Origin: a virus
IMG/VR virus record: IMGVR_UViG_3300028581_000047
Coordinates: 1-59,039 of that record
Length of the DNA stretch: 59,039 nt
Direction: 5' to 3' (one strand)
Shown here: positions 1 through 59,039 of the stretch, in pieces
Layout of the letters: each line of letters begins with the position of its first letter
Position numbering within the stretch: the first letter of the stretch is position 1
The notes under the pieces: generated by a model
The model's database searches: none
Told to the model about the DNA's origin: nothing
What the model saw: only the letters and a program-made list of their open reading frames with translations
Made by a program: the position numbers and the translations under genes

Positions 1-396
1 TTAAGTAGGAAATACCTGTACTTCAATACTGTTAGGATGGGTAGGAGGTACAAAACACCCGTACCCGTAGTAAGAATAGCCAATATGCTGTTCTATTAGG
101 ATACGATTTTCAATTACAATAGGATGCGTGTATCCTGCTCTGTTTGAGTAGGATGTGCAGATACTATTCACCCTGCCATTAGGGAAAATTTGGACAATCC
201 CAGCACATACCCGTGGGTTGCATAAGAAAAACGGTGTGCAGTAAGGGTAGGCGTAGTCATGCAGTACCTTGTGACACTACCTCGTGCTATGACCTTGCCA
301 GTAGCCTTAGCTGTATAAAATTTAGGGTAATAGGATGCGTTTGGTTCTATTGCCGTACGTTGTGTACGATGTGTACCCTTTAACTGGGAGAAATTT
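1..396. other. Noncoding leader region with repeated TAGGATG motifs
   Basis: No open frame with a ribosome binding site is visible. The stretch carries several copies of a short motif, TAGGATG or close variants (about positions 32, 119, 148 and 330). One sits in a small inverted repeat, AGGAT...ATCCT, around 121-135. Its 3' end (329-368) holds two consecutive hairpins of the recurrent intergenic family described separately. It probably acts as a promoter or leader region for the rightward early genes, but I cannot place a -35/-10 pair with confidence. Confidence 0.45.
329..368 (+). promoter_or_regulatory. Two-hairpin intergenic element, copy 0
   Basis: Hairpin 1 is AATAG (329-333) with CTATT (347-351). 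Hairpin 2 is CGTAC (354-358) with GTACG (364-368) around a GTTGT loop. The layout matches four further elements at 2758-2804, 3932-3978, 8252-8293 and 9092-9135, whose second hairpin is CCTAC/GTAGG or CCTGT/ACAGG around a T-rich loop. It lies just upstream of the ribosome binding site of the next gene. The function is unknown; RNA processing, attenuation or a phage-specific regulatory role are possible. Confidence 0.5.
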
Positions 397-933
397 ATGT
401 CAGAAGCATTTAGCGGTAAAGTTGGTCAAGCTGTTCAGGATAGGATTGAGTTGGTAGTAGGATTAGCCGAGGATTTGCATATATTTGACTTTGATTGCGA
501 TGATGTAACTCGTGAAGTAATCCCGCATCAAAGTTATGACGGGTTCATCAGCCTCAACTTGGGGGGCTTTACCCTGTCGTCGTGGTTTTACAATTATGGT
601 AGTGGGCGATTCTTGACAAAGTTGCAGCGTGAGTGGAGTTACGGTATGGAGAAGATGTGCCTTACCGATTTTGCGAGGGATTATCCTGGCGAAGAGTTTG
701 ATGCGTACAGTAGGGAGTACATGGATGAAGGTACCTTCATCCAGTTCCGTTGTTACGTTGATGACGACGGTTGGGTTCAGGTTGACCTGTGCATCTGTTA
801 CAAGGATTCTCCTTACTACCGTTCGCAATACTTCGAGGTGATAGCGGATGTGACGTTGAGTGAAGAGAGGTTCATGCGTTTGAGACCTGAGGCGATTATC
901 CGCTGGATTGAGTGTTGTTACCGTAAGGCTTAG
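397..933 (+). CDS. Hypothetical acidic early protein (178 aa)
   Basis: This is the first gene of the rightward run. It starts at ATG 397 behind a good GGGAG Shine-Dalgarno site 6-7 bases upstream. The product is acidic and aromatic-rich, with a cluster of Asp near residues 120-126 and no signal peptide or membrane segment. I recognise no domain. By position, in a block of small phage early genes near an ArdA homologue, it may be a host-takeover or defence-related protein, but that is only inference from context. Confidence 0.75.
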   Translation: MSEAFSGKVGQAVQDRIELVVGLAEDLHIFDFDCDDVTREVIPHQSYDGFISLNLGGFTLSSWFYNYGSGRFLTKLQREWSYGMEKMCLTDFARDYPGEEFDAYSREYMDEGTFIQFRCYVDDDGWVQVDLCICYKDSPYYRSQYFEVIADVTLSEERFMRLRPEAIIRWIECCYRKA

Positions 934-943
934 GAGAATTAAA

Positions 944-1444
944 ATGGCTGTATATGAAGTAAATTTAGAAACGAACGTAGCACCGTTCAATGTGGTAAAG
1001 ATGGATGAACCTTTCATTATTGGTGACGCAACGTTCATACCTGATTACAGGTTTCATTTGGTAGTAAGTGTGGAGTTTCCAGATGATGTGACTGAGGCGG
1101 ACGTGTGGAGGTATTGTGTCGCTCATCTTGAGGAATCACTCGTACTAACGAACGAGTCTGTGTTTGAGGAGTGGCTGGACGAGTACGAGTTATTTCCATT
1201 GGGTTCACTGGTTGCAACTCGTGGGATTGCTGATTCGGGGGTTGACTTTTTAGATTATGTAGTGAGGCACAGTGTTGGTGATTGGGGTGATGGGTGTCGG
1301 GATGACCAAGAGTTGAATGAGGATGGGCTGTTGAACAACGATAGGATTATGTCTGTTTACAGGTTCACCCCCATTGGTACGATTTGGGTAATCACTGAGT
1401 GGGACAGAAGTGTCACGACAGTGTTATTACCTGAAGAATACTAG
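944..1444 (+). CDS. Hypothetical acidic early protein (166 aa)
   Basis: The start is set at ATG 944, preceded by AGGAG with correct spacing, not at an earlier in-frame start overlapping the upstream gene. It follows the previous gene after 10 bases, so the two are probably co-transcribed. The protein is rich in Asp, Glu and Val, soluble, and lacks a recognisable motif. No function can be assigned. Confidence 0.75.
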   Translation: MAVYEVNLETNVAPFNVVKMDEPFIIGDATFIPDYRFHLVVSVEFPDDVTEADVWRYCVAHLEESLVLTNESVFEEWLDEYELFPLGSLVATRGIADSGVDFLDYVVRHSVGDWGDGCRDDQELNEDGLLNNDRIMSVYRFTPIGTIWVITEWDRSVTTVLLPEEY

Positions 1445-1449
1445 GATGT

Positions 1450-1919
1450 AAGCGGTAAGCCCCCAAATTCCTTGTGGGGTTCTTAAAAAGAATTACCGTG
1501 GTGTATCAGGAATCTCGCCGTTCAATGGCAAGGCGTTTATTGAATTGGTCAAGATGTATGGTAACAAAAAGACAGGAGGCGGTGGACTGGTCAGACAAAT
1601 CGACGGTAAGCACATGAATGGTGCTTGCAGCCCAGCAACGGTAAGAATTATGTGGCGGATGTGAAACTTAGGCACTTCAAGAACAGGTTAGTTCGTGTTG
1701 TAGGGTATACACACCAGTGGTTGAAGGGGTTATTACAGGCTTCTGTTGACACGGTGGAAGACGTTCAGGGTAAAACTGCCTGAGGAGCCTGTTGGTATGC
1801 CCTAATCAGTCGGATAAGGATGTGCAGTGTATATCCTGTGATGGTCAGAAGGCGAATGTGCATGGTTTAACGCATAAGCAGAACAAGTATCGTAAGTTTA
1901 AATTGGAGGTAGTAGCATG
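1450..1919 (+). pseudogene. Decayed gene with at least two frameshifts
   Basis: No intact gene covers this stretch, but three consecutive frames read as one protein. Frame one gives LKKNYRGVSGISPFNGKAF and continues through GNKKTGGGGLVRQIDGK. Near 1634 it must shift to continue as NYVADVKLRHFKNRLVRVVG. Near 1781 it shifts again into NCLRSLLVCPNQSDKDVQC, followed by ISCDGQKANVHGLTHKQ, and stops at TGA 1917-1919. The last part has a CxnCxxC zinc-ribbon look. There is no start codon in the first frame, so the 5' end is also damaged. The product would have been about 150 residues. Real decay is likelier than three local sequencing errors, though errors are not excluded. The next gene's ribosome site lies within its last codons. 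Confidence 0.6.
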
Positions 1920-2288
1920 AACAAATTAAGATTTCATTTGGCATCGGGTAAAAACTTCATGAAGTGGCAAGTGACTGAGGGTTCTAAAGTCAGCTATTTT
2001 GACCCTGACTCAACCCAGTTTAGGATGACGGGTTGCGAGTTAAAAAACAATCGTAACGTTGCAAACAAGATTTATGGTGGGGAGAACAAAAGGGTGTGTG
2101 CTTACGTCCAGTTCCAAACAATCGAGATTCTTAAATCACCTGTTCCTGTGGGTACAAAAATCTCGTACAACCCGAGACGTAGACCCTACTGGTGTATTGA
2201 AGAATTGGGGACGAGTATGGATAACATGATTCTAATGGAGTTATTTTCGAGTGGCAGTGGTGTGTTTTTACCTGGAGAAGCGAAATGA
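1917..2288 (+). CDS. Hypothetical protein (123 aa)
   Basis: It starts at ATG 1917 after the leader TTAAATTGGAGG. The start overlaps the stop of the decayed gene as ATGA, and its own stop overlaps the next start as ATGA, so it belongs to one translationally coupled run. The product is basic in its middle part and has no domain I recognise. Confidence 0.75.
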   Translation: MNKLRFHLASGKNFMKWQVTEGSKVSYFDPDSTQFRMTGCELKNNRNVANKIYGGENKRVCAYVQFQTIEILKSPVPVGTKISYNPRRRPYWCIEELGTSMDNMILMELFSSGSGVFLPGEAK

Positions 2289-2746
2289 GTACATATAACA
2301 CAGTTGTGTTTGTAACGACCAAGAGTGTGGCAACAGACATCAGGTTGGAAATGTTGACAACTGCGGACAAGGTGGAGAGCAATCAAGCGTGTTCGGTGTG
2401 GACATGGGATTGGATTGAATCAAATCAGTTGAAACCACTTTGTAACTGGATGATGGATAACTGGGCATTGGAGGAGCATTTCCTGTTCCTGCGAACAGGG
2501 GAAAGCGATACAGATGTTGAAGTATCTGGGTTGTATGACTGTGGTTACAGGATTGGAATCATTCCGCCTGACTTTGATTACGCCGATATGTTGCTATATC
2601 TTGTGGATTCTGAGTACAACTCGTTTTTGGAGCTACGGGAAGAGGGTTTAAGCCACGAACAAATTGCAGCAGCAGGGTTGGCGGATGAAGACATCAGTCA
2701 CATCTGGAAAACCGCCAGGTTAAAGCTGGATAAGTTTTACGCTTAA
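2285..2746 (+). CDS. Hypothetical acidic protein (153 aa)
   Basis: The start at ATG 2285 overlaps the preceding stop by four bases. The product is acidic, with a Trp-rich stretch (SVWTWDWIE) around residues 37-45 and an amphipathic C-terminal region. No known motif is visible and no function is proposed. The gene is followed by the two-hairpin element before ardA. Confidence 0.75.
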   Translation: MSTYNTVVFVTTKSVATDIRLEMLTTADKVESNQACSVWTWDWIESNQLKPLCNWMMDNWALEEHFLFLRTGESDTDVEVSGLYDCGYRIGIIPPDFDYADMLLYLVDSEYNSFLELREEGLSHEQIAAAGLADEDISHIWKTARLKLDKFYA

Positions 2747-2757
2747 AATTTAGGGTC

Positions 2758-2804
2758 TAGCTCATGGGATGTATACCTGTGAGCTACTCCCTACGTTTTG
2801 TAGG
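2758..2804 (+). promoter_or_regulatory. Two-hairpin intergenic element, copy 1 (upstream of ardA)
   Basis: Hairpin 1 pairs TAGCTCA (2758-2764) with TGAGCTA (2780-2786). Hairpin 2 pairs CCTAC (2790-2794) with GTAGG (2800-2804) around GTTTT. An AT-rich stretch and the Shine-Dalgarno site of the ArdA-like gene follow. It belongs to the same family as 329-368, 3932-3978, 8252-8293 and 9092-9135. Confidence 0.55.
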
Positions 2805-2865
2805 AAACATACATAAAATAATTAAATTTTTGTGTATGTACTTTGAATTAACTTGGAGAATTAAG

Positions 2866-3354
2866 ATGGCTGCAATATCGTTTCATGCTTTGGGTGCGTA
2901 TGTTGGTGGAACTTGCGTGACAAAAGAGTTTGATTTGGACGAATACTCAGATTACTACGATTTTGCGGAAGCTCGCGAAAATTGGTTGGAATCAATTGGT
3001 GAAGAAGAATGGATTGTGTGTGATTACGAAGGTGTGCCAAGCCAGTATGTTTCAGAGTACGACCTAGACCCTGCCTTCTTCGACTTCCGTGCTGTGGTGG
3101 AAGAAATGGGTAATGATGAGGAGTTAGTTGAGGCAGGGTTGGATTGTGATGTGCCTCTTGACAAGATTGCAGAGGCGTACTGCGGTAAGTACCGAAGTTT
3201 GGAGGATTACGCTTACGACTTCCTTGTTGAGGTTTACGACCTAGACAGCCTCCCCCACCTTATCACCTGTCACATTGATTGGGAAGGTGTGGCGCGAGAT
3301 TTGAGTCAGGAAGTGAGTTTTGAAAATGGTTATGTGTTTTCGGGGGGTTGGTAA
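2866..3354 (+). CDS. ardA: ArdA-like antirestriction protein
   Basis: ArdA proteins are acidic DNA mimics that block type I restriction enzymes of a newly entered host. The 162-residue product is very acidic throughout. It shows the family pattern: an N-terminal ALGAYVGG-like strand, EEWIVCDYEG near residues 45-54, AYCGKYRSLEDYAYDFL near 104-120, IDWEGVARDL near 137-146, and a C-terminal FENGYVF. The length fits the family. The start at ATG 2866 has a clear TTGGAG site; longer in-frame starts lack one. The position among early genes, directly behind a structured intergenic element, fits early expression after infection or conjugative-like entry. Confidence 0.85.
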   Translation: MAAISFHALGAYVGGTCVTKEFDLDEYSDYYDFAEARENWLESIGEEEWIVCDYEGVPSQYVSEYDLDPAFFDFRAVVEEMGNDEELVEAGLDCDVPLDKIAEAYCGKYRSLEDYAYDFLVEVYDLDSLPHLITCHIDWEGVARDLSQEVSFENGYVFSGGW

Positions 3355-3623
3355 TGAATGGGAATTGGGATGAGTATCGTAAATCAATGCAGCTTGTAAA
3401 GATGGTGGCATCCATGTCACCTGAAGACAAAATTAGAGCTTCTGAGGCTGTTAAAGAGGCAGATATTGCACGGTTGATGCGTGGCACGACTGTGCAAAAA
3501 GAGTTGAAACGAATTAGGGGGACACATTCAGGGAAGGTGAAAACCTTCTTGAGTGCGTTAAGCGAATGTAAGTTCGCACAATCAGGTGTGGATGTTTTAT
3601 TTAACAAAGGGGTAAAGGTATGA
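3354..3623 (+). CDS. Hypothetical small basic protein (89 aa)
   Basis: The start at ATG 3354 shares a base with the ardA stop (TAATG), so translation is probably coupled. The product is Lys- and Arg-rich and helical, with no recognised motif. Coupling to ardA suggests a shared expression time but does not reveal a function. Confidence 0.7.
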   Translation: MNGNWDEYRKSMQLVKMVASMSPEDKIRASEAVKEADIARLMRGTTVQKELKRIRGTHSGKVKTFLSALSECKFAQSGVDVLFNKGVKV

Positions 3624-3772
3624 GTGCGTTATTGGCAGTTATGTGTTTGGTGTTAGTGTTTGTGATTTTTGAGGGGATTTATGCGTTAGAGCGTCAACGT
3701 TCCTCAAACCTGAGAAACAAGGTGTTTCAAGCAATGCGGGTAAACCGTGCGTTAAGAAGGGGGTTGTCATGA
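3620..3772 (+). CDS. Small single-pass membrane protein (50 aa)
   Basis: A short frame overlaps the upstream stop as ATGA. Residues 2-19 form a hydrophobic segment (SALLAVMCLVLVFVIFEG), followed by a basic cytoplasmic-type tail with many Arg and Asn. It looks like a one-span inner-membrane protein. The overlaps on both sides with neighbouring genes support it as real. The function is unknown. Confidence 0.6.
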   Translation: MSALLAVMCLVLVFVIFEGIYALERQRSSNLRNKVFQAMRVNRALRRGLS

Positions 3773-3915
3773 GTGCTTACGACGATTTCAAGAATGCACA
3801 GCTCGCTTATGATTACATGAGTGAACCAGAATGGGATGACGAAGAACGTGAAGAAGACGACCATTTCGATGAACCTGAGTGGGAAGAGGATTTAAACGCA
3901 GAATGTGCGTGGTAG
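3769..3915 (+). CDS. Very acidic small protein (48 aa)
   Basis: The start overlaps the preceding stop (ATGA). Nearly half of the residues are Asp or Glu, for example PEWDDEEREEDD. Such small acidic proteins in phage early regions are sometimes inhibitors or DNA mimics, but nothing in this sequence proves that. It is the last gene before a promoter-containing gap. Confidence 0.6.
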   Translation: MSAYDDFKNAQLAYDYMSEPEWDDEEREEDDHFDEPEWEEDLNAECAW

Positions 3916-3931
3916 TTAAGAGTTGAGATTG

Positions 3932-3978
3932 GTGCTACTTGAGTAATCAGGTGGCACTGACCTACGCTTTTTAGTAGG
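3932..3978 (+). promoter_or_regulatory. Two-hairpin intergenic element, copy 2
   Basis: Hairpin 1 pairs GTGCTAC with GTGGCAC (about 3932-3957, one T-G pair). Hairpin 2 pairs CCTAC (3961-3965) with GTAGG (3974-3978) around a T-rich loop. It lies directly upstream of the promoter and operator of the antirepressor gene. Confidence 0.55.
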
Positions 3979-3979
3979 A

Positions 3980-4008
3980 TTAACCCAATTGTATACTGAC
4001 GGTATACT
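3980..4008 (+). promoter_or_regulatory. Promoter with palindromic operator before the antirepressor
   Basis: TTAACC (3980-3985) and TATACT (4003-4008) are separated by 17 bases and resemble a sigma-70 promoter. The repeat GTATAC (3991-3996), TGACG, GTATAC (4002-4007) forms a symmetric operator overlapping the -10 box, as expected for a repressor-controlled phage promoter. A GGAG site and ATG 4034 follow. The repressor is not identified. Confidence 0.5.
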
Positions 4009-4033
4009 ACAATAACTTTATCGGAGATTTAAG

Positions 4034-4846
4034 ATGTCACAAGCATTAACATTTAATGGCAAAACTTTACACCCAGTTTCACACAACAATGAAATGTGGT
4101 TCACTGCGGCTGATTTGTCAAGAGCTTTGGGTTATGAGAAAGAAACTGCTGCAACCCAAATTTACGCCAGAAACAAGGGGGAATTCCTCGAAAGTATGTC
4201 AGTTGTGCTACACCATCAAATTGAGGGAGGTAACGAGCTAAACGGAAAATGTAAAGTGGGCTGCGGCACTCAATCTGAGTATCTAGGCGAATCTCGTGGC
4301 CTCCAGAAAATGACAAGAATTTTCAGTCTTCGTGGTTGTCACCTAATCGCTATGTTTGCAAAGACAGTAATTGCCAAGCAGTTTCGAGTTTGGGTGTTAA
4401 ATTTGATTGAGGGAAAGGTTCCTGAACCTGCGTACGGGTTGAAAGAAACCTTGGCTACAATTTCCGTACACAGTTATAGCGGAATTGAAGTGCTTGAGAA
4501 GAATGACTTTTTCAAGGTATCTCAGTTATGTTTAAAACAGGGGCGGTTTGCACAAGATTTTGTGGGTCAAAAACGTTATAAGCTAATGATGTCAAAATTC
4601 CCTGCGGCAAAAGTAGCGACGCACGGAGCTGAAAGAGGTACTTGGGTTCATAGGGGCGTGTTTGTCCCATTAGCTTATTGGTTGTCACAGGATTGTGGCG
4701 ATTGGGCGAGGGACTTGGTTGAGAAAAGCAATCCTGCCCCCGTCGTAACCAGCATTACATTAGCGGATTACATGACGAAGGTAATGCCTGAAGTTTTGAG
4801 AGCGTTTGGCGTGGACAAGAATTATGCTCGTGGTTTCTTAGTGTAG
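4034..4846 (+). CDS. Phage antirepressor, BRO-N plus KilA-N-like domain
   Basis: The 270-residue product has an N-terminal BRO-N type fold (residues about 5-120: MWFTAADLSRALGYEKE, then SLRGCHLIAMFAKT) and a C-terminal KilA-N-like region (about 135-240). The latter includes LKQGRFAQDFVGQKRYKLM and GVFVPLAYWLSQDCGDWARD. Such proteins usually bind DNA or a repressor and favour lytic development. It starts at ATG 4034 behind a GGAG site and the 3980-4008 promoter/operator. The gene is the parent of a tandem duplication: bases from 4183 onward are repeated from 4948. Confidence 0.8.
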   Translation: MSQALTFNGKTLHPVSHNNEMWFTAADLSRALGYEKETAATQIYARNKGEFLESMSVVLHHQIEGGNELNGKCKVGCGTQSEYLGESRGLQKMTRIFSLRGCHLIAMFAKTVIAKQFRVWVLNLIEGKVPEPAYGLKETLATISVHSYSGIEVLEKNDFFKVSQLCLKQGRFAQDFVGQKRYKLMMSKFPAAKVATHGAERGTWVHRGVFVPLAYWLSQDCGDWARDLVEKSNPAPVVTSITLADYMTKVMPEVLRAFGVDKNYARGFLV

Positions 4847-4861
4847 GATGTAGCACCAACT

Positions 4862-4885
4862 TGTACAGCCTAATTCTGGGCTGTA
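4862..4885 (+). promoter_or_regulatory. Intergenic hairpin after the antirepressor
   Basis: GTACAGCC pairs with GGCTGTAC around TAATTCTG. It lies between the antirepressor stop and the TTAAATTGGAG leader of the next start. An identical copy stands in the second duplication unit (about 5628-5651). No T-run follows, so it is not a typical intrinsic terminator. Confidence 0.5.
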
Positions 4886-4909
4886 CCCAACTTAAATTGG
4901 AGAGTAAAG

Positions 4910-5612
4910 ATGAGAAAAGAACCTTTAAAAATTCACCGACATGGTGGATTCCTCGAAAGTATGTCAGTTGTGCTACACCATCAAATTGAGGGAGGTAACG
5001 AGCTAAACGGAAAATGTAAAGTGGGCTGCGGCACTCAATCTGAGTGTCTAGGCGAATCTCGTGGCCTCCAGAGAATGACAAGAATTTTCAGTCTTCGTGG
5101 TTGTCACCTAATCGCTATGTTTGCAAAGACAGTAATTGCCAAGCAGTTTCGAGTTTGGGGTGTTAAATTTGATTGAGGGAAAGGTTCCTGAACCTGCGTA
5201 CGGGTTGAAAGAAACCTTGGCTACAATTTCCGTACACAGTTATAGCGGAATTGAAGTGCTTGAGAAGAATGACTTTTTCAAGGTATCTCAGTTATGTTTA
5301 AAACAGGGGCGGTTTGCACAAGATTTTGTGGGTCAAAAACGTTATAAGCTAATGATGTCAAAATTCCCTGCGGCAAAAGTAGCGACGCACGGAGCTGAAA
5401 GAGGTACTTGGGTTCATAGGGGCGTGTTTGTCCCATTAGCTTATTGGTTGTCACAGGATTGTGGCGATTGGGCGAGGGACTTGGTTGAGAAAAGCAATCC
5501 TGCCCCCGTCGTAACCAGCATTACATTAGCGGATTACATGACGAAGGTAATGCCTGAAGTTTTGAGAGCGTTTGGCGTGGACAAGAATTATGCTCGTGGT
5601 TTCTTAGTGTAG
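4910..5612 (+). pseudogene. Chimeric, frameshifted second antirepressor copy
   Basis: The frame begins at ATG 4910 with the first 14 codons of the downstream small gene (MRKEPLKIHRHGGF). It then enters the antirepressor at its residue 51 (LESMSVV). After an extra G near 5157 the frame breaks and the reading stops at about 5176. The rest of the antirepressor, including its KilA-N-like part, remains readable in another frame to TAG 5612. The copy lacks the BRO-N start and is interrupted, so it cannot make the full protein. A KilA-N-only product from an internal start is conceivable but has no obvious ribosome site. Confidence 0.8.
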
Positions 5613-5675
5613 GATGTAGCACCAACTTGTACAGCCTAATTCTGGGCTGTACCCAACTTAAATTGGAGAGTAAAG

Positions 5676-5912
5676 ATGAGAAAAGAACCTTTAAAAATTC
5701 ACCGACATGGTGGATTCCCTTATGTGATTGCTGAGGCTTATGTTCGCCTTGTTGCGGAGGAAGCAGGCTTAATTGTGGGTAAGTCAGTAAGATATGTGCA
5801 TAACGGTCTTACCCAAGCCTGGGTGTTTCAGATTGGTGAGTTATCGGAAGATGGTGTAGCGCAATTGATGTTAAGAATGTTAGCTACAGAATCTTGTCAT
5901 TTTGGTATTTAA
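5676..5912 (+). CDS. Hypothetical small protein (78 aa)
   Basis: It starts at ATG 5676 after the leader TTAAATTGGAG. The first 14 codons are duplicated upstream as the start of the chimeric pseudogene. The product is small and soluble with no recognisable motif. Confidence 0.7.
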   Translation: MRKEPLKIHRHGGFPYVIAEAYVRLVAEEAGLIVGKSVRYVHNGLTQAWVFQIGELSEDGVAQLMLRMLATESCHFGI

Positions 5913-5926
5913 ATTGGAGAGTAGAG

Positions 5927-6241
5927 ATGAGAATGTTTAGATGGTATGCGGAGTATTTACCGAACCCTTTTAGTAAAACATCAGGAATTCACAGCAGGGT
6001 AGGTTATGTTTATGGTCCTCGTGGGCAGTGTGTTGAGGTTCGGTGGTCAAGTGAGGGGCATTTTAACACTCGGGTTAATTGGGAGTATTTGCGCTTGGAA
6101 GGCGAGATGCTGTGGGTGTTACAGGAAGTTGCTAGACTGCTGCAATCGGATTTTGGTGTGATGGGGTTTGATGCTCGAATGGAAGCCTTAGCCGAAAGGG
6201 GCTATGTTAAAAAGGGTTCTTTCTTTGTGTTGGAGGTGTGA
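5927..6241 (+). CDS. Hypothetical protein (104 aa)
   Basis: The start at ATG 5927 is supported by the AAATTGGAG leader 10-12 bases upstream; a longer in-frame start would overlap the previous gene. The product is Arg-rich and aromatic-rich in its first half. No family is recognised. Confidence 0.7.
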   Translation: MRMFRWYAEYLPNPFSKTSGIHSRVGYVYGPRGQCVEVRWSSEGHFNTRVNWEYLRLEGEMLWVLQEVARLLQSDFGVMGFDARMEALAERGYVKKGSFFVLEV

Positions 6242-6242
6242 G

Positions 6243-6698
6243 ATGGGCTGGTTAATTGGCTGGAATTCAAGAAGTGAAGTGATTAAACACTTGAATGAGG
6301 ATGTAGGTACAGGCTGTACACTTGTTAAGTCTTGCATCAAAGGGAGTACACAGTGGCAAGTAATTGACACGCCAGAAGGTCGTTACATTGCCTGCAACTT
6401 GATTGGTGGTAGTAAGGATGGGTATGGGTACAAGGATATGTGTGAAGGTATGAACCCGTATCAGTATTCATGTCCCCTCGCTTATCTGGACATCACCCCT
6501 GTAGCAAGCGAGGAATGGCGCGTAGAAGTCAGGAAATGGCATGAGACACAGAAAGGTAAGTCAAAGTCGTGGCTGTTGACTGTGGGGGATTCTTCAAGGC
6601 AGTATAACTGGGCAAAGAAGTACAGTGAGGATGTGGTAAGGGAACATTTCAAAAAGTCCATGGGTGACACCGAATTTAAATTGGAGGCGGTAAAATGA
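6243..6698 (+). CDS. Hypothetical protein (151 aa)
   Basis: ATG 6243 follows the previous stop at once, with GGAGG placed inside the preceding gene. The N-terminus is Trp-rich (GWLIGWNSRS) and the rest is soluble and mixed in charge. The stop overlaps the next start as ATGA. No domain is recognised. Confidence 0.7.
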   Translation: MGWLIGWNSRSEVIKHLNEDVGTGCTLVKSCIKGSTQWQVIDTPEGRYIACNLIGGSKDGYGYKDMCEGMNPYQYSCPLAYLDITPVASEEWRVEVRKWHETQKGKSKSWLLTVGDSSRQYNWAKKYSEDVVREHFKKSMGDTEFKLEAVK

Positions 6699-6955
6699 AA
6701 AAGAAGAGAGCAATGTATGCAGGTTACAACGGAAGTCCTTGGAAAGCGTATGACTTTACCCCTTGCCTGAACACAGGTGAAAGGGATTTCACACGGGATT
6801 GTGATGAAGTTTGGTGTGTTTACGTCCACTTCAATCCTGTAGACAAGTCAAGGCAAGGGGTAAAGCACCTCACTTACCTGCGAAGTGAGGGGTTGCATTT
6901 TGGTGACAAAGCGTGGGTTGAGAAGGCAGTGTATTGTGAAGTGGAGGCGTTATGA
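6695..6955 (+). CDS. Hypothetical protein (86 aa)
   Basis: It starts in the stop of the preceding gene (ATGA) behind GGAGG. The N-terminus is basic (MKKKRAMYAGYNGS). Its stop overlaps the next start. Coupled, small and of unknown function. Confidence 0.7.
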   Translation: MKKKRAMYAGYNGSPWKAYDFTPCLNTGERDFTRDCDEVWCVYVHFNPVDKSRQGVKHLTYLRSEGLHFGDKAWVEKAVYCEVEAL

Positions 6956-7143
6956 AAAGGTACGCAGTGATTTATCGAACGAACAAGTGGGTACAGACGA
7001 ACGATGCACTTGTTGTGTATGACGAGGTAAAGAAAGGGCGTGTGGCGGAGGTTGTAGATCGTCACAACAACTATTTGGTAAAGAAAGGAGCTGTCACGTT
7101 GTATGGCAGACGGACGTTTAATGCAATTGGGGTGGTGTTATGA
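6952..7143 (+). CDS. Hypothetical small basic protein (63 aa)
   Basis: It has four-base overlaps on both sides, and GGAGG lies 8 bases before ATG 6952. The product is basic and beta-rich (YAVIYRTNKW, ALVVYDEV). No assignment is possible. Confidence 0.65.
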   Translation: MKRYAVIYRTNKWVQTNDALVVYDEVKKGRVAEVVDRHNNYLVKKGAVTLYGRRTFNAIGVVL

Positions 7144-7391
7144 GTACGATACAAAGTTTGATTGATGCAGGATTTATGGCTGTGTTTGGTGGGGATCAGG
7201 CTTACCCTTTGGAAAGCTATGAAGTGGTGGTAGACAGTGAAGTAGTCCGTTACTGCGACATCTCAGACATCGTTAGGGTGTACTGTGGTGACGATGACAT
7301 CTGTGACGTGGTGTGTGAATTGGAGGATTTGGACAGTGAGATTCCTTACCCTGTGTCTGTGTTTAAAGTTACGAAGGAGTTGGTGTTATGA
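7140..7391 (+). CDS. Hypothetical acidic protein (83 aa)
   Basis: It is coupled to both neighbours by ATGA overlaps. The protein is strongly acidic, with repeated Asp-Asp and Asp-Ile stretches in its second half. A mimic or inhibitor role could be imagined, but the sequence does not show it. Confidence 0.65.
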   Translation: MSTIQSLIDAGFMAVFGGDQAYPLESYEVVVDSEVVRYCDISDIVRVYCGDDDICDVVCELEDLDSEIPYPVSVFKVTKELVL

Positions 7392-7657
7392 AAGTTTTAA
7401 GTATTGAAGCGTGGGCAGAAGGGTCTTCTGATGAAGGGGAAGGGATTTCATGGACTTGGAACGCCTGGCACATGATTGGTTCAGTTGAGCCTGTCTCAAG
7501 TGAAGAAGAGGCTGTCAAGGCATTTGAGGATTTCTTTGGGATTCCTTTCAATACGACCGAGTATGAAGTGATTGATGACCAATACAATTACGCTTTGTGT
7601 GTAATTGCGGAGGATTACAGACCTATTTATGCCATTGAATACGGCTCGGAAAATTAA
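7388..7657 (+). CDS. Hypothetical acidic protein (89 aa)
   Basis: This is the last gene of the left block. It starts within the previous stop and ends at TAA 7655-7657, inside the first bases of the left long inverted repeat. It is acidic and Trp-rich at the N-terminus (IEAWAEGSSDEGEGISWTW). No family is recognised. Confidence 0.65.
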   Translation: MKVLSIEAWAEGSSDEGEGISWTWNAWHMIGSVEPVSSEEEAVKAFEDFFGIPFNTTEYEVIDDQYNYALCVIAEDYRPIYAIEYGSEN

Positions 7658-8035
7658 CCGAACCGAGGGGTCTCAAATCGGGGTGGGGTTGTTGCAATTT
7701 GACCACACCCCTGTCTGATAATTACAAATTCAGAAAAACAGGAATCCAATTTGTCTCGCGGGGCTGGGATAGGCAACAGGGGGATGCGGGTTACAGAGGA
7801 AGTAAAACGAGACAAGCGTCTATCTATTATATATAATTATTATATTATATATATTATATATTAAAGAGGTGGGGAGTGTATCAATCTTGCAACAAGTTGT
7901 TTGTATTGCCCAACATAATCTCCTGCCACCCTCTCACGTCCTTACCTGTCCTCTGCAACCCGCATTCGGCTGGACCCCCCAAAAGTCCCGCGAGGCAATT
8001 TGAATCTTTAACTTTTGGCAAAAATTTATTACAAC
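7649..8035 (+). repeat. Long inverted repeat, left copy
   Basis: This segment of about 387 bases recurs in reverse orientation at 33864-34249 with roughly 95 percent identity by eye. Each copy has internal symmetry. A GC-rich arm (TTGTCTCGCGGG at 7751, GATGCGGGTTACAGAGGA at 7783) is mirrored on the other side (TCCTCTGCAACCCGCATTC at 7949, CCCGCGAGGCAA at 7987), flanking a core of about 43 bases that is almost only A and T (7821-7863). The design resembles an origin with an unwinding element, or a recombination or partition site. It holds no convincing gene. It bounds the replication block on the left. Confidence 0.85.
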
Positions 8036-8047
8036 GAGAGTAACAAC

Positions 8048-8245
8048 ATGAAGAATTTGACAGTAACACTAACAAGGGATGAGTTTATCTGCTTGCTAGA
8101 CACAGTAGATTACGTTTTAAAGGACACCATGTACTACACAGATTATGAAGGTACCGACCCTGATAATCTTTACTTGCATGAAAACAACCTCAACGCATTC
8201 CAAGCTAAGGATATTTTAGAGTCGTTTGTCTGGGTAGAAGAGTAA
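8048..8245 (+). CDS. Hypothetical acidic small protein (65 aa)
   Basis: This is the first gene inside the repeat-bounded block. ATG 8048 has only a weak site (ACGAGAG) upstream. The product is acidic with several Tyr-Asp stretches. It is followed directly by a two-hairpin element. No function is assigned. Confidence 0.6.
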   Translation: MKNLTVTLTRDEFICLLDTVDYVLKDTMYYTDYEGTDPDNLYLHENNLNAFQAKDILESFVWVEE

Positions 8246-8251
8246 AGAGTG

Positions 8252-8293
8252 TTGCCCATTATGACAAGTGGGCAATGCCCTGTGCTTTACAGG
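8252..8293 (+). promoter_or_regulatory. Two-hairpin intergenic element, copy 3
   Basis: Hairpin 1 pairs TTGCCCATT (8252-8260) with AAGTGGGCAA (8266-8275). Hairpin 2 pairs CCTGT (8279-8283) with ACAGG (8289-8293) around GCTTT. The flank GAGTAAAGAGT before hairpin 1 and the string GCCCTGTGCTTT are shared with the copy at 9092-9135. It stands before an antirepressor gene. Confidence 0.6.
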
Positions 8294-8311
8294 AATAACT
8301 TGGAGAATGAA

Positions 8312-9079
8312 GTGAGTGAATTTTTTATAGCGATTAAAAAGTACCCAATTGGTTTGGTAGAAGTGAATGCGGTGAATGCTCGTGATTTGTGGACTGAACT
8401 TGAGGTTGGAACTACTTTCAGCAGATGGATTCAACGGAAGCTAGAGGAGTACAATTTCACGCAAGCTGTTGATTTTGTCGAAATTTCCAGTTTTGTCAAA
8501 GACGAGACTCGGTTTGGTGGGAAGCGTAAATCCATCGAGTACATCATCAGTCTCGACATGGCAAAAGAATTGGCGATGGTAGAGAGAACTGACAAAGGCA
8601 AGATTGCCAGACAGTATTTCATTGACTGTGAGCGAAGAGTGAAACTTGCGGATGAAATGGATGCTGTGCGTATCTTGGAGTTGAAGGCATACCTGGATAG
8701 GGTGCGTCGAGCTTTACTGTTGGACACGCCGCACACTTGGGAGAAGATTTACCCTGTTTCATTCTTTGAGGCGATAATGTCCTTGCATGGTCACACGTTC
8801 AACGGGAACAGTTCCACGCCGAGTTATTGTTCAAAGATAATTCGGGATTGGGTGTATCAGATTGTGTTGCCTGGTGAACTTTTGGCGGAGATAGACCGTA
8901 TTCAAGGTTCAGAAAAGAAGCATCAGTGGTTCACACAGCAGGGAGGTCGTCAAATCTTGGCTAAACAGGTCGAGAAGGTTGAGATGCTTGCGTTGGCAGC
9001 TGATTCACGGAAAGATTTTGAGCAGATGTGCAAAAAGGTATTTAAGAAACCGCTACAGCTTGGTTTGAGAGCGATGTAA
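8312..9079 (+). CDS. AntA/AntB-family antirepressor
   Basis: The N-terminal 90-100 residues match the AntA/AntB antirepressor pattern: VNARDLWTELEVGTTFSRWI, then a hydrophobic stretch with IEYIISLDMAKELAMVE and GKIARQYFIDCER. The rest (to residue 255) is a separate helical domain with no clear family. The start is set at GTG 8312, six bases behind GGAG; upstream in-frame ATG codons would run through the hairpin element. Such proteins inactivate phage repressors and allow lytic growth. Confidence 0.8.
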   Translation: MSEFFIAIKKYPIGLVEVNAVNARDLWTELEVGTTFSRWIQRKLEEYNFTQAVDFVEISSFVKDETRFGGKRKSIEYIISLDMAKELAMVERTDKGKIARQYFIDCERRVKLADEMDAVRILELKAYLDRVRRALLLDTPHTWEKIYPVSFFEAIMSLHGHTFNGNSSTPSYCSKIIRDWVYQIVLPGELLAEIDRIQGSEKKHQWFTQQGGRQILAKQVEKVEMLALAADSRKDFEQMCKKVFKKPLQLGLRAM

Positions 9080-9091
9080 GAGTAAAGAGTT

Positions 9092-9135
9092 TATCCTAGG
9101 TGACAGATAGGATACGCCCTGTGCTTTTATGCAGG
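9092..9135 (+). promoter_or_regulatory. Two-hairpin intergenic element, copy 4
   Basis: Hairpin 1 pairs TATCCTA (9092-9098) with TAGGATA (9108-9114). Hairpin 2 is CCTG...CAGG (9118-9135) around GCTTTTAT-like bases. It shares the leading GAGTAAAGAGT and the string GCCCTGTGCTTT with copy 3, while hairpin 1 differs completely in sequence but not in shape. Confidence 0.6.
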
Positions 9136-9187
9136 AAATCGGTACACTTTCGTGTATTGACATTTAACTTAAATTGGAGTAACAAAA

Positions 9188-9583
9188 ATGAGCGCATTAC
9201 AAAACCCAGATTTATCGCTTGAAAACTTGATTGACGACTTTGCTCACTTGCACATTTACCTACAAGACGCACAAAAACGTTACGATGACATGAAGAAAAA
9301 GTTGGCTGTGGTTGCAAACTCTGTGCAGTCAAAAGAACGGTTCAGGTTGCATGGGTTGAAGTACCAGCTGGAATTTAGCGAGTCACCGCAGAAAGCGGTG
9401 ATTCCTGAAGAAGTAACAAGCGGGGTGATTTATGACTTATACGGGATTGGGGCTTTCGCGCCCTCTGTTAAGTTCATCAAGGAGATTGAGAATCTCAGAA
9501 CCCGCGAAGTTGGATTTTCTGCCTCCATTCTTAAGTTGAAGTGGGATTCCAGAAGGTTGCTTAACGCTACTAAGAACTCTTAG
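9188..9583 (+). CDS. Hypothetical protein (131 aa)
   Basis: It starts at ATG 9188 after TTAAATTGGAG. The first 50 residues are helical and may form a short coiled coil (IYLQDAQKRYDDMKKKLAV). No conserved domain is recognised. Confidence 0.7.
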   Translation: MSALQNPDLSLENLIDDFAHLHIYLQDAQKRYDDMKKKLAVVANSVQSKERFRLHGLKYQLEFSESPQKAVIPEEVTSGVIYDLYGIGAFAPSVKFIKEIENLRTREVGFSASILKLKWDSRRLLNATKNS

Positions 9584-9651
9584 TTGAGCTTTAGGGAGTT
9601 CGTGGAAGCCGAAGGTATCTACTTCCTCGTACTCTTCATCCTGTAGTAAAT

Positions 9652-9684
9652 ATAGCATATTAGCTCCAAAAAGCGGTATGCTAT
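9652..9684 (+). promoter_or_regulatory. Inverted repeat, possible operator or hairpin
   Basis: ATAGCATA (9652-9659) is mirrored by TATGCTAT (9677-9684), 17 bases apart, in the 126-base gap before the next gene. The second half resembles a -10 box. It could be an operator or an RNA hairpin. Confidence 0.4.
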
Positions 9685-9709
9685 CACATTTTAAATCGGA
9701 GCAATAAAA

Positions 9710-10237
9710 ATGAGTAAAAATGTAATTCACTTTCCTGTTAAAATAGCCACCCAAACCGAACCGAAGCAGTTCGGGAACGCTTATGGGTTAGACTTGAGTG
9801 GTAGTAAGCACGAAATTCGTAAAGACATGTTTGAGCAGTACAAAGATTACGACTTCCGCAAAGCCTTGGAACGGTTCCCTGAGCATGGGATGGGATTGCA
9901 GCGTGACAAACACTTTGTCATCAATCACAACATTACCCTAAGAGATTATGTAGGTGCGGCACACTTTGCGTTAGATTTGAAAGGTGATGTAAAAGCGCAT
10001 GACGATTTAATGGGGATTTATTTTACACTGAAGGAAGCAGGGTTCAAGAAGTACCCAGTAAAACACATCAACCCGCAGTTAGTCGGGTACGTCATAAACT
10101 TGGTGGTAGACAGGGACTCAAGACCTGGCATTGGTGTCCCGCCATTCTATTACCTTTGCGATTCTTACTTCGGGCCGTTTCAGGCAAGTGGCTGGTCAAA
10201 CAATGCCGATTATGAACGAGCTAGTATAGGTCGTTAA
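9710..10237 (+). CDS. Hypothetical protein (175 aa)
   Basis: The start ATG 9710 is backed by AAATCGGAG. The protein is soluble and mixed in charge, with no motif I can name. It sits just upstream of the replication genes and ends before a perfect 8-bp hairpin (CCCCACAG / CTGTGGGG, about 10244-10265). Confidence 0.7.
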   Translation: MSKNVIHFPVKIATQTEPKQFGNAYGLDLSGSKHEIRKDMFEQYKDYDFRKALERFPEHGMGLQRDKHFVINHNITLRDYVGAAHFALDLKGDVKAHDDLMGIYFTLKEAGFKKYPVKHINPQLVGYVINLVVDRDSRPGIGVPPFYYLCDSYFGPFQASGWSNNADYERASIGR

Positions 10238-10289
10238 ACAATAGCCCCACAGGTTTCACTGTGGGGTGTCTCAATCCTTGGAGATACAA

Positions 10290-10958
10290 ATGATAGAATT
10301 TAAGCGTGATGTTTATGATAGTTTGGTAGAATACGAACCCGAGTCAAGACCTGTTCGAGGAGCTAGGCTCTACACAACAATTTGTACTGATTGTGGAAAA
10401 GAGTCACGGTATCACCGTCACACGAATCTTGCTAAAAAGATTTGTACTTGCTCTACTTCAAAAATCGAGTTGTTGATTTACGGTGAGATGTCCAGAACGC
10501 TCGAAGAGTGGGCGGAGGTTGAACCTTCCATCAATGTGGGTAGTGCAAGGGTCAGGGCGAGTAATAGACGGCTAGGAAGACGAAATTGCACCGATGCTCA
10601 GGTTTTATTTGGGTATGGAAAGAAATCTCCTGCATTGCGGTTGCAAGTGTTACCGACGAATGATTCACCTGAGTGGATTAGGACGTTATCGGAAGAAATT
10701 ACCAGAAACATGATTAAGTTGCCATTGATTGAAGCGGTAGTGTTAGCCGTGAAAGTGGCATCACGGGAAAGAGATTTTGGAAAGTTAGTTCGAGAAGACC
10801 TTTCTATGTACACAAAGTCTGGCATTAAGTTCACAGACCCAGAAGGCACATCATTACCCGAGTTGTTGGAGCAGCTTGGTGATTTAGATGCCCTGAAAGA
10901 TTATTTACTGGGTGATTTGAGTCTTACAGAAGCAAAGGTAAACAGTTTTTTCATTTAA
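10290..10958 (+). CDS. Hypothetical protein with Cys cluster (222 aa)
   Basis: ATG 10290 follows TTGGAGATACAA; an upstream in-frame start lies in the hairpin region and is less likely. Residues about 31-55 contain CTDCGKE and, 18 residues later, CTCS, forming a likely zinc-binding knuckle near the N-terminus. The middle part has many Arg and could contact nucleic acid. The location directly before the primase-helicase suggests a replication or regulation role, without proof. Confidence 0.65.
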   Translation: MIEFKRDVYDSLVEYEPESRPVRGARLYTTICTDCGKESRYHRHTNLAKKICTCSTSKIELLIYGEMSRTLEEWAEVEPSINVGSARVRASNRRLGRRNCTDAQVLFGYGKKSPALRLQVLPTNDSPEWIRTLSEEITRNMIKLPLIEAVVLAVKVASRERDFGKLVREDLSMYTKSGIKFTDPEGTSLPELLEQLGDLDALKDYLLGDLSLTEAKVNSFFI

Positions 10959-10973
10959 TTTAGGGGAAGTAAG

Positions 10974-11336
10974 ATGGTTGGTGTAGTTAAAACACGGTTG
11001 AGAGAGGGGGCGGTATTGGCACTCACTAATCCGCTACATACAAAAGTGTTAGAGTATTTTGTTGTAGTGGCGTTGGCAGGTGAAAAAGGGTTAACGATTG
11101 AGGACAGTGATGGAAGGCGGTTTAGTGGTTACACACACAGCACTCTTTGGGTACACCCTCAGGTGATGTTTGAGGCGTTAGAGCCTAACCAGGTAGGATG
11201 TAACAAGGACGGCTACTTCTTGTCAACCAGAATCCACGTCAATGACAATTTGAGAATCCACTTCATGGATTGGTTAGAGAAAGAGAACGTTGAGTGTTTC
11301 AATAAGCTCCCGTTCAAACTTAGAAAAGGGGTGTGA
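10974..11336 (+). CDS. Hypothetical protein (120 aa)
   Basis: The gene starts at ATG 10974 behind AGGGGAAG and ends immediately before the primase-helicase, so the two are likely co-expressed. The product is soluble and mixed in charge, without a recognised domain. Confidence 0.65.
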   Translation: MVGVVKTRLREGAVLALTNPLHTKVLEYFVVVALAGEKGLTIEDSDGRRFSGYTHSTLWVHPQVMFEALEPNQVGCNKDGYFLSTRIHVNDNLRIHFMDWLEKENVECFNKLPFKLRKGV

Positions 11337-11337
11337 T

Positions 11338-14217
11338 ATGTCGGCAGCCCCAGTCCCCGTCTTTTATTACCAAACGCACGACGAGCAACACCAAACATGG
11401 AAGGTTGCGCCTTACACTGATTACGATGAAGTCATTAAGACCTGTGCTTTTCATGCTGGCGTTTATTCTTTGTCAAAAGCCCCGACGGGTGATGACGAAA
11501 GTGACTTAAAAGTCAGGTACAAAGGCAGTCTTGTTATTGATATTGACAACAAGTCAGTTGAGACAGGTAACATCAACATTGCGATTGACCAAAGTATTGT
11601 TGACGTTAGGGCAATACGAAAGTACCTTGATTTGCTTGGGGTTAACCCCAAGCAGGTTGGATTGTACATCTCAGGTGGTAAAGGTTTTCACATCATTATT
11701 CCGTTAGGTTTGATGGGTGGTATTGCTTTAAACAGCTTGCCGCACATTCATAAAAAGATGGCGATGACGATAAAAACGCGGACTGGCGTTGAAAGTATTG
11801 ATTTTTCTTTGTTTTGTAAAAGGAAGGGGAAATTACTCCGCACACCCAATCACAAGAGAGCTGGAAATGGTAATTACAAAGTTCAAATCACATGGGAAGA
11901 AATGGATGGGTTGGATGCTGAAACGTATTTCAACTTATGTCGAGAACCACGACCTGTATTTGCTCTTGAAGATCCTGAAATAGTACCTGCATTATCCGAC
12001 ATGTTTCAGGACGCATTGTTAGACGTCCGTTCTGAGGACGAACAATCTACGTTAGGTAAAACCGACCCTAAGCATTTTTTAGAGTTAGGTGATGGTGAAA
12101 TACCTAAATGTATCAAGAACTTATGCGGATACCAAAACATAAGGGAGAATGCAAGTTCTTTCAATTATGCAAAAATGGATGTGATACGGTTCTTGAAAAA
12201 TAGTAATCTTACTGCGGAAAAACAGGAAGGTGTAATTCAGGAGTTCTGTAATAACTTTCACAGTGATAGGCATGGCAGTCCGCAAGAAAGGTTGCGTGAA
12301 GTTAGGTCAGCAGAGCGGAGTTTAGAAGGTACGGGGTTTGATTGTAGTTTGGCTGCAAGGCAGTTTAGTACGAATCCCTGTACTGGATGCCCTGTCAAAG
12401 TTTCTCAAGTTGTGGAACTCAATGAGTCACACAAAATTGTTGAAATCGGTAACTCATATCATCGAGCGACAGTAAAGAAAAATGAGGACGGGGCAATTAG
12501 TAACTTCATTCTTACGCCGATTAAAGTATCGTATGAAGTATCTGAGGAAGGCTACACCACTGATCAAGTTTACACGTTTCGGGTAGATTATCTTCGGAAG
12601 GATTTACGACCTGATTTGTGTACCATCAAACTAGAAAGTTTCTTAACAAAAAGTACCTTTTCCACAGCAATGAGGCAATTGCCACAGGCATGTTGGACAG
12701 GGAGAGACGATGACGTAAGTCATTTAACAACAAGGGTGACAAGCCCAGAAAGTATGCTAGGAGTTGAAAAAGTCATGCCAGTAAAAAAACAAGGGATGTC
12801 AAAAGTCCTGGATACCAACAGGGGTATTGATGAGTGGTGTTGGGTTCAGAAGGGCTGGAGTTGGAATGGTAGATTGCCAGGTACAATGGAGTACCGAGGA
12901 CCTAGACAGTTTGGCGATACAGGTGAACAAATGACGGCTGTGTTGGATATGCGGAAAGTATTGCCCGTACCAACCCCTGCAACAGAAAAAACACTTCAGG
13001 CGTTGTTATCCAGTCGTGGGTTGGAAGAATTAGCGATTCAGCTAGGCTGGAATGCGGCTTGTTGGGTTAAACCGCAGTTACAAACAGGTGAGTATGGCGA
13101 TATGTTTCCTGTCCTGCTTGTATATGGTGATGCAGGTTCAGGTAAGTCTGAAATGACCAAGAACTTCAGCATTTTGGGTGGGAATGATGGCATCAATAAC
13201 GCCACAATCAACATCTCAAATAGCACAGGGTTTTTCTTGCAATCTGAAGCATCTTCAACAACCACCGTACCAAAATTGTTTGATGAGTTTAATCAGGCAA
13301 AGATGAAACCGCAGGATTACCTTCGGTTACGGGACGTTATTAAGTCTACAGGGACGAAGATGGCGATGGGTAAGGGTCGTGTAATCGGCTCTGGTGGTAA
13401 CTCACAAGTTGCAACAGAAATCACCGTCTGTACAGCCCCAATAGCCCTATTGGGTACAGCACAGAATCAGGAGGAAGAAATTATCCAGCGGAGTATCATC
13501 CTTTATTTAGACAAGGGCGATATTTTGAACAACCCAGATACTGCGTTCATAGAAGCTCACAGGCAGGTACTGAAGAATAAAAAGGATTTGATTCCTTACG
13601 CTCGGATGTTGTTGGAAAAAACGCTTATTCTCACTCCAGAAGAGTTGTTTGAAATGTGGGAATCCTCTGCATGGGTTAGCGATACAGTGACTGACCAACG
13701 GACAGCCAAGGCAGTACGAGTTATCCATATTGGGCTTCAGTTAGCTTATGCGGCGTTCAAGGAAGCAAAGTGCAGTAATGACACATTGAAAGGGGTGGAG
13801 CGTTTGTTGAAGGAGGGGCTACCTGCGTATATGGTGAATTCTCGGTACAACTATTTGTCGAATGACGGGCGGTCTGAGATTGACCACACACTCAATCATA
13901 TCCTGTTGATGGCGACGTTAGATAATGGACGTGGTGAGAACTATTTGCGTGAGGGGGTACATTTTACAACTGACGAAGTAGCGGTGCATCTTAAAATCAA
14001 TTCGGCATATATTTCGTTCGTAAGAGTAGCCAAAGACATGCAATGGATGCTAGAATTTACGAACGCCAAAGCGTTCATTCAGGCTTTAAGTGGGCAGAGT
14101 TACTACTTAGGAGCTGGTAAAGCGCGAGGCGTTCCAACCCCCCATGAGTGGCATACATTCAGCATTCAGGGGCTTTTAGACAAACACATCGACGTAAGAC
14201 ACCTCGGTGCGAAGTAA
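11338..14217 (+). CDS. Primase-helicase with AEP-like primase domain
   Basis: This large two-part replication enzyme (959 aa) should unwind the fork and lay down primers. The N-terminal part has the archaeo-eukaryotic primase pattern: VIDID around residue 66, SGGKGFHIIIP near 112-122, and a later basic motif with LLRTPNH near 168. A Cys-rich linker (NPCTGCPVK) follows near 345. The C-terminal half holds a P-loop ATPase: GDAGSGKS near 597-604 and LFDEFN near 647, with a downstream sensor region. This layout is like the D5/primpol-helicases of phages and plasmids. ATG 11338 is chosen because it directly follows the preceding stop; its upstream site (AGGGGTG) is modest. Confidence 0.8.
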   Translation: MSAAPVPVFYYQTHDEQHQTWKVAPYTDYDEVIKTCAFHAGVYSLSKAPTGDDESDLKVRYKGSLVIDIDNKSVETGNINIAIDQSIVDVRAIRKYLDLLGVNPKQVGLYISGGKGFHIIIPLGLMGGIALNSLPHIHKKMAMTIKTRTGVESIDFSLFCKRKGKLLRTPNHKRAGNGNYKVQITWEEMDGLDAETYFNLCREPRPVFALEDPEIVPALSDMFQDALLDVRSEDEQSTLGKTDPKHFLELGDGEIPKCIKNLCGYQNIRENASSFNYAKMDVIRFLKNSNLTAEKQEGVIQEFCNNFHSDRHGSPQERLREVRSAERSLEGTGFDCSLAARQFSTNPCTGCPVKVSQVVELNESHKIVEIGNSYHRATVKKNEDGAISNFILTPIKVSYEVSEEGYTTDQVYTFRVDYLRKDLRPDLCTIKLESFLTKSTFSTAMRQLPQACWTGRDDDVSHLTTRVTSPESMLGVEKVMPVKKQGMSKVLDTNRGIDEWCWVQKGWSWNGRLPGTMEYRGPRQFGDTGEQMTAVLDMRKVLPVPTPATEKTLQALLSSRGLEELAIQLGWNAACWVKPQLQTGEYGDMFPVLLVYGDAGSGKSEMTKNFSILGGNDGINNATINISNSTGFFLQSEASSTTTVPKLFDEFNQAKMKPQDYLRLRDVIKSTGTKMAMGKGRVIGSGGNSQVATEITVCTAPIALLGTAQNQEEEIIQRSIILYLDKGDILNNPDTAFIEAHRQVLKNKKDLIPYARMLLEKTLILTPEELFEMWESSAWVSDTVTDQRTAKAVRVIHIGLQLAYAAFKEAKCSNDTLKGVERLLKEGLPAYMVNSRYNYLSNDGRSEIDHTLNHILLMATLDNGRGENYLREGVHFTTDEVAVHLKINSAYISFVRVAKDMQWMLEFTNAKAFIQALSGQSYYLGAGKARGVPTPHEWHTFSIQGLLDKHIDVRHLGAK

Positions 14218-14236
14218 CCTTAAATTGGAGCATTAA

Positions 14237-15733
14237 ATGAAATTAAGCGAACTAATACGGGAAGCATTCCTTCCCATTTCGGCAGACTGGCAGGACAAAG
14301 TGGAGGTAGGTAAAACGCCTTTCGCCCATCAAATCGAGGACTTTAAGTATATGGGTTCTTGTCACCGTTGCGGGATATATAACGAGCCAGGTGTCGGTAA
14401 GACCTTACCAATTCAAGCGTATGGGTTGTGGAGAGCTGGAAACGGTAATCGGGTGGTATATGTTATGCCCCCAATCCTGATTAGACAGTTTTCCCAATCC
14501 CTGGACGTTAATTTTGTGGGTGCAAGAGACTTTATCACCTGCGAAGCGTTTAACGGAAACCCTGCACAACGCGATAAGCTCTGGGCAAAATGGGAGGATA
14601 CAACGTTTCCAAACATACTGCTCGTAAGCTATGTCATGTTCGTAAAGTATTACGAGGCTTTACTAGAGAAAGGCTTCAACTGTGTGGTAGTAGATGAAGC
14701 TACGGCTATTAAATCGCCATCATCAAAGATACACAAGGCGGTAAGAGCTTTCGCAGAAGACGATAACGGGGTGGTGCTTGTTACAGGCACACCTATTGAA
14801 ACAAACGTAGAGGATGCGTATGGTTTCATCAAGATTATTACCCCTGAAGCGTATGGCTCGTACAAGAATTTTGAGTATTACCATGTTGTTAAATACTCTA
14901 TGTTCGTGCCAAGTTCAGGTAAAGAGGTATATAAAACTCAAGGGTACTCCAACCTTGCGATGCTCCACGACAATTTGTTTAGACAAGCAAGACGTGTGTT
15001 GAAATCGGAAGTATCTGATTTACCTCCACGTTTGATTTCGGAGTATCTGATTGACTTGTCACCAAAGCACATGAAACTGTACAACCGTATGGTTAATGAG
15101 CGGATGTTAGAAATTGGTGATGAACTGGTTGACATGACAACGGCTCAAGCATTGTACCAAGCCATGCAGCAGGTGCTTTTAAATCCTGAAAAGTTTGGTG
15201 AGGCTCAACATGACAATGAGTTGTTTGTAGCATTAGACGCAATCATAGAGTCGTTGGAAGGGCAGAAGATTCTTGTTTACGCTTGGTTCAATGCTTCGGT
15301 TGACACTATCTGTGAAAGATACAAACACCTTAACCCTGCCAAGATAAACGGTTCGGTGACAGGGGACAACCGTGAGAACGAAAAACAACGGTTTATTTCT
15401 GATGGCGGCTGCAAAATGCTTGTTGCAAATCCAAAGTCAGGCGGAGTTGGCGTGGATGGTTTGCAGCATGTTTGTTCTCATGTCGTTTATGCTGAAATCT
15501 GTCCGTTCGTCGGTACGTTTCAACAATCAGTAGACAGGCTGCACAGAACTGGTCAAAAGTCAGAATCAGTCAATGTGTATCTTTTAGTGGCAAATCACAC
15601 TGTTTCGGTTAAATTGCGGAATGATTTGATTAAGAAAGATGCTTATCAGGAATTGGCAATGAAAGACAAAAGGTCAATCTTGTCAGACTTGATGGGCGAA
15701 GAAGGGATTAAAGGGTCATTAGACACAATTTAA
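14237..15733 (+). CDS. SNF2-like superfamily 2 helicase
   Basis: The 498-residue protein has all main SF2/SNF2 motifs: NEPGVGKT (Walker A, near 50-57), VVDEAT (motif II, near 151-156), VTGTPIE (motif III, near 182-188), GGVGVDGLQ (near 402-410) and QQSVDRLHRTGQ (motif VI, near 430-441). Phage proteins of this kind remodel DNA or displace proteins during replication and recombination. It starts at ATG 14237 after TTAAATTGGAG, 17 bases behind the primase-helicase. A 13-bp hairpin follows the stop. Confidence 0.88.
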   Translation: MKLSELIREAFLPISADWQDKVEVGKTPFAHQIEDFKYMGSCHRCGIYNEPGVGKTLPIQAYGLWRAGNGNRVVYVMPPILIRQFSQSLDVNFVGARDFITCEAFNGNPAQRDKLWAKWEDTTFPNILLVSYVMFVKYYEALLEKGFNCVVVDEATAIKSPSSKIHKAVRAFAEDDNGVVLVTGTPIETNVEDAYGFIKIITPEAYGSYKNFEYYHVVKYSMFVPSSGKEVYKTQGYSNLAMLHDNLFRQARRVLKSEVSDLPPRLISEYLIDLSPKHMKLYNRMVNERMLEIGDELVDMTTAQALYQAMQQVLLNPEKFGEAQHDNELFVALDAIIESLEGQKILVYAWFNASVDTICERYKHLNPAKINGSVTGDNRENEKQRFISDGGCKMLVANPKSGGVGVDGLQHVCSHVVYAEICPFVGTFQQSVDRLHRTGQKSESVNVYLLVANHTVSVKLRNDLIKKDAYQELAMKDKRSILSDLMGEEGIKGSLDTI

Positions 15734-15741
15734 TCTAACAA

Positions 15742-15775
15742 AGGTATACCCCACAAATTGCTTTGTGGGGTATAC
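15742..15775 (+). promoter_or_regulatory. Strong 13-bp hairpin after the SNF2 gene
   Basis: GTATACCCCACAA pairs perfectly with TTGTGGGGTATAC around ATTGCT. No T-run follows, so it may act as an mRNA stabiliser, processing site or factor-dependent terminator instead of a simple intrinsic terminator. It stands 15 bases before the kissing-loop leader of the next gene. Confidence 0.5.
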
Positions 15776-15789
15776 TGCCCCACGAGTTT

Positions 15790-15904
15790 TTAGATTTGGA
15801 TTATAGCAGGTCTCATAAATCTAAGAGCTTAACGTTCTGCCCTTGCCTATTTGGTGCCTGCTATCACCGAGTTCGCAAGGGTTCTATATTTTCGGAGCAA
15901 TACC
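15790..15904 (+). ncRNA. Kissing-loop leader RNA, copy A
   Basis: The 115 bases before ATG 15905 can form three helices and a loop-loop contact. P1 is TTAGATTT (15790-15797) with AAATCTAA (15817-15824). A conserved unpaired linker CTTAACGTT (15828-15836) follows. P2 is CCCTTGC (15840-15846) with GCAAGGG (about 15874-15880). P3, inside P2, is GGTG (15853-15856) with CACC (15865-15868). The 8-base loop of P3, CCTGCTAT, is the exact complement of ATAGCAGG (15803-15810) in the P1 loop. The same fold with different paired bases precedes the antirepressor at 18061. No known family is recognised. It is probably a cis-regulatory element. Confidence 0.75.
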
Positions 15905-16630
15905 ATGTTACAAACAACAACAGAAGTAAAAACCATGTCTTCTACGGAAATCGTAAAAATCATTAACGACATGAGAGAAGACGGTACGGCGGAATTACGC
16001 CATGACAATTTCATGGTGAAGGTAGTAACTGTGCTGGGTGCAGAAGTAGCCCTAAAATTTCAGGGCTACTACAAAGCAGCAAATGGGAAACAAAATCCAT
16101 GCTACTACCTCCCAAAACGTGAAGCGAATTTGATGGTGATGTCAGAGTCATACAAAGTTCAAGCCGCTGTTTATGACAAGATGGTTGAGTTGGAAACCCA
16201 ACAGGTGAGACCACTTTCACAGCTTGAGATTTTGGGTCAGTCCGTTCAAATCTTAACTGAGCATGATAAACGATTGACAGCAGCAGAAGTTGAAGTAAAA
16301 CACATTTCTGCAAAAGTGGCAGACCTTCAAGTAAACTTACGGAACGGTGTTCCAGAAGGATACGTTTCAAAAGCAAATGCGCTTAGACTTTATGGTTGTG
16401 GGTTGAGCAAAGCAATTTTTGAAGCTGTGATGACCGAGAACGATGTTAAAACCCAACCGTATGTTCATTACGCTGAAGGTCATTCAGTCGCCACGTTTGG
16501 TTATTTAGAAAACGTTATTCCTGGGGTCGTTGAAAGTTTCATCGCAAGTTTAGAACAAGCTACAACGAATCAATGTTATTCACCCACGTTAAACAAGCGG
16601 TTGACCTACAGAAAACCCACATTGCAGTAA
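15905..16630 (+). CDS. Phage antirepressor/regulatory protein, Rha- or P22AR-like
   Basis: The 241-residue product has an N-terminal region typical of phage Rha/antirepressor proteins (residues about 35-100, with YYLPKREANLMVMSESYKVQ and KMVELE). A predicted coiled coil follows (about 105-160), then a C-terminal domain with YGCGLSKAIFEAVM. The start is ATG 15905, placed seven bases behind CGGAG; earlier in-frame ATG codons lie in the RNA leader. Its expression is probably controlled by the structured leader. Confidence 0.7.
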   Translation: MLQTTTEVKTMSSTEIVKIINDMREDGTAELRHDNFMVKVVTVLGAEVALKFQGYYKAANGKQNPCYYLPKREANLMVMSESYKVQAAVYDKMVELETQQVRPLSQLEILGQSVQILTEHDKRLTAAEVEVKHISAKVADLQVNLRNGVPEGYVSKANALRLYGCGLSKAIFEAVMTENDVKTQPYVHYAEGHSVATFGYLENVIPGVVESFIASLEQATTNQCYSPTLNKRLTYRKPTLQ

Positions 16631-16678
16631 GCATCACCCTTTACACAACATTCATTTTAAAATAATTGGAGAAGTATC

Positions 16679-17341
16679 ATGGCTTTAAATTTAGTAGGTT
16701 CTACAGCAGCATTCAACAACACTTCAGTAGACGAAGCATTCCCTGCGGTAGTTTCAGAAGCCCCAACAACGTTGGCGTTAGTAGCTGAACCGTCACAACG
16801 TAACAGTGTGAATTTGGCGGATTTAGAGGCAGCAGGCTTTGCTGGTTTGGTATTTGACTGGACTGCCTTCCCAATGATTTCGTTGAAGACAGATGGTCAG
16901 TTTGAGGACTCGAACGGTCAGACTTATGGCAAAGGGTTCGAGTGTAAAGTTATTGGGTCTAAAATCAAGTATGCTCACAGCTTTACAGGTTCTACAAACC
17001 CCAAAACAGATTTGATTTATTCTTATGACAAAATCACTTCTACAAGTGGTAAAGATGTAGTAAGCTTTGAGTCGGATTTGAGAGCGGCAGGGAAAGAAGT
17101 CACTTGCAAAGAGTATCTTGAAGTGATGGTCGAGTTAGTAGCTCCAGGCGAGTCGCATGATGGTGAGTTTAGATTAGTGTCAGTGTCGCCAACATCGAAA
17201 GGTAGATTCTCCAGTCTTATCTTTAAGTTGGTACAAAAAGGGATTAAGGACACAGCTGTAATCCGAATGGAAGTGGGCGAAAAGGTTCGCAACGTTGCTA
17301 ACCCCTTCTACCCTTGGAGTTTCGTGTTAGTCTCAGGCTAA
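16679..17341 (+). CDS. Hypothetical protein, possible ssDNA-binding protein (220 aa)
   Basis: It starts at ATG 16679 behind AATTGGAG. The N-terminal 40 residues are low in charge and flexible; the rest is beta-rich (LKTDGQFEDSNGQTYGKGFE, SKIKYAHSFTG). Length, fold impression and position between replication genes would suit a phage single-strand binding protein, but I see no OB-fold signature, so this remains a guess. It is followed by the long structured noncoding region. Confidence 0.6.
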   Translation: MALNLVGSTAAFNNTSVDEAFPAVVSEAPTTLALVAEPSQRNSVNLADLEAAGFAGLVFDWTAFPMISLKTDGQFEDSNGQTYGKGFECKVIGSKIKYAHSFTGSTNPKTDLIYSYDKITSTSGKDVVSFESDLRAAGKEVTCKEYLEVMVELVAPGESHDGEFRLVSVSPTSKGRFSSLIFKLVQKGIKDTAVIRMEVGEKVRNVANPFYPWSFVLVSG

Positions 17342-17533
17342 CCCAGATGTTCACTGCCGAACAGGCAGCTTAGGAAATAATTCCTGCCCGTTCTTCCGAG
17401 GGTTAAATCGGAAGACTCCCACTGAAGGGTCATAGAGAATCTTTCATTGGTAGTTAAACTGCCAACTAACTGGAACTGGGGAGTTCCTCGCGTTAGGTGA
17501 CTTTCCCTGCGGTAATCTGTGGGGACTTATATT

Positions 17534-17609
17534 GGGTCAGTATCACAAAGGTTCGTGGAGCGTACTCATAATGCGTAGTATGTTGGTTCAAGTCCAACCT
17601 GACCCACCA
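17534..17609 (+). tRNA. tRNA with CAT anticodon (Met or Ile2)
   Basis: A full cloverleaf with encoded CCA is visible. Acceptor GGGTCAG (17534-17540) pairs with CTGACCC (17599-17605), followed by ACCA. The D-arm is TCAC/GTGG around AAAGGTTC. The anticodon arm is GCGTA/TGCGT with loop CTCATAA. The variable loop is AGTAT, and the T-arm is GTTGG/CCAAC with loop TTCAAGT. The anticodon CAT can belong to elongator Met or, after lysidine modification, to Ile reading ATA. The T-loop resembles the E. coli Ile2 tRNA more than elongator Met. Wobble pairs in the D- and anticodon stems make it slightly weak. Confidence 0.88.
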
Positions 17610-17885
17610 AACACACCCCCCTTGTTGGGTGTAAGTAGCAAGGCGTGTAGCGGAATCACGAAAGTCACCGCAGCAGTAATGGTAGAAAAGGCTACGGAGT
17701 TGTGTTCTCCATAGTAACGAGAGTTCATGGCGATAGTTTCCTCTGATTAACTTGCGCCGCCTTTAGTAAAACTCACTTAACTTCTGCGGAATATCGCAGT
17801 CTAGTTCATTTTGGTAAACCTAGATAGAGTGTGTTTTACTAAGGGTTAAACCTTACAGCTTTACCATTAGTATCTCCTGAACTCA

Positions 17886-17909
17886 AGGGATTTTCGGATC
17901 CCTCTTTTT
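17886..17909 (+). terminator. Intrinsic terminator of the structured RNA
   Basis: AGGGAT pairs with ATCCCT around TTTCGG and is followed by a T-run (CTTTTT). It gives the large noncoding RNA a defined 3' end and separates it from the leader RNA of the next antirepressor. Confidence 0.75.
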
Positions 17910-17945
17910 GAAACGCATTTCTTGTGAGTGCTTTTCAAAAAGTCT

Positions 17946-18060
17946 TTAGATTTTGCGTGTGAGAGCGTTCATAAATCTAAAAACTTAACGTTTACCCTTA
18001 TTCGGTTAGTATCTCTCACTACTTGCTTGATAAGGGTTTTTCTTTTTATGGAGTTTCAAA
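17946..18060 (+). ncRNA. Kissing-loop leader RNA, copy B
   Basis: This is the second copy of the leader fold, also exactly 115 bases before its ATG (18061). P1 is TTAGATTT (17946-17953) with AAATCTAA (17973-17980). The linker CTTAACGTT (17984-17992) is identical to copy A. P2 is CCCTTAT (17995-18001) with ATAAGGG (18030-18036). P3 is AGTA (18008-18011) with TACT (18020-18023). The P3 loop contains CTCTCAC, the complement of GTGAGAG (17959-17965) in the P1 loop. P2 is followed by TTTTTCTTTTT, so here it could also work as a terminator stem just before the GGAG site, suggesting attenuation. Confidence 0.75.
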
Positions 18061-18837
18061 ATGTTACAAGTATTTAATTTCGATACCAACACCGTCCGAG
18101 TAGTTATGGATGAAAACGGCGAACCTTTATTTGTCGCAAAAGATGTTGCGGTAGCTTTGGGATATTCCGACACAGTGAATGCAATAAAACAGCATTGTGA
18201 CGAGGGGGTGGTGAAACACCACCCCCTTCAAACGGCAGGTGGAGTACAACAAGTTAGAGTAATTGATGAACCTGATGTGTATTCTTTGATATTTGGTTCA
18301 AAACTTGAATCGTCAAAACGCTTCAAAAAGTGGGTGACTTCGGAAGTGTTGCCAACAATTCGTAAAACGGGTAGCTATGCAATCGTTAAGCCTGAGCATG
18401 ATTTTGAGTTGGCAAAACAAACTGGGCTACTTTCTCCTGCTTATGTTGACATGGCAAAAGCATTTGGGTTTGATGGTAATCAAGCCTATTTGTCAGCAGA
18501 TAAAGCTATTAAGCAAATCACAGGTTATTCTCCACTCTCATTGCTCGGTGCAGAACTCGTCTCACCTGTACAAGCTGCTGTTTTAGTTCCAAGCGACATT
18601 GCAGACAGACTGGGTTTAAAGCGGCAGGAACCAAATAAACTGTTGACGGCTCAAGGGTTCCAGACGAATCACAGAAACCACAAAGATGCTATTTACTACG
18701 AATTGACTGAAAAAGGAAAACAGTATGGTGAGTATGTTGATACAGGTTTGAAACATTCAGATGGTTCACCAAGAAAACAAATCAAGTGGTTCAGCACAAT
18801 TTTAGAAGTTTTACAAACAGAGGCGCTTTCAAAATGA
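18061..18837 (+). CDS. BRO-N antirepressor with KilAC-like C-terminal domain
   Basis: The 258-residue protein begins with a BRO-N domain (residues about 1-110: QVFNFDTNTVRVVMDENGEP, FVAKDVAVALGYSD, then VTSEVLPTIRKTGSYA). A C-terminal domain (about 120-255) with MAKAFGFDGNQAYLSADKA follows, as in phage KilAC-type antirepressors. It is a paralogue of the gene at 24197. It starts at ATG 18061 behind GGAG and a structured leader RNA. A role in repressor inactivation or gene control is inferred from the family. Confidence 0.85.
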   Translation: MLQVFNFDTNTVRVVMDENGEPLFVAKDVAVALGYSDTVNAIKQHCDEGVVKHHPLQTAGGVQQVRVIDEPDVYSLIFGSKLESSKRFKKWVTSEVLPTIRKTGSYAIVKPEHDFELAKQTGLLSPAYVDMAKAFGFDGNQAYLSADKAIKQITGYSPLSLLGAELVSPVQAAVLVPSDIADRLGLKRQEPNKLLTAQGFQTNHRNHKDAIYYELTEKGKQYGEYVDTGLKHSDGSPRKQIKWFSTILEVLQTEALSK

Positions 18838-19037
18838 TTAACTTAGCTTTAGCACCAAAATCAATGCTTTCAGTTGAAATTGCAGCGTTGACTGGTAAAA
18901 ATCATCAACACGTTATGCGCGACATTCGAGTAACTGTTGAACAGTTGCAAAAGGACAGTCCAAATTTGGACAGTGGTTTTAAATCAAGCACGTATCTTGC
19001 TGGTATTCTACACTTCTTTGCGGAGCTTTCAAAATGA
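18834..19037 (+). CDS. Truncated Rha-family N-terminal fragment (67 aa)
   Basis: The start overlaps the antirepressor stop (ATGA). Residues 10-35 (SMLSVEIAALTGKNHQHVMR) match the N-terminus of Rha-type phage regulatory proteins, which are normally three to four times longer. The string GCTTTCAAAATGAT occurs at both its start (about 18828) and its end (about 19022), so the fragment looks inserted between the antirepressor and the ligase gene through a short direct repeat. It may be a non-functional relic or a small regulator. Confidence 0.6.
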   Translation: MINLALAPKSMLSVEIAALTGKNHQHVMRDIRVTVEQLQKDSPNLDSGFKSSTYLAGILHFFAELSK

Positions 19038-19912
19038 TCAAACCAATGCTTTTATCAGACACCATCATCAGTAAAATCCAGTACCCTGTCTATTTACAGC
19101 CGAAAGCTGATGGATGCCGAGCGTTAGTACAGGGCAACATCGTTTACCCACGCAGCCTTAAAAAGTTTGCTAACAAACACACTCAAGCGTATTTCAGTCG
19201 GGAGAAATTTAACGGATTTGATATGGAAATCTACGTCGGAAATATCACTGACCAAGATTTATGCCGTAACACCACGTCGGCTGTCAATTCGATTGAAGGT
19301 GTACCTCCATTGAAAGCAATGGTATTTGACCTGGTTAACTTGGATTACAGGTACGAAGTGCGTTTGATGATGCTTGAACGCCGAGTGAAAGACCTGGGTC
19401 TGTCAAACATCACAGTAGCAGAAACCACCGTGTGTTACGATGAACAACACTTGCTCGATTTGGAAGGAAAGTACCTCAATATGGGCTATGAAGGCGTTGT
19501 AGTGAGAACAATGGACGGATGGTATAAGGAAGGGCGTGTCAACAAGTCTAACCCTGTCTGCACCAGAATTAAACGCTTCATGGATGCCGAAGCGATTGTT
19601 GTGGAATTGATTGAAGCAGAAGAGAACTTAAATGAGAAACAAACCAATGAATTGGGTTTGAGTTTCCGCACGTCACATCAAGAAAACAAGACAGGTAAAG
19701 GTATTTTGGGTTCAATGATTTGTCGGACTGCTGAAGGCGAGACAATCAAAGTGGGAGCAGGTGCAATGAATCACACGGAGCGTGAGTATTACTGGGAAAA
19801 TCAAGGTGAACTTGTTGGGAAACTGATTAAGTACAAGTGTTTCCCGAAAGGTGTAAAGGACAAGCCACGTTTTCCCACATTTTTGTCGGTTCGCGCCGAT
19901 TTTGATATTTAA
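19034..19912 (+). CDS. ATP-dependent DNA ligase
   Basis: This 292-residue ligase seals nicks using ATP. Visible nucleotidyltransferase motifs are QPKADGCRALV with the adenylated Lys near residue 24, FDMEIYV near 67-73 (motif III), YEGVVVRT near 153-160 (motif IV), CTRIKRF near 175 (motif V), and a C-terminal OB-fold region ending with LIKYKCFPKG. It is short, like T7-type phage ligases. It starts at ATG 19034, overlapping the preceding stop, and is followed 15 bases later by the next gene. Confidence 0.92.
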   Translation: MIKPMLLSDTIISKIQYPVYLQPKADGCRALVQGNIVYPRSLKKFANKHTQAYFSREKFNGFDMEIYVGNITDQDLCRNTTSAVNSIEGVPPLKAMVFDLVNLDYRYEVRLMMLERRVKDLGLSNITVAETTVCYDEQHLLDLEGKYLNMGYEGVVVRTMDGWYKEGRVNKSNPVCTRIKRFMDAEAIVVELIEAEENLNEKQTNELGLSFRTSHQENKTGKGILGSMICRTAEGETIKVGAGAMNHTEREYYWENQGELVGKLIKYKCFPKGVKDKPRFPTFLSVRADFDI

Positions 19913-19927
19913 TTTTGGAGGATTAAG

Positions 19928-20773
19928 ATGGCAAAAGTAATAGATGATGCCACTTTGGGTATTCTCTCTCAAACTGATGGGGGTAAGTCTACCGAAGCAT
20001 TTGTGCGTACTGTTGAGGCTAGTAACGCAGGTAAGAGAGACTCCTACTTTGGTGTTCTGACTAAAGCAGGATTACCTGAACGTGGGTGGGACTTAATTAG
20101 AGTTGAAAAAATTGTGGATGAGACCTTTGTATGTGATAGATGTCCTATGACAGACATTCAGTATCTGTTTATCATGACACACCCAACTAGAACAGGTGCA
20201 AATTACAAAGAGTTAGGAGTAGGGTGTATCTGTGCTGGGTGGATGTTTGGAGAGGGCAGGGAAGGACTAGATAAGGCAGCAAAACTCAGGTCGAAATGGG
20301 TTACTAAACTCAAAAAACGTAAAAAGAAAACTGAGGCAGAACAGTTAGCTAGGGTAGCCGCAGACACTTTGACATACGCCGCGTGGGGAAGTCGTAAATA
20401 CTCTGCTATACAAAGTAGGTTATCTCAGGACAGAAGGTTACAACAATGGCAAAACACCTGTGGGGATATAGCTAGAAAACGGCGTATTTTTAACGCAGAC
20501 AGACCTGATAGGGTACTACAAAAAATGAGTCTATTTGTTGATAAGTACATTGATTTTGGACCAGGTAGCGGTTGGTACACGTCTAAGAGTGGCAACACTA
20601 TGTTCTACCAAAAAGAATATCGTCACACTGTCTATAACAAAGGGGGCGTTTACAAGATAGTTACTAACCGTAAGGACACAAATGAAGCTACATTTCACCC
20701 TGAGATGTTTAGTAACCAAGACGCAGCCGTAATGTTTATTTTTTACGCCTACATTGAGCCGAGTATATTATGA
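19928..20773 (+). CDS. Hypothetical protein with zinc-knuckle-like Cys (281 aa)
   Basis: ATG 19928 follows TTTTGGAGG. Near residues 69-74 there is CDRCPM, and GVGCICAGW lies near 97-105. This gives four Cys that could bind zinc. A strongly basic stretch follows (KLKKRKKKTEAEQ near 131-143), as in nucleic-acid binding proteins. The C-terminal part is beta-rich with GSGWYTSKSGNTMF. I do not recognise the family. Confidence 0.7.
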   Translation: MAKVIDDATLGILSQTDGGKSTEAFVRTVEASNAGKRDSYFGVLTKAGLPERGWDLIRVEKIVDETFVCDRCPMTDIQYLFIMTHPTRTGANYKELGVGCICAGWMFGEGREGLDKAAKLRSKWVTKLKKRKKKTEAEQLARVAADTLTYAAWGSRKYSAIQSRLSQDRRLQQWQNTCGDIARKRRIFNADRPDRVLQKMSLFVDKYIDFGPGSGWYTSKSGNTMFYQKEYRHTVYNKGGVYKIVTNRKDTNEATFHPEMFSNQDAAVMFIFYAYIEPSIL

Positions 20774-20937
20774 TTCCAGAATTCGTAAGAATTGCCCACC
20801 CGACACCCTTGTTTAACGCTCGAGACATTTGCGAGTTAGCAGGGTTGACAAACAGCAGTGGTTTATATCATGTAGTACAGCGTGGCGCGTTTCCGAAACA
20901 CGACTTAACGTTAAAGAAAGCTAATTTTTTGGCGTAA
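20770..20937 (+). CDS. Small HTH-like protein (55 aa)
   Basis: A short frame overlaps the upstream stop as ATGA and ends 36 bases before the polymerase gene. Residues 16-45 (NARDICELAGLTNSSGLYH plus VVQRGAFPKHD) look like an AlpA/excisionase-type winged helix-turn-helix. It could be a small transcription factor. A similar short protein follows the sbcD-like gene at 27977. Confidence 0.6.
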   Translation: MIPEFVRIAHPTPLFNARDICELAGLTNSSGLYHVVQRGAFPKHDLTLKKANFLA

Positions 20938-20973
20938 AGACACAATTGTTAAATTTTTAATGGAGAAAGGGTT

Positions 20974-23900
20974 ATGACACAACCAATATACGCACTTCTT
21001 GATTTCAACGCCTGTGTAATGCACAGTTACAATTCTGGGACTGATCCAGACGCAATGTTGATTGAAGGAAAGAACGTCAACACAGCAGGTTACGGACTAC
21101 AGATATTTATCGAAAGGTACTTCTTAAACGTTGCGTCTTACGTCCCATTGAACCACATCATTGTGGTACATGACGACCTGTTACGGGACAAAGACGGTAA
21201 GTATACTGATTATCGCACGCTTTATTACCCTGATTACAAGAAAGCCAGACGAATGGGAAAGTACAGTGGTGAAGCAAAAGCCTTGTGCAAAGCGTTTCTG
21301 ACTGCAATGGGTGTACCACAAGTCAGTTTAGCCAATGTGGAAGCAGATGATGTCATTGCTTACTTGTCAATGGGGTTGCCAGGTCACAAACACGTTTATT
21401 CTGTTGATGCGGATTTGATTGCATTAGCGCAGTATGAAGGCGTGTCGGTGTTCCAGAAGTTAGAATTGAAGTCTGATTATAAAGGGATTCCACCCCACCT
21501 GATTACGTTGTACAAATCACTGGTGGGCGATACGTCAGACGGTTATGGTGGTGTGAGAAACTTTGGACCTGCCAAGTGGGACGAGTTCGACATCAAGCAG
21601 CTAGAGTTTTTTGACCTTGTGGTTAGAACAAAGGCTTGGGACAAGTTAAACATAGCGTATGAACGCTCGCCAACAAAATCGTTGAAGTTGTTGATTGATG
21701 GCAAGAATGAGTGGGTTATGGCGTATCATATCCTTGCTAAAATGCACCCTGAATTCGTGGACAGCAAACCAACTGAAACGTTTTATATTGACGAGGCGGG
21801 TGAACAGCAGCCAGTACCAAGCAAACACTTTAACCGTTTGAAATGGGTCAAGAAAGTTCCGTCTCGGGATGCGTTATTAGCCGTGTTGAACGGTTGTGGT
21901 ACGAACTACTTGATAGACAAGTTAGCTAAATTCCTGCCCACGCAAACGCTTATTACACCTGGGAATCTCGATGTCGAAAAAATCAAGCGTCAAATTAACA
22001 ATTCGCGTTACGTCAGCCTTGATTGGGAAACGTGGCAAGTTCCGAATGAAAATTTCAAAAAAGCTAATCAAGGAAAAGAATTTGTTGATATGCTTGGAAG
22101 TACAATTGCAGGAATGGGATTAACACTGGGGGAGAACCTGGAACACACCTATTACCTCCAGTTTGACCATGCTGACACAGAAAACAACTTAGACAAGCAG
22201 GTGTTGTTAGATTTATTAGGGTATATCCCTGCAACAATGCCCGTGGTATGTTTTAATTCGTATTTCGAGACATCTGTATTGATTGCAGAGTTTGGCGCGT
22301 CATTGCCAATTATGTACGACCCAATGGTGATGCACAAACACATTGATGAACTTGCAGATGAGCATGGTTTGAAAAGTTTGTCGAAGCGTTATTTAGGTGC
22401 GGAACAGCTACATTACGAAGATGTTATTGAAAAAGGTAAAACGATGCAGGACTATTCAGGTCAGCACGTCTTTCAATATGGCGCGGACGACCCACTTGTA
22501 ACTGCTCACTTGTACGACCTATTTTACATCATCTTGAACTTAGAAAAAACCTGGGAGTTTGTTAGGGATTGTGAGTTTCCGACAGTCCAGTTGCTAGCCG
22601 AATCTTACGTTGAAGGCGTTAGTTTCGACTTAGAAGCCGTTGAACAGCAGCGGAGTGAAGATCAAGCAGTTTATGACACTTGTATTGCTCGAATGAGGGA
22701 GTTATTGGGTACAAACCGTATTCCGATGTCCGATTTAAAACGGCATGCCGCTACGTTGTACCTTGCAGATATTAACCCAAAGGGTTCAGAAGACGATGAA
22801 GAAGTCTTAGCGTTAGCCGACCAGTTTGTTTATGAAGAATACCGTGAGGTTCCACCCGAAGGAAAACAAAAGCTATCGCGTTGGGTGGGAACAGAGTTAA
22901 ACCTGGACTCACCAAAGCAGATGCAGTACCTGTTTTACGGTACGCTTGGTTTGCCAATTCGTATTCGAGATTTCAAAATCTCTGAAACACGGAAGAAAAA
23001 GAACTTGGAAGGTACACCACAAGTAAATACTGATGCAATTGACGAAGCTATTTTTAACGGAGACGCTGTTGGCTGGAAAAGAGAGGTTCTTGAGTGTTTC
23101 AGCAAGGCAAAGAAGTGTGCAACTCGTGTAAAATTGTTTTATGCAAAATACCCACTTTGGGTTCATCCGAAAGACGGTAATGTCCATCCAAGGTTTAACT
23201 CAACAGGCACGGAGTCCAGACGACCCACAGGTGGTTCACCCAATTTGTTACAGATGAGTAAGAAAGGGGATGGGGTTAAAGTACGCCGTGCTATTGTACC
23301 TAATCGGAATAAAGGTCATGATTTAATTGTCGCAATAGATTTTGACGGGGAAGAACTCCGCGTTCTCGGGGGGTTGTCAGGAGACAAAAACCTGTTATCT
23401 TGCTATGTTGGCGACCATCTGCGAGACGCTCATGCCATCGTGGCTGCACAAATTATGGGTTGTGAGTATGAGGAATTTGTAGCGAACCGAAAAAGTTCTG
23501 ACAAAGCTGTAGCTAAAAAGCATGACGACATTAGAAAAGTTGCGAAACAGGTGGGATTTGCGTCAGCGTATGGTTGTGGAGTTAATAAACTTTCGCGTAT
23601 AATCAAGGAAGACTTGGAGACAACTGAAAAGTATTTAAACGCTAAGAAAACCGTTTATTCTAGGCTTGAAGACTGGAAGGTTGAGGTCAAAGAGGAACTA
23701 CAGGAAAAAGGTAGGGTTGTAACCCAATTAGGTTGTTACCGCCATGCGTTTGATCACTATACCAAAAGTAATTCCGACATAAAAAGCTACTACGAGAGGT
23801 CTGCGGTAAATTATTTAGTCCAGGGGCTGTGTGCGGAGTATTTGAAGTTAGTATTGTCTAATCTTTATAAGTCTAAAGTTTTCCAACGCCATAGTGCGGT

Positions 23901-24141
23901 ACTACTGGCACCGATTTACGATGAGGTCGTTATTTCTGTGCATTCTTCTCAAGCTATATCTTTAATCAAAGAAGTGTATGCAGCTATGACTGTAGGTATT
24001 CCAGGGGTTCCTGTACCAATGCTTGCTAACCCTAGTCTTGGGGTTAATTTTGGAGATCAGATTGAAGTTCTTGATGACTGTAACCAAGTTTTGACAGATG
24101 AGTTAATTCAAATTGCAATTGAGAAAGCACTTGCTAACTGA
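20974..24141 (+). CDS. polA: DNA polymerase I-type phage replicative polymerase
   Basis: The 1055-residue protein combines three activities. The N-terminal 290 residues form a 5'-3' exonuclease (VEADDVIAYL, SVDADLIALA, VGDTSDGYGGVRNFGP). A 3'-5' exonuclease follows (YVSLDWETW near 344-352, YGADDPLVTAH near 502). The polymerase part has motif A IDFDGEELR near 787, motif B RKVAKQVGFASAYG near 853-866 and motif C IYDEVVIS near 980. Motif A usually reads DYSQIELR and motif C usually has His before Asp-Glu; both differ here, but the catalytic Asp and Glu are kept. Phage polymerases often lack the 5'-3' exonuclease, so the full fusion is notable. It starts at ATG 20974 with GGAGAAAGG. Confidence 0.92.
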   Translation: MTQPIYALLDFNACVMHSYNSGTDPDAMLIEGKNVNTAGYGLQIFIERYFLNVASYVPLNHIIVVHDDLLRDKDGKYTDYRTLYYPDYKKARRMGKYSGEAKALCKAFLTAMGVPQVSLANVEADDVIAYLSMGLPGHKHVYSVDADLIALAQYEGVSVFQKLELKSDYKGIPPHLITLYKSLVGDTSDGYGGVRNFGPAKWDEFDIKQLEFFDLVVRTKAWDKLNIAYERSPTKSLKLLIDGKNEWVMAYHILAKMHPEFVDSKPTETFYIDEAGEQQPVPSKHFNRLKWVKKVPSRDALLAVLNGCGTNYLIDKLAKFLPTQTLITPGNLDVEKIKRQINNSRYVSLDWETWQVPNENFKKANQGKEFVDMLGSTIAGMGLTLGENLEHTYYLQFDHADTENNLDKQVLLDLLGYIPATMPVVCFNSYFETSVLIAEFGASLPIMYDPMVMHKHIDELADEHGLKSLSKRYLGAEQLHYEDVIEKGKTMQDYSGQHVFQYGADDPLVTAHLYDLFYIILNLEKTWEFVRDCEFPTVQLLAESYVEGVSFDLEAVEQQRSEDQAVYDTCIARMRELLGTNRIPMSDLKRHAATLYLADINPKGSEDDEEVLALADQFVYEEYREVPPEGKQKLSRWVGTELNLDSPKQMQYLFYGTLGLPIRIRDFKISETRKKKNLEGTPQVNTDAIDEAIFNGDAVGWKREVLECFSKAKKCATRVKLFYAKYPLWVHPKDGNVHPRFNSTGTESRRPTGGSPNLLQMSKKGDGVKVRRAIVPNRNKGHDLIVAIDFDGEELRVLGGLSGDKNLLSCYVGDHLRDAHAIVAAQIMGCEYEEFVANRKSSDKAVAKKHDDIRKVAKQVGFASAYGCGVNKLSRIIKEDLETTEKYLNAKKTVYSRLEDWKVEVKEELQEKGRVVTQLGCYRHAFDHYTKSNSDIKSYYERSAVNYLVQGLCAEYLKLVLSNLYKSKVFQRHSAVLLAPIYDEVVISVHSSQAISLIKEVYAAMTVGIPGVPVPMLANPSLGVNFGDQIEVLDDCNQVLTDELIQIAIEKALAN

Positions 24142-24151
24142 TTTACTATTT

Positions 24152-24177
24152 GCGGTAGCATCTGCTGCCGCCTTTTT
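24152..24177 (+). terminator. Intrinsic terminator after the polymerase gene
   Basis: GCGGTAGC and GCTGCCGC form a tight stem followed by CTTTTTATA. It partly insulates the downstream antirepressor, whose TTTGGAG site follows within 15 bases. Confidence 0.75.
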
Positions 24178-24196
24178 ATATTTGGAGATATTTGAG

Positions 24197-24952
24197 ATGA
24201 GCAATTTACAAGTTTTTAACTTTGATGCAAACACAGCAATCCGCACATCAATGGTTGATGGAGTTATTTGGTTTGTGGCAAAAGACATGGCGGAAGCGTT
24301 GGAATACCCTGAGTCTAAAAACGCACTACGGCTTTGCAAAAATTCCAATTCGCCCCCAAATGGCGAATTAAACAAAATCAACGACTTACCTCCAGCAACT
24401 AAGTGGATTAACGAATCTGACCTGTATCGCTTGATTATGCACTCAACAAAACCTGAAGCCGAAAAGTTCCAAGACTGGGTGTGTGAAGAAGTGTTACCCA
24501 CAATCCGTAAAACTGGCTCGTATTCTTTTGTACCAGAAGTAAAAGGTACTGAGATTTCTCAAACAGCTATTGCAATGCTTGACCTTGCAAAGGCTTACGG
24601 ATTTGAAGGTAATCAAGCCTTAATCTCCGCTGACAAAGCCACGTTTAAACTGATTGGGCAATCACCTTTGAAACTGTTGGGTGCGGAGCTTATTTCTGAT
24701 CAAGAGCGGCATTTAAACCCCACTGAAGTTGGGAGACGTTTTGACCCTGCACTTAGCGCAATCAAGATTAACCTTAAACTGGCTGAAAAGGGTTTACAGT
24801 TCAAAAATGAAGAAGACAAGTGGATGCCTACTGAGCAGGGAAAAGAGTTTGGTGTCTTAATTGACACAGAAAAAAGACGTAGCAATGGAACACCAGTTCA
24901 GCAGTTGAAGTGGAAAGAGTCAGTTATTTCAAAATTAGGAGAATCAAAATGA
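24197..24952 (+). CDS. BRO-N antirepressor, paralogue of the 18061 gene
   Basis: ATG 24197 has TTTGGAG upstream; an earlier in-frame start lies inside the polymerase gene and terminator and is rejected. The BRO-N domain covers residues 1-110 (QVFNFDANTAI, WFVAKDMAEALEYPE, VCEEVLPTIRKTGSYS). The C-terminal domain has LDLAKAYGFEGNQALISADK and SPLKLLGAELIS, closely matching the gene at 18061, with variation in between. The stop overlaps the next start. Role as for other antirepressors. Confidence 0.85.
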   Translation: MSNLQVFNFDANTAIRTSMVDGVIWFVAKDMAEALEYPESKNALRLCKNSNSPPNGELNKINDLPPATKWINESDLYRLIMHSTKPEAEKFQDWVCEEVLPTIRKTGSYSFVPEVKGTEISQTAIAMLDLAKAYGFEGNQALISADKATFKLIGQSPLKLLGAELISDQERHLNPTEVGRRFDPALSAIKINLKLAEKGLQFKNEEDKWMPTEQGKEFGVLIDTEKRRSNGTPVQQLKWKESVISKLGESK

Positions 24953-25578
24953 GCAAACACGAACACGTTGTAGCAGTAAAAGCACGCGAACAGAACCAAG
25001 GCTTTTCACAAATCCCTGAACACCTAGCAATCGGGGACATCTGGGAACCAAAAGACATTATGTTGGGGTCTCGTGAATGGTTGGAAACGGACGAAAACTT
25101 CCACCAGCTCATTCCGTACTGCGTAGTCACAGCAGGTACAAAAGTATTGACGTATGCAAGAACCCCAAAAGGTGGTGAAAACCGCTTACAGGGGAAAGTA
25201 AGCGTGGGATTTGGCGGACACATCAACGCAAACGACGTTGCAACAAGAAGTGGTGGCATATCCCTCGGCAAAACCATCATGACAGCTGTGTATCGTGAAT
25301 TGGAAGAAGAGTTATGGTTGCCTGTTGACGTTGACTTCCCTTTTGAATCAGAAGTAAAAGGTTTGATTTATGACGGCTCGAACCCTGTTGGTCGTGTCCA
25401 CTTGGGTATCTTGATTGAATGTCGGTTAGACGAAGATTGGAGATACATGGCACACAAGATTACAACCGAAGACGAAGGCATTACAATCCTTGGTATGTTT
25501 GACCCTGTGTATTTGTTGGAGTCTGACGAAGTTGATTTAGAACCTTGGTCACGGTATGCGTTGGAAGGCTTGGCATGA
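24949..25578 (+). CDS. Nudix-like (MutT-family) hydrolase
   Basis: The 209-residue protein has a Nudix-like core: GFGGHINAND near 84-93 and, after a spacer, TAVYRELEEEL near 110-120, which corresponds to the REUXEE part of the Nudix box. The first Glu of the box is not evident, and the spacer after the glycines is longer than usual, as in MutT-like phosphoesterases known from other phages. A role in cleaning or adjusting nucleotide pools is likely, with the substrate unknown. The start overlaps the antirepressor stop and has AGGAG. Confidence 0.7.
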   Translation: MSKHEHVVAVKAREQNQGFSQIPEHLAIGDIWEPKDIMLGSREWLETDENFHQLIPYCVVTAGTKVLTYARTPKGGENRLQGKVSVGFGGHINANDVATRSGGISLGKTIMTAVYRELEEELWLPVDVDFPFESEVKGLIYDGSNPVGRVHLGILIECRLDEDWRYMAHKITTEDEGITILGMFDPVYLLESDEVDLEPWSRYALEGLA

Positions 25579-25775
25579 ATGTGTTAAGTAACTTCTTTTT
25601 AGTGTGGGCTGCAACTGGGTGGAATGACAATAACCTGTATGATGTACCCCCACGTTCCTTAGTTAACCGTGAGTTTTTTACCCAGTCAACCGAAGAAATT
25701 GTAGCGCATGTTGAAAAAACGATGTTACAACGGTCAGAAGCTATCACAACTTTATTTAAAAATCATTGGAAGTAA
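25575..25775 (+). CDS. Hypothetical small protein (66 aa)
   Basis: It begins in the stop of the Nudix-like gene (ATGA). The N-terminal 15 residues are hydrophobic (NVLSNFFLVWAATGW), possibly a buried helix. No family is recognised. The next gene starts right after the stop. Confidence 0.6.
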   Translation: MNVLSNFFLVWAATGWNDNNLYDVPPRSLVNREFFTQSTEEIVAHVEKTMLQRSEAITTLFKNHWK

Positions 25776-25776
25776 A

Positions 25777-26460
25777 ATGGCATTAGTAATTTTCGACACA
25801 GAGACAAGTGGTTTTGATGGCGGCATAGTTGAACTGGGTTCGGTTATTGTCACGGATGCAGGCGACAGGTACCACTTCAATGAACGATGCAAACCGCATT
25901 TACCTGTCACAGACGGGGCGTTTAAAGTTCACGGCATATCTAACGCAGATGTAGCGGATTGTAGACCTGCTCAAGATGTGGTGGAAGAGTGGCTAAATGA
26001 TGTAATGAGTTTGGGCGAAGAGGTTATTTTCTGCGCCCACAACTTGCAGTTTGATGTTAGAATGCTGTCTCATCATATTAGCTTGAAGCCGTATGCTAAG
26101 TTTTGTTCGCTTGAATTGGCGCGGGAGAAGATGCCGCATGTGGAAAAGCATAAACTTGGTTATTTGTACGACCTTTGGTTTGATGAAAAAATGAACGCTC
26201 ATAGTGCGCTGGATGATTGTATTATGCTTGAACGGGTACTAACGAAGTTGTTAGGGACTACAAGCTACTACGACATCCCTGCCAGTCAGGTTCGTGAGCC
26301 AAAGATGTTAACAGTCGTTCCCTTTGGAAAACACAAGGGGTTACAGTTCGCGGAAGTACCTCACGATTACTTGAGATGGGTTTACGATAAACACAGTAAT
26401 CAGGATGCCGCATACACGGCTGGAGTTTTACTTGGCAAAGAACAACGGAAAAGCTCTTGA
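25777..26460 (+). CDS. DnaQ-like 3'-5' exonuclease with DUF3820-type tail
   Basis: The first 165 residues form a DEDD exonuclease: FDTETSGFDGG (6-16, first Asp-Glu), FCAHNLQFDVRML near 86-98, and NAHSALDDC near 139-147 (third motif). The last 50 residues hold PFGKHKGLQFAEVPHDYLRW, the hallmark of the DUF3820 family. The two parts together suggest a proofreading or nucleotide-trimming exonuclease with an accessory domain. It starts at ATG 25777 behind TTGGAAG. Confidence 0.85.
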   Translation: MALVIFDTETSGFDGGIVELGSVIVTDAGDRYHFNERCKPHLPVTDGAFKVHGISNADVADCRPAQDVVEEWLNDVMSLGEEVIFCAHNLQFDVRMLSHHISLKPYAKFCSLELAREKMPHVEKHKLGYLYDLWFDEKMNAHSALDDCIMLERVLTKLLGTTSYYDIPASQVREPKMLTVVPFGKHKGLQFAEVPHDYLRWVYDKHSNQDAAYTAGVLLGKEQRKSS

Positions 26461-26860
26461 AGCTAAAATCAGTAAAGTTTTAAAACTTTACGCAGCTAAG
26501 AACAAGAGTTTAGATCATCGTTTCGTAGATAAAACCCAGGCAATGTCTGGGTTTGTTACAGCACCCCCTGGAGACTATATGTTGTTGACTCCTGGCGGTG
26601 CTATTTTAATTGAAGCTAAAAGCACAAACACAGGCAGGGGCTTATTATCGTTAGCACACAAAAATAAAATACAAATTGCATCACACAGAATGTGGGCAAG
26701 AGCAGGGCATCCGTCGTTGTATCTTTATATGGATTTAGAGAGTGATGTCATTGAGTGGCACCTCGGAACTAACGTTGTCGAGAAGATTAACAAACCATTA
26801 TTCATCGGCAAAAGTGCAGCGATGCTGAGTTCATTAAGTGCAATCGTGGAGGATTTATGA
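26432..26860 (+). CDS. PD-(D/E)XK Holliday-junction-resolvase-like nuclease
   Basis: The 142-residue protein shows the nuclease core: GDYMLLTPGGAILIEAKST, giving Asp near 48, Glu near 61 and Lys near 63 (E-x-K). The flanking helices and strands fit RecU/archaeal-type junction resolvases or VRR-like nucleases used by phages to resolve recombination intermediates. The start is uncertain: TTG 26432 has GGAG eight bases upstream, while ATG 26405 lies deep inside the exonuclease gene without a site. The overlap with the exonuclease is 29 bases. Confidence 0.75.
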   Translation: MAKNNGKALEAKISKVLKLYAAKNKSLDHRFVDKTQAMSGFVTAPPGDYMLLTPGGAILIEAKSTNTGRGLLSLAHKNKIQIASHRMWARAGHPSLYLYMDLESDVIEWHLGTNVVEKINKPLFIGKSAAMLSSLSAIVEDL

Positions 26861-26967
26861 TTGAACATTTTCTTCACAACACAGCCCATTTCTACACGTT
26901 TGTAGTTGCATGGGGTGTAGTGCTTGTACTGATGCTTATTTTTGATATTAAGAGATTAAACAAATGA
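26857..26967 (+). CDS. Small single-pass membrane protein (36 aa)
   Basis: A short frame fits exactly between overlapping stops and starts (ATGA on both sides) behind GGAGG. Residues 12-29 (FYTFVVAWGVVLVLMLIF) form a membrane segment, followed by a short basic tail. The function is unknown. Confidence 0.65.
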   Translation: MIEHFLHNTAHFYTFVVAWGVVLVLMLIFDIKRLNK

Positions 26968-27980
26968 TTACCATTTTTAGTGACCCACACCTCGGGTTGA
27001 ACCGCACGAGCCATACAACTCCTGCTTCCCGTGAGCGTTTAAAGGAAGCGTTGTACAAGCAGGCAAAAGCGTTAGCACCCTTTACTATTAAACCTCTGAC
27101 AGACGTGTACTGCCTGGGCGACTTATATGATACTTACTGGTCAGACGCTAACACGGTTAAGCAAGGGCTAGAGATTTATCAGCACGTTGACGTATGCTTG
27201 ATTGGAAACCATGACTTTTCCCAACGGGCTAATGCAACATCCGCTTTAAGACTTTGCCATGACATCATGGAGGATGCTTGGGATGAACCAAGTGAGGCTT
27301 CGGTCAAAACTACCCATGCCGAGGGGTTTTCTATTCAGTATGTGAACCACAAGATGACCCAACAGTTATTTGATGCGTCATTAGAAAAAGTAAGGAAGGT
27401 AGGCGGTGTTTTATTCCTGCACTGCAACTTTGACAACGGGTTTGCAACCGACGAAGCGAGTTTAAACTTGAGCCGAGCGCAAGCTGAAGCGTTACTGGAA
27501 AAAGTAGACTTAGTGTTTTCTGGACACGAACACACAAGCGCAGCACACTTTAATGGTCGTTTGATTATGACAGGGAACACACACCCGACTTCATTCTCAG
27601 ACATTTCAGATAAGTATTCGTGGCACGTTGACAAAGATTTAAAAGTGACCAGGGAGTTGATTTGGAGTACGAACTACGCTGTAAAACTGGATTATGCCCA
27701 TTTACTCGAAGGGTCTTGCGATTTAGTCCACATGGAGTTCATCGAGATAGTAGGACAAGCAGAACGTGCTGAACTGCCTAAAATTGCCCGTGCAGTTGCC
27801 AATCTCTGGAAAACATGTCCCAATGCTTACATGATTAAAAACTCTGTCACTTGCGAGCAGTTTGATGCTGAGAAAGTGGACGAAGTTCACATTGCTGATG
27901 TGATTACTACGTTATCCGCAGAGCTATCCCACACGAAGTTAAATACATTGTGGAAACATTATGTGGGGCGAGTGCAATGA
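26964..27980 (+). CDS. SbcD-like metallophosphoesterase nuclease subunit
   Basis: The calcineurin-type phosphoesterase motifs are complete: FSDPHLG (6-12), CLGDLYD near 51-57, IGNHDF near 72-77, LHCNFDNG near 152-159 and FSGHEHT near 191-197. Together with the SbcC-like gene 180 bases downstream it should form an SbcCD / T4 gp46-gp47-like complex that processes DNA ends and hairpins during recombination-dependent replication. It starts at ATG 26964. The 338 residues are typical for the phage members. Confidence 0.9.
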   Translation: MITIFSDPHLGLNRTSHTTPASRERLKEALYKQAKALAPFTIKPLTDVYCLGDLYDTYWSDANTVKQGLEIYQHVDVCLIGNHDFSQRANATSALRLCHDIMEDAWDEPSEASVKTTHAEGFSIQYVNHKMTQQLFDASLEKVRKVGGVLFLHCNFDNGFATDEASLNLSRAQAEALLEKVDLVFSGHEHTSAAHFNGRLIMTGNTHPTSFSDISDKYSWHVDKDLKVTRELIWSTNYAVKLDYAHLLEGSCDLVHMEFIEIVGQAERAELPKIARAVANLWKTCPNAYMIKNSVTCEQFDAEKVDEVHIADVITTLSAELSHTKLNTLWKHYVGRVQ

Positions 27981-28171
27981 TAACGTATCCTGAGGTGTTG
28001 GAACGCATGGGTGTGACGGAAATGGCATTAGATATGGCGATCTATTCGGGTCGCCTACCAAAACCGAGAGAAACTGTTTTTGGGGTGCATCGTTGGGCAG
28101 CAAGAAAACTTGAACCACACTTGGTTAACTGGGAAGCTCAAATTAAGCGGAGAAATAAAAATGATACATAA
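27977..28171 (+). CDS. Small HTH protein between sbcD and sbcC (64 aa)
   Basis: It overlaps the SbcD-like stop (ATGA) and runs 11 bases into the SbcC-like gene. Residues 3-45 (TYPEVLERMGVTEMALDMAI, then GRLPKP) resemble AlpA/excisionase-type DNA-binding domains. It may regulate the operon. It is similar in kind, though not in sequence, to the small protein at 20770. Confidence 0.6.
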   Translation: MITYPEVLERMGVTEMALDMAIYSGRLPKPRETVFGVHRWAARKLEPHLVNWEAQIKRRNKNDT

Positions 28172-30269
28172 CCTTACATTAAAAAACTTCAAACAGCACA
28201 CAAACTTGGTTGTGGGGTTCACGACTGGACTTAATGTTATCACAGGTGAGAATGGTGCAGGTAAATCAACCATCCTGAAAGGCATTCTGTACGCCCTATT
28301 TGGGGCAGCGGCTGCGGGTAAAAAAGAACATTTATCTACATGGGGGACTGAGGATAAAATGGAAGTCTCGTTAACGGTAGATGTTAACGGCAAAACATTA
28401 GAAATCTTGAGGTCTTTCGATAAATCAGTGATTTACAGTGGAGACGATTTGCTTGCATCAGGTCATACGCCCTGCACTAAGTTTATTGAGCAAGAATTAG
28501 GGCTTGACTACAAGCAGTTCAAGCATTTACTCTATGCAGGTCAGGGCGAAACCCAGTCACTTTTGAGAATGGGTGCAGCAGACTTACAAAGGAAAATTGA
28601 GGTCATCACAAAGATGGACGGTCTCGACGCAATCATAACCCTAATTTCGGCTGATTTAAGCGAACTCACGGGTAAGTTATCAGGAATGGAAAGCTCACCT
28701 GATATTCCTGCTTACGAGCTACGATTAGCGGAACTTACAGAACTGGCAGAAAGCCAGCAAATTAACGTAATGGAGACAGAGAAAATGGCTACACAAACTG
28801 AGTTAATGTTGAAAAAAGAACAAGAAAAATTAGACATCGTTTCTAAAAAGTTGTCTAAAGCCAAAGCAAGTAAAGCTGCAGAACAAACTATCACAACTTC
28901 TATCGACAACACCTTGGATGAACTTGAAGTACACGCTGAAACAGAACCCAAAGAATCTGCAAAACTGCTCGCACTTAAAATTACCGCCGTTCAAGACGAT
29001 ACGGACAGCAAACTGAAAAAATTAAAACAGTTTAAGTTACAGGACAATGCAGTTGCTCAGGCTCAAGAGAATGTTGATGATGCTGAATGTAGTCTCAGCT
29101 CGTTAATGGCTGCGGAAGGTGAGTTTAAAAAGTACGCTGAACTTTTAGAAAACTACAAATTCAGTCAGTATGCGTTAGACACTGCTCAAACTAAACTACG
29201 TCAAGCAGAACAACTTGAGGTTAACTGCCCAACCTGTGAAAGACCTTTTGAGAACAGCACAGCGCATTTGGAAGCACAGGATAGAGCAGCTATTGCCGTC
29301 AAAGAAGCTCGACTCAAGTTTGGCTTGAACAAACGTGCTTTTGAGGACTTCAAAGCGAGTGTATCTCCTACCCGTGCAGAGTCTTTTGACGGCATAAAAA
29401 AACGTTGTGAACTCCATGTTCTGAGCTGTGAGGCTGCGCTGCATGCCGCAGTTGCTGCTATCCGCACTCGTGACACAAACATTGATGCCGACTCACTTGG
29501 CTTTATGATTTCTGCACAAAAAGATGCCCTAGCAGACTTTGAACGCTCACACGGCATTGCAGTATTGTGGGAGAAGAAACAAGATCAGCTTATCTCAATG
29601 CTTGCACGTTTGTCGGATGACTTGGGAGACCTTGATCCATCTGACTGTGAATGGGACGATGACGACCTTGAAGACGCAATGCAAAGTGTCAAAGAACTAC
29701 AGGAAGAATACCGTGTCAAAAGCATGGAGATGGTACAGGCTAAGTCAAACTTTCGTGAGACTACAGCTGCCCGTAATTCGGGCTGTGCAGACTTAAAACG
29801 TGGCGAAGAACTTGCTGAAAGACGTGATGCTTTAGAAAAAGATGCCGCTTTACGCAAAGACCTCCAAAGTTATTTAAGAGCGAACCGTGCAAGAATGTTA
29901 GACAATACATGGAAAGGTATCACGAGTTTGACTAGCTCCTACGTTTCAGAAATCACTGAAGGGCTTATTCGGGAGTTGGAACGTGACTTATCAGGAGAAT
30001 TTACGGTAAGAGAAGGCGAACACGTTGTACCTGTCTCCGAACTGTCAGGCGCAAGAGAAGCAATCGTTGGCTTGGGTTTGAGAATTGCGTTGGGTAAAGC
30101 GTTCTTTGGAGGTTCAAGTTTCTTGATGTTGGATGAAGTAACAGCGGCTTGTAGTGAAACAAATGCAGCGAACGTGGCGGGTACGTTACAAGGGCTAGGA
30201 ACCCAGATAATTATGGTGTCACACAGACAGGGCGATGCGTTAAATGCTGCAAACATTATTATCCTTTGA
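28161..30269 (+). CDS. SbcC-like SMC-type ATPase
   Basis: This 702-residue protein has the Rad50/SbcC plan: Walker A GENGAGKST (29-37), a long first coiled coil, a zinc hook CPTCERPF near residue 356, a second coiled coil, the signature region VSELSGAREAIVGLG, and Walker B FLMLDEVTAA near 653. It is the ATPase partner of the SbcD-like nuclease. ATG 28161 follows CGGAG; an upstream in-frame start lies inside the small HTH gene. A clear terminator follows the stop. Confidence 0.92.
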   Translation: MIHNLTLKNFKQHTNLVVGFTTGLNVITGENGAGKSTILKGILYALFGAAAAGKKEHLSTWGTEDKMEVSLTVDVNGKTLEILRSFDKSVIYSGDDLLASGHTPCTKFIEQELGLDYKQFKHLLYAGQGETQSLLRMGAADLQRKIEVITKMDGLDAIITLISADLSELTGKLSGMESSPDIPAYELRLAELTELAESQQINVMETEKMATQTELMLKKEQEKLDIVSKKLSKAKASKAAEQTITTSIDNTLDELEVHAETEPKESAKLLALKITAVQDDTDSKLKKLKQFKLQDNAVAQAQENVDDAECSLSSLMAAEGEFKKYAELLENYKFSQYALDTAQTKLRQAEQLEVNCPTCERPFENSTAHLEAQDRAAIAVKEARLKFGLNKRAFEDFKASVSPTRAESFDGIKKRCELHVLSCEAALHAAVAAIRTRDTNIDADSLGFMISAQKDALADFERSHGIAVLWEKKQDQLISMLARLSDDLGDLDPSDCEWDDDDLEDAMQSVKELQEEYRVKSMEMVQAKSNFRETTAARNSGCADLKRGEELAERRDALEKDAALRKDLQSYLRANRARMLDNTWKGITSLTSSYVSEITEGLIRELERDLSGEFTVREGEHVVPVSELSGAREAIVGLGLRIALGKAFFGGSSFLMLDEVTAACSETNAANVAGTLQGLGTQIIMVSHRQGDALNAANIIIL

Positions 30270-30294
30270 TTACCAACAGGTAGGTTGGATTATT

Positions 30295-30323
30295 GAGCTA
30301 GCCGCAGGGCTGGCTCTTCTTTT
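30295..30323 (+). terminator. Intrinsic terminator after sbcC
   Basis: GAGCTAGCC pairs with GGCTGGCTC around GCAG, followed by TTCTTTT. It closes the replication/recombination operon. Confidence 0.8.
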
Positions 30324-30356
30324 AAGTAGTAACCATTATGACAACTTGAGGTGAAT

Positions 30357-30611
30357 ATGATACATACCGAATGGCGTAGCACAACGCCAACAACTATCGA
30401 AGTTGATTTAGTTAATCAGCCTGCACACTACAAATCAGGTAAGTTTGAGTGCATTGATGTTCTTGAAGACACAATGCCAGAAGAAGCGTACCTTGGCTAT
30501 CTGCAAGGTAATGTAACGAAGTACCTCTGGCGGTGGCGGGACAAGGGCGGGGTGCAGGACTTACAAAAGGCGCAGTGGTACTTGAATAAACTCGTGGAGA
30601 AAGTGGGATGA
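30357..30611 (+). CDS. DUF3310-family protein (84 aa)
   Basis: Residues 21-80 match the DUF3310 pattern: VNQPAHYKSGKFECIDVLE, GYLQGNVTKYLWRWRDKGG, LQKAQWYLNKLVE. These small proteins are very common in phages near nucleotide metabolism or replication genes. Their function is not established, although a nucleotide-kinase-related annotation is often seen. ATG 30357 is preferred over GTG 30351 because of its spacing from TTGAGG. Confidence 0.85.
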   Translation: MIHTEWRSTTPTTIEVDLVNQPAHYKSGKFECIDVLEDTMPEEAYLGYLQGNVTKYLWRWRDKGGVQDLQKAQWYLNKLVEKVG

Positions 30612-30805
30612 TGAAAATTAAATTCTGCACAGGTGACGGAAAAGGCTTCGTATGCAACAGTAGTGAGATTGAGCAATTTTATCCGCTAGACTTAACTCAT
30701 ACTATTTTAGAGTTCAATGGCGGTAGTAAAAAAGTGGTTGTAAATAATGATATGCGACAAGTAGCAAGCTCTATTTTTCACCATTGGCGGTTGATAAATG
30801 ACTGA
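30608..30805 (+). CDS. Hypothetical small protein (65 aa)
   Basis: It starts within the DUF3310 stop. The product is soluble without a motif. Its last codons (ATGACTGA) begin a 75-bp stretch that recurs at 31574-31648, so its 3' end marks a duplication boundary. Confidence 0.6.
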   Translation: MMKIKFCTGDGKGFVCNSSEIEQFYPLDLTHTILEFNGGSKKVVVNNDMRQVASSIFHHWRLIND

Positions 30806-30870
30806 ATCGAAGGAATTAAAAATGACAACTAAACACACGACTGCGCCTTGGATACTGCACAAATTAAGCG
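30796..30870 (+). repeat. Direct repeat, first copy of a 75-bp duplicated gene start
   Basis: This segment is nearly identical (two or three mismatches) to 31574-31648. Each copy holds the end of one gene (TGACTGA), the ribosome site GAAGGAATT and the first 15-17 codons of the small protein whose full version starts at 31600. The segment between the copies contains a truncated antirepressor. Confidence 0.8.
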
Positions 30871-30938
30871 TTGAAATGGAACGCATTGACGGTGACGCTG
30901 AAAGATACGCCGAAATGGTCGCAAACTTAAATGAATGA
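30822..30938 (+). CDS. Chimeric small protein (38 aa)
   Basis: The first 16 residues (MTTKHTTAPWILHKLS) are the same as the start of the protein at 31600. The remaining 22 are unrelated and acidic (ERIDGDAERYAEMV). It looks like a fusion made by recombination within the duplicated start. Whether it is functional is doubtful. Confidence 0.45.
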   Translation: MTTKHTTAPWILHKLSVEMERIDGDAERYAEMVANLNE

Positions 30939-31059
30939 TGACGACGAAAGCGGTTGGGGCTATGACGGCATCGACGATGATGCAGAACATGACTTATTCA
31001 TTAGCTGCCTTTCTACTAATGAATCACAAGAACAAGATTTAGGAGTGCAAAATGATTGA
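30931..31059 (+). CDS. Very acidic small protein (42 aa)
   Basis: This short acidic frame (NDDDESGWGYDGIDDDAEH) begins in the end of the chimeric gene and overlaps the start of the antirepressor by eight bases. There is no good ribosome site, and it depends on coupling. Low confidence. Confidence 0.4.
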   Translation: MNDDDESGWGYDGIDDDAEHDLFISCLSTNESQEQDLGVQND

Positions 31060-31459
31060 AGTAAAACAAGCAGTAATCGGCAGTGAAAATGTGAGCTGGG
31101 TATCAGCGCGTGATTTGTATGTAGGGCTAGGATTGCGTAAAACCAACTGGTCAACCAACTGGTCAAGATGGTCGAAAGATAACATTGAAGAAAATCAATT
31201 TTTCGTGCAAGGTGTTGATTTTGTTAAACTCGTCACAGCGACGAGCGCAGAAATCCCCAACCCACCTAAAGATTATGCCATCACTATTCAAATGGCGACA
31301 CACTTATCAATGATGGCAAAAACAGTTAAAGCGCATGATTATCGCAACTACTTTATCGAGTGTGAAAAACAACTAAAGCAGCCGCTTTCACATCTTGAAA
31401 TCCTTGTGCAATCTGCAATGGCATTAGTCGAACATGAAAGAAAAATGAAAGCGTTATAA
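31052..31459 (+). CDS. Truncated AntA-type antirepressor (135 aa)
   Basis: The N-terminal antirepressor domain is complete (SWVSARDLYVGLGLRKTNWS, TIQMATHLSMMAKTVKAHDY, RNYFIECEKQ). A coiled-coil start follows (LSHLEILVQSAMALVEHERK) and then the frame stops at TAA 31457. Directly behind it, another frame continues the expected C-terminus. The protein is therefore cut short by a deletion plus frameshift. It may still bind its partner through the N-domain. ATG 31052 has AGGAG upstream. Confidence 0.7.
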   Translation: MIEVKQAVIGSENVSWVSARDLYVGLGLRKTNWSTNWSRWSKDNIEENQFFVQGVDFVKLVTATSAEIPNPPKDYAITIQMATHLSMMAKTVKAHDYRNYFIECEKQLKQPLSHLEILVQSAMALVEHERKMKAL

Positions 31460-31583
31460 GACTTCCGCATCACCCGATGAGTATTACTCGATTTCAGGCT
31501 ATGCAGGTTTGCGCGGCGTGAATGTAGATGTTCACAGGGCGGGGCGGTTAGGAAAGGTGGCGACACGGTTCTCAAATGACTGA
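31458..31583 (+). pseudogene. Detached C-terminal remnant of the antirepressor
   Basis: In the +1 frame relative to the truncated gene, 41 codons read SASPDEYYSISGYAGLRG, then VDVHRAGRLGKVATRFSND and a stop. This resembles the C-terminal domain typical of phage antirepressors. There is no start codon. It marks the other side of the deletion. Confidence 0.6.
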
Positions 31584-31648
31584 ATCGAAGGAATTAAAAA
31601 TGACAACTAAACACACGACTGCACCTTGGATACTGCATAAATTAAGCG
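31574..31648 (+). repeat. Direct repeat, second copy of the 75-bp duplicated gene start
   Basis: Partner of 30796-30870. Here the duplicated start runs on into the complete 92-residue gene, so this is probably the ancestral copy. Confidence 0.8.
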
Positions 31649-31878
31649 GTGAGATAAGAACGCAAGACAACTTAAAAGTGATAACGGACATAAATTACAG
31701 ACTTAGGGATGGGTGTGGCGAAGCCAACGCAAAACTTATCGCCGCCGCACCTGATTTGCTTGCTGCTTTAATCGCTTGTGATGAAGCAATGGAATATATC
31801 AGCGAGTACGACATCCCCCTGACTTTGCAGCAACAGGTAAAAGACGCAATCGCTAAAGCAACGGGAGAATTAAAATGA
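31600..31878 (+). CDS. Hypothetical phage protein with LIAAAPDLLAAL motif (92 aa)
   Basis: The start at ATG 31600 is behind GAAGGAATT. Residues 4-20 (TKHTTAPWILHKLSGEI) and the LIAAAPDLLAALIACDEAM stretch near 51-69 are typical of a widespread family of small phage proteins of unknown function. The stop overlaps the next start. Confidence 0.75.
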   Translation: MTTKHTTAPWILHKLSGEIRTQDNLKVITDINYRLRDGCGEANAKLIAAAPDLLAALIACDEAMEYISEYDIPLTLQQQVKDAIAKATGELK

Positions 31879-32522
31879 CACCTGAAAAATTGCGTGCATT
31901 GGCTATGAAGTTAATGTCAGTGCCAGCAAGTCATGATGAAGCTGTTATTGACAAATGGCTTGAACAAAACCAGCCCGAACTTGTTGTGGGGCTTAGTGAT
32001 GAGCAGATAAAGGACTTTTCGCAGCTGTACGGTCTTACAGTAACGCAGCAGGTTCGACTAAACGTGAATCTCACCAACTTCCTTAAAACCCAAACCTTCT
32101 CACAAGTCCGCGCTTTTGATGATAGTGAGTTGTCTGAAAAGTACATGACTCTTTATGATGACTATCAGTCACTTTTGGTTGATAAAGCAAACACAAGTCA
32201 GTTTGAGCCTAACTGGGATGATGTACCCGTCACAGCAAAGTATGTGCGAGTAGTTTTATCATATTTGCGTGAAGATTTTATGTCGGTTTCGAGCGATGAG
32301 GTTCTTGCACAATTTGAACGTCCGAAGCCAAAAGTTACAGTCGGACAGGTGTGGAAATTTGTTGCAGATGACCAAGATTTTACGGTTTCAGAACTTGCGG
32401 CTGTATGGGTAATTGATAAATTTGTAGGCTGTATCGGCGTTAAGAATGCTTTTGATGAATCTTGCTTTTATTCGCATGAGGATTTCCTCGCTAAATTTGA
32501 GAGAGTTTCAAGTGATGGATAA
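31875..32522 (+). CDS. Hypothetical protein (215 aa)
   Basis: It is coupled by ATGA to its upstream neighbour. It is acidic and helical, with two segments ending in similar words (LAQFERPKPK and LAKFERVSSDG near 151 and 206), hinting at an internal repeat. No family is recognised. Confidence 0.65.
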   Translation: MTPEKLRALAMKLMSVPASHDEAVIDKWLEQNQPELVVGLSDEQIKDFSQLYGLTVTQQVRLNVNLTNFLKTQTFSQVRAFDDSELSEKYMTLYDDYQSLLVDKANTSQFEPNWDDVPVTAKYVRVVLSYLREDFMSVSSDEVLAQFERPKPKVTVGQVWKFVADDQDFTVSELAAVWVIDKFVGCIGVKNAFDESCFYSHEDFLAKFERVSSDG

Positions 32523-32712
32523 TTTTGAGGTTTACACAGCAAATGGTCAGTACCGAAAAGTGTTTATTGACTCTTGTTTCAAAGAATTAGAACGGGCAGT
32601 AGCTTTACAGGCTATTGCTCCATTAACACCCTGCCAAGCATTTGTACTAGATGCTTTACAGGACGAGTTTCAGAAGTATTTGAAGGAGGCAGCAGATGCA
32701 AATAACAGCTAA
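32515..32712 (+). CDS. Hypothetical small protein (65 aa)
   Basis: It starts at ATG 32515 inside the end of the previous gene and overlaps the next gene's start. Residues 32-62 are helical. No motif is recognised. Confidence 0.55.
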   Translation: MDNFEVYTANGQYRKVFIDSCFKELERAVALQAIAPLTPCQAFVLDALQDEFQKYLKEAADANNS

Positions 32713-33085
32713 AGAATTCTCGGATAAACACAACATAAAATACGTCACGGTAAACAAACGCATCCGCGAAAGACGTATACTTTGTCGGGGCTACCAGAAA
32801 ACCTGTGCTATCGGGGGTTTAAGTCGTGTTTTTGAAGAAGCAGATTTACTCAAAGCAGTAAGTGAGTTTAAAACCAGACAGGAAGGTGAAGTAACCCTTC
32901 GGGAATACTGTGCGGAAAAAGGTATCAAGCACTCTACCCTGTACAATCATGTAAAAGATAACTATGTCAGGCAGTATGGTCTTGTTATCACTTCTGATAC
33001 GTCAGGAAGAAAACAGATTTTGTACAAAAGACAAGACTTAGACAAGTTAAGAGAACGTGCTTACCCGAGGAGGGTTATAAAATGA
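32696..33085 (+). CDS. Tandem helix-turn-helix protein (129 aa)
   Basis: Two similar HTH-like units are visible: ITAKEFSDKHNIKYVTVNKR (3-22) and VTLREYCAEKGIKHSTLYNH (67-86). The rest is basic. It is most likely a DNA-binding regulator. GGAGG lies 7 bases upstream of ATG 32696. Confidence 0.65.
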   Translation: MQITAKEFSDKHNIKYVTVNKRIRERRILCRGYQKTCAIGGLSRVFEEADLLKAVSEFKTRQEGEVTLREYCAEKGIKHSTLYNHVKDNYVRQYGLVITSDTSGRKQILYKRQDLDKLRERAYPRRVIK

Positions 33086-33270
33086 TGAATTTACAAAACT
33101 TGAAGCAAACAATGTCTTCCCTTGAGATTGCAGGGTTGACAGGTAAAAGACATTCCGATGTTTTAGAAACTATCCGAAATGTGTTTTCTGAAGGGGGTAT
33201 TTTGGCGGCGGAATTTACCGCTGCGAGAATTGTGCGGGGAAAACTATTGATTGACGAACACATGAGGTAG
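33082..33270 (+). CDS. Truncated Rha-family N-terminal fragment (62 aa)
   Basis: Residues 9-35 (QTMSSLEIAGLTGKRHSDVL) match the N-terminal DNA-binding part of Rha regulatory proteins, as in the fragment at 18834. The full C-terminal domain is missing. The start overlaps the HTH gene's stop. It could be a small regulator or a relic. Confidence 0.6.
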   Translation: MMNLQNLKQTMSSLEIAGLTGKRHSDVLETIRNVFSEGGILAAEFTAARIVRGKLLIDEHMR

Positions 33271-33274
33271 AAGC

Positions 33275-33829
33275 ATGAAAGTTAAAATCAGACAAGAAGC
33301 AGGGTACGAATGGGCGTTAATGGGTATGTCCTTTTCTCACTTTGCTGAAGATCAGCCTGTCGATGATTGGTGGGCAGTGCAAAAACCCAAAGCCTTCCTC
33401 CGCGCAGAAAAATTAAAGGATAAAGACGGCGGTCATAACAAGTTTCTTGAAAGCATCCAAGTATGGGTCGAAATTAAGGCTTCTCGGGCGTTCTGGTCAG
33501 AGTTTGATACCTATAGAGCAGGTGTGACGAAGCAAAGCACTAGCACGATGCACACACTATCAAAACGCGCTCCCTTACATTCAGACTTTGAAGAGGGTAC
33601 ACCTAAAGAAGTATTCATTGATTTCCTGCGGCATTTTGCACAGCATCATCATGACATAGTTACGTTGAAGAGTGGGCTTCCTGAGGGGTTCTTGCAACGG
33701 CGAATGGTTTGTACGAACTACAAGACTATCAAAGGCATTGTAGCCCAGAGAAAAGCTCACAGGTATAAACCCTGGCGAGTGTTCATTGAGGCTCTAATGG
33801 AGCAACTGGAGCATCCTGAGTTAATGTAA
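33275..33829 (+). CDS. Hypothetical protein (184 aa)
   Basis: This is the last gene of the repeat-bounded block. It contains SRAFWSEFDTYRAGVTKQST near 69-88 and YKPWRVFIEALM near 165-176. The Trp, Tyr and Arg pattern slightly recalls ThyX-type thymidylate synthases, but the RHR motif is absent, so I make no assignment. ATG 33275 has weak AGGTAG upstream. A terminator follows. Confidence 0.65.
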   Translation: MKVKIRQEAGYEWALMGMSFSHFAEDQPVDDWWAVQKPKAFLRAEKLKDKDGGHNKFLESIQVWVEIKASRAFWSEFDTYRAGVTKQSTSTMHTLSKRAPLHSDFEEGTPKEVFIDFLRHFAQHHHDIVTLKSGLPEGFLQRRMVCTNYKTIKGIVAQRKAHRYKPWRVFIEALMEQLEHPELM

Positions 33830-33836
33830 ACCCAAG

Positions 33837-33865
33837 ACCCACTGTAAAAGGTGGGTTTTCTGTTT
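33837..33865 (+). terminator. Intrinsic terminator at the end of the replication block
   Basis: ACCCAC pairs with GTGGGT around TGTAAAAG, followed by TTTCTGTTTG. It ends rightward transcription just before the right inverted repeat. Confidence 0.8.
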
Positions 33866-34249
33866 GTAATAAATTTTTGCCAAAAGTTAAAGATTCAAAT
33901 TGTCTCGCGGGACTTTTGGGGGGTCCAGCCGAATGCGGGTTGCAGAGGACAGGTAAGGACGTGAGAGGGTGGCAGGAGATTATGTTGGGCAATTCAAACA
34001 ACTTGTTGCAAGATTGATACACTCCCCACCTCTTTAATATATAATATATATAATATAATAATTATATATAATAGACAGACGCTTGCCTCGTTTTACTTCC
34101 TCTGTAACCCGCATTCCCCTGTTGCCTATCCCAGCCCCGCGAGACAAATTGGATTCCTGTTTTTCTGAATTTGTAATTAAAAAGACAGGGTGTGGTCAAA
34201 TTGCAACAACCGCACCCATATTTGAGACCCCTCGGTTCGGTTAATTTCC
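33864..34249 (-). repeat. Long inverted repeat, right copy
   Basis: Reverse complement of 7649-8035, with about 20 differences by eye over roughly 386 bases. It keeps the GC-rich mirrored arms and the long AT-only core (about 34035-34078). It ends five bases from the repB stop. Together the two copies flank a 25.8-kb block exactly at gene boundaries. It may be a second origin-like or recombination site, and recombination between the copies would invert the block. Confidence 0.85.
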
Positions 34250-34253
34250 TGAC

Positions 34254-35324
34254 CTACCACAGCCCCAACATTTTTATATGTTCTATGTACTCTTTTGGGA
34301 TAGATTTATCTATCTCCTCCCCGTACTGTTTTCTCAAATCTATGTAGTAATCCACTTTGCTTTGTTTTATCTCGCGTGGCTCTTGTATCGGTTCGGGAGG
34401 TACTTCCACCTTTTCAATAGTTGTTTTTGTTTGTGCAAGGTACTTGGCTAACCCCAACTGTATTTTTTCCATAGCCGTAGCAACAGGTACTTCTTGTTCA
34501 GCCAGCCTCTGAGCTACCTGTGATGCCGTTTCACCTGGACGTGCCGCTTTCTTGATTTCCTCCATGTCAACCCCGCCAACTTCATTTTCCTCCTGCGCTT
34601 TCTTTTTCTTGAATACGGGTTTGGCACGTTGCACTTTCTGAGCCATTGTGAACACAAATTTAAAACTCACAACTTTCTTACCTTTCTTAATCTGTGTGTA
34701 CGCCGTGGTCATGTCGGTGTACTGGTTTATCTCCGCGACAGCCACATCCAAAACCCTTGCTTTCAAATTATCAATCCTCGAATACGATTCGGGTAACTCA
34801 AGTGTTTCCCTGAGCCAAGCTACCGTCAACGTTACCTCGCTGCTCATCGAGCTTTTTAAAATCTCATACAGGCGTATCCCATAAGACGAGCGTAGGTTCA
34901 GAACGTTTTCAAGTTTGTACTGCGTAAAATTACTTTTTATTTCGCTTAGAAACGGAATGATAAACGGAGCGAAGAACAGGTCAACACTGCCTGTTTGAGG
35001 GATATAATCCACAGAATGCACCCATCGGGTATTTCTTTCGCCTGATCGGCTTGAGGGTTCAACAAACGTTACCCAACGTTCCGACAGTCTAACGAGGGCA
35101 GACTTTAGATTAGCGTACATATCAGCATCGCTGTCGGTATCCAATAAGTCCCTGAGGCCTTCTACCGACACCGAGAACTTGTCCAAGTGGGATAGGGTAC
35201 CTTTTGAGTTCACCTGCGCTATGCAGGCTAAAACAATGCGGCTTTCAACTAACGACAGCTTGTATGCGGATTTAATCAAGTCGTTGTGTTTTACGACTAC
35301 TAACTTTTCTTTTGAAACGTCCAT
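34254..35324 (-). CDS. repB: Rep_3-family plasmid replication initiator
   Basis: The 356-residue protein shows the two-winged-helix plan of Rep_3 initiators: VVVKHNDLIKSAYKLSLVES at residues 8-27, a first winged domain to about 125, then NVLNLRSSYGIRLYEILKSS near 140-159 and ETLELPESYSRIDNLKARVL near 170-189. The C-terminal 130 residues are charged and probably flexible. Such proteins bind direct iterons; five 22-bp repeats lie just upstream of this gene. The start at 35324 has GGGAG. It is transcribed towards the right inverted repeat, opposite to parA. It marks the element as a plasmid replicon. Confidence 0.9.
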   Translation of the reverse strand: MDVSKEKLVVVKHNDLIKSAYKLSLVESRIVLACIAQVNSKGTLSHLDKFSVSVEGLRDLLDTDSDADMYANLKSALVRLSERWVTFVEPSSRSGERNTRWVHSVDYIPQTGSVDLFFAPFIIPFLSEIKSNFTQYKLENVLNLRSSYGIRLYEILKSSMSSEVTLTVAWLRETLELPESYSRIDNLKARVLDVAVAEINQYTDMTTAYTQIKKGKKVVSFKFVFTMAQKVQRAKPVFKKKKAQEENEVGGVDMEEIKKAARPGETASQVAQRLAEQEVPVATAMEKIQLGLAKYLAQTKTTIEKVEVPPEPIQEPREIKQSKVDYYIDLRKQYGEEIDKSIPKEYIEHIKMLGLW

Positions 35325-35369
35325 TACGTCACTCCCAGTGGTAAAGCGCGAGTGTACTACAGTTTTTAT

Positions 35370-35401
35370 TTTATGTAGTAATTATTACTCCTACATATAA
35401 A
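35370..35401 (-). promoter_or_regulatory. Operator-like palindrome upstream of repB
   Basis: ATGTAG (35373-35378) is mirrored by CTACAT (35391-35396) around TAATTATTACTC, with extended T/A symmetry on both sides. It sits 46 bases upstream of the repB start and next to the iterons, where Rep_3 proteins commonly bind as dimers to repress their own gene. The half-site resembles part of the iteron (ATGTAG). Confidence 0.6.
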
Positions 35402-35416
35402 TTTTCCAGTAGTACC

Positions 35417-35526
35417 AAACCGATAAAATGTAGGAATGAAACCGATAAAATGTAGGAATGAAACCGATAAAATGTAGGAATGAAACCGATAAAATGTAGG
35501 AATGAAACCGATAAAATGTAGGGTTA
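35417..35526 (+). repeat. Origin iterons: five direct 22-bp repeats
   Basis: The unit AAACCGATAAAATGTAGGAA plus TG repeats head to tail from 35417. Units one to four are perfect; the fifth is identical for its first 18 bases and then diverges. The 22-bp spacing (two helical turns) and the location between repB and parA identify them as Rep-binding iterons of the plasmid origin. The following 110 bases are AT-rich with A-tracts, suitable for DNA opening. Confidence 0.93.
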
Positions 35527-35677
35527 TAACAGAAAAACTTCAACAAAATCAAAGGCGAGCGGTGCGCTTAAAAACAAAAAACAGAAAAATTTAAAAAAGC
35601 AAAGAAGAAAAATCCAAAAAGTAAAAACAGCCATAAAATGTGTGCTAATATCTACCCTCAATTAACAGGAGACTTTT

Positions 35678-36313
35678 ATGATTATTGTTGTCGGCGGGGA
35701 AAAGGGTGGTACAGGGAAAACAACGTTAGCTACGAACTTGGCGGTACTTCGTAGAGATGCAGGTCACGATGTATTACTTCTTGATGCAGACCCACAAGGA
35801 AGTGCGAACAATTGGTCACAGTTCCGTTTGAACACCGACCTCAACCCAATCCCCTGTCTCCAAAAACTTGGCAACATCAAAGCCGATATTGCAGACCTGA
35901 AAACACGCTATGGCGATATTTTTATCGACACAGGTGGAAGGAACTCGGAAGAACTGCGTTCTGCGCTCGTTGTAGCCGATGTTTTCATCACACCTATCCA
36001 ACCATCACAGTTTGACATTTGGTCGCTCTCAACGGTCAATGAGTTAGTTAAAATACCCAAACTGCTAAACCCTGCCATGCGTTCTTACGTTATAGCTAGT
36101 CGGTCAGTAACTAATACAGGGCAACAGGAGCTGATGGAGATGCGTTCACTCCTTGTTGAGTTTCCTGAATTAACATTGCTTCGTACTATTATTCGAGATC
36201 GTGTGGCTTTTCGTAAAGCTGCCAAATTTGGAAAAGTTGTGACTGAGCTTTTACCTGAGGATAAGAAAGCGTCAGAAGAGATAAGCGCGATGTACGTTGA
36301 AGTTTTTGGTTAG
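35678..36313 (+). CDS. parA: ParA-family partition ATPase
   Basis: The 211-residue deviant Walker-type ATPase has GGEKGGTGKTT (6-16, motif A with the signature Lys), LLLDADPQGS near 33-42 (motif A'), and IFIDTGG near 86-92. It lacks a long N-terminal HTH, so it belongs to the short ParA (type Ib) or MipZ/ParF-like group, which works with a small ribbon-helix-helix partner. It should segregate the plasmid form. It starts at ATG 35678 with AGGAG. Confidence 0.92.
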   Translation: MIIVVGGEKGGTGKTTLATNLAVLRRDAGHDVLLLDADPQGSANNWSQFRLNTDLNPIPCLQKLGNIKADIADLKTRYGDIFIDTGGRNSEELRSALVVADVFITPIQPSQFDIWSLSTVNELVKIPKLLNPAMRSYVIASRSVTNTGQQELMEMRSLLVEFPELTLLRTIIRDRVAFRKAAKFGKVVTELLPEDKKASEEISAMYVEVFG

Positions 36314-36608
36314 GGCGCAATTTTGCGCCAAACTGACGTAACCACTGATTCTAGTGATGTACAGACCTAACGGAGGCAGAAAGCCTCAGAAGAAATATCT
36401 TCCAGGCATGCTGAAGTTTTTGGGTAAAGCGAGTATAGTTCTTCTTGAGTCTTGAAAAGCTCGAAAAGCGGAATCCACCCCGTTAGTTAGTGGAAATTCT
36501 TTTACCCAGAAATAAGTTTAGGGTAAATGGTTTGCCTCCCCAGTAATGACAGGCGCAACTACTTTTCGTTGTTTTCAAAGACCATTTATCTTAAACTTAT
36601 TTCTCGGA
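36314..36608 (+). ncRNA. Structured noncoding region between parA and the RHH-like gene
   Basis: About 300 bases without a gene hold a dense series of helices: GGCGCAA/TTGCGCC (36314-36329); GAGGC/GCCTC (36373-36387); GAAGA/TCTTC (36389-36402); a three-way junction closed by GGGTAAA (36422-36428) and TTTACCC (36501-36507) with two inner hairpins. Then comes a long stem, GAAATAAGTTTA (36509-36520) with TAAACTTATTTC (36592-36603), continued inward by GGTAAATGGT with ACCATTTATC and holding two more small hairpins. It could be a regulatory RNA for copy number or partition, or a centromere-like site if it acts as DNA. No known family is recognised. Confidence 0.5.
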
Positions 36609-36690
36609 GTATCTCATGCTACACCTGCTTCACTAAGTTGAGTTTTTGAAATAGAATTGAACTGCTAATTTGAAGCAATCGGAGAATGTT

Positions 36691-36936
36691 ATGCAAAAGA
36701 AACGAAACCCAAATGATTTTATTCCGTCGCCAGCCATAAAATACCCCTGGCTTAGTCCGAATGTTAGAGAGGATGTTCAAAGACCGTTCAATCTTAGACT
36801 TTCCGAACCACAAAGAATGAAGTTAAAGTTCATTGCGGAAAATACGCCGCCCAGTATGCAGCAGTTCTGTTTGGATGTTTTGGATAAGGCAATAGAGGAA
36901 AAGATTTACGAACTAACATCAGGTCGTTTCAGATAG
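36691..36936 (+). CDS. Small ribbon-helix-helix-like protein, possible ParA partner (81 aa)
   Basis: ATG 36691 follows CGGAGAATGTT; an earlier in-frame ATG lacks a site. After a basic N-terminus (QKKRNPND), residues 36-75 (PFNLRLSEPQRMKLKFIAEN, then MQQFCLDVLDKAIEEKI) have the strand-helix-helix pattern of RHH DNA-binding proteins. Short ParA ATPases usually pair with such a protein, so it is a candidate centromere-binding ParB/ParG analogue, although a 377-base noncoding stretch separates the two genes. Confidence 0.65.
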   Translation: MQKKRNPNDFIPSPAIKYPWLSPNVREDVQRPFNLRLSEPQRMKLKFIAENTPPSMQQFCLDVLDKAIEEKIYELTSGRFR

Positions 36937-36974
36937 ATTGATACCATATCATTCGAAACGGTAGACAACAAAAA

Positions 36975-37003
36975 GGGAAGTGTTTAACTATCAAACACTT
37001 CCC
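36975..37003 (-). terminator. Intrinsic terminator of the tail operon
   Basis: On the minus strand GGGAAGTGTTT pairs with AAACACTTCCC around GATAGTT, followed by TTTTTGTTG. It ends the leftward tail transcript and faces the RHH-like gene from the other side. Confidence 0.85.
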
Positions 37004-37049
37004 TTCGCTTCACAAAAACATCAATTTTACATAATGACCATTACGCGCA

Positions 37050-37244
37050 TCAGAATCGAACCGAGCCTTCTTTCAGCTCTTTGTCTTTCAACTCTTCAAT
37101 CGCCATCACAGTCCCTAATACCTTTTTTCCATCAAACTCGGTAACATAATGTGCCGATTCTACTGCGCTAATTTCATCTTCGTCTACATCAATGTAGATA
37201 AAGTTTGCATTAGGTAACAAGTTTTTTACATCAACATATTTCAT
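37050..37244 (-). CDS. Hypothetical acidic protein (64 aa)
   Basis: This is the last gene of the tail operon. The start at ATG 37244 has TTTGGAATTAG upstream; a longer frame overlapping the repeat protein is less likely. The protein is acidic (YIDVDEDEISAVESAHY). It could be a tail-fibre assembly factor or another late protein. No family is recognised. Confidence 0.6.
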   Translation of the reverse strand: MKYVDVKNLLPNANFIYIDVDEDEISAVESAHYVTEFDGKKVLGTVMAIEELKDKELKEGSVRF

Positions 37245-37245
37245 A

Positions 37246-37782
37246 CTAATTCCAAAATTGAAAAGCGTCATTTGACGCATAATTACCCAGGAGACCTGAG
37301 AAGTTTTTAAATCCTGGAGAACCCAGGAGACCTGAGAAGTTTTTAAATACTGGAGAACCCAGCATATTTTTCGTAAAACCTAAACTGGGAAATCTAACAC
37401 TAGAATACTCATTCCCACCGTTAAATGAATACCGATAAGAACTAAGTTTGACAGTCTTGGTTCCTGAATACTCATTCCCACCGTTAAATGAATACCGATA
37501 AGAACTAAGTCCGACAGTCTTGACACCACAAAAATAAGGCACTCTGGCTATTCTTACGGAAGAGCTAATTCTGACAGCTTTAACTCCTGAATAGTTATTT
37601 CCCCCGTTCTTTGTGGAAGGGGTATAGCCGATTTTAGGGGCCGAAACCCCTAAAAATGTCCTTGATCGAACAGCTTTAACTCCTAAGTAGCCGTTTCCCC
37701 CGTTCTTTGTAGAAGGTACAGAACTAAGTCTTGTTGCGCCCAGACCAGAACAAGATAATTCAATGTATATTAGAGCTATCAT
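37246..37782 (-). CDS. Repeat-rich fibre-associated protein (178 aa)
   Basis: The protein consists largely of internal repeats. A 21-residue unit with RYSFNGGNEYS occurs twice, a unit with STKNGGN-YxGVKAV occurs twice, and a 12-residue unit with KNFSGLLGSP occurs at the C-terminus. At DNA level these are 63-bp and 36-bp tandem copies. It begins right after the stop of the previous gene (ATG 37782 most likely). The Gly/Asn-rich repeats suggest an extended beta structure at a fibre tip. Repeat number probably varies between relatives. Confidence 0.65.
   Translation of the reverse strand: MIALIYIELSCSGLGATRLSSVPSTKNGGNGYLGVKAVRSRTFLGVSAPKIGYTPSTKNGGNNYSGVKAVRISSSVRIARVPYFCGVKTVGLSSYRYSFNGGNEYSGTKTVKLSSYRYSFNGGNEYSSVRFPSLGFTKNMLGSPVFKNFSGLLGSPGFKNFSGLLGNYASNDAFQFWN
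37400..37525 (-). repeat. Tandem 63-bp repeat in the fibre-associated gene
   Basis: Two adjacent 63-base copies (about 37404-37466 and 37467-37525) share more than 40 identical leading bases and encode the RYSFNGGNEYS unit. A separate 36-bp tandem repeat lies at about 37286-37355. All periods are multiples of three, so the reading frame is kept. Confidence 0.75.
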
Positions 37783-39824
37783 GCTACTAGCGTCGCCTGT
37801 CCTAATTGAACGGTTGGTAAATTCCATTCACCGTTAATCTTCGTCCAAATTCTAATACCAGAATCCATACTAGAAATAATTTTTGCACCATCAGACCAGA
37901 ATGCACAAGCTGAATTACTGTTTCCCATATTCCCCCCAGTTAAATCAGCCCACGTTGTGCCTGTGTTCAGCGAGCCTGTTACGGTATTTCCGAGTGAAAC
38001 AGCGAAGCAAGAAAATGCGTTGGCAGCAGTATTTCTAAGAAGCGTGAACATTACGCCATTTATCTCAATAGAAGTCATCTTGTATGGAACTATACCTATT
38101 GAACCAGGGGATGTTACATTCAAAGCAAAAGTTGCTTGAGCGGTAAAATAGGGCAAATTGACTTGTGTGTTCTGCACGCTAGTTGCTGATTGCAGTTGAG
38201 AAACAATAAGAGTGGAGTTATCAATCAAACTCAAGCCTACTTGCCATGTTACATACGCTAATGCAAGGTAACTAATAGTGCCTGATGCAGATATTTTAAT
38301 TAACTTGAAGTTTGCTGCTGTTGCTACCACAGGAGCAAAATAAACATTACCTTTGTCGTCTACCACGGACTCAATGATTCTAGCCGTCGCTTCTGTAAAG
38401 GTTGACAAAATAGCAACACCGTCCGTGAAATCGCCTTCAATGCCAGATTCAAGCGCAAAAGGAGATTTAACGATGCGATACAATGTTTGTGTGGCACTTG
38501 CGCCATAAGAGGCACAAACTATCGTATCTGTAGATAGAGATAGTGTTTGCAAGCCGCCAGATATAGCCAAACTGGTTAGACTATCATCTACAACGTTTAA
38601 TCTTGTTAAGCCCAAAGAAGTTGTGATATACACATACTCTTCGCCGTCATATTTCAAGTCATACAGAGTTGGCGAACCTTGTAGCGCAATATCTGTACTC
38701 GCTGTCGTGAAGGCACTAATCTTTACAAGTTTTGAGCCACCTTGAGTAATAAGATAATAGTTTGCACCAGCAATTACCAACTGTTCTGGACGCAAACCAT
38801 TGCTTGCAACCACGTCTATTTTTATCCATGAAGTATTGGCAAACATGGATGAAATCGTATTTGCTTGGGGCTTGTGATGAACGTTCAATAACCAATGGTC
38901 TTTCAATGTACCTGCATTTGAAAAGTTTCCATCCGAATCCACCGAAAGTTTAATCTTGTTCATGTTGCCACCAGATGGGGCTAACATTTTTAAGCCATAA
39001 ATTTGACCATAGTTCGTCACAGTCCCAACGTAATCAATAACTGGTTTAATTGGAAGCACAAGTCGTCTACTTGTGTCCCAGTTGGAGTAAGCAAACTTAT
39101 TTGAAACATTGGACAAATAATAGGGCATAGACACAGCGGAGGTGGCGAGCCAATGTGGAATCTGAGTAACGCCATAGTCGCCAGCCATGCCTTTGGCTGC
39201 GTTTACTCCAGTAAGTCCTACTCTTGTTCTGGGAATAGAAATTAAAGTATGGTCGTAGCCAGCCAATGGTTTCGTAGCATTGGAAGATGCGCCAATCATC
39301 CACAAATTGGAACTAATCCAACCAAAACAAGGGAATCCAGCAGCACCTGTATCAACAGGGTCTTCGCGCTGCATTTCAAAAACACCCGCCCACATTGAAG
39401 GCTCACCGTTTAAGAAGGTGGTGAAGTTTACCCAGCGCGGATGTACCATAATAATCAAATCGCAGGCGGAGAGGTTGTATCCAATCGGCGCACAATTAAA
39501 GAATGTGTAGCACTCATTTGTTGGTGTGTGTGTTGTGGCATTCCAATCTTCGCAACAAGAAGTGTTTAACTCTTGATGCGCCGTGTCCCAACGCAAGATT
39601 GCATATTTATATGTGATGGCATCAACATTCAAGGCTTTAAAAACCTGCGTAAACACCATGCCAGATTTAAAAGAATCATGTAGTAGCCAACCTGTGCTAA
39701 TTACAGGATTGAGGCCTAGCATTGCGGCAGCAACGGCATTGGTGAGATTTATTAGCGTGTTGCCTAAGCCACTCGTGGTAATCTGAACAGTGTTGTCAGC
39801 AATTTTTGTAACCGAAATAGTCAT
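37779..39824 (-). CDS. Putative tail fibre / receptor-binding protein (681 aa)
   Basis: This large protein lies at the distal end of the tail operon. The first 350 residues contain many Cys, Trp and Asn (TSCCEDWNATTHTPTNECYT) with no known domain. The second half is regular and beta-rich, with repeating blades (DLKYDGEEYVYITTSLGLTR, LSTDTIVCASYGAS) that recall a beta-propeller. Position after the fibre genes suggests a receptor-binding or adhesin role. It starts at ATG 39824 with GAGAAA upstream. Confidence 0.65.
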   Translation of the reverse strand: MTISVTKIADNTVQITTSGLGNTLINLTNAVAAAMLGLNPVISTGWLLHDSFKSGMVFTQVFKALNVDAITYKYAILRWDTAHQELNTSCCEDWNATTHTPTNECYTFFNCAPIGYNLSACDLIIMVHPRWVNFTTFLNGEPSMWAGVFEMQREDPVDTGAAGFPCFGWISSNLWMIGASSNATKPLAGYDHTLISIPRTRVGLTGVNAAKGMAGDYGVTQIPHWLATSAVSMPYYLSNVSNKFAYSNWDTSRRLVLPIKPVIDYVGTVTNYGQIYGLKMLAPSGGNMNKIKLSVDSDGNFSNAGTLKDHWLLNVHHKPQANTISSMFANTSWIKIDVVASNGLRPEQLVIAGANYYLITQGGSKLVKISAFTTASTDIALQGSPTLYDLKYDGEEYVYITTSLGLTRLNVVDDSLTSLAISGGLQTLSLSTDTIVCASYGASATQTLYRIVKSPFALESGIEGDFTDGVAILSTFTEATARIIESVVDDKGNVYFAPVVATAANFKLIKISASGTISYLALAYVTWQVGLSLIDNSTLIVSQLQSATSVQNTQVNLPYFTAQATFALNVTSPGSIGIVPYKMTSIEINGVMFTLLRNTAANAFSCFAVSLGNTVTGSLNTGTTWADLTGGNMGNSNSACAFWSDGAKIISSMDSGIRIWTKINGEWNLPTVQLGQATLVA

Positions 39825-39831
39825 ATTTTTC

Positions 39832-40347
39832 TCATTGATAGTTAAGAACTAAGGATAGGTCTGACCCGCTAATCGCATCAACATCTACGGTTAGATAATC
39901 AGAAGTAGATACAGCAAAAGATAAATCCCCCAAGTAGCTTGTGAAATTATTAGGTTCCAAAGTAATTGAGGCTAAAAAAATTCCATTAGAATTAACTTTA
40001 ACGCTTATGGGGGATGTCGATACGTTGCTTACTTGACAGTGTAGCGATGTTATTATTACGTTTGCCTCTGGGTACCATTTAACCTTTCCTGGTTTTGAAT
40101 TTAACTTTCCAATCCAGTTAAATGTTTTTATTCTGTAGGTTGTCCCAGTATCGCCTTTCAGCCCTTTCTCTGCCAGTAACTCCCAATGAGCCAAATCAAG
40201 ACTCGGTACGGTTGTCCCTACGCCTGAGATTGTGCGGATATAACTAGAGCCGTTGTGGCTGACTATATCGAGTTCTTTATAGCTTGTGTTTGAAGCCCAC
40301 ACGCCCTTCGGCACAGGTCTTATTCTGCCTAGATTTGTTATTGTCAT
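39832..40347 (-). CDS. Tail fibre protein with carbohydrate-binding-like motif (171 aa)
   Basis: Residues 15-40 (GVWASNTSYKELDIVSHNGS) resemble the CBM5/12-like chitin-binding motif often found in phage fibres (VWxxxxxYxxGDxVxxxGxxY). GLKGDTG near 62-68 is a short collagen-like hinge. The C-terminal half is beta-rich. It probably forms part of a fibre. The start overlaps the previous stop (ATGA type). Confidence 0.7.
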   Translation of the reverse strand: MTITNLGRIRPVPKGVWASNTSYKELDIVSHNGSSYIRTISGVGTTVPSLDLAHWELLAEKGLKGDTGTTYRIKTFNWIGKLNSKPGKVKWYPEANVIITSLHCQVSNVSTSPISVKVNSNGIFLASITLEPNNFTSYLGDLSFAVSTSDYLTVDVDAISGSDLSLVLNYQ

Positions 40348-40565
40348 ATTGTCTCGAAACTCACTATAAATTCTCCATCCACTAGAGAGGGGGTCATGGA
40401 AGACAAGTGGGACACAACAAGTTCGCCGTCATTCAGACTAAAATTTGCCACCATGGCGACTGTCGTTCCTGAACCCGAACCTTCCGACGCTCCGATAATT
40501 GTATCTGTGTCGGAGAGTTCTTTTATTTGCCCATTTATCTGAACTAACGGCCTTCTAACTGCCAT
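40344..40565 (-). CDS. Small tail-fibre-associated protein (73 aa)
   Basis: It overlaps both neighbours by one to four bases. The N-terminus (RRPLVQINGQIKELSDTDTI) is the short beta motif that opens many phage fibre proteins. The rest is Ser/Gly-rich and beta-like. Likely structural. Confidence 0.65.
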   Translation of the reverse strand: MAVRRPLVQINGQIKELSDTDTIIGASEGSGSGTTVAMVANFSLNDGELVVSHLSSMTPSLVDGEFIVSFETI

Positions 40566-41071
40566 TACGCCAGCTCAATAGGGTCTTTGAACTCCACATT
40601 GACACTTGTTGCGTCAGTAGAAACGCCAATACGCTGAACTATGTTTCCCGTCGAGCTTGGTGGTGTTGAAGTAAACCCACCAGCAGTTGTAGACAGAAAT
40701 AGGTTCCCAACAGTTGCGCCTGATACAGCAGTATTGTTACCTTCAAAATAAACCAAAGCAGAAGTACCCGAAGAAAATGCCGACAAGACAAAACCGTGCG
40801 CTTCTTTTCCAGCTGTAGTTGCATCAGCCTTTCTTACATTTGCAGTTCCTGCATTGTTCCAGACGTTTACAAAGTTGCCAGCAGACAGGTTTTCACTTGC
40901 CAAAACAGACTTAATATCTGCACCGATACCGACAGGCATAAAAGATTGGTCAACCCTACCAGAAGCGTCCGTCACTACCACCTTGCCTGAGTCGGAAGCC
41001 CCCAATGAAGCCTGAATACCTGCCGCGACAGATTTGAATACGCCGCCCACCAACGTTACGAATTGTTGCAT
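40565..41071 (-). CDS. Tail structural protein, Ala/Ser/Gly-rich (168 aa)
   Basis: It starts MQQFVTLVGGVFKSVAAG, with DASGRVDQSFMPVGIG near 33-48, a pattern found in phage virion proteins. The C-terminal part (residues 65-168) parallels the following gene product at 41074, with a similar GNLFLSTTAGG block and an ending in PIEL/PITL. Two related beta domains thus stand in tandem genes. Confidence 0.65.
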   Translation of the reverse strand: MQQFVTLVGGVFKSVAAGIQASLGASDSGKVVVTDASGRVDQSFMPVGIGADIKSVLASENLSAGNFVNVWNNAGTANVRKADATTAGKEAHGFVLSAFSSGTSALVYFEGNNTAVSGATVGNLFLSTTAGGFTSTPPSSTGNIVQRIGVSTDATSVNVEFKDPIELA

Positions 41072-41073
41072 GA

Positions 41074-41535
41074 TTACTCCAAAGTTATTGGTTGAGAAAT
41101 TGAAATGATTATTGAGTCTGTCGAAGAAGCCACACCAAGTTGTTGATGCACGCCAGACGTGACAGGTACTTGGGTTATAAGCCCGTTCAGCCCAAGGTAA
41201 ATGGGTAGTCCAGGTAGTAGGGCGTAGAAACCATTTAAAGTACCTTCAGAAATAATTTTTATTAGGCTACCCAAAGTGGCTGATTGGAATGTAAATCCTA
41301 CCACCTTCCCAGAATCCAAAGTATTAGAGCTATCAGCATAGTTACACCCTGTTGAAGTCACTTTCACTACCCGTTGGCTTCCTATATCTACATCTGCAAG
41401 CAGAGAAAGATTGCCAGGAATAAAAACCCCTGGAGGGCCTTGAATACCTGAGGCTACTATGACTTCATGTATGTTAACAACAGGAAAAGTAGCCTGATTA
41501 GGCTGTGCAGAAATAATGAAGTTTTGAGAGTTCAT
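41074..41535 (-). CDS. Tail structural protein with collagen-like start (153 aa)
   Basis: GIQGPPGVFIPGN near 30-42 is a short collagen-like hinge. The rest resembles the C-terminal domain of the neighbouring 40565 gene product (YLGLNGLITQVP, ending ISQPITLE). Probably a fibre or baseplate decoration component. Its stop stands three bases before the next gene. Confidence 0.65.
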   Translation of the reverse strand: MNSQNFIISAQPNQATFPVVNIHEVIVASGIQGPPGVFIPGNLSLLADVDIGSQRVVKVTSTGCNYADSSNTLDSGKVVGFTFQSATLGSLIKIISEGTLNGFYALLPGLPIYLGLNGLITQVPVTSGVHQQLGVASSTDSIIISISQPITLE

Positions 41536-41936
41536 CGAACGATCTCAACAACAGGTTCTAAAATGCCTGTCACCAAAGTAGTGGTGATACCCGAGGGTGA
41601 AGTGACTTCAACGCCAAACACAGCTGTTTTGCAGGTAAGAGTTGAGGTAACTTCTTTTGGAACGTTTAGCTGTACGCCTTGCGCTCCAACAACAATTCCG
41701 TCAGGTGTTTCTGCATTGGCAGTGACAATGGTTAAACCACCATTGCCTGTTGTCAAGTCCCAGCCAGGAAGCACGTCCTCACTCAAGGGTGACAATCTTG
41801 CTTGTGCGTGGGCAGTGAACCCTGTCATATCAATAACAGAATTGTCTTTTCCGAGGTAAAAGAAGATGGGGTTCAGTGTTGAACCCTTACTAAACTTTAC
41901 AGTGATAGCGGGTGGTCTAAGGTCTAATACTTGCAT
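41532..41936 (-). CDS. Tail/baseplate protein, BppU-like N-terminus (134 aa)
   Basis: This beta-rich protein has MTGFTAHAQARLSPLSEDVL near 37-56 and LTCKTAVFGVEVTSPSGIT near 100-118, similar to small phage proteins that join fibres to the baseplate. It starts at ATG 41936 behind TAGGAGTC after a 60-base gap from the FN3 gene. Confidence 0.6.
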   Translation of the reverse strand: MQVLDLRPPAITVKFSKGSTLNPIFFYLGKDNSVIDMTGFTAHAQARLSPLSEDVLPGWDLTTGNGGLTIVTANAETPDGIVVGAQGVQLNVPKEVTSTLTCKTAVFGVEVTSPSGITTTLVTGILEPVVEIVR

Positions 41937-41995
41937 CGTGACTCCTAAAATTTAGCCCATTATACCAGACTTACAGGGTAGTTGACAAACTGCCC

Positions 41996-44900
41996 TTAAC
42001 TTGTTGTGGTGAAATAAACGGCGGTTGAGGTAGGGCTTGAACCTGCCGCATTGGTTGCCCACATTACAACCTTATGTTGCTGGTTACTGGAGAGCGATCC
42101 TCTATAAAATGAGGATACCGAAGTCTGAGAGTCTGTCCATGTCCGTGTAGCATCCGATGTGTCAGTGATGGTGATGTGATAATCCGCAACAGGTCCTCCA
42201 GAAGTAGACGCGCTAAATTGGATAAAGGCAAAACTCGACCCAATATAAAACGCGGATATGCCCGTGGGTGTGCCAGGCGCACTTAGATTGCTTAACGTTA
42301 CGGGCGCAGAATCAGCCGTGTGTCCATTTTTTCCTATCGCTCTAACCATATAGCTGTGAGTTGCATTAGCCCCATCATGGTTGTAGGAGTAACCACCATG
42401 ACCAACTGTTGTGTATATCAGACTGCCATCGCTATATATTTCATAGTGGTCGGTTCCCGCCGCGTTTGCTTGGTTTGACCATGCAACGACTATATATGTA
42501 CGACCAGGATAAAGCGTAGTAGCTATTACGGTGTTTGACGGGTCAGTATAAACCGTTATCGACACGGAAGTGGCAGAATCATAAATATAACTTGAAGTTT
42601 GCGAGTTATATTTGCCTGTCGTAACCGAAATGGTGTGACCTGAACCCACCGCAAAGGCTGTAACGGGAGTTAAATGGTTTGTATTAGAGGAATCCTGAGA
42701 TACCAGAGTGCCATCAAAATATACTTTATAAAAAGAGCCTGTAATCACAGTATCCCAGAATGCACCTAAGCGCGTATCTGAACACATCCATTGACGTAAA
42801 TTATTTAATTTTGGGTCAAGACTGGTTAGGGTTATAGCCTCGGAATCTGAATAGTTTCCATTTTTTCCTATAGCTCTAACTTTATACTCATGAGTGCTTA
42901 GAGGGAGTGCATCACTATAATTCGTCACAAGTGCTGTATAAATTAAAGAACCATCTCGGTACAACTCATAAGTCTGTGTTCCAACCGCACTACCATTCGC
43001 ACTCCAACTAACATAAATGGAAGACAATCCAGTTGAATTGGAGGTTCCCATAGTAGGCTTAGGGGGGTCAGTGTACACCACCAGCGATGCAGCCCCCGCA
43101 CTGTCATAAACAAACGACGAAACAGAAGGGTCATACCTACCAGCAGTGATGCCGTAAGTGTGAGACGTACCTGCGGTCAGGTTTTGAGCGGAGTCAGTAT
43201 AGCCCGTGGTTGGGCTTGTTGTTGATACTACCGTGCCGTCGAAGATTACTTTGAATACGGCACCGCTATAAGCACAGTCCCACCATAATCCAACCTGATT
43301 TTTGCTGGCTAAGTAGCTTCTCAAGTTGACAGCCGCCAAAGCAGTCGTTTGGTAATAGTTATCCGACTGAGTTGACGTGCCGTCTAAAGCCTTTGCCACA
43401 ACGTATATGCAGTATTCGGTACTCGCAGCTAAAGAGCTAAAATCACATGTTCTTGCAGTTCCTGCCGAGTAATACAAAGCCCAACTGATATAGAAGTCAT
43501 AAGTTACCGCACCCGTTCCAGCAGTTTGTACATTTGAACAGCTTATCGCAATAACGTCGATAGCTTTCGAGACTAAGGATATAACAGGTTTGGCAGGAGC
43601 ATCGCTCTTGGTGAAAAACTTCGTCCCGTTAGAGTCTGCATACTCCGAAATGGAATTATAGCTTCGCACATAGTAATTTATTTCCGTGCTTTGGGCATAC
43701 CCCGTAACAGCATAAGGACTTGTTTGTAGCCCTTTGTCTACATTGTTGATAAATACCCTGGTAGTGACAGTCCCAAAAGTGTTCCAAGAAAGTGTAAATG
43801 TTGTTTTATCAATCGCCGATGAAGATACATTAGCTGCTGGCGAAGGGGCTAGCACAACCGTCACCACATTCGAGAACGTTTCCCCATTATCGTGAGAGCG
43901 CGAAACTTTAACATCATAACTCGTTGCAGCCGACAACCCATACTTGGATATGCTGCCAGTTGAAGTGACTGAAGAATCATAAACGCCGCCAACATAGAGC
44001 TTAAACGTGTTAGACGCAACACCTGTATAGTTGGCAGTAATGCTGTTAGCTGCCTTTGCTACGGTTATCGTAAATGCAGGATAAAGCGTCCACGCTTCTC
44101 TAAGAATGAAATAACTTGATAGGGCGTAGACACCAACAGTAGTTTCTTTTGCGGCTGCTATAGTAAGTTGATATTTGGTATCAGCTGTTAGCCCTGTCAT
44201 GGTAACTACTTTAGGGTCTGCTGTGCCAACACGGTTAATTAACGCCCAACCAGACATACTTATTGTAGTTTCTGACGCAGGTGAGGCGGGTATGGCAGTA
44301 GACACAACGCCATCTTTTTTGACAAAATAATGTGTAGCTTCTGGCAATCTTGAGAAATTTAAATCCACCGTCGTCTGCGTAAAATTAGACAACCAGAAAT
44401 TAGAAATCTGTGACGGAGAAGTCCACCCCGTAACGGTACTCGAATAAGCCGCCTCACCTCGTTCATTGACAGCCTGAACAGAATAGACGTAACTTTTTGC
44501 TTGGGTAAGCCCTGTGTCTGTGTATTGCCCTGTAAGTCCAGAAATTATTACATTGTCACGTTTTAGATTATAAGTTGTTGCACCAGCCGAAGCTCCCCAT
44601 GAAACAGTAATGCTTGTTGCTGTTGCAGAGATAATATACGGGGCAGGTGTTACTACAGCAGGCAGTGCAGGCAAAGATAACCCAGATTGATTGATTGTCG
44701 CTGAATCCGCATTGCCTGTCTGCGTAAAGTAAGCATACATCGTTGCTGATACAGCATCACCACTTACCGCCTTAGAAATTACTACAGAATTAGAATTCGG
44801 AGAGATGTTGATGTTTGTCCAAGTAACACCGTCATATCCGTACCTTGCTCCAACCGTAATAGAGTTTGGATTATGTATTGTAAAATCAATAGAATTTACT

Positions 44901-45622
44901 TTCTTGACAAAAGCTATCGTTGGGCTTTGCAATATAGCCAACGACGTACCCTCAAGAAAAGCTGTAGAGGAATTAACTCGACCTGTTGCCGTGCTGTACA
45001 CAAATAAAGTAACTTTTGCGGCACTACCTACCGCAGGACGTGTAGCAGTAGCCGTGGAGTTTGCGCCAATCGTTACGCTTGTCCAAGTGACATTATCTAT
45101 CGAGTGTTTTGCTATTATGCTAAAAGAGTTGTTGTTATGAATTATAAAGTTGACAAAATCCTTCCCACTAACGAAGGTAATGGCGGGTGTAGGGACTTTA
45201 AACCAGGTCGTAGCCCCAAATATAGAGGGTAGCGAGTTTCGGTACCCTGACGTAGTTGTTTTAGCCGTGACCAAAATGTCGTAATTTGTGCCTGGATCTA
45301 AATTCGTAGGGCTTGTAAAAGTCCTTGTCGTCTGATTGGTAGCAGTTCCACCATTAAACGATACATCATAAGACGTTGCGACGGGAACAACCCCCCAAGC
45401 GTATGTAACATAATTACTATACCCCACCCCAGACAACACTGGAGTAGCCAGGGATATTAACGAAGATGTACTGTACCCTTGACTAAGACTGATAGCCCCA
45501 GAAACCCAATTAAACAAACTTTTAACTGCGGGATAGTCCAGACCAATCTCAGCACTGGATGCCAAACCCAACTCAACATTCACATCCGATAACGCTATTT
45601 TACCGCTACTTTGCAAGGTCAT
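41996..45622 (-). CDS. Tail protein with multiple fibronectin type III repeats (1208 aa)
   Basis: The N-terminus MTLQSSGKIALSDVNVELGL is a common opening of phage tail appendage proteins. The rest is a chain of about ten FN3-like or related beta domains, each with a conserved Trp and Tyr pattern (VSWGASAGATTYNLKRDN, LSWNTFGTVTTRVFIN, YVSWSANGSAVGTQTYELYR). Two adjacent units near 830-1080 are close copies (VTLSNL/ITLTSL boundaries), so they arose by duplication. FN3 domains on phage tails are thought to aid surface attachment. It overlaps the upstream gene by 17 bases; its ribosome site is GAGGGG. Confidence 0.85.
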   Translation of the reverse strand: MTLQSSGKIALSDVNVELGLASSAEIGLDYPAVKSLFNWVSGAISLSQGYSTSSLISLATPVLSGVGYSNYVTYAWGVVPVATSYDVSFNGGTATNQTTRTFTSPTNLDPGTNYDILVTAKTTTSGYRNSLPSIFGATTWFKVPTPAITFVSGKDFVNFIIHNNNSFSIIAKHSIDNVTWTSVTIGANSTATATRPAVGSAAKVTLFVYSTATGRVNSSTAFLEGTSLAILQSPTIAFVKKVNSIDFTIHNPNSITVGARYGYDGVTWTNINISPNSNSVVISKAVSGDAVSATMYAYFTQTGNADSATINQSGLSLPALPAVVTPAPYIISATATSITVSWGASAGATTYNLKRDNVIISGLTGQYTDTGLTQAKSYVYSVQAVNERGEAAYSSTVTGWTSPSQISNFWLSNFTQTTVDLNFSRLPEATHYFVKKDGVVSTAIPASPASETTISMSGWALINRVGTADPKVVTMTGLTADTKYQLTIAAAKETTVGVYALSSYFILREAWTLYPAFTITVAKAANSITANYTGVASNTFKLYVGGVYDSSVTSTGSISKYGLSAATSYDVKVSRSHDNGETFSNVVTVVLAPSPAANVSSSAIDKTTFTLSWNTFGTVTTRVFINNVDKGLQTSPYAVTGYAQSTEINYYVRSYNSISEYADSNGTKFFTKSDAPAKPVISLVSKAIDVIAISCSNVQTAGTGAVTYDFYISWALYYSAGTARTCDFSSLAASTEYCIYVVAKALDGTSTQSDNYYQTTALAAVNLRSYLASKNQVGLWWDCAYSGAVFKVIFDGTVVSTTSPTTGYTDSAQNLTAGTSHTYGITAGRYDPSVSSFVYDSAGAASLVVYTDPPKPTMGTSNSTGLSSIYVSWSANGSAVGTQTYELYRDGSLIYTALVTNYSDALPLSTHEYKVRAIGKNGNYSDSEAITLTSLDPKLNNLRQWMCSDTRLGAFWDTVITGSFYKVYFDGTLVSQDSSNTNHLTPVTAFAVGSGHTISVTTGKYNSQTSSYIYDSATSVSITVYTDPSNTVIATTLYPGRTYIVVAWSNQANAAGTDHYEIYSDGSLIYTTVGHGGYSYNHDGANATHSYMVRAIGKNGHTADSAPVTLSNLSAPGTPTGISAFYIGSSFAFIQFSASTSGGPVADYHITITDTSDATRTWTDSQTSVSSFYRGSLSSNQQHKVVMWATNAAGSSPTSTAVYFTTTS

Positions 45623-48008
45623 TTTGTAACCCCTCTATTTGCGCCTGCTGTGCCTTAACGCACTCGATAAGCAGTGGGATTAACTTTTTGTAATCAACTG
45701 CAAGAAAGCCTGTTTCTCTTTCGTGAATCGCTTCGGGTAAAACCGCTAAGACTTCTTGAGCGATCACACCTACATCATTTTGTTTAAAAAACTCCTGATT
45801 TTGTTTTTCATAATAGTCATCAACCCATCTGAAGTTGTTTCCCGACAAGCTCATTAGTTTTTCGATTGGATTTGAGATTGGCGTTATGTTTTCCTTTAGA
45901 CGCTTATCCGAACCATCATAAGCCGTGACGTTCCCGCTACAAGTGATAGAGCCTTGAACCTTTAGACTTTCCGTCCCATTGCACATATCCACCATCTGCG
46001 CTCCGCTAGTCACTCTTGCTCTCCCAACGGCATCAATAGCATACACCCCGTTGCACATCCAAACGTTTCTAGTCGTACCTCTAAAAGTGTCCTGAAAATT
46101 AGCACAGTATCCCGTTTCTTCTGTTGTGGAAGCAAAGGAAACGTTTAGGCTGGTCTGTGTTGAAATCCCCGTAATGCCCTCTGAACCCGCCTTAATTCCT
46201 GTATTGTTAAAGAAACCGCAGTAAGAGTAACTCGCAGTACCTGCGACACTACTGACATTAGCCACTCTGCCAAGGTAAACTGCTAATTTCGCCGTGGCAG
46301 AGCCACCAAGCGCGCTAGTTGTGACTGACATACCAGAAATGGAGGTTTGACTGGGGATTGCACCCGCAATCTCAGGAGAGGGGACATTTGAGTGAAACCC
46401 AGAAGTGTTGGAATATGAACTTTCAGAACCTGCCCGTGTGCGCTTGTTTCTTCCATAGTAGGCGTTGAAAGTGTTTGCAAGGAATACAGGGTCATAGTTT
46501 AAAATGTTAGTTTCGTTTGGCGAGTTCTTCCCCATGTCGCCCATCGAAGCGATTAAACCATACTCTGAGTACGCCCTAAACTCATGGCTGTCTACATCAC
46601 CTGTGCCAGGATTAAAAGTGTCGTTGATTGTCAAGCGTGACCCAGCAGACACTGAGTGTAAATGACCTACGTTTGACGTGAATGCTTCAAGAGTATCCAC
46701 TTTAAACAGAGAAAGATAAGGTTGGTTCCACAATGTATTAGTGCCGTCATACAGTCCGTCCATCTGGAATTGCTTTGTTGCACTAGCAAACGGCGTGCTT
46801 TGCCAAGTACCCGTAGGTGTTGAGCCAGTCACCATAGTTGGGTAGGTAGTATTGCCCACAATGGACTTTGTAGTTTTTCCGCTATCAGGGGTAAATGTTG
46901 GGTCAACTGTGCTTGATGGATAATTAGCGTAAGCTCTAGTAGCTGAAACGCCTGAGGCACCTTTACCACCATCAGAAACAAGCATTATTGTTTGAGTGTC
47001 TAAGGGGAAATTACCCGCCATGTCCTGATAGGCAGTGATTTTTATTGCACTTGTTACCGTCGAGGTGTCAATAGATTTGGTTGTGGCTGAAGCGGTAATC
47101 ACTTCAGAACCCGAGTCTATTTTAACTCCCCAGCAAACTGCCGTTTCTTCGTTGATAATCGCACCCTGAGTTCTAAAACTACTCACAATCAGGCTTGTTG
47201 GAGCAATCACCCCCGTGCTTAACTTAACAATAACCGAATTAGAGAATTTGATGTTATAGACAGCGGGAGACGTACCATCTGCACCATTAGTACCGTTTGC
47301 ACCATTTGAACCGTCCGCCCCCGCCAACACTTTAGACACAGAAAATCTTTTCGTAATTGGAGAATACCCAACCCTTGATGCGGTAATATCGACATAACCT
47401 GTGGGCGAAGCCATAGTGGCAATCGTAACGGAGTTTGTATTGGTGCCTGTAATAGTGCATCCTGATACAAATGTAGAAAAGCCCCAGTTTGCTGTATCGT
47501 CTGTAAATCCATCAAACACAGACATTGTAGAAATTCCGCCAGCCAGGCTCGTGGTAGTTCCATTGCTATCGCAAGGAAAAGTCTGCGAGTCATTACTTAG
47601 CATAGCTACAGTTGCGCTAGACCCAGCTTTTGCCAGCACCCCCCATGCGTTGGTATCAGTTGTTGGGGCTGTAACACCGTTGTACAAAGCTATATACGAG
47701 CTACCACCTGTCTCAACCATATCCCCTTTAGTGTATACCCCAAAAGCGTCCCAAACCCCTTTTGGTTCATTTTTTGTTGAATAAGGCTCTGGTTTTCCGT
47801 CACCAGAAACCCCCGTTGCGAAGTCAACGGTAACAAGAGACCAAGATTCGCCTGTCCAGCGATAAGTGAACCCTGGCAGGAGGTATGTTCCTGTCTCTGT
47901 GCAATACACCCCTACCGCGCTTGTATTTGTCCATTCGTCACCAGCTGCAACGTAGTCATCTGCCCCGTCTCCATTGTGGTCGTAATCAATCGTTACTATA
48001 TCTGTCAT
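45606..48008 (-). CDS. Tail fibre with S74 intramolecular chaperone (800 aa)
   Basis: The N-terminal 250 residues include GVWDAFGVYTKGDMVETGGS (carbohydrate-binding-like) and a Gly/Asn/Ala/Asp collagen-like stretch (GANGTNGADGTSPAV). The middle is beta-rich. The last 100 residues form the peptidase S74 domain: GSDKRLKENITPISNPIEKL, FKQNDVGVIAQEVLAVLPEA, LAVDYKKLIPLLIECVKA. This domain trimerises the fibre and then cuts itself off at a Ser-Lys site near SDKRLKENI (about residue 708). It therefore builds a trimeric tail spike or fibre. Confidence 0.9.
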   Translation of the reverse strand: MTDIVTIDYDHNGDGADDYVAAGDEWTNTSAVGVYCTETGTYLLPGFTYRWTGESWSLVTVDFATGVSGDGKPEPYSTKNEPKGVWDAFGVYTKGDMVETGGSSYIALYNGVTAPTTDTNAWGVLAKAGSSATVAMLSNDSQTFPCDSNGTTTSLAGGISTMSVFDGFTDDTANWGFSTFVSGCTITGTNTNSVTIATMASPTGYVDITASRVGYSPITKRFSVSKVLAGADGSNGANGTNGADGTSPAVYNIKFSNSVIVKLSTGVIAPTSLIVSSFRTQGAIINEETAVCWGVKIDSGSEVITASATTKSIDTSTVTSAIKITAYQDMAGNFPLDTQTIMLVSDGGKGASGVSATRAYANYPSSTVDPTFTPDSGKTTKSIVGNTTYPTMVTGSTPTGTWQSTPFASATKQFQMDGLYDGTNTLWNQPYLSLFKVDTLEAFTSNVGHLHSVSAGSRLTINDTFNPGTGDVDSHEFRAYSEYGLIASMGDMGKNSPNETNILNYDPVFLANTFNAYYGRNKRTRAGSESSYSNTSGFHSNVPSPEIAGAIPSQTSISGMSVTTSALGGSATAKLAVYLGRVANVSSVAGTASYSYCGFFNNTGIKAGSEGITGISTQTSLNVSFASTTEETGYCANFQDTFRGTTRNVWMCNGVYAIDAVGRARVTSGAQMVDMCNGTESLKVQGSITCSGNVTAYDGSDKRLKENITPISNPIEKLMSLSGNNFRWVDDYYEKQNQEFFKQNDVGVIAQEVLAVLPEAIHERETGFLAVDYKKLIPLLIECVKAQQAQIEGLQNDLAK

Positions 48009-48020
48009 GTTAGTCCCTTC

Positions 48021-51000
48021 TTATTTAGAGATTTTTGGGGCAGCGGCACCACCAAAACTTGTTTTAGTGAACAGGTTAAATGTAACCCAATTATCCCATA
48101 TTGTTTTACGGGTGTAGTACACAAAGGCACTTTTATCGAGGTACTTTAAGATAGTTAATGCCTTCGCAGGCGTTACGAGTCCTGTGTTTGCAGTAAGAAG
48201 CTGAGACCGCAATTTCCACGACCCGTTTTGTGCAGCGAACAAATAACAGTAGGCCTTACCATCTACAGTTTTTTCCCCAATGTAAATGCTACCTTCGTAA
48301 GGGGCTATCTCGATAGTTGCAGCTGTAATGTTAGTACCCCGTCTTTTCTCAACTATGGTTTTATTCTTACCTTCCCACAAATAATCTTCGTCATTCCAAG
48401 TAACAATAGCCTTGGACGGAACGCCACTAACGGTTTTAGTCGAAGTGTTCTTCCAGTAAAACCCTGCAACGTTTGGAAGTTCCGTAAGCGAATCAAACGT
48501 GTTATTGAATTTCTTCGCTCTAAAACCTGCCCATTCAGAAACCGTGAGCGCATTCCAAACCGTTCCGTTAAATCTCTTCGTTTGGTAAGTTACCGTGTTT
48601 ATCCAGTAATCCCCCTTTACAGGCTCTACGGGTGCTGTCTCTGACTTAGTATACATCGCAGAGTAAATCCTATTGTAAGTCGCAGCCCAAGCATAACTCG
48701 TGTTGTACACTACAGGCGTGCCATAGAACTTTGCTTTGTTGGCCACCGTGGGTTTTAGGTATGTTGCATCGTTTATAATTCGATAGGGGACGACGATAAA
48801 ATTATAAGTATGGTTTGCACCCATATTGGGGAATTCAACACTTCTAGCTGTGTTGGACACCAGCTTAGTCCCAGAAAAAGTCGTAATAGTGGGCAAGGCT
48901 GGAACCACAGTGAGAGATTCCAATGCCACAAGGTAAACTAAAAACCCGTCTATTTTACTTTCGTTATAGGTGGACAGAACCCAGTTGCACGTTACGTCAA
49001 GAGAACCGCTAACGTTTCCAGAGAACGTAATATGGTGCGGAACAGGGTAGCCAGCAGTTGGAACCAACGTGACATCCGTCAAGGTACTATCGTTGACGGA
49101 GTTAAAATCAGTAATCATTGGCTTAATTTCAGTAGCCTTTACAATCACGCCATCACTGCCTTTCAAGTCTGCTTTTATTACTAAAGTACCTGTGTTGTAT
49201 TTGTACACCCCACTTACTGAAACAGGCGAAACAAGCCAGAGTTTGTCGGGCATCCGTGAGGCTGCGGGGGCTGCGTCGTAAACTGCTTTTGAAACCTCTT
49301 TATACACAAAAGTATATGCTTTGTTGAACGACGTAGTTCCTAGATTGCTAAACTCAGCACTTTTATTAGTGCTGACCCTTCTCACACCCGCGCCGTAGAC
49401 GGTTGTATGCGCGAGTGTAGCAGAAAAACTATCTATTTTATTGGTTACAACACAAGTCACAAAATTGGTATATTCTGCTGGAAGCCCACCCCATTCCCAT
49501 GAAACGGTAGCATTCGTTCTTCCATCATCGTTTGCATCATTATCATAAGTAATGACAGGGATACCTGTAGCAGCTGGAACTCCCGCAGTGCTACTGTATT
49601 TTGCTGCAATGGTTGCAACCGCGTCTAAAACAGCCGTTGTGTGAGGGGCTATTGCAACGGCACCGACTAATGCAGGGTGATCCACAACAGACAAGTTTCT
49701 TCTTGCAGCTAATTTTTCGTTATACGTCGCAAAAGCAGCCTCGAAAACAGACTTGTTGGTCAGGTTATGCGTGTAAGACTTGTGGTTTGAGCTAGCTACA
49801 ACAACAGTAGGGCTTGCAACTTCTCGTTTAGTTAAACCTGTGTCAAACAAAGGTGATTCGTAGATAGTCCCCGTAATCGGGAAATACGTTCCAGTCAACA
49901 GCGTAATAACTGCGTCTCTTGCTGACTTTAGAGCAGCATTCGCCGCAGTCGCGGATGCAAGCGTTTTTGGGGTTGTTGCAAGGTTATACGCTAATTTATA
50001 CTCCGAATTCGCGTTATCGCTTAGGTTATCAATCCATTTCTGGAACGTGAGACCTTTTTCCATCGCAGTAATCACAGAGTCTTTAGCAATGTCTTCGATG
50101 ACCGCGAGGGTATTATCTACTGTGTTCTTGAGCAATGCGATATTCACACCACTTTGAAGCAAGACAGTAGCTGGTTGGAAAGGATCTTGAGTTACAGGTG
50201 TGGAATAAATTGTAGATGCCTTTGTGGGGTTCAACGAGGCAGTTACATTACGATAAGCCCAAATAGCGAAGGAGAAGAATTTGGTGGAGGTATCGGTAAA
50301 ACCGTGCTTGTAATGCGTCTGTTTAGCATCCCCATCATTGAATTTTATAATTGTCCCCGTCCCCTTTGACGTTGAGAAGGTTTGTACTGCATTCGTTTCC
50401 ACTGCACGAACTTCAACCAAGAAACCATCAATGTCGTAACTATCGCCTGTACCAACATAGTCCCATTCAATTACAACGTGCGCCGTACCAAGACCCACCG
50501 CTTGAATCTGTGGGCTGTATGTAACGCTTGTTACAGGGGCGACGGTACCGAACTTCTTGTTATTGTTAGTGTCATAGTCATACTTCATGCTAGCGATACT
50601 TTCTACAGGAATACCCATCACGGTAGAACCTGCCACCATATCGTTTGTGCCAAATACGGTTAAAGCTAAGACATTACTAGCATTCTTTTTAGCCACCCAA
50701 GTTTTAGCTGTGATAGGGTCATAAATTAAGTCACCCTCTTTTGGGTTTTTCTCAAAGCCGTGATACGCACTTGTTGAGTCAAACTGCCACAGTTTAAGTG
50801 TCGTTGGGTTTAATATACTTAACCCTGTGACATTAACAGCTCGGCTAGTTGTAACTCCACCTGTTTTTGTCCATAAAGGGAAAGTGGTGAGACTACCTGT
50901 AGTTGAAGTAACAAAGTAATTCCACCCCACAGGTGGGTTTGTGGGTTGCGAGTTGTCATAAATGCTCGCTACAACTGCTTGGAAAGTTCCTGCCCCGCCT

Positions 51001-54000
51001 AACGTAGTGGAGTCCAAGCCTAATTTTAACAACATTTCTGTTGACCAACCTGTTACTGCGTCGGTGGGGTCAAGTCGAAAGGCATCCGAGAACTCGCAAC
51101 CAATTGTTCCAAATGAGTCTACTGCCTGAACAATAAAGTAATAGGCTTCAGAGGTAGGCAGTTTGAACTTCAAAGTACGTTCAGAAGCCCTAACAAGCAG
51201 GTTAGCATCTGCGGGGGTAAAAGTAGTGGCAGCCCCTAACAAACTTTCTGCTACACCATACACCAAAACTTCTTCTGGTTTATACGCAGGGTTAATTACA
51301 CCTGAAATCTCTGCTTTAGTGCGGTCTAAACGAGCTAAAGTATATTTGAACTCAACGTCTAATTCTAAGCCTTGTGTGTACTTTGGAATCAAAGATTTGA
51401 TAAGCGGAGCAGGGTTTGCGGCTTTTACATAAGTGAAGGCACTGTTATTTTCTGCAATGTCAATCACACTTACTTTGAACTTTAAGAACCGTTGGGGCGT
51501 GCCAAAGTCCTCTGCGTTTAAATCCATTGAATACTCGAAAGTATCCGTCGGGCAGTGATAAACAATCGGAACTGTCTCGTTTAACGCATTGAGTTTTGTT
51601 AGTGGTTCATTCGAGGAAAAATGTACAAGTTCAATTTTGTAGTGTTTGAACCACGCAGACTTTTCTGTGTCCGAGAAGAAGGTATTTTTCTCTTTTAGAA
51701 CTTTATCAATATCTGTGCTTAACCGAAGTTTGAACGAAGAGCCATCAAACTCTGTCCAGTATGTAGCTGCGTAACCATTAACAACTTTAGCTGTAGGTGT
51801 CAAGAACTGGGCAACACTGATTGCTTCAGGAACATAAAGTTCAAGTGCAGGGAATGTGCCTATCGTTGCACCAGCTAAACTGATTTGAGTAGTTGCCCAC
51901 TCACTAGCCTTCAACCCCAAGACTGCCTTAACCGCGACATGAAGCACAGTATCTGTGTTACCTGGGTGGTAGATAAAACGGTTAGTAAGCGTACCAACTA
52001 CTGCTGTTAAATCCCCTGCATATTGGTCAATGCGTAAGACCTCTTCGCCTGCTTGGCTATACACCCTAACCGCATAGTAGATACCCGAAGTGCGACCTAA
52101 AAGCGGAGCGTTTTGTGGAACAATTTTGTCTTGTTGCAAGAACGCATCACGGTGGTTCCAGGTGATAATTACCTGACCTATATTATCAGTAACTGCCTTT
52201 AAACCCGCCACAGGGTAAGGTTCCGCCCAAACACTTTCTACTATTTTATTGAAAACAGTCCCAGTAAGCTCCTGTGTTGTACGAGTTTTACTTACTGTGC
52301 GTATCATGAAATTAAGGTTAGTGTAATCAGGAAACTCAGCGTCAATCACACATCTGTTAAGCGTATCACCATAAAACCAAAGTGTAGCCCCTTTATAGAA
52401 CTCTTTAGGCACTGTGTGGAAAATACCGCGAGTAACTGTCACAGTAGTATAGCCAACTCCAAAGCTAACTACCTGCATCATTTCTTCTACGACATCTTTA
52501 CCGTTCCAACCAGAACAAACAAGGTAAGAGCCTGCTGAAACTTTATTTAGTCCAACAACAGACACCAAGGGTATAGTTGTTGTCACTTCTGGGTGCAATG
52601 CCGCGTCTGTGTTACCTGTTGGGGTAAAATCTAACGTCCCCATATACCGATAATTGTCGCCTGTTAAACTAACATGAACTTCAAATTGGTTGTAACGCAC
52701 GCCAGGTGATTTCGCAAAGAAGGCAAGTACACCGCTCTCTGAATCCACATTGCTAACGTCAACGTTGTTGCCAGGGCTGAGTTTTAAACGTTGAATATCC
52801 CAGTAATGCAAGTTAAACAGTTTGCCTGCTAAAGGTACAGGCGGGTCTGCTGGATAAGCTGTTGGGTTTATGAACTCCTCCATTGACGGAGGGCCGTAGC
52901 TAACCTGGTCTGTTTTAAAGATATTCTCAACGCATTTTAACGTGATACGACCGTCTTCAAGCAAACCAAAACCAATACTAACCACGCGGAGGGACATATT
53001 TATGATGCCAAAATCCTCCCAAGTCCAGTCAACAACATCACCAATTCGCAAAGCACTTGCAGAGCGGTTGACCACCAATTCGACAGACGCTAAACTCTGA
53101 CTCATTAAAGCAAGGTCACGGTTAGCAAGAGTTGCTGCTAACGCATTGCTTGTCACCATCTGATAAACCCGAGTAACTGCTACAGTATTACCTTGGATTT
53201 CTCTCGCCGCTGGGTTATGCACCGTCATAGATTTAGGTGTACCCAAAACAGAATCTATCCACTGTACTGTTAACTGGTTTACTAATTCTGAAACACCTGA
53301 TCGGGTAAAGTTTCTCGCTTCAATAACATTTGTAGTGTTTAACGGTAGTTGCCCTTCATCTTCTCTCCGCAATAACTTCAGAGTGAACTTGCCTGTTACA
53401 GGCTCAATGTACAATACTGCATTGATTGTTTGGAGAATTAAACCCAAAAACTCTTCCACAGTAGACGTATTTTCCCAAACCGCTGAGATACCAAAGTTTT
53501 CTGTGTGGAGTGTTTCAGCAGCCTTTTTAAAACCCTCTCTATCAATATATGAATCTGTATAACCCATGCCCCAAACTGAGTTCGTCAAGCATTCTAAAAT
53601 GATATACGCAGGGTTTGCCTCTTCTCTTGAAATACTCGTTATTGTTTTAATTGGGGTAGAAGTAATAGTTACCGAACCCGAAGTCTTAACAGTATCTACC
53701 CCATCGGTGGTGGTGGTTACTACGGGTGTCGCAGTGGTACTAGGTACTTCCGCAACTCCAGGAGTCGTGACTGTCGCAGGCGTTGCAGGCGTGCCAACAG
53801 TAGCGGTAGTGGCGGGTGTTACAGTTGTTACAGGTGCTGCTTTAGCTACAGGATAAACTACACCATCAGCACTAGAGGGTGAATTGTAAAGGGCTAGGTG
53901 TAACGCTGGAGGGTATAATTCTTTCACCCACAAGGCTCCACCTTGTCCATCATACTGGGCTTTGTAGTACCCCACCCCTTGCGCTGCTGCAACTGTAGCC

Positions 54001-54746
54001 AAATTGGGGTACGCATCTGAGTAAAAGGAAGCCGTGGTAGCCCCAGGTGCTACATAGTATGTAAGTTTCCCCCCCACCACGCCTAAACTTTGTAGCTCCC
54101 GCCCAGACAACATTAAGGATATTTGTGTACCAAAGCCTGTTCTTGAGAGTTTAACTAGCTTCAAGGAGTTATCGGACACGCCATAAGGGCTGGAAACAAC
54201 CTGGTCATCCTTATTCAGAATAACCGCGTAGGCTCCAAAATAACTGTCGTCTCGATAAGGGACTCGCGTGACTTTGAATTTCCATGCTTTAGGTCTTGAA
54301 GAGTTGGCTTGGTAAAGCAAGTTATCCCAAAATACACTTGTTACGCCTCTAAACGAGGGCATTTTGTCCTTTTGGAAATCTGACGAGGTTGCAATTTGGT
54401 TTTGGGCAAAGGACGTGACAAATTTTGACATACCTTCTGACGTGTTAGCACCCTGAAACATAGAAACAATGTGGTCACGCAGAACCAGGTCGCCCGATTC
54501 CAACCCGTTTTTCAAGACTATGATATGTCCGAGTACCCCGCCTTCTTTTAAAATTCCGCCGTATAGGTTAGGTTGATTGATTTTTACCCTTTGGTTTACA
54601 TTCAACGCGCTTTGGTTAATTACAACGTCATCGTAAGTCCGTATTTCGTGGATAGCATCAATAGTACCTTGACAGAGTACCATGTGCATACTCATATAGT
54701 AGTTATATCCGACGGTGACGGGACCGCCTGCTTCTTTACTTCCCAT
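48021..54746 (-). CDS. Central tail tip / fibre protein, gpJ-like (2241 aa)
   Basis: This is the largest gene of the window. The N-terminus (GSKEAGGPVTVGYNYYMSMH, then LCQGTIDAIHEIRTYD) and the order after small tail-tip genes fit the tail-tip attachment proteins of siphoviruses (lambda gpJ type). After a Thr/Val/Ala-rich low-complexity linker near 295-345 comes the hub region with VWGMGYTDSYIDREGFKKAA and SGVSELVNQLTVQWIDSVLG. The C-terminal half carries many FN3-like modules. It should form the tail tip that contacts the cell. ATG 54746 overlaps the preceding gene; AAAGGAAAAAG lies upstream. Confidence 0.85.
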   Translation of the reverse strand: MGSKEAGGPVTVGYNYYMSMHMVLCQGTIDAIHEIRTYDDVVINQSALNVNQRVKINQPNLYGGILKEGGVLGHIIVLKNGLESGDLVLRDHIVSMFQGANTSEGMSKFVTSFAQNQIATSSDFQKDKMPSFRGVTSVFWDNLLYQANSSRPKAWKFKVTRVPYRDDSYFGAYAVILNKDDQVVSSPYGVSDNSLKLVKLSRTGFGTQISLMLSGRELQSLGVVGGKLTYYVAPGATTASFYSDAYPNLATVAAAQGVGYYKAQYDGQGGALWVKELYPPALHLALYNSPSSADGVVYPVAKAAPVTTVTPATTATVGTPATPATVTTPGVAEVPSTTATPVVTTTTDGVDTVKTSGSVTITSTPIKTITSISREEANPAYIILECLTNSVWGMGYTDSYIDREGFKKAAETLHTENFGISAVWENTSTVEEFLGLILQTINAVLYIEPVTGKFTLKLLRREDEGQLPLNTTNVIEARNFTRSGVSELVNQLTVQWIDSVLGTPKSMTVHNPAAREIQGNTVAVTRVYQMVTSNALAATLANRDLALMSQSLASVELVVNRSASALRIGDVVDWTWEDFGIINMSLRVVSIGFGLLEDGRITLKCVENIFKTDQVSYGPPSMEEFINPTAYPADPPVPLAGKLFNLHYWDIQRLKLSPGNNVDVSNVDSESGVLAFFAKSPGVRYNQFEVHVSLTGDNYRYMGTLDFTPTGNTDAALHPEVTTTIPLVSVVGLNKVSAGSYLVCSGWNGKDVVEEMMQVVSFGVGYTTVTVTRGIFHTVPKEFYKGATLWFYGDTLNRCVIDAEFPDYTNLNFMIRTVSKTRTTQELTGTVFNKIVESVWAEPYPVAGLKAVTDNIGQVIITWNHRDAFLQQDKIVPQNAPLLGRTSGIYYAVRVYSQAGEEVLRIDQYAGDLTAVVGTLTNRFIYHPGNTDTVLHVAVKAVLGLKASEWATTQISLAGATIGTFPALELYVPEAISVAQFLTPTAKVVNGYAATYWTEFDGSSFKLRLSTDIDKVLKEKNTFFSDTEKSAWFKHYKIELVHFSSNEPLTKLNALNETVPIVYHCPTDTFEYSMDLNAEDFGTPQRFLKFKVSVIDIAENNSAFTYVKAANPAPLIKSLIPKYTQGLELDVEFKYTLARLDRTKAEISGVINPAYKPEEVLVYGVAESLLGAATTFTPADANLLVRASERTLKFKLPTSEAYYFIVQAVDSFGTIGCEFSDAFRLDPTDAVTGWSTEMLLKLGLDSTTLGGAGTFQAVVASIYDNSQPTNPPVGWNYFVTSTTGSLTTFPLWTKTGGVTTSRAVNVTGLSILNPTTLKLWQFDSTSAYHGFEKNPKEGDLIYDPITAKTWVAKKNASNVLALTVFGTNDMVAGSTVMGIPVESIASMKYDYDTNNNKKFGTVAPVTSVTYSPQIQAVGLGTAHVVIEWDYVGTGDSYDIDGFLVEVRAVETNAVQTFSTSKGTGTIIKFNDGDAKQTHYKHGFTDTSTKFFSFAIWAYRNVTASLNPTKASTIYSTPVTQDPFQPATVLLQSGVNIALLKNTVDNTLAVIEDIAKDSVITAMEKGLTFQKWIDNLSDNANSEYKLAYNLATTPKTLASATAANAALKSARDAVITLLTGTYFPITGTIYESPLFDTGLTKREVASPTVVVASSNHKSYTHNLTNKSVFEAAFATYNEKLAARRNLSVVDHPALVGAVAIAPHTTAVLDAVATIAAKYSSTAGVPAATGIPVITYDNDANDDGRTNATVSWEWGGLPAEYTNFVTCVVTNKIDSFSATLAHTTVYGAGVRRVSTNKSAEFSNLGTTSFNKAYTFVYKEVSKAVYDAAPAASRMPDKLWLVSPVSVSGVYKYNTGTLVIKADLKGSDGVIVKATEIKPMITDFNSVNDSTLTDVTLVPTAGYPVPHHITFSGNVSGSLDVTCNWVLSTYNESKIDGFLVYLVALESLTVVPALPTITTFSGTKLVSNTARSVEFPNMGANHTYNFIVVPYRIINDATYLKPTVANKAKFYGTPVVYNTSYAWAATYNRIYSAMYTKSETAPVEPVKGDYWINTVTYQTKRFNGTVWNALTVSEWAGFRAKKFNNTFDSLTELPNVAGFYWKNTSTKTVSGVPSKAIVTWNDEDYLWEGKNKTIVEKRRGTNITAATIEIAPYEGSIYIGEKTVDGKAYCYLFAAQNGSWKLRSQLLTANTGLVTPAKALTILKYLDKSAFVYYTRKTIWDNWVTFNLFTKTSFGGAAAPKISK

Positions 54747-54957
54747 TTTCTTTTTCCTTTATTACGGCTTCGATGAGCTGTTTTACAAATAGGTCTTCCT
54801 GAAACGCTTCAAGGTCTCGGAGTACAAGGTCTTTTTTTATTAGTTGATTGAAATCTAACCCCAAGGCTTTCCAGTAATTTCGTGTACCTTTTACACAAAA
54901 CCCCTTCTCCCGAATCAGGGTTAAATTCACAGGGTAATCTAATTGTTCCGATGTCAT
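54736..54957 (-). CDS. Small tail protein (73 aa)
   Basis: It overlaps the central tail-tip gene by 11 bases and follows its upstream neighbour with one base between. It is charged and helical (LDFNQLIKKDLVLRDLEAF). It may be an assembly factor for the tail tip. No family is recognised. Confidence 0.6.
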   Translation of the reverse strand: MTSEQLDYPVNLTLIREKGFCVKGTRNYWKALGLDFNQLIKKDLVLRDLEAFQEDLFVKQLIEAVIKEKENGK

Positions 54958-54958
54958 G

Positions 54959-55231
54959 TTAAGCTCTGGATTGTAACACGCTAGGGTCTACTTTATTTGA
55001 GACATTATGAGTATTTCCCCACCAAACCACATTAGGTTGGGTTACAAACCGCGTACCAAAAACAATTGGAATAGCTTTACCTTGTTCAGCAGTAGGGATA
55101 TTATTTACTGCGTTTGGGGCAGGAACAGGCGGTTCGGGGTTCTTAGCCGTCAGCATGGCGTAAATACTCATGCCAAGAGAGATTACCGAACAGACTGCGG
55201 CAACTACCGCAGCTACGACTAACCATGACAT
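54959..55231 (-). CDS. Tail-tip membrane-segment protein (90 aa)
   Basis: Residues 2-28 form a hydrophobic helix (VVAAVVAAVCSVISLGMSIY). After a Pro-rich turn comes a conserved-looking motif AIPIVFGTRFVTQPNVVWWG, which is typical of a small protein found directly before the central tail fibre gene in many siphoviruses. Its helix may take part in DNA passage through the inner membrane. Confidence 0.75.
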   Translation of the reverse strand: MSWLVVAAVVAAVCSVISLGMSIYAMLTAKNPEPPVPAPNAVNNIPTAEQGKAIPIVFGTRFVTQPNVVWWGNTHNVSNKVDPSVLQSRA

Positions 55232-55232
55232 G

Positions 55233-55703
55233 TTAGACCCCTAAACGCACAAGCGTTTTCATTGCGAACTGTTCAAAAGTGTCTGAAACAACTTCTTCTT
55301 CTATGTCTTCTAGTGTTTCTTTATCCGTAGGGATAACGTTTATAAATGTACTGTCCCGCAAAGCGTAAATAAGCCGTTTTGTCCCTGGTGGGTCTTTCAT
55401 GATATGCGGAGCTTTTATCTGCATGAATTCTTTTCCGTTTGATAACCGAATCTCGCCTTGAGCGAGAATTGATATATGCTCTTTATGGTGTATCTTTCCT
55501 GTCAGTAAAGTCCCAGCAGGCATAAATAGTTCTCTAATATACACCCCATCCAAATGGTGGTGATTAACAGGCAACTCAATAGGGTTGTCACCCGCTTTCT
55601 CAAATAGATAATCTTCCACAGCCAGAATATGCGGCATTGTACCTGCAAGCGAAAGTTGAGTTGCCAACTCTTTTACTTGCAGAGAAAGTCCTTTATTTTT
55701 CAT
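55233..55703 (-). CDS. Cupin-like tail-associated protein (156 aa)
   Basis: The start at ATG 55703 lies one base after the previous stop; a longer frame overlapping that gene is rejected. The central part HHHLDGVYIRELFMPAGTLL, then GKIHHKEHISILAQGEIRL, is a cupin pattern with several His that could bind a metal. Such proteins are present in tail-tip gene clusters of some siphoviruses, where their role is unknown. Confidence 0.75.
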   Translation of the reverse strand: MKNKGLSLQVKELATQLSLAGTMPHILAVEDYLFEKAGDNPIELPVNHHHLDGVYIRELFMPAGTLLTGKIHHKEHISILAQGEIRLSNGKEFMQIKAPHIMKDPPGTKRLIYALRDSTFINVIPTDKETLEDIEEEVVSDTFEQFAMKTLVRLGV

Positions 55704-55704
55704 A

Positions 55705-57045
55705 TTATCCGCCAGTAGAAACGTGAGACCCAGCGAAGGGGTTTGCAGATACCATGTACGGAAAGCCTCCAAAATTAACCGCATTGCCGCCAGTAGCCCC
55801 CTCGCCAAACGAAGCACAAGTAGTAAGTGTGTGGTCACATCCACGGAACAGTTTTATGGACGTTACAGGTGCTTCAACTGTTCGGGTTGGTATTGCTCTC
55901 GCCAAGCCTATTTTACCTTGGGTATGTTCTGTTATCCAGTAGAACGCACCTTCAGGCAATATCTGTACCATTCCACCTGTGTAATAGCCTGCTTTGTTTG
56001 AAGACGATGCAGTGGCGGGAACATCTACTGATTTTTGTAGGAAGTCAGAATTGCTTATCGTGATAACTTTTTTACCTGGTTCAATTGTAAACCCTACTGG
56101 AAATATCTCATCCCCCGCTTTAACCACCCCACAGGTATTTATATCGTATAGGCTGTGGGAACACATGGGTTCATACATTCTTTTTAAACCCGCCTTCTGA
56201 ACATGGGAGTAAATAGGCTCACAGTTGATAGTCGCTTCCACCCCTGAAAAGCTACAGGTGACAATACGGCCTTGAAAAATACATACCTGGGGGGCATTCA
56301 CAGCCGCAACGTTTACTCTAAACACTTTGATAAGTATCTGAAATGAGGGTGCGCCAGAAATAAACATTTGAGCAACTTCGTTATTCTTATCGACAGTAAT
56401 AGTCATCATAGAACGATTGATTTCCATTGTCATCTCTGTTTCACCACGCTTAATCGTGCGGGGTCTGTACTGGTCTACCCCCACCTGGTATGTATCATTT
56501 CCAGAGGTGAAACATTCCCGTTTTTCCACAGCCCCATTGCTCCAAGAGAACTGAAAGAGTTCACAAGGCTCTAATTCTGCTTTGCGTTCCTCAGCTAAAA
56601 ATGCTGCAAGAATCTCTATAGCGGGGGGTACGGTAGATCCAGGTGTCACGGTGGTTGTATCAACAGATACAACAGATGTGGAGGGGATTGGGAAAGTAAC
56701 ACTGAATGCCTTTGAGGGCTTACTGGCGGAAACAAACATAGCCTTTTGTAGCGTAAGCGTGATTTCCGTTAGATTATTTCTTAGCTCAAAAAAGGTAAAG
56801 ATTGCTTGCTGCGGGTTTCCAGGGGTAACAGCAATAGTGTACTGGAATCCATCAGACTCAACAGGCTGGTTAGGCAATACTGCAAAGCCCAGGGCTGCAA
56901 TATCGTCCGCCCACAAACCAAGGGATAATTTATTCAACGTATCCAATAACGTAGCATCAACGCTACTTAACGTTGCAATAGACTTATACGATATATCTGA
57001 ATCGGTGTTAATAGCTGCTAAAGGTGTAAAGGTGATAATAGACAT
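55705..57045 (-). CDS. Tail assembly protein, DUF2163/BR0599 type (446 aa)
   Basis: The C-terminal 90 residues show the hallmark of the phage BR0599 domain: FRGCDHTLTTCASFGEGATG, then NFGGFPYM. The part before it (about 150-330) fits DUF2163 (MTMEINRSMMTITVDKNNEV, VCIFQGRIVTCSFSGVE). In gene-transfer agents and siphoviruses such proteins form the tail-tip hub region next to the central fibre. The N-terminal 150 residues are less typical and may be an added domain. The ribosome site is weak. Confidence 0.85.
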   Translation of the reverse strand: MSIITFTPLAAINTDSDISYKSIATLSSVDATLLDTLNKLSLGLWADDIAALGFAVLPNQPVESDGFQYTIAVTPGNPQQAIFTFFELRNNLTEITLTLQKAMFVSASKPSKAFSVTFPIPSTSVVSVDTTTVTPGSTVPPAIEILAAFLAEERKAELEPCELFQFSWSNGAVEKRECFTSGNDTYQVGVDQYRPRTIKRGETEMTMEINRSMMTITVDKNNEVAQMFISGAPSFQILIKVFRVNVAAVNAPQVCIFQGRIVTCSFSGVEATINCEPIYSHVQKAGLKRMYEPMCSHSLYDINTCGVVKAGDEIFPVGFTIEPGKKVITISNSDFLQKSVDVPATASSSNKAGYYTGGMVQILPEGAFYWITEHTQGKIGLARAIPTRTVEAPVTSIKLFRGCDHTLTTCASFGEGATGGNAVNFGGFPYMVSANPFAGSHVSTGG

Positions 57046-57047
57046 AA

Positions 57048-58472
57048 TTATTTTGTATTTAAAATTCCAGTGAACGACACGCTAACCCTAAACCATTCAG
57101 GGTTTACCCAACTAACTTCTAAAGCATCCGAGCTAAACCGCGTTAAAGTAATGTAAGAAACCCTCTCAACATCTGAAACTAAAAAACCAGAAGCAAGGGG
57201 AACTTCTATCCCAATTTCTTCTGTTCCTGTGTATTCCTCGGAGGTTATATTTCCGTTTGCGTCTATTGTTCGCTGACTAGAGGTGTAACATAGTGAGGTA
57301 ATCTTAACTATTATAGCAGGTTTATTCTTAAATGCGACTAACAAATAAGGTACTTTTATTGTAGGTCGTACCATATACTTGGCAAAGCCCACATCCGTTA
57401 CAAACAGCCGTTTTGAGCCTGCTTCAGTACCCCCAACAATATCCAAATCATTTTGAAACGTGGGCATATAAAATGACTTAAACTTTCCTGACATTTGAAT
57501 AAAGAAATCACGAATAGAAAACTGACTTCTTCTGCCAAAGAAATCAATAGACCTTGACGTTTCAGACCGATTGTACAAGTCGTATGCCGCAACTTTACCA
57601 CCATAATCGACTACGCCTGATGGGCGAGTTATGGACACCCCAAGATTAGACACACGCTCAGGTTCTAACATGAGGACAGGTAGACCCTCCAAGGTGAAAG
57701 CATTAACACTTGGGAGCGTAGCAGGAATAAAATCATCCATAATTAACTGAATCGTTCCTGTTCCCACAGACCTGTTTAACATGGCTATTTGTACTTTGTC
57801 CCGTGTACTGCCTATCCGTAAAGGCACTACCCATGTCATGTTACTAACATTAAGGCTTGGGTCATTTGCATACACCACGGTATTATTCACTTTGAGTAAA
57901 CTCACCACTTCATAACTCGACTCACCGTTGTAAAACAGGTATTGCGCTGTAGCTAAGTTCTGTAAATTATTTGTTTTGGTAAAAGATTTCATCTCCGCCC
58001 AAATAGGAACTAATATCTTTCTGCCTTGCACACCATAAATAAGGTTTTGAAACGCCTGAAAACGTGTAAACGTAACGAGAAACTCATACTCGTACATAAC
58101 CCTTGGCAAAATGTACAGTTTAATCCTCTGTTCACTCCCATCACGACCTACCAGGGTATCCGTATGAAAACTAATACGCTCGGTAATTGGCTTAACCCAA
58201 TTTGCCATCATGGGTAACGTTTCAGGTTGTTCTGCGTAGACCCTATAATTGGCAGCAAGGTTTTGAGCCGTCTGATACGACCCAGAGGCATCAGGTGTCA
58301 CCACGTTATACGGGTTGCTGCCAATCATGCCTGCAAGAATTGCAGGGAAATCTGTCGCAGTGATACTAGACAAGCCTGTTGTAACGCCAACCCAATAATT
58401 GATTTGTGGGGTAGTTGGGTTTATTCTTAAAACAATCTGGTACCCTAAAGTTATCTCTTGTGCTGTCAGCAT
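57048..58472 (-). CDS. Tail-tip protein, distal tail type (474 aa)
   Basis: It directly follows the tape-measure gene and precedes the DUF2163 gene, the place of the distal tail protein in siphoviruses. Features: YEFLVTFTRFQAFQNLIYGV near 132-151, an aromatic-rich middle (SIDFFGRRSQFSIRDFFIQM near 316) and beta-rich ends. I infer the role mainly from order and general similarity. Confidence 0.65.
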   Translation of the reverse strand: MLTAQEITLGYQIVLRINPTTPQINYWVGVTTGLSSITATDFPAILAGMIGSNPYNVVTPDASGSYQTAQNLAANYRVYAEQPETLPMMANWVKPITERISFHTDTLVGRDGSEQRIKLYILPRVMYEYEFLVTFTRFQAFQNLIYGVQGRKILVPIWAEMKSFTKTNNLQNLATAQYLFYNGESSYEVVSLLKVNNTVVYANDPSLNVSNMTWVVPLRIGSTRDKVQIAMLNRSVGTGTIQLIMDDFIPATLPSVNAFTLEGLPVLMLEPERVSNLGVSITRPSGVVDYGGKVAAYDLYNRSETSRSIDFFGRRSQFSIRDFFIQMSGKFKSFYMPTFQNDLDIVGGTEAGSKRLFVTDVGFAKYMVRPTIKVPYLLVAFKNKPAIIVKITSLCYTSSQRTIDANGNITSEEYTGTEEIGIEVPLASGFLVSDVERVSYITLTRFSSDALEVSWVNPEWFRVSVSFTGILNTK

Positions 58473-58476
58473 TGTC

Positions 58477-59039
58477 TTATCTCAAAATTTGTTTAATAGA
58501 TAAACTGTTGCGGCGAACGAATTCTACCAAAGTTTTCTCGCCCGACGCAGAAGATATATAGTCGCCAACATTTCTGTGGTCATCCACCATCACAACCCGA
58601 ATAGACTGTTCTGTGGGGGCAGAAGGGGCTACAACGGGTGCATTAGGTTGTACTCGTGATGCAGCATAACTCATGGGGTCTGCAATACCACCTGTGGCGC
58701 GTTGAATCGGGAATTTGTTGGCAAAGTTCCAAGCATCTAACGTACGCTTACCAATTGCTTTTGTTGTCTTCGCATTTAAAACATACTCTCCGTTTGACAA
58801 CCTAGCAGGGATGGAATCGGATGTGGTCGTTCCAGGTCCTGTGATGTAACCGTGTTGCGTTTGGTCAGGGTAAAGCTGGGTTGTGCCTGTCTTCGGGTCA
58901 TAGATGGGGGTACCACCCGTTGAATAGTTTTGGACATTTGCACTCTCAACATTTCCACCCGTTGAATAGTTTTGGACATTTGCACTCTCAACATTTCCAC
59001 CCGTTGAATAGTTTTGGACATTTGCACTCTCAACATTTC
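58477..59039 (-). CDS. Tape-measure protein, C-terminal part
   Basis: The gene runs off the right edge of the window. The minus-strand frame is open from 59037 to the stop at 58477 (187 codons). It contains GYITGPGTTTSDSIPARLSN followed by GEYVLNAKTT, a pattern found at the end of many tail tape-measure proteins, then AIGKRTLDAWNF. Further upstream it has at least three 14-residue repeats (NVESANVQNYSTGG). An internal start at 58800 is only a TTG inside this frame and is not the real gene start. The protein sets tail length and guides DNA. Confidence 0.8.
   Translation of the reverse strand, partial: NVESANVQNYSTGGNVESANVQNYSTGGNVESANVQNYSTGGTPIYDPKTGTTQLYPDQTQHGYITGPGTTTSDSIPARLSNGEYVLNAKTTKAIGKRTLDAWNFANKFPIQRATGGIADPMSYAASRVQPNAPVVAPSAPTEQSIRVVMVDDHRNVGDYISSASGEKTLVEFVRRNSLSIKQILR
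58913..59039 (-). repeat. Tandem 42-bp repeats in the tape-measure gene
   Basis: A 42-base unit (including CCGTTGAATAGTTTTGGACA) repeats at least three times without a mismatch and continues past the window edge. It encodes NVESANVQNYSTGG. Perfect identity points to recent expansion or an active slippage array. Confidence 0.9.

Follow-up and report, generated by a model that had tools for sequence, protein, structure and literature searches.

Genomic context and circular map

The window, by which we mean the whole stretch analysed, corresponds to one virus record in IMG/VR, 59,039 bp in length. It contains a block of early and replication genes (8048..33829, plus strand) encoding antirepressors, a primase, an SNF2-type helicase, a ligase, a family A DNA polymerase, an exonuclease and SbcD/SbcC-like proteins. 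Two inverted copies of a noncoding element, here called IR1 and IR2, frame this block, and the early operon is closed just before IR2 by a predicted intrinsic terminator (33834..33859, plus strand). On the other side of IR2 lies repB (34254..35324, minus strand), the gene of a Rep3-family plasmid replication initiator (Pfam Rep3_N, 2.7e-37; Rep3_C, 3.1e-19), followed by 4.8 units of a 22-bp iteron (35417..35522, plus strand; TRF, 100% matches), likely the origin for the plasmid mode, and by a gene for a ParA-like partition ATPase (35678..36313, plus strand; PHROG 164, 3.1e-43).

Two sibling records extend the window. The first, G001 (IMGVR_UViG_3300027970_000036), has window positions 33950-59027 in common at 99.99% identity, terminates inside IR2 and contributes the terminase, portal, protease and capsid genes. 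The second, G003 (IMGVR_UViG_3300028581_001859), overlaps the 42-bp tandem repeats at the right end (58913..59039, plus strand) and continues to window position 1; G003:31649-31775 corresponds to window 1-127 and G003:32143-32262 to window 117-236. Joined on paper, these contigs from different records give a circular map of ~90.5 kb. Virion genes (terminase, portal, capsid) thereby come to stand on one replicon with the Rep3 RepB, the iterons and ParA, and judging from this gene content the virus is best read as a phage-plasmid of the Rep3/ParA type. The nearest relatives of its RepB are plasmid proteins of Methyloprofundus (42.8%), then Azotobacter (38%) and Methylotuvimicrobium (37%), all gammaproteobacteria; going by RepB similarity only, a methanotroph-like host would be a weak guess.

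The DNA polymerase, terminase and primase have their affinities with Lanavirus-type phages, i.e., Pseudomonas phages Lana, UAntarctica and PMBT3 and Vibrio phage SHOU24 and its like, which carry homologs of all three proteins and follow the same plan, with the early/replication operon converging on the late operon. In Lana and UAntarctica, as in the window, this operon is directed at the end of the late operon and has SbcC closest to where the two meet; thus, the assembled orientation is the usual one. Because both the block and the part to its left are collinear with these relatives, the proposal of the initial annotation that this module was the joint between a left and a right part finds no support. 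A search of 25 related records for RepB of the window phage was negative, with no positive control among them.

The inverted pair IR1 and IR2

Comparing the window with itself (BLASTN), positions 33864-34247 matched 8034-7651 with 96.9% identity over 385 positions (E 0). We denote this sequence as element A, with IR1 as copy 1 (7649..8035, match 7651-8034, plus strand) and IR2 as copy 2 in the inverse orientation (33864..34249, match 33864-34247, minus strand). An inverted pair of about 95% identity had been recognized in the initial annotation, correctly placed to within ~2 bases. Both copies are noncoding and intergenic: IR1 is flanked by an ORF that stops at 7657 and a gene that begins at 8048, and IR2 separates the early operon, past its intrinsic terminator, from repB. 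They had been described as sitting exactly at the borders of the block; both do flank it, but the border itself is blurred, since further early genes of like orientation, an antirepressor gene included, are also found to the left of IR1.

Each copy is an imperfect, interrupted palindrome whose arms share a single centre. In IR1, the left arm (7744..7800, plus strand) consists of an outer box CCAATTTGTCTCGCGGG and an inner box GATGCGGGTTACAGAGGA, and the right arm (7949..8005, plus strand) reads TCCTCTGCAACCCGCATTCGGCTG ... TCCCGCGAGGCAATTTGAAT. The corresponding arms of IR2, found by palindrome scan, are at 33893..33949 and 34098..34154 (minus strand). The loop of 148 nt contains a 41-bp run of A and T only, located at 7825..7865 in IR1 (plus strand) and at 34033..34073 in IR2 (minus strand), and these two cores are the two spots of lowest GC in the window. 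Mirrored arms around about 43 A/T bases had been proposed. The arms and the pure A/T run are there, but the run measures 41 bp and is off-centre, in IR1 24 bp from the left arm and 83 bp from the right one, so that "mirrored" is only roughly right. Iteron-like direct repeats were not found inside the element.

The palindromes of IR1 and IR2 scored 17.9 and 22.5, respectively, compared with a best score of 17.0 in five locally shuffled windows. Folded as single strands, the copies were also much more stable than dinucleotide shuffles (z of -5.0 with DNA parameters, -5.8 and -6.3 with RNA parameters), and none of the 100 shuffles reached an equal value.

We considered whether one copy could be an artefact of assembly. 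The sibling G001 ends exactly 126 bases beyond the last base that separates its IR2 from IR1. This is where an assembly with k=127 would stop on meeting a repeat, and it gives independent support for a second copy in that sample. Within the window the longest run common to IR1 and IR2 is 90 bp, so that an assembly at k=127 can separate the copies, and the contig is continuous through both. Hence, the pair is not an artefact. At window position 33994, copy 2 of G001 carries the base of copy 1 (T in the orientation of the element), which makes the copies of this sibling more alike than those of the window; this could stem either from gene conversion or from a mutation private to the window copy. 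The sequence common to IR1 and IR2 reaches into the ORF next to IR1 (end at 7657) and takes in its stop codon. That IR2 carries the end of this ORF, too, suggests that IR2 was copied from IR1.

A third, diverged locus

Searching the sibling records with IR1 matched G003:30221-31146, a third and diverged locus, which we denote as element B. It consists of a 666-bp unit in perfect tandem duplicate with a period of 658; the copies of element B are at G003:30151-30558 and G003:30809-31216. Each unit has inverted arms of 115 nt, of which 91 nt match at 100%, and an A/T core. On the circular map element B falls outside the framed block, where the early region begins and directly ahead of window position 1, and the map has in total four copies of the element at three loci (IR1, IR2 and the doubled B). 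Thus, the framing of the block by IR1 and IR2 is partly incidental, and these are not a special pair but two of four copies. Elements A and B probably diverged earlier; the doubling of B appears recent, as its copies are 100% identical.

Comparing A with B revealed which parts of the element are kept. The A/T core is identical at 36 of 37 columns, a score that none of 1000 Markov sequences reached. The inverted boxes are conserved as well, with identities of 20/26 and 22/26 in the inner arms and 20/28 and 16/26 in the outer arms, whereas the right spacer kept only 30 of 75 aligned positions, with gaps. An RNAalifold analysis of A1, A2 and B predicted 78 pairs, including 10 double-sided changes with pairing retained; these counts of conservation and covariation come from two independent lineages, A and B. 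With the spacers diverged, the near-identical core and the paired double changes make both the core sequence and the complementarity of the arms look constrained. Non-Watson-Crick pairs in the arms show no bias of G-T over A-C, which makes a palindrome acting at the DNA level likelier than an RNA structure. Hairpin-templated correction of palindromes is another process that could keep the arms complementary. An exact A/T 29-mer of the core also occurs within a long, low-complexity A/T tract of an unrelated phage (L167), indicating that the conservation of the core is partly cheap. The diverged third locus, the conserved A/T core and the covarying arms together support the earlier suggestion that this is a site with a job.

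Distribution outside the siblings

Copies of the element outside its own siblings were found neither in 50,697 phage records nor in 72,556 plasmids. Exact motif scans of IMG/VR returned only the siblings, a chance match in coding sequence (L139) and the A/T tract of L167, and the same type of scan in the genome collection gave no match. The Lanavirus-type phages that were scanned have, unlike the window phage, no such repeat pair or long palindrome. Long palindromes upstream of the terminase gene are patchy, and most relatives searched show none above background. The clear case is G012 (39% terminase identity), with arms of 210 nt located 6.4 kb upstream of the terminase; arms of 46 nt upstream of the terminase in L165 (record G041) are a weaker one, and the AT-rich 32-nt arms in G009 are at background level. 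With clear palindromes at this place only in G012 and weakly in L165, the element was dismissed as a universal origin of the phage family.

Alternative explanations

Exchange between IR1 and IR2 would flip the 25.8-kb block and make it an invertible segment, with the element as a recombination site of the 2-micron or res type. Long inverted repeats at 97% identity fit this, and so does the copy-1 base at 33994 in copy 2 of G001, as gene conversion between the copies would give. Yet the map records (G000, G001 and G003) contain no match to the site-specific recombinase families Phage_integrase (PF00589) and Resolvase (PF00239) or to ResT/TelK (controls positive), a host enzyme being possible. 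Moreover, the assembled orientation is that of Lana and UAntarctica, the contig runs unbroken through copies that are resolvable at k=127, a further copy sits outside the frame, and the assembled contigs show no sign of a mixed orientation of the block. The claim that recombination would invert the block is therefore not borne out; we rejected the invertible switch and regard a recombination site as very unlikely. The suggestion of a telomere-like role fared no better. A hairpin telomere was rejected since the map records lack a protelomerase (PF16684), the siblings read through into a closed circle and no map end falls at a palindrome. Just as improbable as a recombination site is a parS-like partition centromere for the ParA encoded at 35678-36313. 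The ParA gene is 1.4 kb from IR2, and repeated, A/T-rich centromeres occur in plasmids; against this, IR1 and element B are distant from parA, direct repeats of the centromere type are absent, and Pfam gives no match for the 88-aa ORF that follows parA.

Two further explanations deserve more weight, even if we consider each of them rather unlikely. The element may be a small mobile hairpin, either MITE-like or some other kind of non-autonomous palindromic repeat, that spread within the phage and came to frame the block by chance or by forming a composite. Its several copies are all intergenic and palindromic, and its position is not conserved in most relatives. Short noncoding palindromic repeats with inverted copies bounding a block are also known from MITEs/TIMEs and TIME-COMPs, including composites bounded by inverted MITE copies (PMC13367494). 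In contrast to these, the unit ends AAATTAACCG... and TTGTAATAAA... do not match, i.e., terminal inverted repeats are lacking. There is likewise no target-site duplication, the flanks of A1, A2 and the composite differ, and the map records yielded no Y1 transposase while controls were positive. The absence of copies beyond the siblings in the phage, plasmid and IMG/VR searches speaks against mobility, too, and the block, being collinear with relatives, did not arrive as a transposon. Identity as a MITE was rejected for want of terminal inverted repeats and target duplications. Similarly, a long hairpin at operon boundaries might act in termination, antitermination or RNase III processing, or yield a small RNA. 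The RNA fold scores and the compensatory changes in the arms would suit such a role. IR1 constitutes the entire 390-bp leader of the replication operon, and its A/T core is a natural site for a promoter, with one sigma-70-like match of 10/12 at 7809-7837. However, promoter matches are no more numerous than in shuffles, and the non-Watson-Crick pairs lack a G-U bias. Neither element type matched Rfam, even at E<=1, and on this ground and the missing G-U bias a known structured RNA was rejected. Furthermore, the early operon is already ended by the intrinsic terminator ahead of IR2, and IR2 stands in the opposite sense to this operon.

A candidate lytic origin

We tentatively favor a lytic origin or initiator-binding element, multiplied to several places in a phage-plasmid of the Rep3/ParA type, a reading to which we give a real chance, if somewhat less than an even one. 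The element is present in several copies, each a palindrome with an A/T core, conserved in its core and its pairing and located at the start of the early region and on both sides of the replication genes. The 41 bp of pure A/T provide an A/T-rich unwinding region, as expected of an origin. An origin had been among the roles put forward in the initial annotation, and it is the best fit among the readings weighed here, for a function that we infer. The patchy occurrence of palindromes among relatives and the lack of internal direct repeats count against it. That primase, helicase, polymerase and ligase are all phage-encoded was counted in favor of an origin; the likely plasmid origin already present at the repB iterons was counted against. 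An initiator with a known binding motif was not identified in the phage. The cumulative GC skew around the circle is lowest at ~86-90 kb (element B, 89.05-90.12 kb) and highest at ~34 kb (IR2), but transcription diverges and converges at these extremes, too, which are therefore not independent evidence for an origin.

As a lytic origin, the element would be a noncoding, double-stranded DNA control element of the ~90.5-kb circular-mapping phage-plasmid. A phage initiator would bind the inverted arm boxes (AATGCGGGTTGCAGAGGA and AATTTGYCTCGC), the bound DNA would bend or form a cruciform, and the pure A/T core would melt, allowing the primase, helicase and polymerase of the phage to load there. 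The original site may be the B locus, where the early region begins; element A would have been derived from it by duplication and then copied inversely to the repB side. The outcome could be redundant start sites, or fork-stalling sites flanking the replication genes.

Redundant origins of related architecture are known elsewhere. Herpes simplex virus has three, with inverted boxes around an A/T spacer, and two of them are located within inverted repeats (PMC12543377). The element resembles OriS and OriL in its inverted boxes around an A/T spacer, its palindromic form and its several copies, but it is 260-400 bp long with arms of up to 115 nt, belongs to a phage and is unrelated in sequence, so that the likeness is an analogy only; a UL9-like protein was not identified in the window phage. 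Bacillus phage SPP1 has two origins, oriL and oriR, with an A/T unwinding element, and the initiator at one of them was proposed to stall forks for the switch from theta to sigma replication (PMC6316719). The SPP1 origins contain direct repeats bound by gp38, in contrast to the inverted boxes of the window element, and a gp38-like gene was not identified in the window phage. Pursued to its full extent, the parallel would make this a tailed phage-plasmid whose redundant palindromic origins resemble those of herpesviruses, with B as the original and two inverted copies flanking the replication genes; replication would pass from a plasmid mode at the repB iterons to a lytic mode, with IR2, adjacent to the plasmid origin, serving as the switch or fork barrier. 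We deem this specific scenario quite improbable.

Should the element prove to be a lytic origin, the phage would carry, in addition to its plasmid origin, a set of redundant palindromic origins in inverted arrangement, and the switch of phage-plasmids from plasmid to lytic replication could be tested directly. Were it a mobile or regulatory hairpin instead, it would still represent a clear, sequence-based family in an uncultured phage, with long palindromes maintained in a genome that encodes its own SbcCD-like nuclease.

Additional features of the replication region and its surroundings

Iterons of 22 bp, present in 4.8 perfect copies at 35417-35522, are sited between the Rep3-family initiator gene repB and the partition ATPase gene parA, and they likely constitute the plasmid-mode origin. 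Downstream of parA, we observed an interrupted palindrome (36505-36607; 27-nt arms, loop of 49, score 20.1), which is possibly a centromere or a terminator. The related phage record G012 (L109-L112), at 39% terminase identity, carries an interrupted palindrome as well (contig 37160-37737), with 210-nt arms and 6.4 kb upstream of the terminase; its sequence is unrelated.

Antirepressor/Bro-N genes were unusually numerous on the window and its sibling record G001, with at least seven found (window 4034, 8249, 15851, 18061, 24113 and 31052; G001 1647). Part of one antirepressor gene is taken in by a tandem duplication of a 781-bp unit (4173-5718), the copies of which are 99.2% identical. Near position 1, about 370 bp present in the sibling record G003 are absent from the window (window 117-127 vs G003:31649-32262); this sequence was either lost or gained between direct repeats of short length (CAATAGGATGC). 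Within the structural region, an HNH/homing endonuclease-like gene (phrog_559; L006:11768-13690) adjoins the capsid gene.

Searches against Rfam revealed a type I-F-like CRISPR repeat at 17349-17376 (CRISPR-DR4, 45.1 bits vs a gathering threshold of 35), which stands alone, without an array, in a noncoding stretch ahead of tRNA-Met. We take this solitary repeat unit to be a candidate RNA-based anti-CRISPR.

Follow-up and report, generated by a model that had tools for sequence, protein, structure and literature searches.

A class of putative leader RNAs with complementary hairpin loops, mostly in front of viral antirepressor genes

RNA-based control of lysis has so far been described in few lineages (C4 of P1/P7, CI of P4, and IsrK of Gifsy). 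In ColE1, RNA I and RNA II arise from opposite DNA strands and recognize each other by a fully paired 7-nt loop-loop kissing interaction, giving incompatibility-like codes. C4 of P1/P7 is a short RNA upstream of the antirepressor, with a short variable loop complementary to sequence within the same transcription unit (PMC5320573). Transcription of the short RNA IsrK begins at a promoter and stops at an intrinsic terminator; some transcripts continue into the antirepressor operon downstream, and IsrK acts in trans on this longer transcript (PMC4825925). The CI RNA of P4 (seqA/seqB/seqC immunity) is leader-encoded, is complementary to sites in the same leader, and acts by premature termination before the replication genes (PMC4825925). 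Precedents of both signs exist, C4 and P4 CI being repressors and IsrK an activator (PMC5320573, PMC4825925).

We analyzed two structured leaders located before antirepressor genes of a metagenomic virus, a leader class for which no earlier description was found in the open-access literature, to which our search was limited.

Two leaders in a probable phage-plasmid

The window is the whole 59,039-nt stretch analyzed, IMG/VR record IMGVR_UViG_3300028581_000047. The virus is probably a phage-plasmid because it encodes a Rep3 plasmid initiator (34254-35324) and a ParA partition protein (35678-36313). At least five antirepressor-type genes are present (4034-4846, 8249-9079, 15905-16630, 18061-18837, and 24113-24952), and a short Rha-like gene lies at 18834.

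Leader A (15790-15882, + strand) precedes the ATG at 15905 of an antirepressor gene assigned to PHROG 63, anti-repressor Ant (15905..16630, +), and leader B (17946-18037, +) precedes the ATG at 18061 of a Bro-N antirepressor gene (18061..18837, +; PF02498, PHROG 130). Both leaders contain two successive hairpins, H1 and H2, whose loops are complementary over 7-8 nt. With scores of 75.5 and 69.5, they are the top two hairpin-hairpin kissing arrangements on both strands of the whole window, the next scoring 57.5.

H1 consists in both copies of an 8-bp P1a stem, a 3'-side bulge, a 3-bp apical stem, and a loop. The P1a arms are TTAGATTT/AAATCTAA in copy A (15790-15797/15817-15824, +) as well as in copy B (17946-17953/17973-17980, +). 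The apical stem P1b is GGA/TCT in H1 of copy A (15790..15824, +), with a loop carrying ATAGCAGG (15803..15810, +), and GCG/CGT in H1 of copy B (17946..17980, +), with a loop carrying GTGAGAG (17959..17965, +). H2 is a single 18-position hairpin with an 8-nt loop, paired at 16/18 positions in each copy (15839..15882 in A and 17994..18037 in B, both +). Its loop is CCTGCTAT in copy A (15857-15864, +), a perfect 8-nt complement of ATAGCAGG, and TCTCTCAC in copy B (18012-18019, +), where CTCTCAC (18013-18019) is a perfect 7-nt complement of GTGAGAG. The hairpins are separated by the linker GAGCTTAACGTTCT in copy A (15825..15838, +), in which a small hairpin AGAGC/GTTCT is possible, and by AAACTTAACGTTT in copy B (17981..17993, +), in which AAAC/GTTT could pair.

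The shared architecture, identical P1, and loop-loop complementarity described in the initial annotation of this DNA were confirmed in sequence and coordinates, and some details required revision. The base pairing of the P2 and P3 helices was read correctly; the two are parts of one hairpin, H2, and not independent helices. The arms of P1 were as described, and its apical stem had been missed. The linker sequence CTTAACGTT is indeed common to both window copies, but the argument for its conservation does not hold, as it is missing from all other instances reported below. Three more + strand copies of CTTAACGTT occur in the window, at 20904, 42291, and 56966, in surroundings that are not leader-like, with none on the - strand.

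Other elements lie nearby. Upstream of leader B is a solitary type I-F CRISPR repeat with no array (17349-17376; Rfam CRISPR-DR4, 45 bits), a candidate for an RNA anti-CRISPR (Racr) as described in PMC10651486. The long noncoding stretch before leader B also contains a tRNA gene (17534-17606, 55.8 bits) about 81-82% identical to Aeromonas phage tRNA-Met. Another Bro-N-type antirepressor gene is immediately preceded by a terminator-like hairpin, GCGGTAG-CATCTG-CTGCCGC (24152-24171), with a T-run; CAGATG upstream matches the loop of this hairpin, but there is no convincing H1.

Further instances and covariation

Homology searches and scans identified seven instances in five viral records besides the window, for a total of nine in six. 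All are metagenomic viral records, and at six they are few; two copies each are present in three of them. Every instance (nine of nine) combines H1, a terminator-like H2, and orthogonal 6-8-nt loop complementarity, the features by which we define the class, and is immediately followed by a start codon on the same strand. The genes behind the module are seven antirepressors and one replication initiator, all of them lytic-switch genes, and one gene without known function (L314). The antirepressors are of the ANT/Rha-like type behind window copy A, L003, L274, L283, and L516, and of the Bro-N type behind window copy B and L433. When whole records were read, second copies came to light in two: one on the minus strand of L513 (about 19521-19413), flanked by a Cro-like gene and the replication initiator, and one at 977-1043 of L516, upstream of a Rha/ANT antirepressor.

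The first homologue of the 15905 antirepressor, in L003 (66% identity), is preceded by a leader with identical P1, unrelated loops (CTACGAC:GTCGTAG), and a different linker. L433 was found through relatives of the Bro-N protein, and its Bro-N gene shares 62% identity with the copy B gene within the matched part. L003 and L433 have flanking genes in common (81% identity for one protein) and yet differ in the antirepressor family behind the leader, so a replacement of the gene downstream of the module must have taken place. A scan for relatives of these two phages returned only L003 and L433. Linkers between the hairpins range from 8 to 21 nt, with 8-14 nt in most, and the linker of copy A is not conserved outside the window.

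The detector used in the scans was written for two consecutive hairpins with complementary loops, with thresholds set during exploration; a covariance model built from the two window copies provided an independent check. Over about 100 loci, mostly related antirepressors, L003, L274, L314, and window copies A and B outranked all shuffled sequence (best shuffle 61.5). L283 scored 64.0, amid a few chance matches in coding regions, its H2 being longer than the detector saw, and was confirmed by the covariance model. A terminator-filtered scan gave 30 matches in 3.4 Mb and none in shuffles, against 17 low-complexity matches in 3.8 Mb of unrelated natural DNA, and we therefore required other evidence for any score below about 60.

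The covariance model from copies A and B (R1) recovered L274, L513, L433, L283, and L003 at E values of about 1e-6 (6e-7 to 5e-6), and missed both L516 copies, the most divergent. In an alignment of seven instances, 98.7% of cells are paired versus 79.8% in shuffled alignments, and two-sided change occurs in 16 of 23 pairs versus 5.2, although the alignment was fitted to the covariance model and thus leans towards it; sliding the partner by one column lowers pairing to 43-52%. A rebuilt model (R2) found L314, absent from the training set, as the sole new significant match in 0.55 Mb, and in about 1.1 Mb gave no new match besides L314 at E below 0.3.

H2 arms pair at 148/154 positions with their own partners and at about half once the arms are swapped, and two-sided change is found in 15/15 inner columns. 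The H2 cells comprise 132 Watson-Crick pairs, 16 G-U pairs, and 2 A-C mismatches, an imbalance that places the selection on the transcribed strand and the structure in RNA of the coding strand. The seven further instances show that shape has been kept and sequence has not.

The nine loop pairs are essentially orthogonal. Each cognate pair has 6-8 complementary nucleotides, compared with a mean of 2.8 and a maximum of 6, the latter between two different records, for non-cognate pairs; none of 200,000 random reassignments of loop partners reached the true total. Mean loop duplex energy is -9.6 kcal/mol for cognate and -2.9 kcal/mol for non-cognate pairs. Cross-pairing is weak inside each two-copy record, and the codes are orthogonal in all three on which this argument rests. 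Given six records, the orthogonality could result from drift with compensation rather than from selection against cross-talk.

These results bear on the initial proposal that two antirepressor genes are each preceded by a member of one structured leader class with a covarying kissing loop. Two copies alone were insufficient to establish covariation; the seven further instances do establish it, and the proposal survives a search for covarying homologues, carried out in part with the covariance model suggested at the time.

Other searches gave no further members. The exact P1 plus linker pattern was absent from the viral contigs searched, and the P1 pattern alone gave chance-level AT-rich matches in viral contigs, genome contigs, and 369 genomes. 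A blastn search of the leader region against phages and plasmids returned coding and tRNA matches only, and the antirepressor profile had no match in the 369 genomes. The leader is absent beside antirepressor homologues in AP22, fEg-Aba01, yong2, Midgardsormr38, CF183a, Ostro, and other named phages. Two weak R2 matches in the 369 genomes (E 0.002-0.003), neither with complementary loops, were rejected as chance. Pseudomonas phage KIL1 (L246, 1390-1458) has a doubtful, weak candidate before an antirepressor, with the terminator-hairpin loop CCTCTGG and CCAGAG upstream. On the minus strand of L518 (1144-1254), a very long hairpin is followed by a hairpin with the complementary stretch TTCGCAC:GTGCGAA and no T-run.

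A possible short RNA limiting read-through

A TATAAT-like hexamer (5-6/6 match) is present 8-13 nt upstream of H1 in 8/9 instances, versus 6.3% of random window positions. In copy A it is TATACT (15771..15776, +), 13 nt before P1 and a putative promoter element; copy B has no clear -10 upstream of H1. The 5' end of H2 reads about ACCC or GCCC, and its 3' end is GGG followed by a T-run, like an intrinsic terminator; the U-tract is weak in copy A and is TTTTCTTTTTA in copy B (18038..18048, +), directly after H2. A Shine-Dalgarno-like CGGAG of the antirepressor gene follows in copy A (15893..15897, +). These signals are consistent with a transcription start near the foot of H1 and a frequent end after H2, and the most fitting reading of the module is one of promoter, short RNA, and attenuator combined. 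The earlier suggestion of attenuation at a lytic-switch gene is probable.

The reading that we favour, and consider reasonably probable, is that of a self-contained RNA control module in which a short RNA keeps read-through low for leaders of the same code and the lytic genes off. A promoter near the foot of H1 would start transcription of each copy, and the RNA would fold into H1 and then into H2 as an intrinsic terminator. Most transcripts would stop after H2 as an RNA of roughly 100 nt, with the antirepressor being reached by read-through transcripts only. The 7-8-nt loops of H1 and H2 would be a private recognition code, with which hypervariable, essentially orthogonal loops next to a conserved P1 would fit; the short RNA would limit read-through of same-code leaders through kissing between the loops of H1 and H2, whether in trans, in cis, or in both ways. 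Lytic genes would be kept off until this balance changes, comparable to the situation with C4 RNA of P1/P7, P4 CI RNA, and IsrK; the direction in which pairing would alter read-through and a role in immunity are predictions. More tentatively, though still as a possibility worth stating, the module may serve as a phage-identity RNA barcode, the short RNA recognizing same-code leaders only, so that resident phages, each with several independent codes, would keep the lytic switch of like phages silent. Sensor, messenger, and terminator would then be united in one self-complementary RNA of two hairpins, free to combine with antirepressors of unrelated families.

The loop partners always lie in one leader, 8-21 nt apart, and the 7-8-nt kissing loops can pair along their whole length, as would be expected of a purely cis-acting kinetic attenuator in which the loop of H1 captures that of H2 as it emerges and either slows or promotes closing of the terminator, the loops drifting with compensation. 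We regard such an attenuator as rather unlikely, since unrelated codes occur in every two-copy record, and A, B, and L003 have one and the same P1 although their H2 loops agree at only 3-4/8 positions, suggesting loop diversification. Geometry also bears on the question. By our arithmetic, stacked H1, kiss, and H2 would comprise about 38 bp and span near 100 A, requiring the linker to be at least about 15 nt long; because most linkers have 8-14 nt, the full cis complex would be strained unless the conserved P1 bulge bends, which mildly favours pairing in trans or during transcription. A short RNA that instead raises antirepressor expression in trans, giving positive feedback on induction, would have its model in IsrK, which shares the order of promoter, terminator, read-through, and antirepressor and activates in trans (PMC4825925). 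IsrK, however, opens the translational block of an upstream ORF, whereas here the Shine-Dalgarno sequence directly follows the U-tract with no such ORF, and an activator of this type seems decidedly improbable.

The remaining two explanations have very little probability and were rejected. P1 (TTAGATTT/AAATCTAA) is a perfect inverted repeat kept in three leaders, as an operator or origin acting as DNA might be, but the excess of G-U pairs over A-C mismatches in H2 (16 vs 2), the strict strand bias with the gene, the U-tract solely on the 3' side, and the loop-loop complementarity all argue for RNA. The compact, pseudoknot-like fold within a 5' leader might suggest a ligand-binding riboswitch controlling the lytic switch; over the nine instances there are, however, no conserved unpaired nucleotides, and the loop code is hypervariable. 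The ligand or protein sensing initially envisaged is likewise unsupported, with no conserved pocket-like sequence outside the base-paired parts.

If the favoured reading of a short RNA limiting read-through is correct, the leaders would form a further, more compact family of lysis control, with antisense loop and terminator target in about 100 nt. The family would accompany antirepressors of several kinds as well as a replication gene, with multiple orthogonal copies per phage. It would allow loop-code specificity in phage immunity to be tested directly and would supply a few natural attenuators that are orthogonal to one another.

Comparison with described RNA systems

The leaders gave no match to Rfam C4 (RF01695) or c4-a1b1 (RF03163), either at the gathering threshold or at E up to 5-10, or to isrK (RF01394); the Gifsy-1 positive control yielded all three. 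The RNA plan, noted from the outset as unfamiliar, has no Rfam match even at permissive thresholds. Two int-alpA RNAs (RF02996) are present in L516 (6216-6280 and 9913-9978), the first just before the antirepressor. A loop of this first RNA, TTCGCCC, could pair with GGGCGAA ahead of the start codon, which suggests antisense control in the manner of C4. The int-alpA RNA, which precedes the antirepressor in L314/L516, has a different fold, and occurs in the same record as the leader class with no overlap.

The leaders resemble C4, compared here in the Gifsy-1 layout, in their position before an antirepressor and in a variable-loop specificity that is predicted here. C4 has three stems, two antisense loops, and RNase P excision, whereas nine of nine leaders have two hairpins and one antisense loop, and the target loop after it belongs to the terminator hairpin itself. 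With IsrK of Gifsy-1 they would share the layout of promoter, intrinsic terminator, and antirepressor read-through predicted by their signals, but not activation via an upstream ORF, and the Gifsy-1 isrK locus has no comparable H1/H2 loop complementarity and is matched by neither R1 nor R2. P4 CI, compared by description only, is like the leaders in being complementary to sequence of its own leader and in premature termination, which is predicted here from the loop complementarity and terminator shape of the leaders; its complementary sites lie outside CI, the RNA is made by processing, and it acts in trans, whereas the partners here are adjacent hairpins and trans action is a prediction. Loop-loop kissing would be shared with ColE1 RNA I/RNA II, but the leader partners come from one transcript. 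We class the leaders as an RNA family that is new while its kind of function is known, like C4, c4-a1b1, and isrK in layout without being members of those families, and by analogy we infer a C4/P4-CI/IsrK-like logic in which a short RNA would limit read-through into lytic genes and the loops would give specificity.

Follow-up and report, generated by a model that had tools for sequence, protein, structure and literature searches.

The stretch between positions 17342 and 17909 of the viral DNA analysed here (59,039 nucleotides in all, hereafter the window) probably represents the 3′ untranslated region of a phage operon that carries a candidate type I-F RNA anti-CRISPR (RacrIF) and a tRNA on a folded transcript ending at an intrinsic terminator. 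We assign this reading a probability of about 0.6. A preliminary description of the same stretch emphasized the tRNA and the extensive predicted structure around it, and proposed a relationship to the giant phage RNAs GOLLD and ROOL. It overlooked a solitary type I-F CRISPR repeat at the head of the stretch, which is the strongest functional clue in the region and implies that an anti-defence element can hide inside a candidate giant phage RNA.

A solitary type I-F repeat

Two Rfam matches in the entire window are above threshold, the tRNA and a CRISPR-DR4 match at 17349-17376 on the plus strand (45.1 bits, above the gathering score of 35; E = 2.6e-7 for the whole window). The matched sequence, GTTCACTGCCGAACAGGCAGCTTAGGAA, agrees with the type I-F CRISPR consensus at 26 of 28 positions and differs at the remaining two. 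It begins 7 nt past the stop codon of a gene for a 220-aa protein. When up to three mismatches are allowed, the repeat occurs once in the window, with an expectation of 0 by chance, and no second repeat with at least 18 of 28 matches lies within 160 nt of it. A mini-array was rejected on the grounds that a second repeat is absent. Csy4 (Cas6f), the Cas protein searched for, is not encoded in the record, which may be incomplete. Given a single repeat in 59 kb and a record without Csy4, we classify the element as a solitary repeat unit (SRU) that stands outside any phage CRISPR system.

RNA anti-CRISPRs were described in 2023 (Camara-Wilpert et al. 2023, PMC10651486). Solitary repeat units act as decoys whose stem-loop is bound and cut by Cas6f, for which the bases C6 and G20 are essential, and the upstream RacrIF product holds Cas6f and a Cas7f filament without Cas5f or Cas8f (PMC10651486). 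Several features of RacrIF RNAs recur in the phage studied here: near-identity to the I-F repeat, solitude, an intergenic position in a virus record without Csy4 (17342-18060 is gene-free), and the stem critical for Cas6f. This stem-loop (CUGCC-GAACA-GGCAG, 17354-17368, plus strand) has a pairing probability of 0.94-0.99 in all contexts tried. In the sequence, C6 (17354) and G20 (17368) are both intact, and the Cas6f cut is predicted to fall between 17368 and 17369.

The 3′ end of the repeat is unusual. Position 26 is G where the consensus has A, and this G allows AGGAA to pair with UUCCU, creating a hairpin (AGGAA-AUAA-UUCCU, 17372-17385, plus strand) with a pairing probability of about 0.9 in all contexts. 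The part of the repeat that corresponds to the crRNA 5′ handle is therefore predicted, from this single sequence, to be locked in a hairpin, such that the 3′ product of Cas6f cleavage would have no free handle. Two pattern scans of IMG/VR, filtered for true solitude, left six other truly solitary I-F units, and all six keep GAAA at the handle position.

Gene content of the region and of the phage

The tRNA (17534-17609, plus strand) lies 158 nt downstream of the repeat, has a CAU anticodon and an encoded CCA, and is complete, as first described; ARAGORN and Rfam (55.8 bits) agree on it. Its body is 82% identical to the tRNA-Met of Aeromonas phage 4_L372X. It may be a tRNA-Met or, if modified, a tRNA-Ile2, a role that is possible because AUA makes up 23% of the Ile codons in the larger genes. 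ARAGORN reports no further, degenerate tRNA in the flanking sequence, and this possibility was rejected.

The gap that separates the 220-aa gene (stop at 17341) from a Bro-N antirepressor gene (start at 18061) measures 719 bases and contains no gene of at least 80 aa starting from ATG. Within 17342-17909, the only listed plus-strand open reading frame of at least 50 aa is a TTG-initiated frame of 60 aa that overlaps the tRNA. An intrinsic terminator is found at 17886-17908 (plus strand; pairing probability 0.90-0.96). Thus the earlier claims of about 570 gene-free bases and of a terminator at their end hold. The term phage-plasmid is likewise a fair description, because the record encodes a RepB-type replication initiator and a ParA-like protein. 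The phage also carries an anti-defence gene, encoding an anti-restriction protein (2764-3354), which supports the RacrIF reading.

Proposed function

We propose that a phage operon whose replication genes and 220-aa gene lie upstream has its non-coding 3′ end here, and that this end would deliver two RNA payloads, the solitary I-F repeat followed by the tRNA with the CAU anticodon. No sigma-70-like promoter was found in 16600-18100 by a scan that does not cover phage promoters, and operon read-through is the likely source of the repeat transcript. If the host has a type I-F system, its Cas6f (Csy4) would bind to the CUGCC/GGCAG hairpin and cleave the RNA 3′ of G20 (17368). The RNA 5′ of the cut would retain the hairpin at its 3′ end and lack a 5′ handle, and the last portion of the 220-aa message would serve as its pseudo-spacer; like RacrIF1, it would collect Cas6f and Cas7f into a dead subcomplex. 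The RNA 3′ of the cut would begin with the handle CUUAGGAA; because this handle is predicted to fold on itself, it is unlikely to act as a crRNA handle. The tRNA would be released independently by RNase P and tRNA 3′ processing. By these steps the phage probably jams the type I-F CRISPR immunity of its host with a repeat mimic. Three considerations weigh against the RacrIF reading: the negative promoter scan, whereas RacrIF1 has a strong promoter of its own; the coding sequence 5′ of the repeat, on which ribosomes would compete with the loading of Cas7f; and a neighbourhood in which no known acr gene was identified.

Predicted structure of the transcript

The 568-nt stretch folds at -190 kcal/mol (z = -4.3), and none of 100 shuffled sequences was as stable; with the tRNA removed, the z-score is -5.4. 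Besides the two hairpins in and next to the repeat, the predicted plus-strand structure includes a hairpin at 17392-17415 (UCUUCCGA/UCGGAAGA; pairing probability 0.86-0.96), a context-dependent hairpin at 17447-17465 (UUGGUAG/CUGCCAA; 0.47-0.93), and a hairpin immediately 5′ of the tRNA at 17505-17524 (CCCUGCGG/CUGUGGGG; 0.98-0.99). A 3′ domain (17677-17869), recognized by pairing probability, is closed by UAAUGGUA/UACCAUUA (17677-17684 with 17862-17869). It encloses a long stem at 17763-17842 (UUAGUAAAACUCA/UGUGUUUUACUAA), evident both as an inverted repeat and from pairing probability, with two inner hairpins. The 18-nt arms of this stem (within 17760-17845) are 89% complementary and its pairing probability is about 1 at 12 of 13 pairs, which confirms the 13-bp stem of the three-way junction noted previously.

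The 9-bp helix said to bracket the tRNA (GGTGACTTT/AAAGTCACC, 17496-17504 with 17661-17669, plus strand) is present exactly where it was placed, and has a pairing probability of 0.86-0.90. However, a perfect helix of at least 9 bp between the tRNA flanks arises in about 15% of dinucleotide shuffles, and the bracket alone is therefore without significance. In all contexts tried, most local hairpins remain stable, as do this helix, the stem at 17763-17842 and the terminator. The large closing helices form only when the transcript starts at about 17342; for example, the helix that closes the 3′ domain has a probability of 0.98 in 17342-17909 but about 0.1 when upstream coding sequence is included.

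Control segments of coding sequence of equal length gave z-scores of +1.1 to -2.4. Several other gene-free gaps of this phage reach z-scores of -3 to -8.5, in several cases for both strands, and 17342-17909 folds equally well when read from the opposite strand. The many strong helices of the preliminary description are real, but strong folding is not special to this location.

Relatives and the genomic site

The 220-aa gene (16679-17341, plus strand) has tblastn matches in 23 phage records, and alignment places its product in a conserved phage protein family without a known function. Members of this family are encoded directly or a few genes before the DNA polymerase in Vibrio and Pseudomonas siphophages. 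In the record with the closest relative (L121, 48% identity), the interval from the homologue to the polymerase holds no more than a short terminator and an HNH gene. In a record with a more distant relative (L055), the same site holds a tRNA-Arg, a tRNA-Met and a 19-bp hairpin, with no sequence similarity to the stretch studied here; this segment (7102-7506) has a z-score of -5.8. Because the relatives carry such different content, the site 3′ of the 220-aa gene looks like an insertion hot-spot that has received tRNAs at least twice.

Neither blastn in phages and plasmids nor comparison with related viral contigs yielded a homologue of the RNA flanks. Scans with single proteins (the 220-aa protein, helicase and polymerase), with profiles (polymerase and the 220-aa family) and with a genome-wide pattern that combined the repeat with the handle hairpin were equally negative. 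Downstream of the 220-aa homologues, the L121 and L055 sites are unlike the one studied here. In view of this, a new RNA class or a unitary RNA cannot be shown by covariation.

Alternative interpretations

Membership in GOLLD was rejected, as Rfam gave no match at gathering threshold or at E ≤ 5 and a direct search with RF02032 gave none at E ≤ 10. ROOL was rejected in the same way, with no Rfam match at gathering threshold or at E ≤ 5 and none at E ≤ 10 in a direct search with RF03087, a search that is weak alone because control genomes gave no match either. Since neither model matches, the GOLLD/ROOL interpretation fails. What survives of that proposal is the broader notion of a structured phage RNA around a tRNA, which the folding and the phage-plasmid genes support. 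One alternative is a new class of single large ornate RNA spanning 17342-17909, built like GOLLD with the tRNA in an inner loop. In such a molecule the CRISPR-like hairpin would be the first branch and GUUCA of the repeat would close the structure with UGAAC just 5′ of the terminator. The strong z-scores with and without the tRNA and the nested closing helices (pairing probability 0.66-0.98 if the RNA starts at 17342) favour this interpretation. There are also precedents, given that some GOLLD RNAs carry tRNAs in a linker and that the GOLLD RNA env-38 has a Met-tRNA upstream of it (PMC12286853). We nevertheless regard it as unlikely, for the global closing helices are lost once upstream mRNA is added, no promoter was found near 17342, the tRNA bracket is of a kind that chance often supplies (P about 0.15), other gaps of the phage fold as strongly, and the lack of a homologue leaves no covariation to support it. 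A combination of both ideas appears more doubtful still: a multifunctional single RNA in which the repeat serves as a 5′ decoy, GUUCA closes the molecule and the core displays or delivers the tRNA. If true, an anti-CRISPR module would be built into a giant ornate RNA, and cleavage by Cas6f would open the structure of that RNA.

The repeat could instead be a functionless leftover from a host array, and the remaining flanks no more than the ordinary leader and trailer of a tRNA, in which the hairpins are incidental. Structured tRNA flanks do occur in other phages (L002, z = -2.5; L003, -2.5; L004, -3.3; L055, -5.8), and the variable content of the site, with tRNAs in L055 and a terminator plus HNH gene in L121, resembles an insertion hot-spot. 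A relic would be expected to decay, yet the stem and both bases critical for Cas6f are intact, and neither a second repeat nor a spacer remnant accompanies it, which makes this explanation rather improbable. Least probable by far is a landing site for recombination into host CRISPR arrays, a role proposed before for solitary repeats of viruses (mentioned in PMC10651486); a phage with its own RepB-type initiator and ParA does not need to integrate, and anti-CRISPR action is reported for nine of nine candidates tested (PMC10651486). We therefore retain the reading of a candidate RacrIF and a tRNA in an operon 3′ untranslated region.

Other structured and repeated elements of the record

Two paralogous structured leaders (15776-15902 and 17932-18058, plus strand) each lie just 5′ of an antirepressor gene. 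In both, two loops, one capping a 13-bp stem and the other a hairpin farther downstream, are complementary to each other, a predicted kissing loop (AUAGCAGG with CCUGCUAU in the first copy and GUGAGAG with CUCUCAC in the second). Eight of 34 pairs are changed on both sides between the copies (compensatory changes). The leaders have no Rfam match, a covariance model built on them was unmatched in 46 other loci, and a pattern scan of viral contigs returned chance hits only. They may constitute a new cis-regulatory RNA. Just 5′ of the first leader, positions 15744-15775 (plus strand) form a perfect 14-bp hairpin around a loop of 4 nt, and 15734-15900 folds with a z-score of -7.2.

At least six antirepressor or Rha-type genes (Bro-N, AntA and Rha) occur in this one record (4034-4846, 8249-9079, 15905-16630, 18061-18837, 18786-19037 and 24113-24952). 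Most of a Bro-N antirepressor gene is contained in a tandem duplication of about 780 bp (4173-4952 and 4939-5718; 99.2% identity) that is either recent or an assembly artefact. Two copies of a 385-base element lie in opposite orientation (7651-8034 and 33864-34247; 96.9% identity), and one of them abuts the RepB gene. The element contains long inverted repeats and looks like a MITE or an origin-type element.

Comparison with known systems

The stretch resembles GOLLD (RF02032) in its phage origin, large size and helices that enclose a tRNA, and differs in that the covariance model does not match at E ≤ 10 and the conserved 3′ domain is not recognizable. With ROOL (RF03087) it shares phage origin, similar length (about 570 nt) and a nearby tRNA, but again no covariance-model match at E ≤ 10.

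Among the other solitary I-F units, one on a viral contig (L027, IMGVR_UViG_3300037424_000305, 686-908, minus strand) also touches a tRNA-like gene, the repeat directly following a tRNA-Arg-like gene that is intron-split and detected by ARAGORN only at a relaxed score. There the tRNA-like gene is directly upstream, whereas here the tRNA is 158 nt downstream, and no large structured RNA lies between the two. This case gives a weak hint that I-F solitary repeats and tRNAs may be linked more often than chance and that the arrangement may recur.

The closest parallels are RacrIF1 and other RNA anti-CRISPRs, with which the element shares a solitary I-F repeat, an intergenic position in a phage, a record without Csy4 and an intact C6/G20 stem-loop. 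Its placement 7 nt past a stop codon recalls the confirmed RacrIC1, which lies 11 nt past its acr gene in the same operon (PMC10651486). RacrIF1 is a short RNA with its own strong promoter (PMC10651486). Here, in contrast, no dedicated promoter was found and the pseudo-spacer would be coding mRNA; the handle is predicted to be locked in a hairpin, and the transcript would run on into about 500 nt of structured RNA with a tRNA. If our interpretation is correct, a I-F repeat mimic in a 3′ untranslated region, fused to a tRNA-bearing transcript and with a locked handle, would show that decoys of this kind can also be expressed and shaped in another manner.
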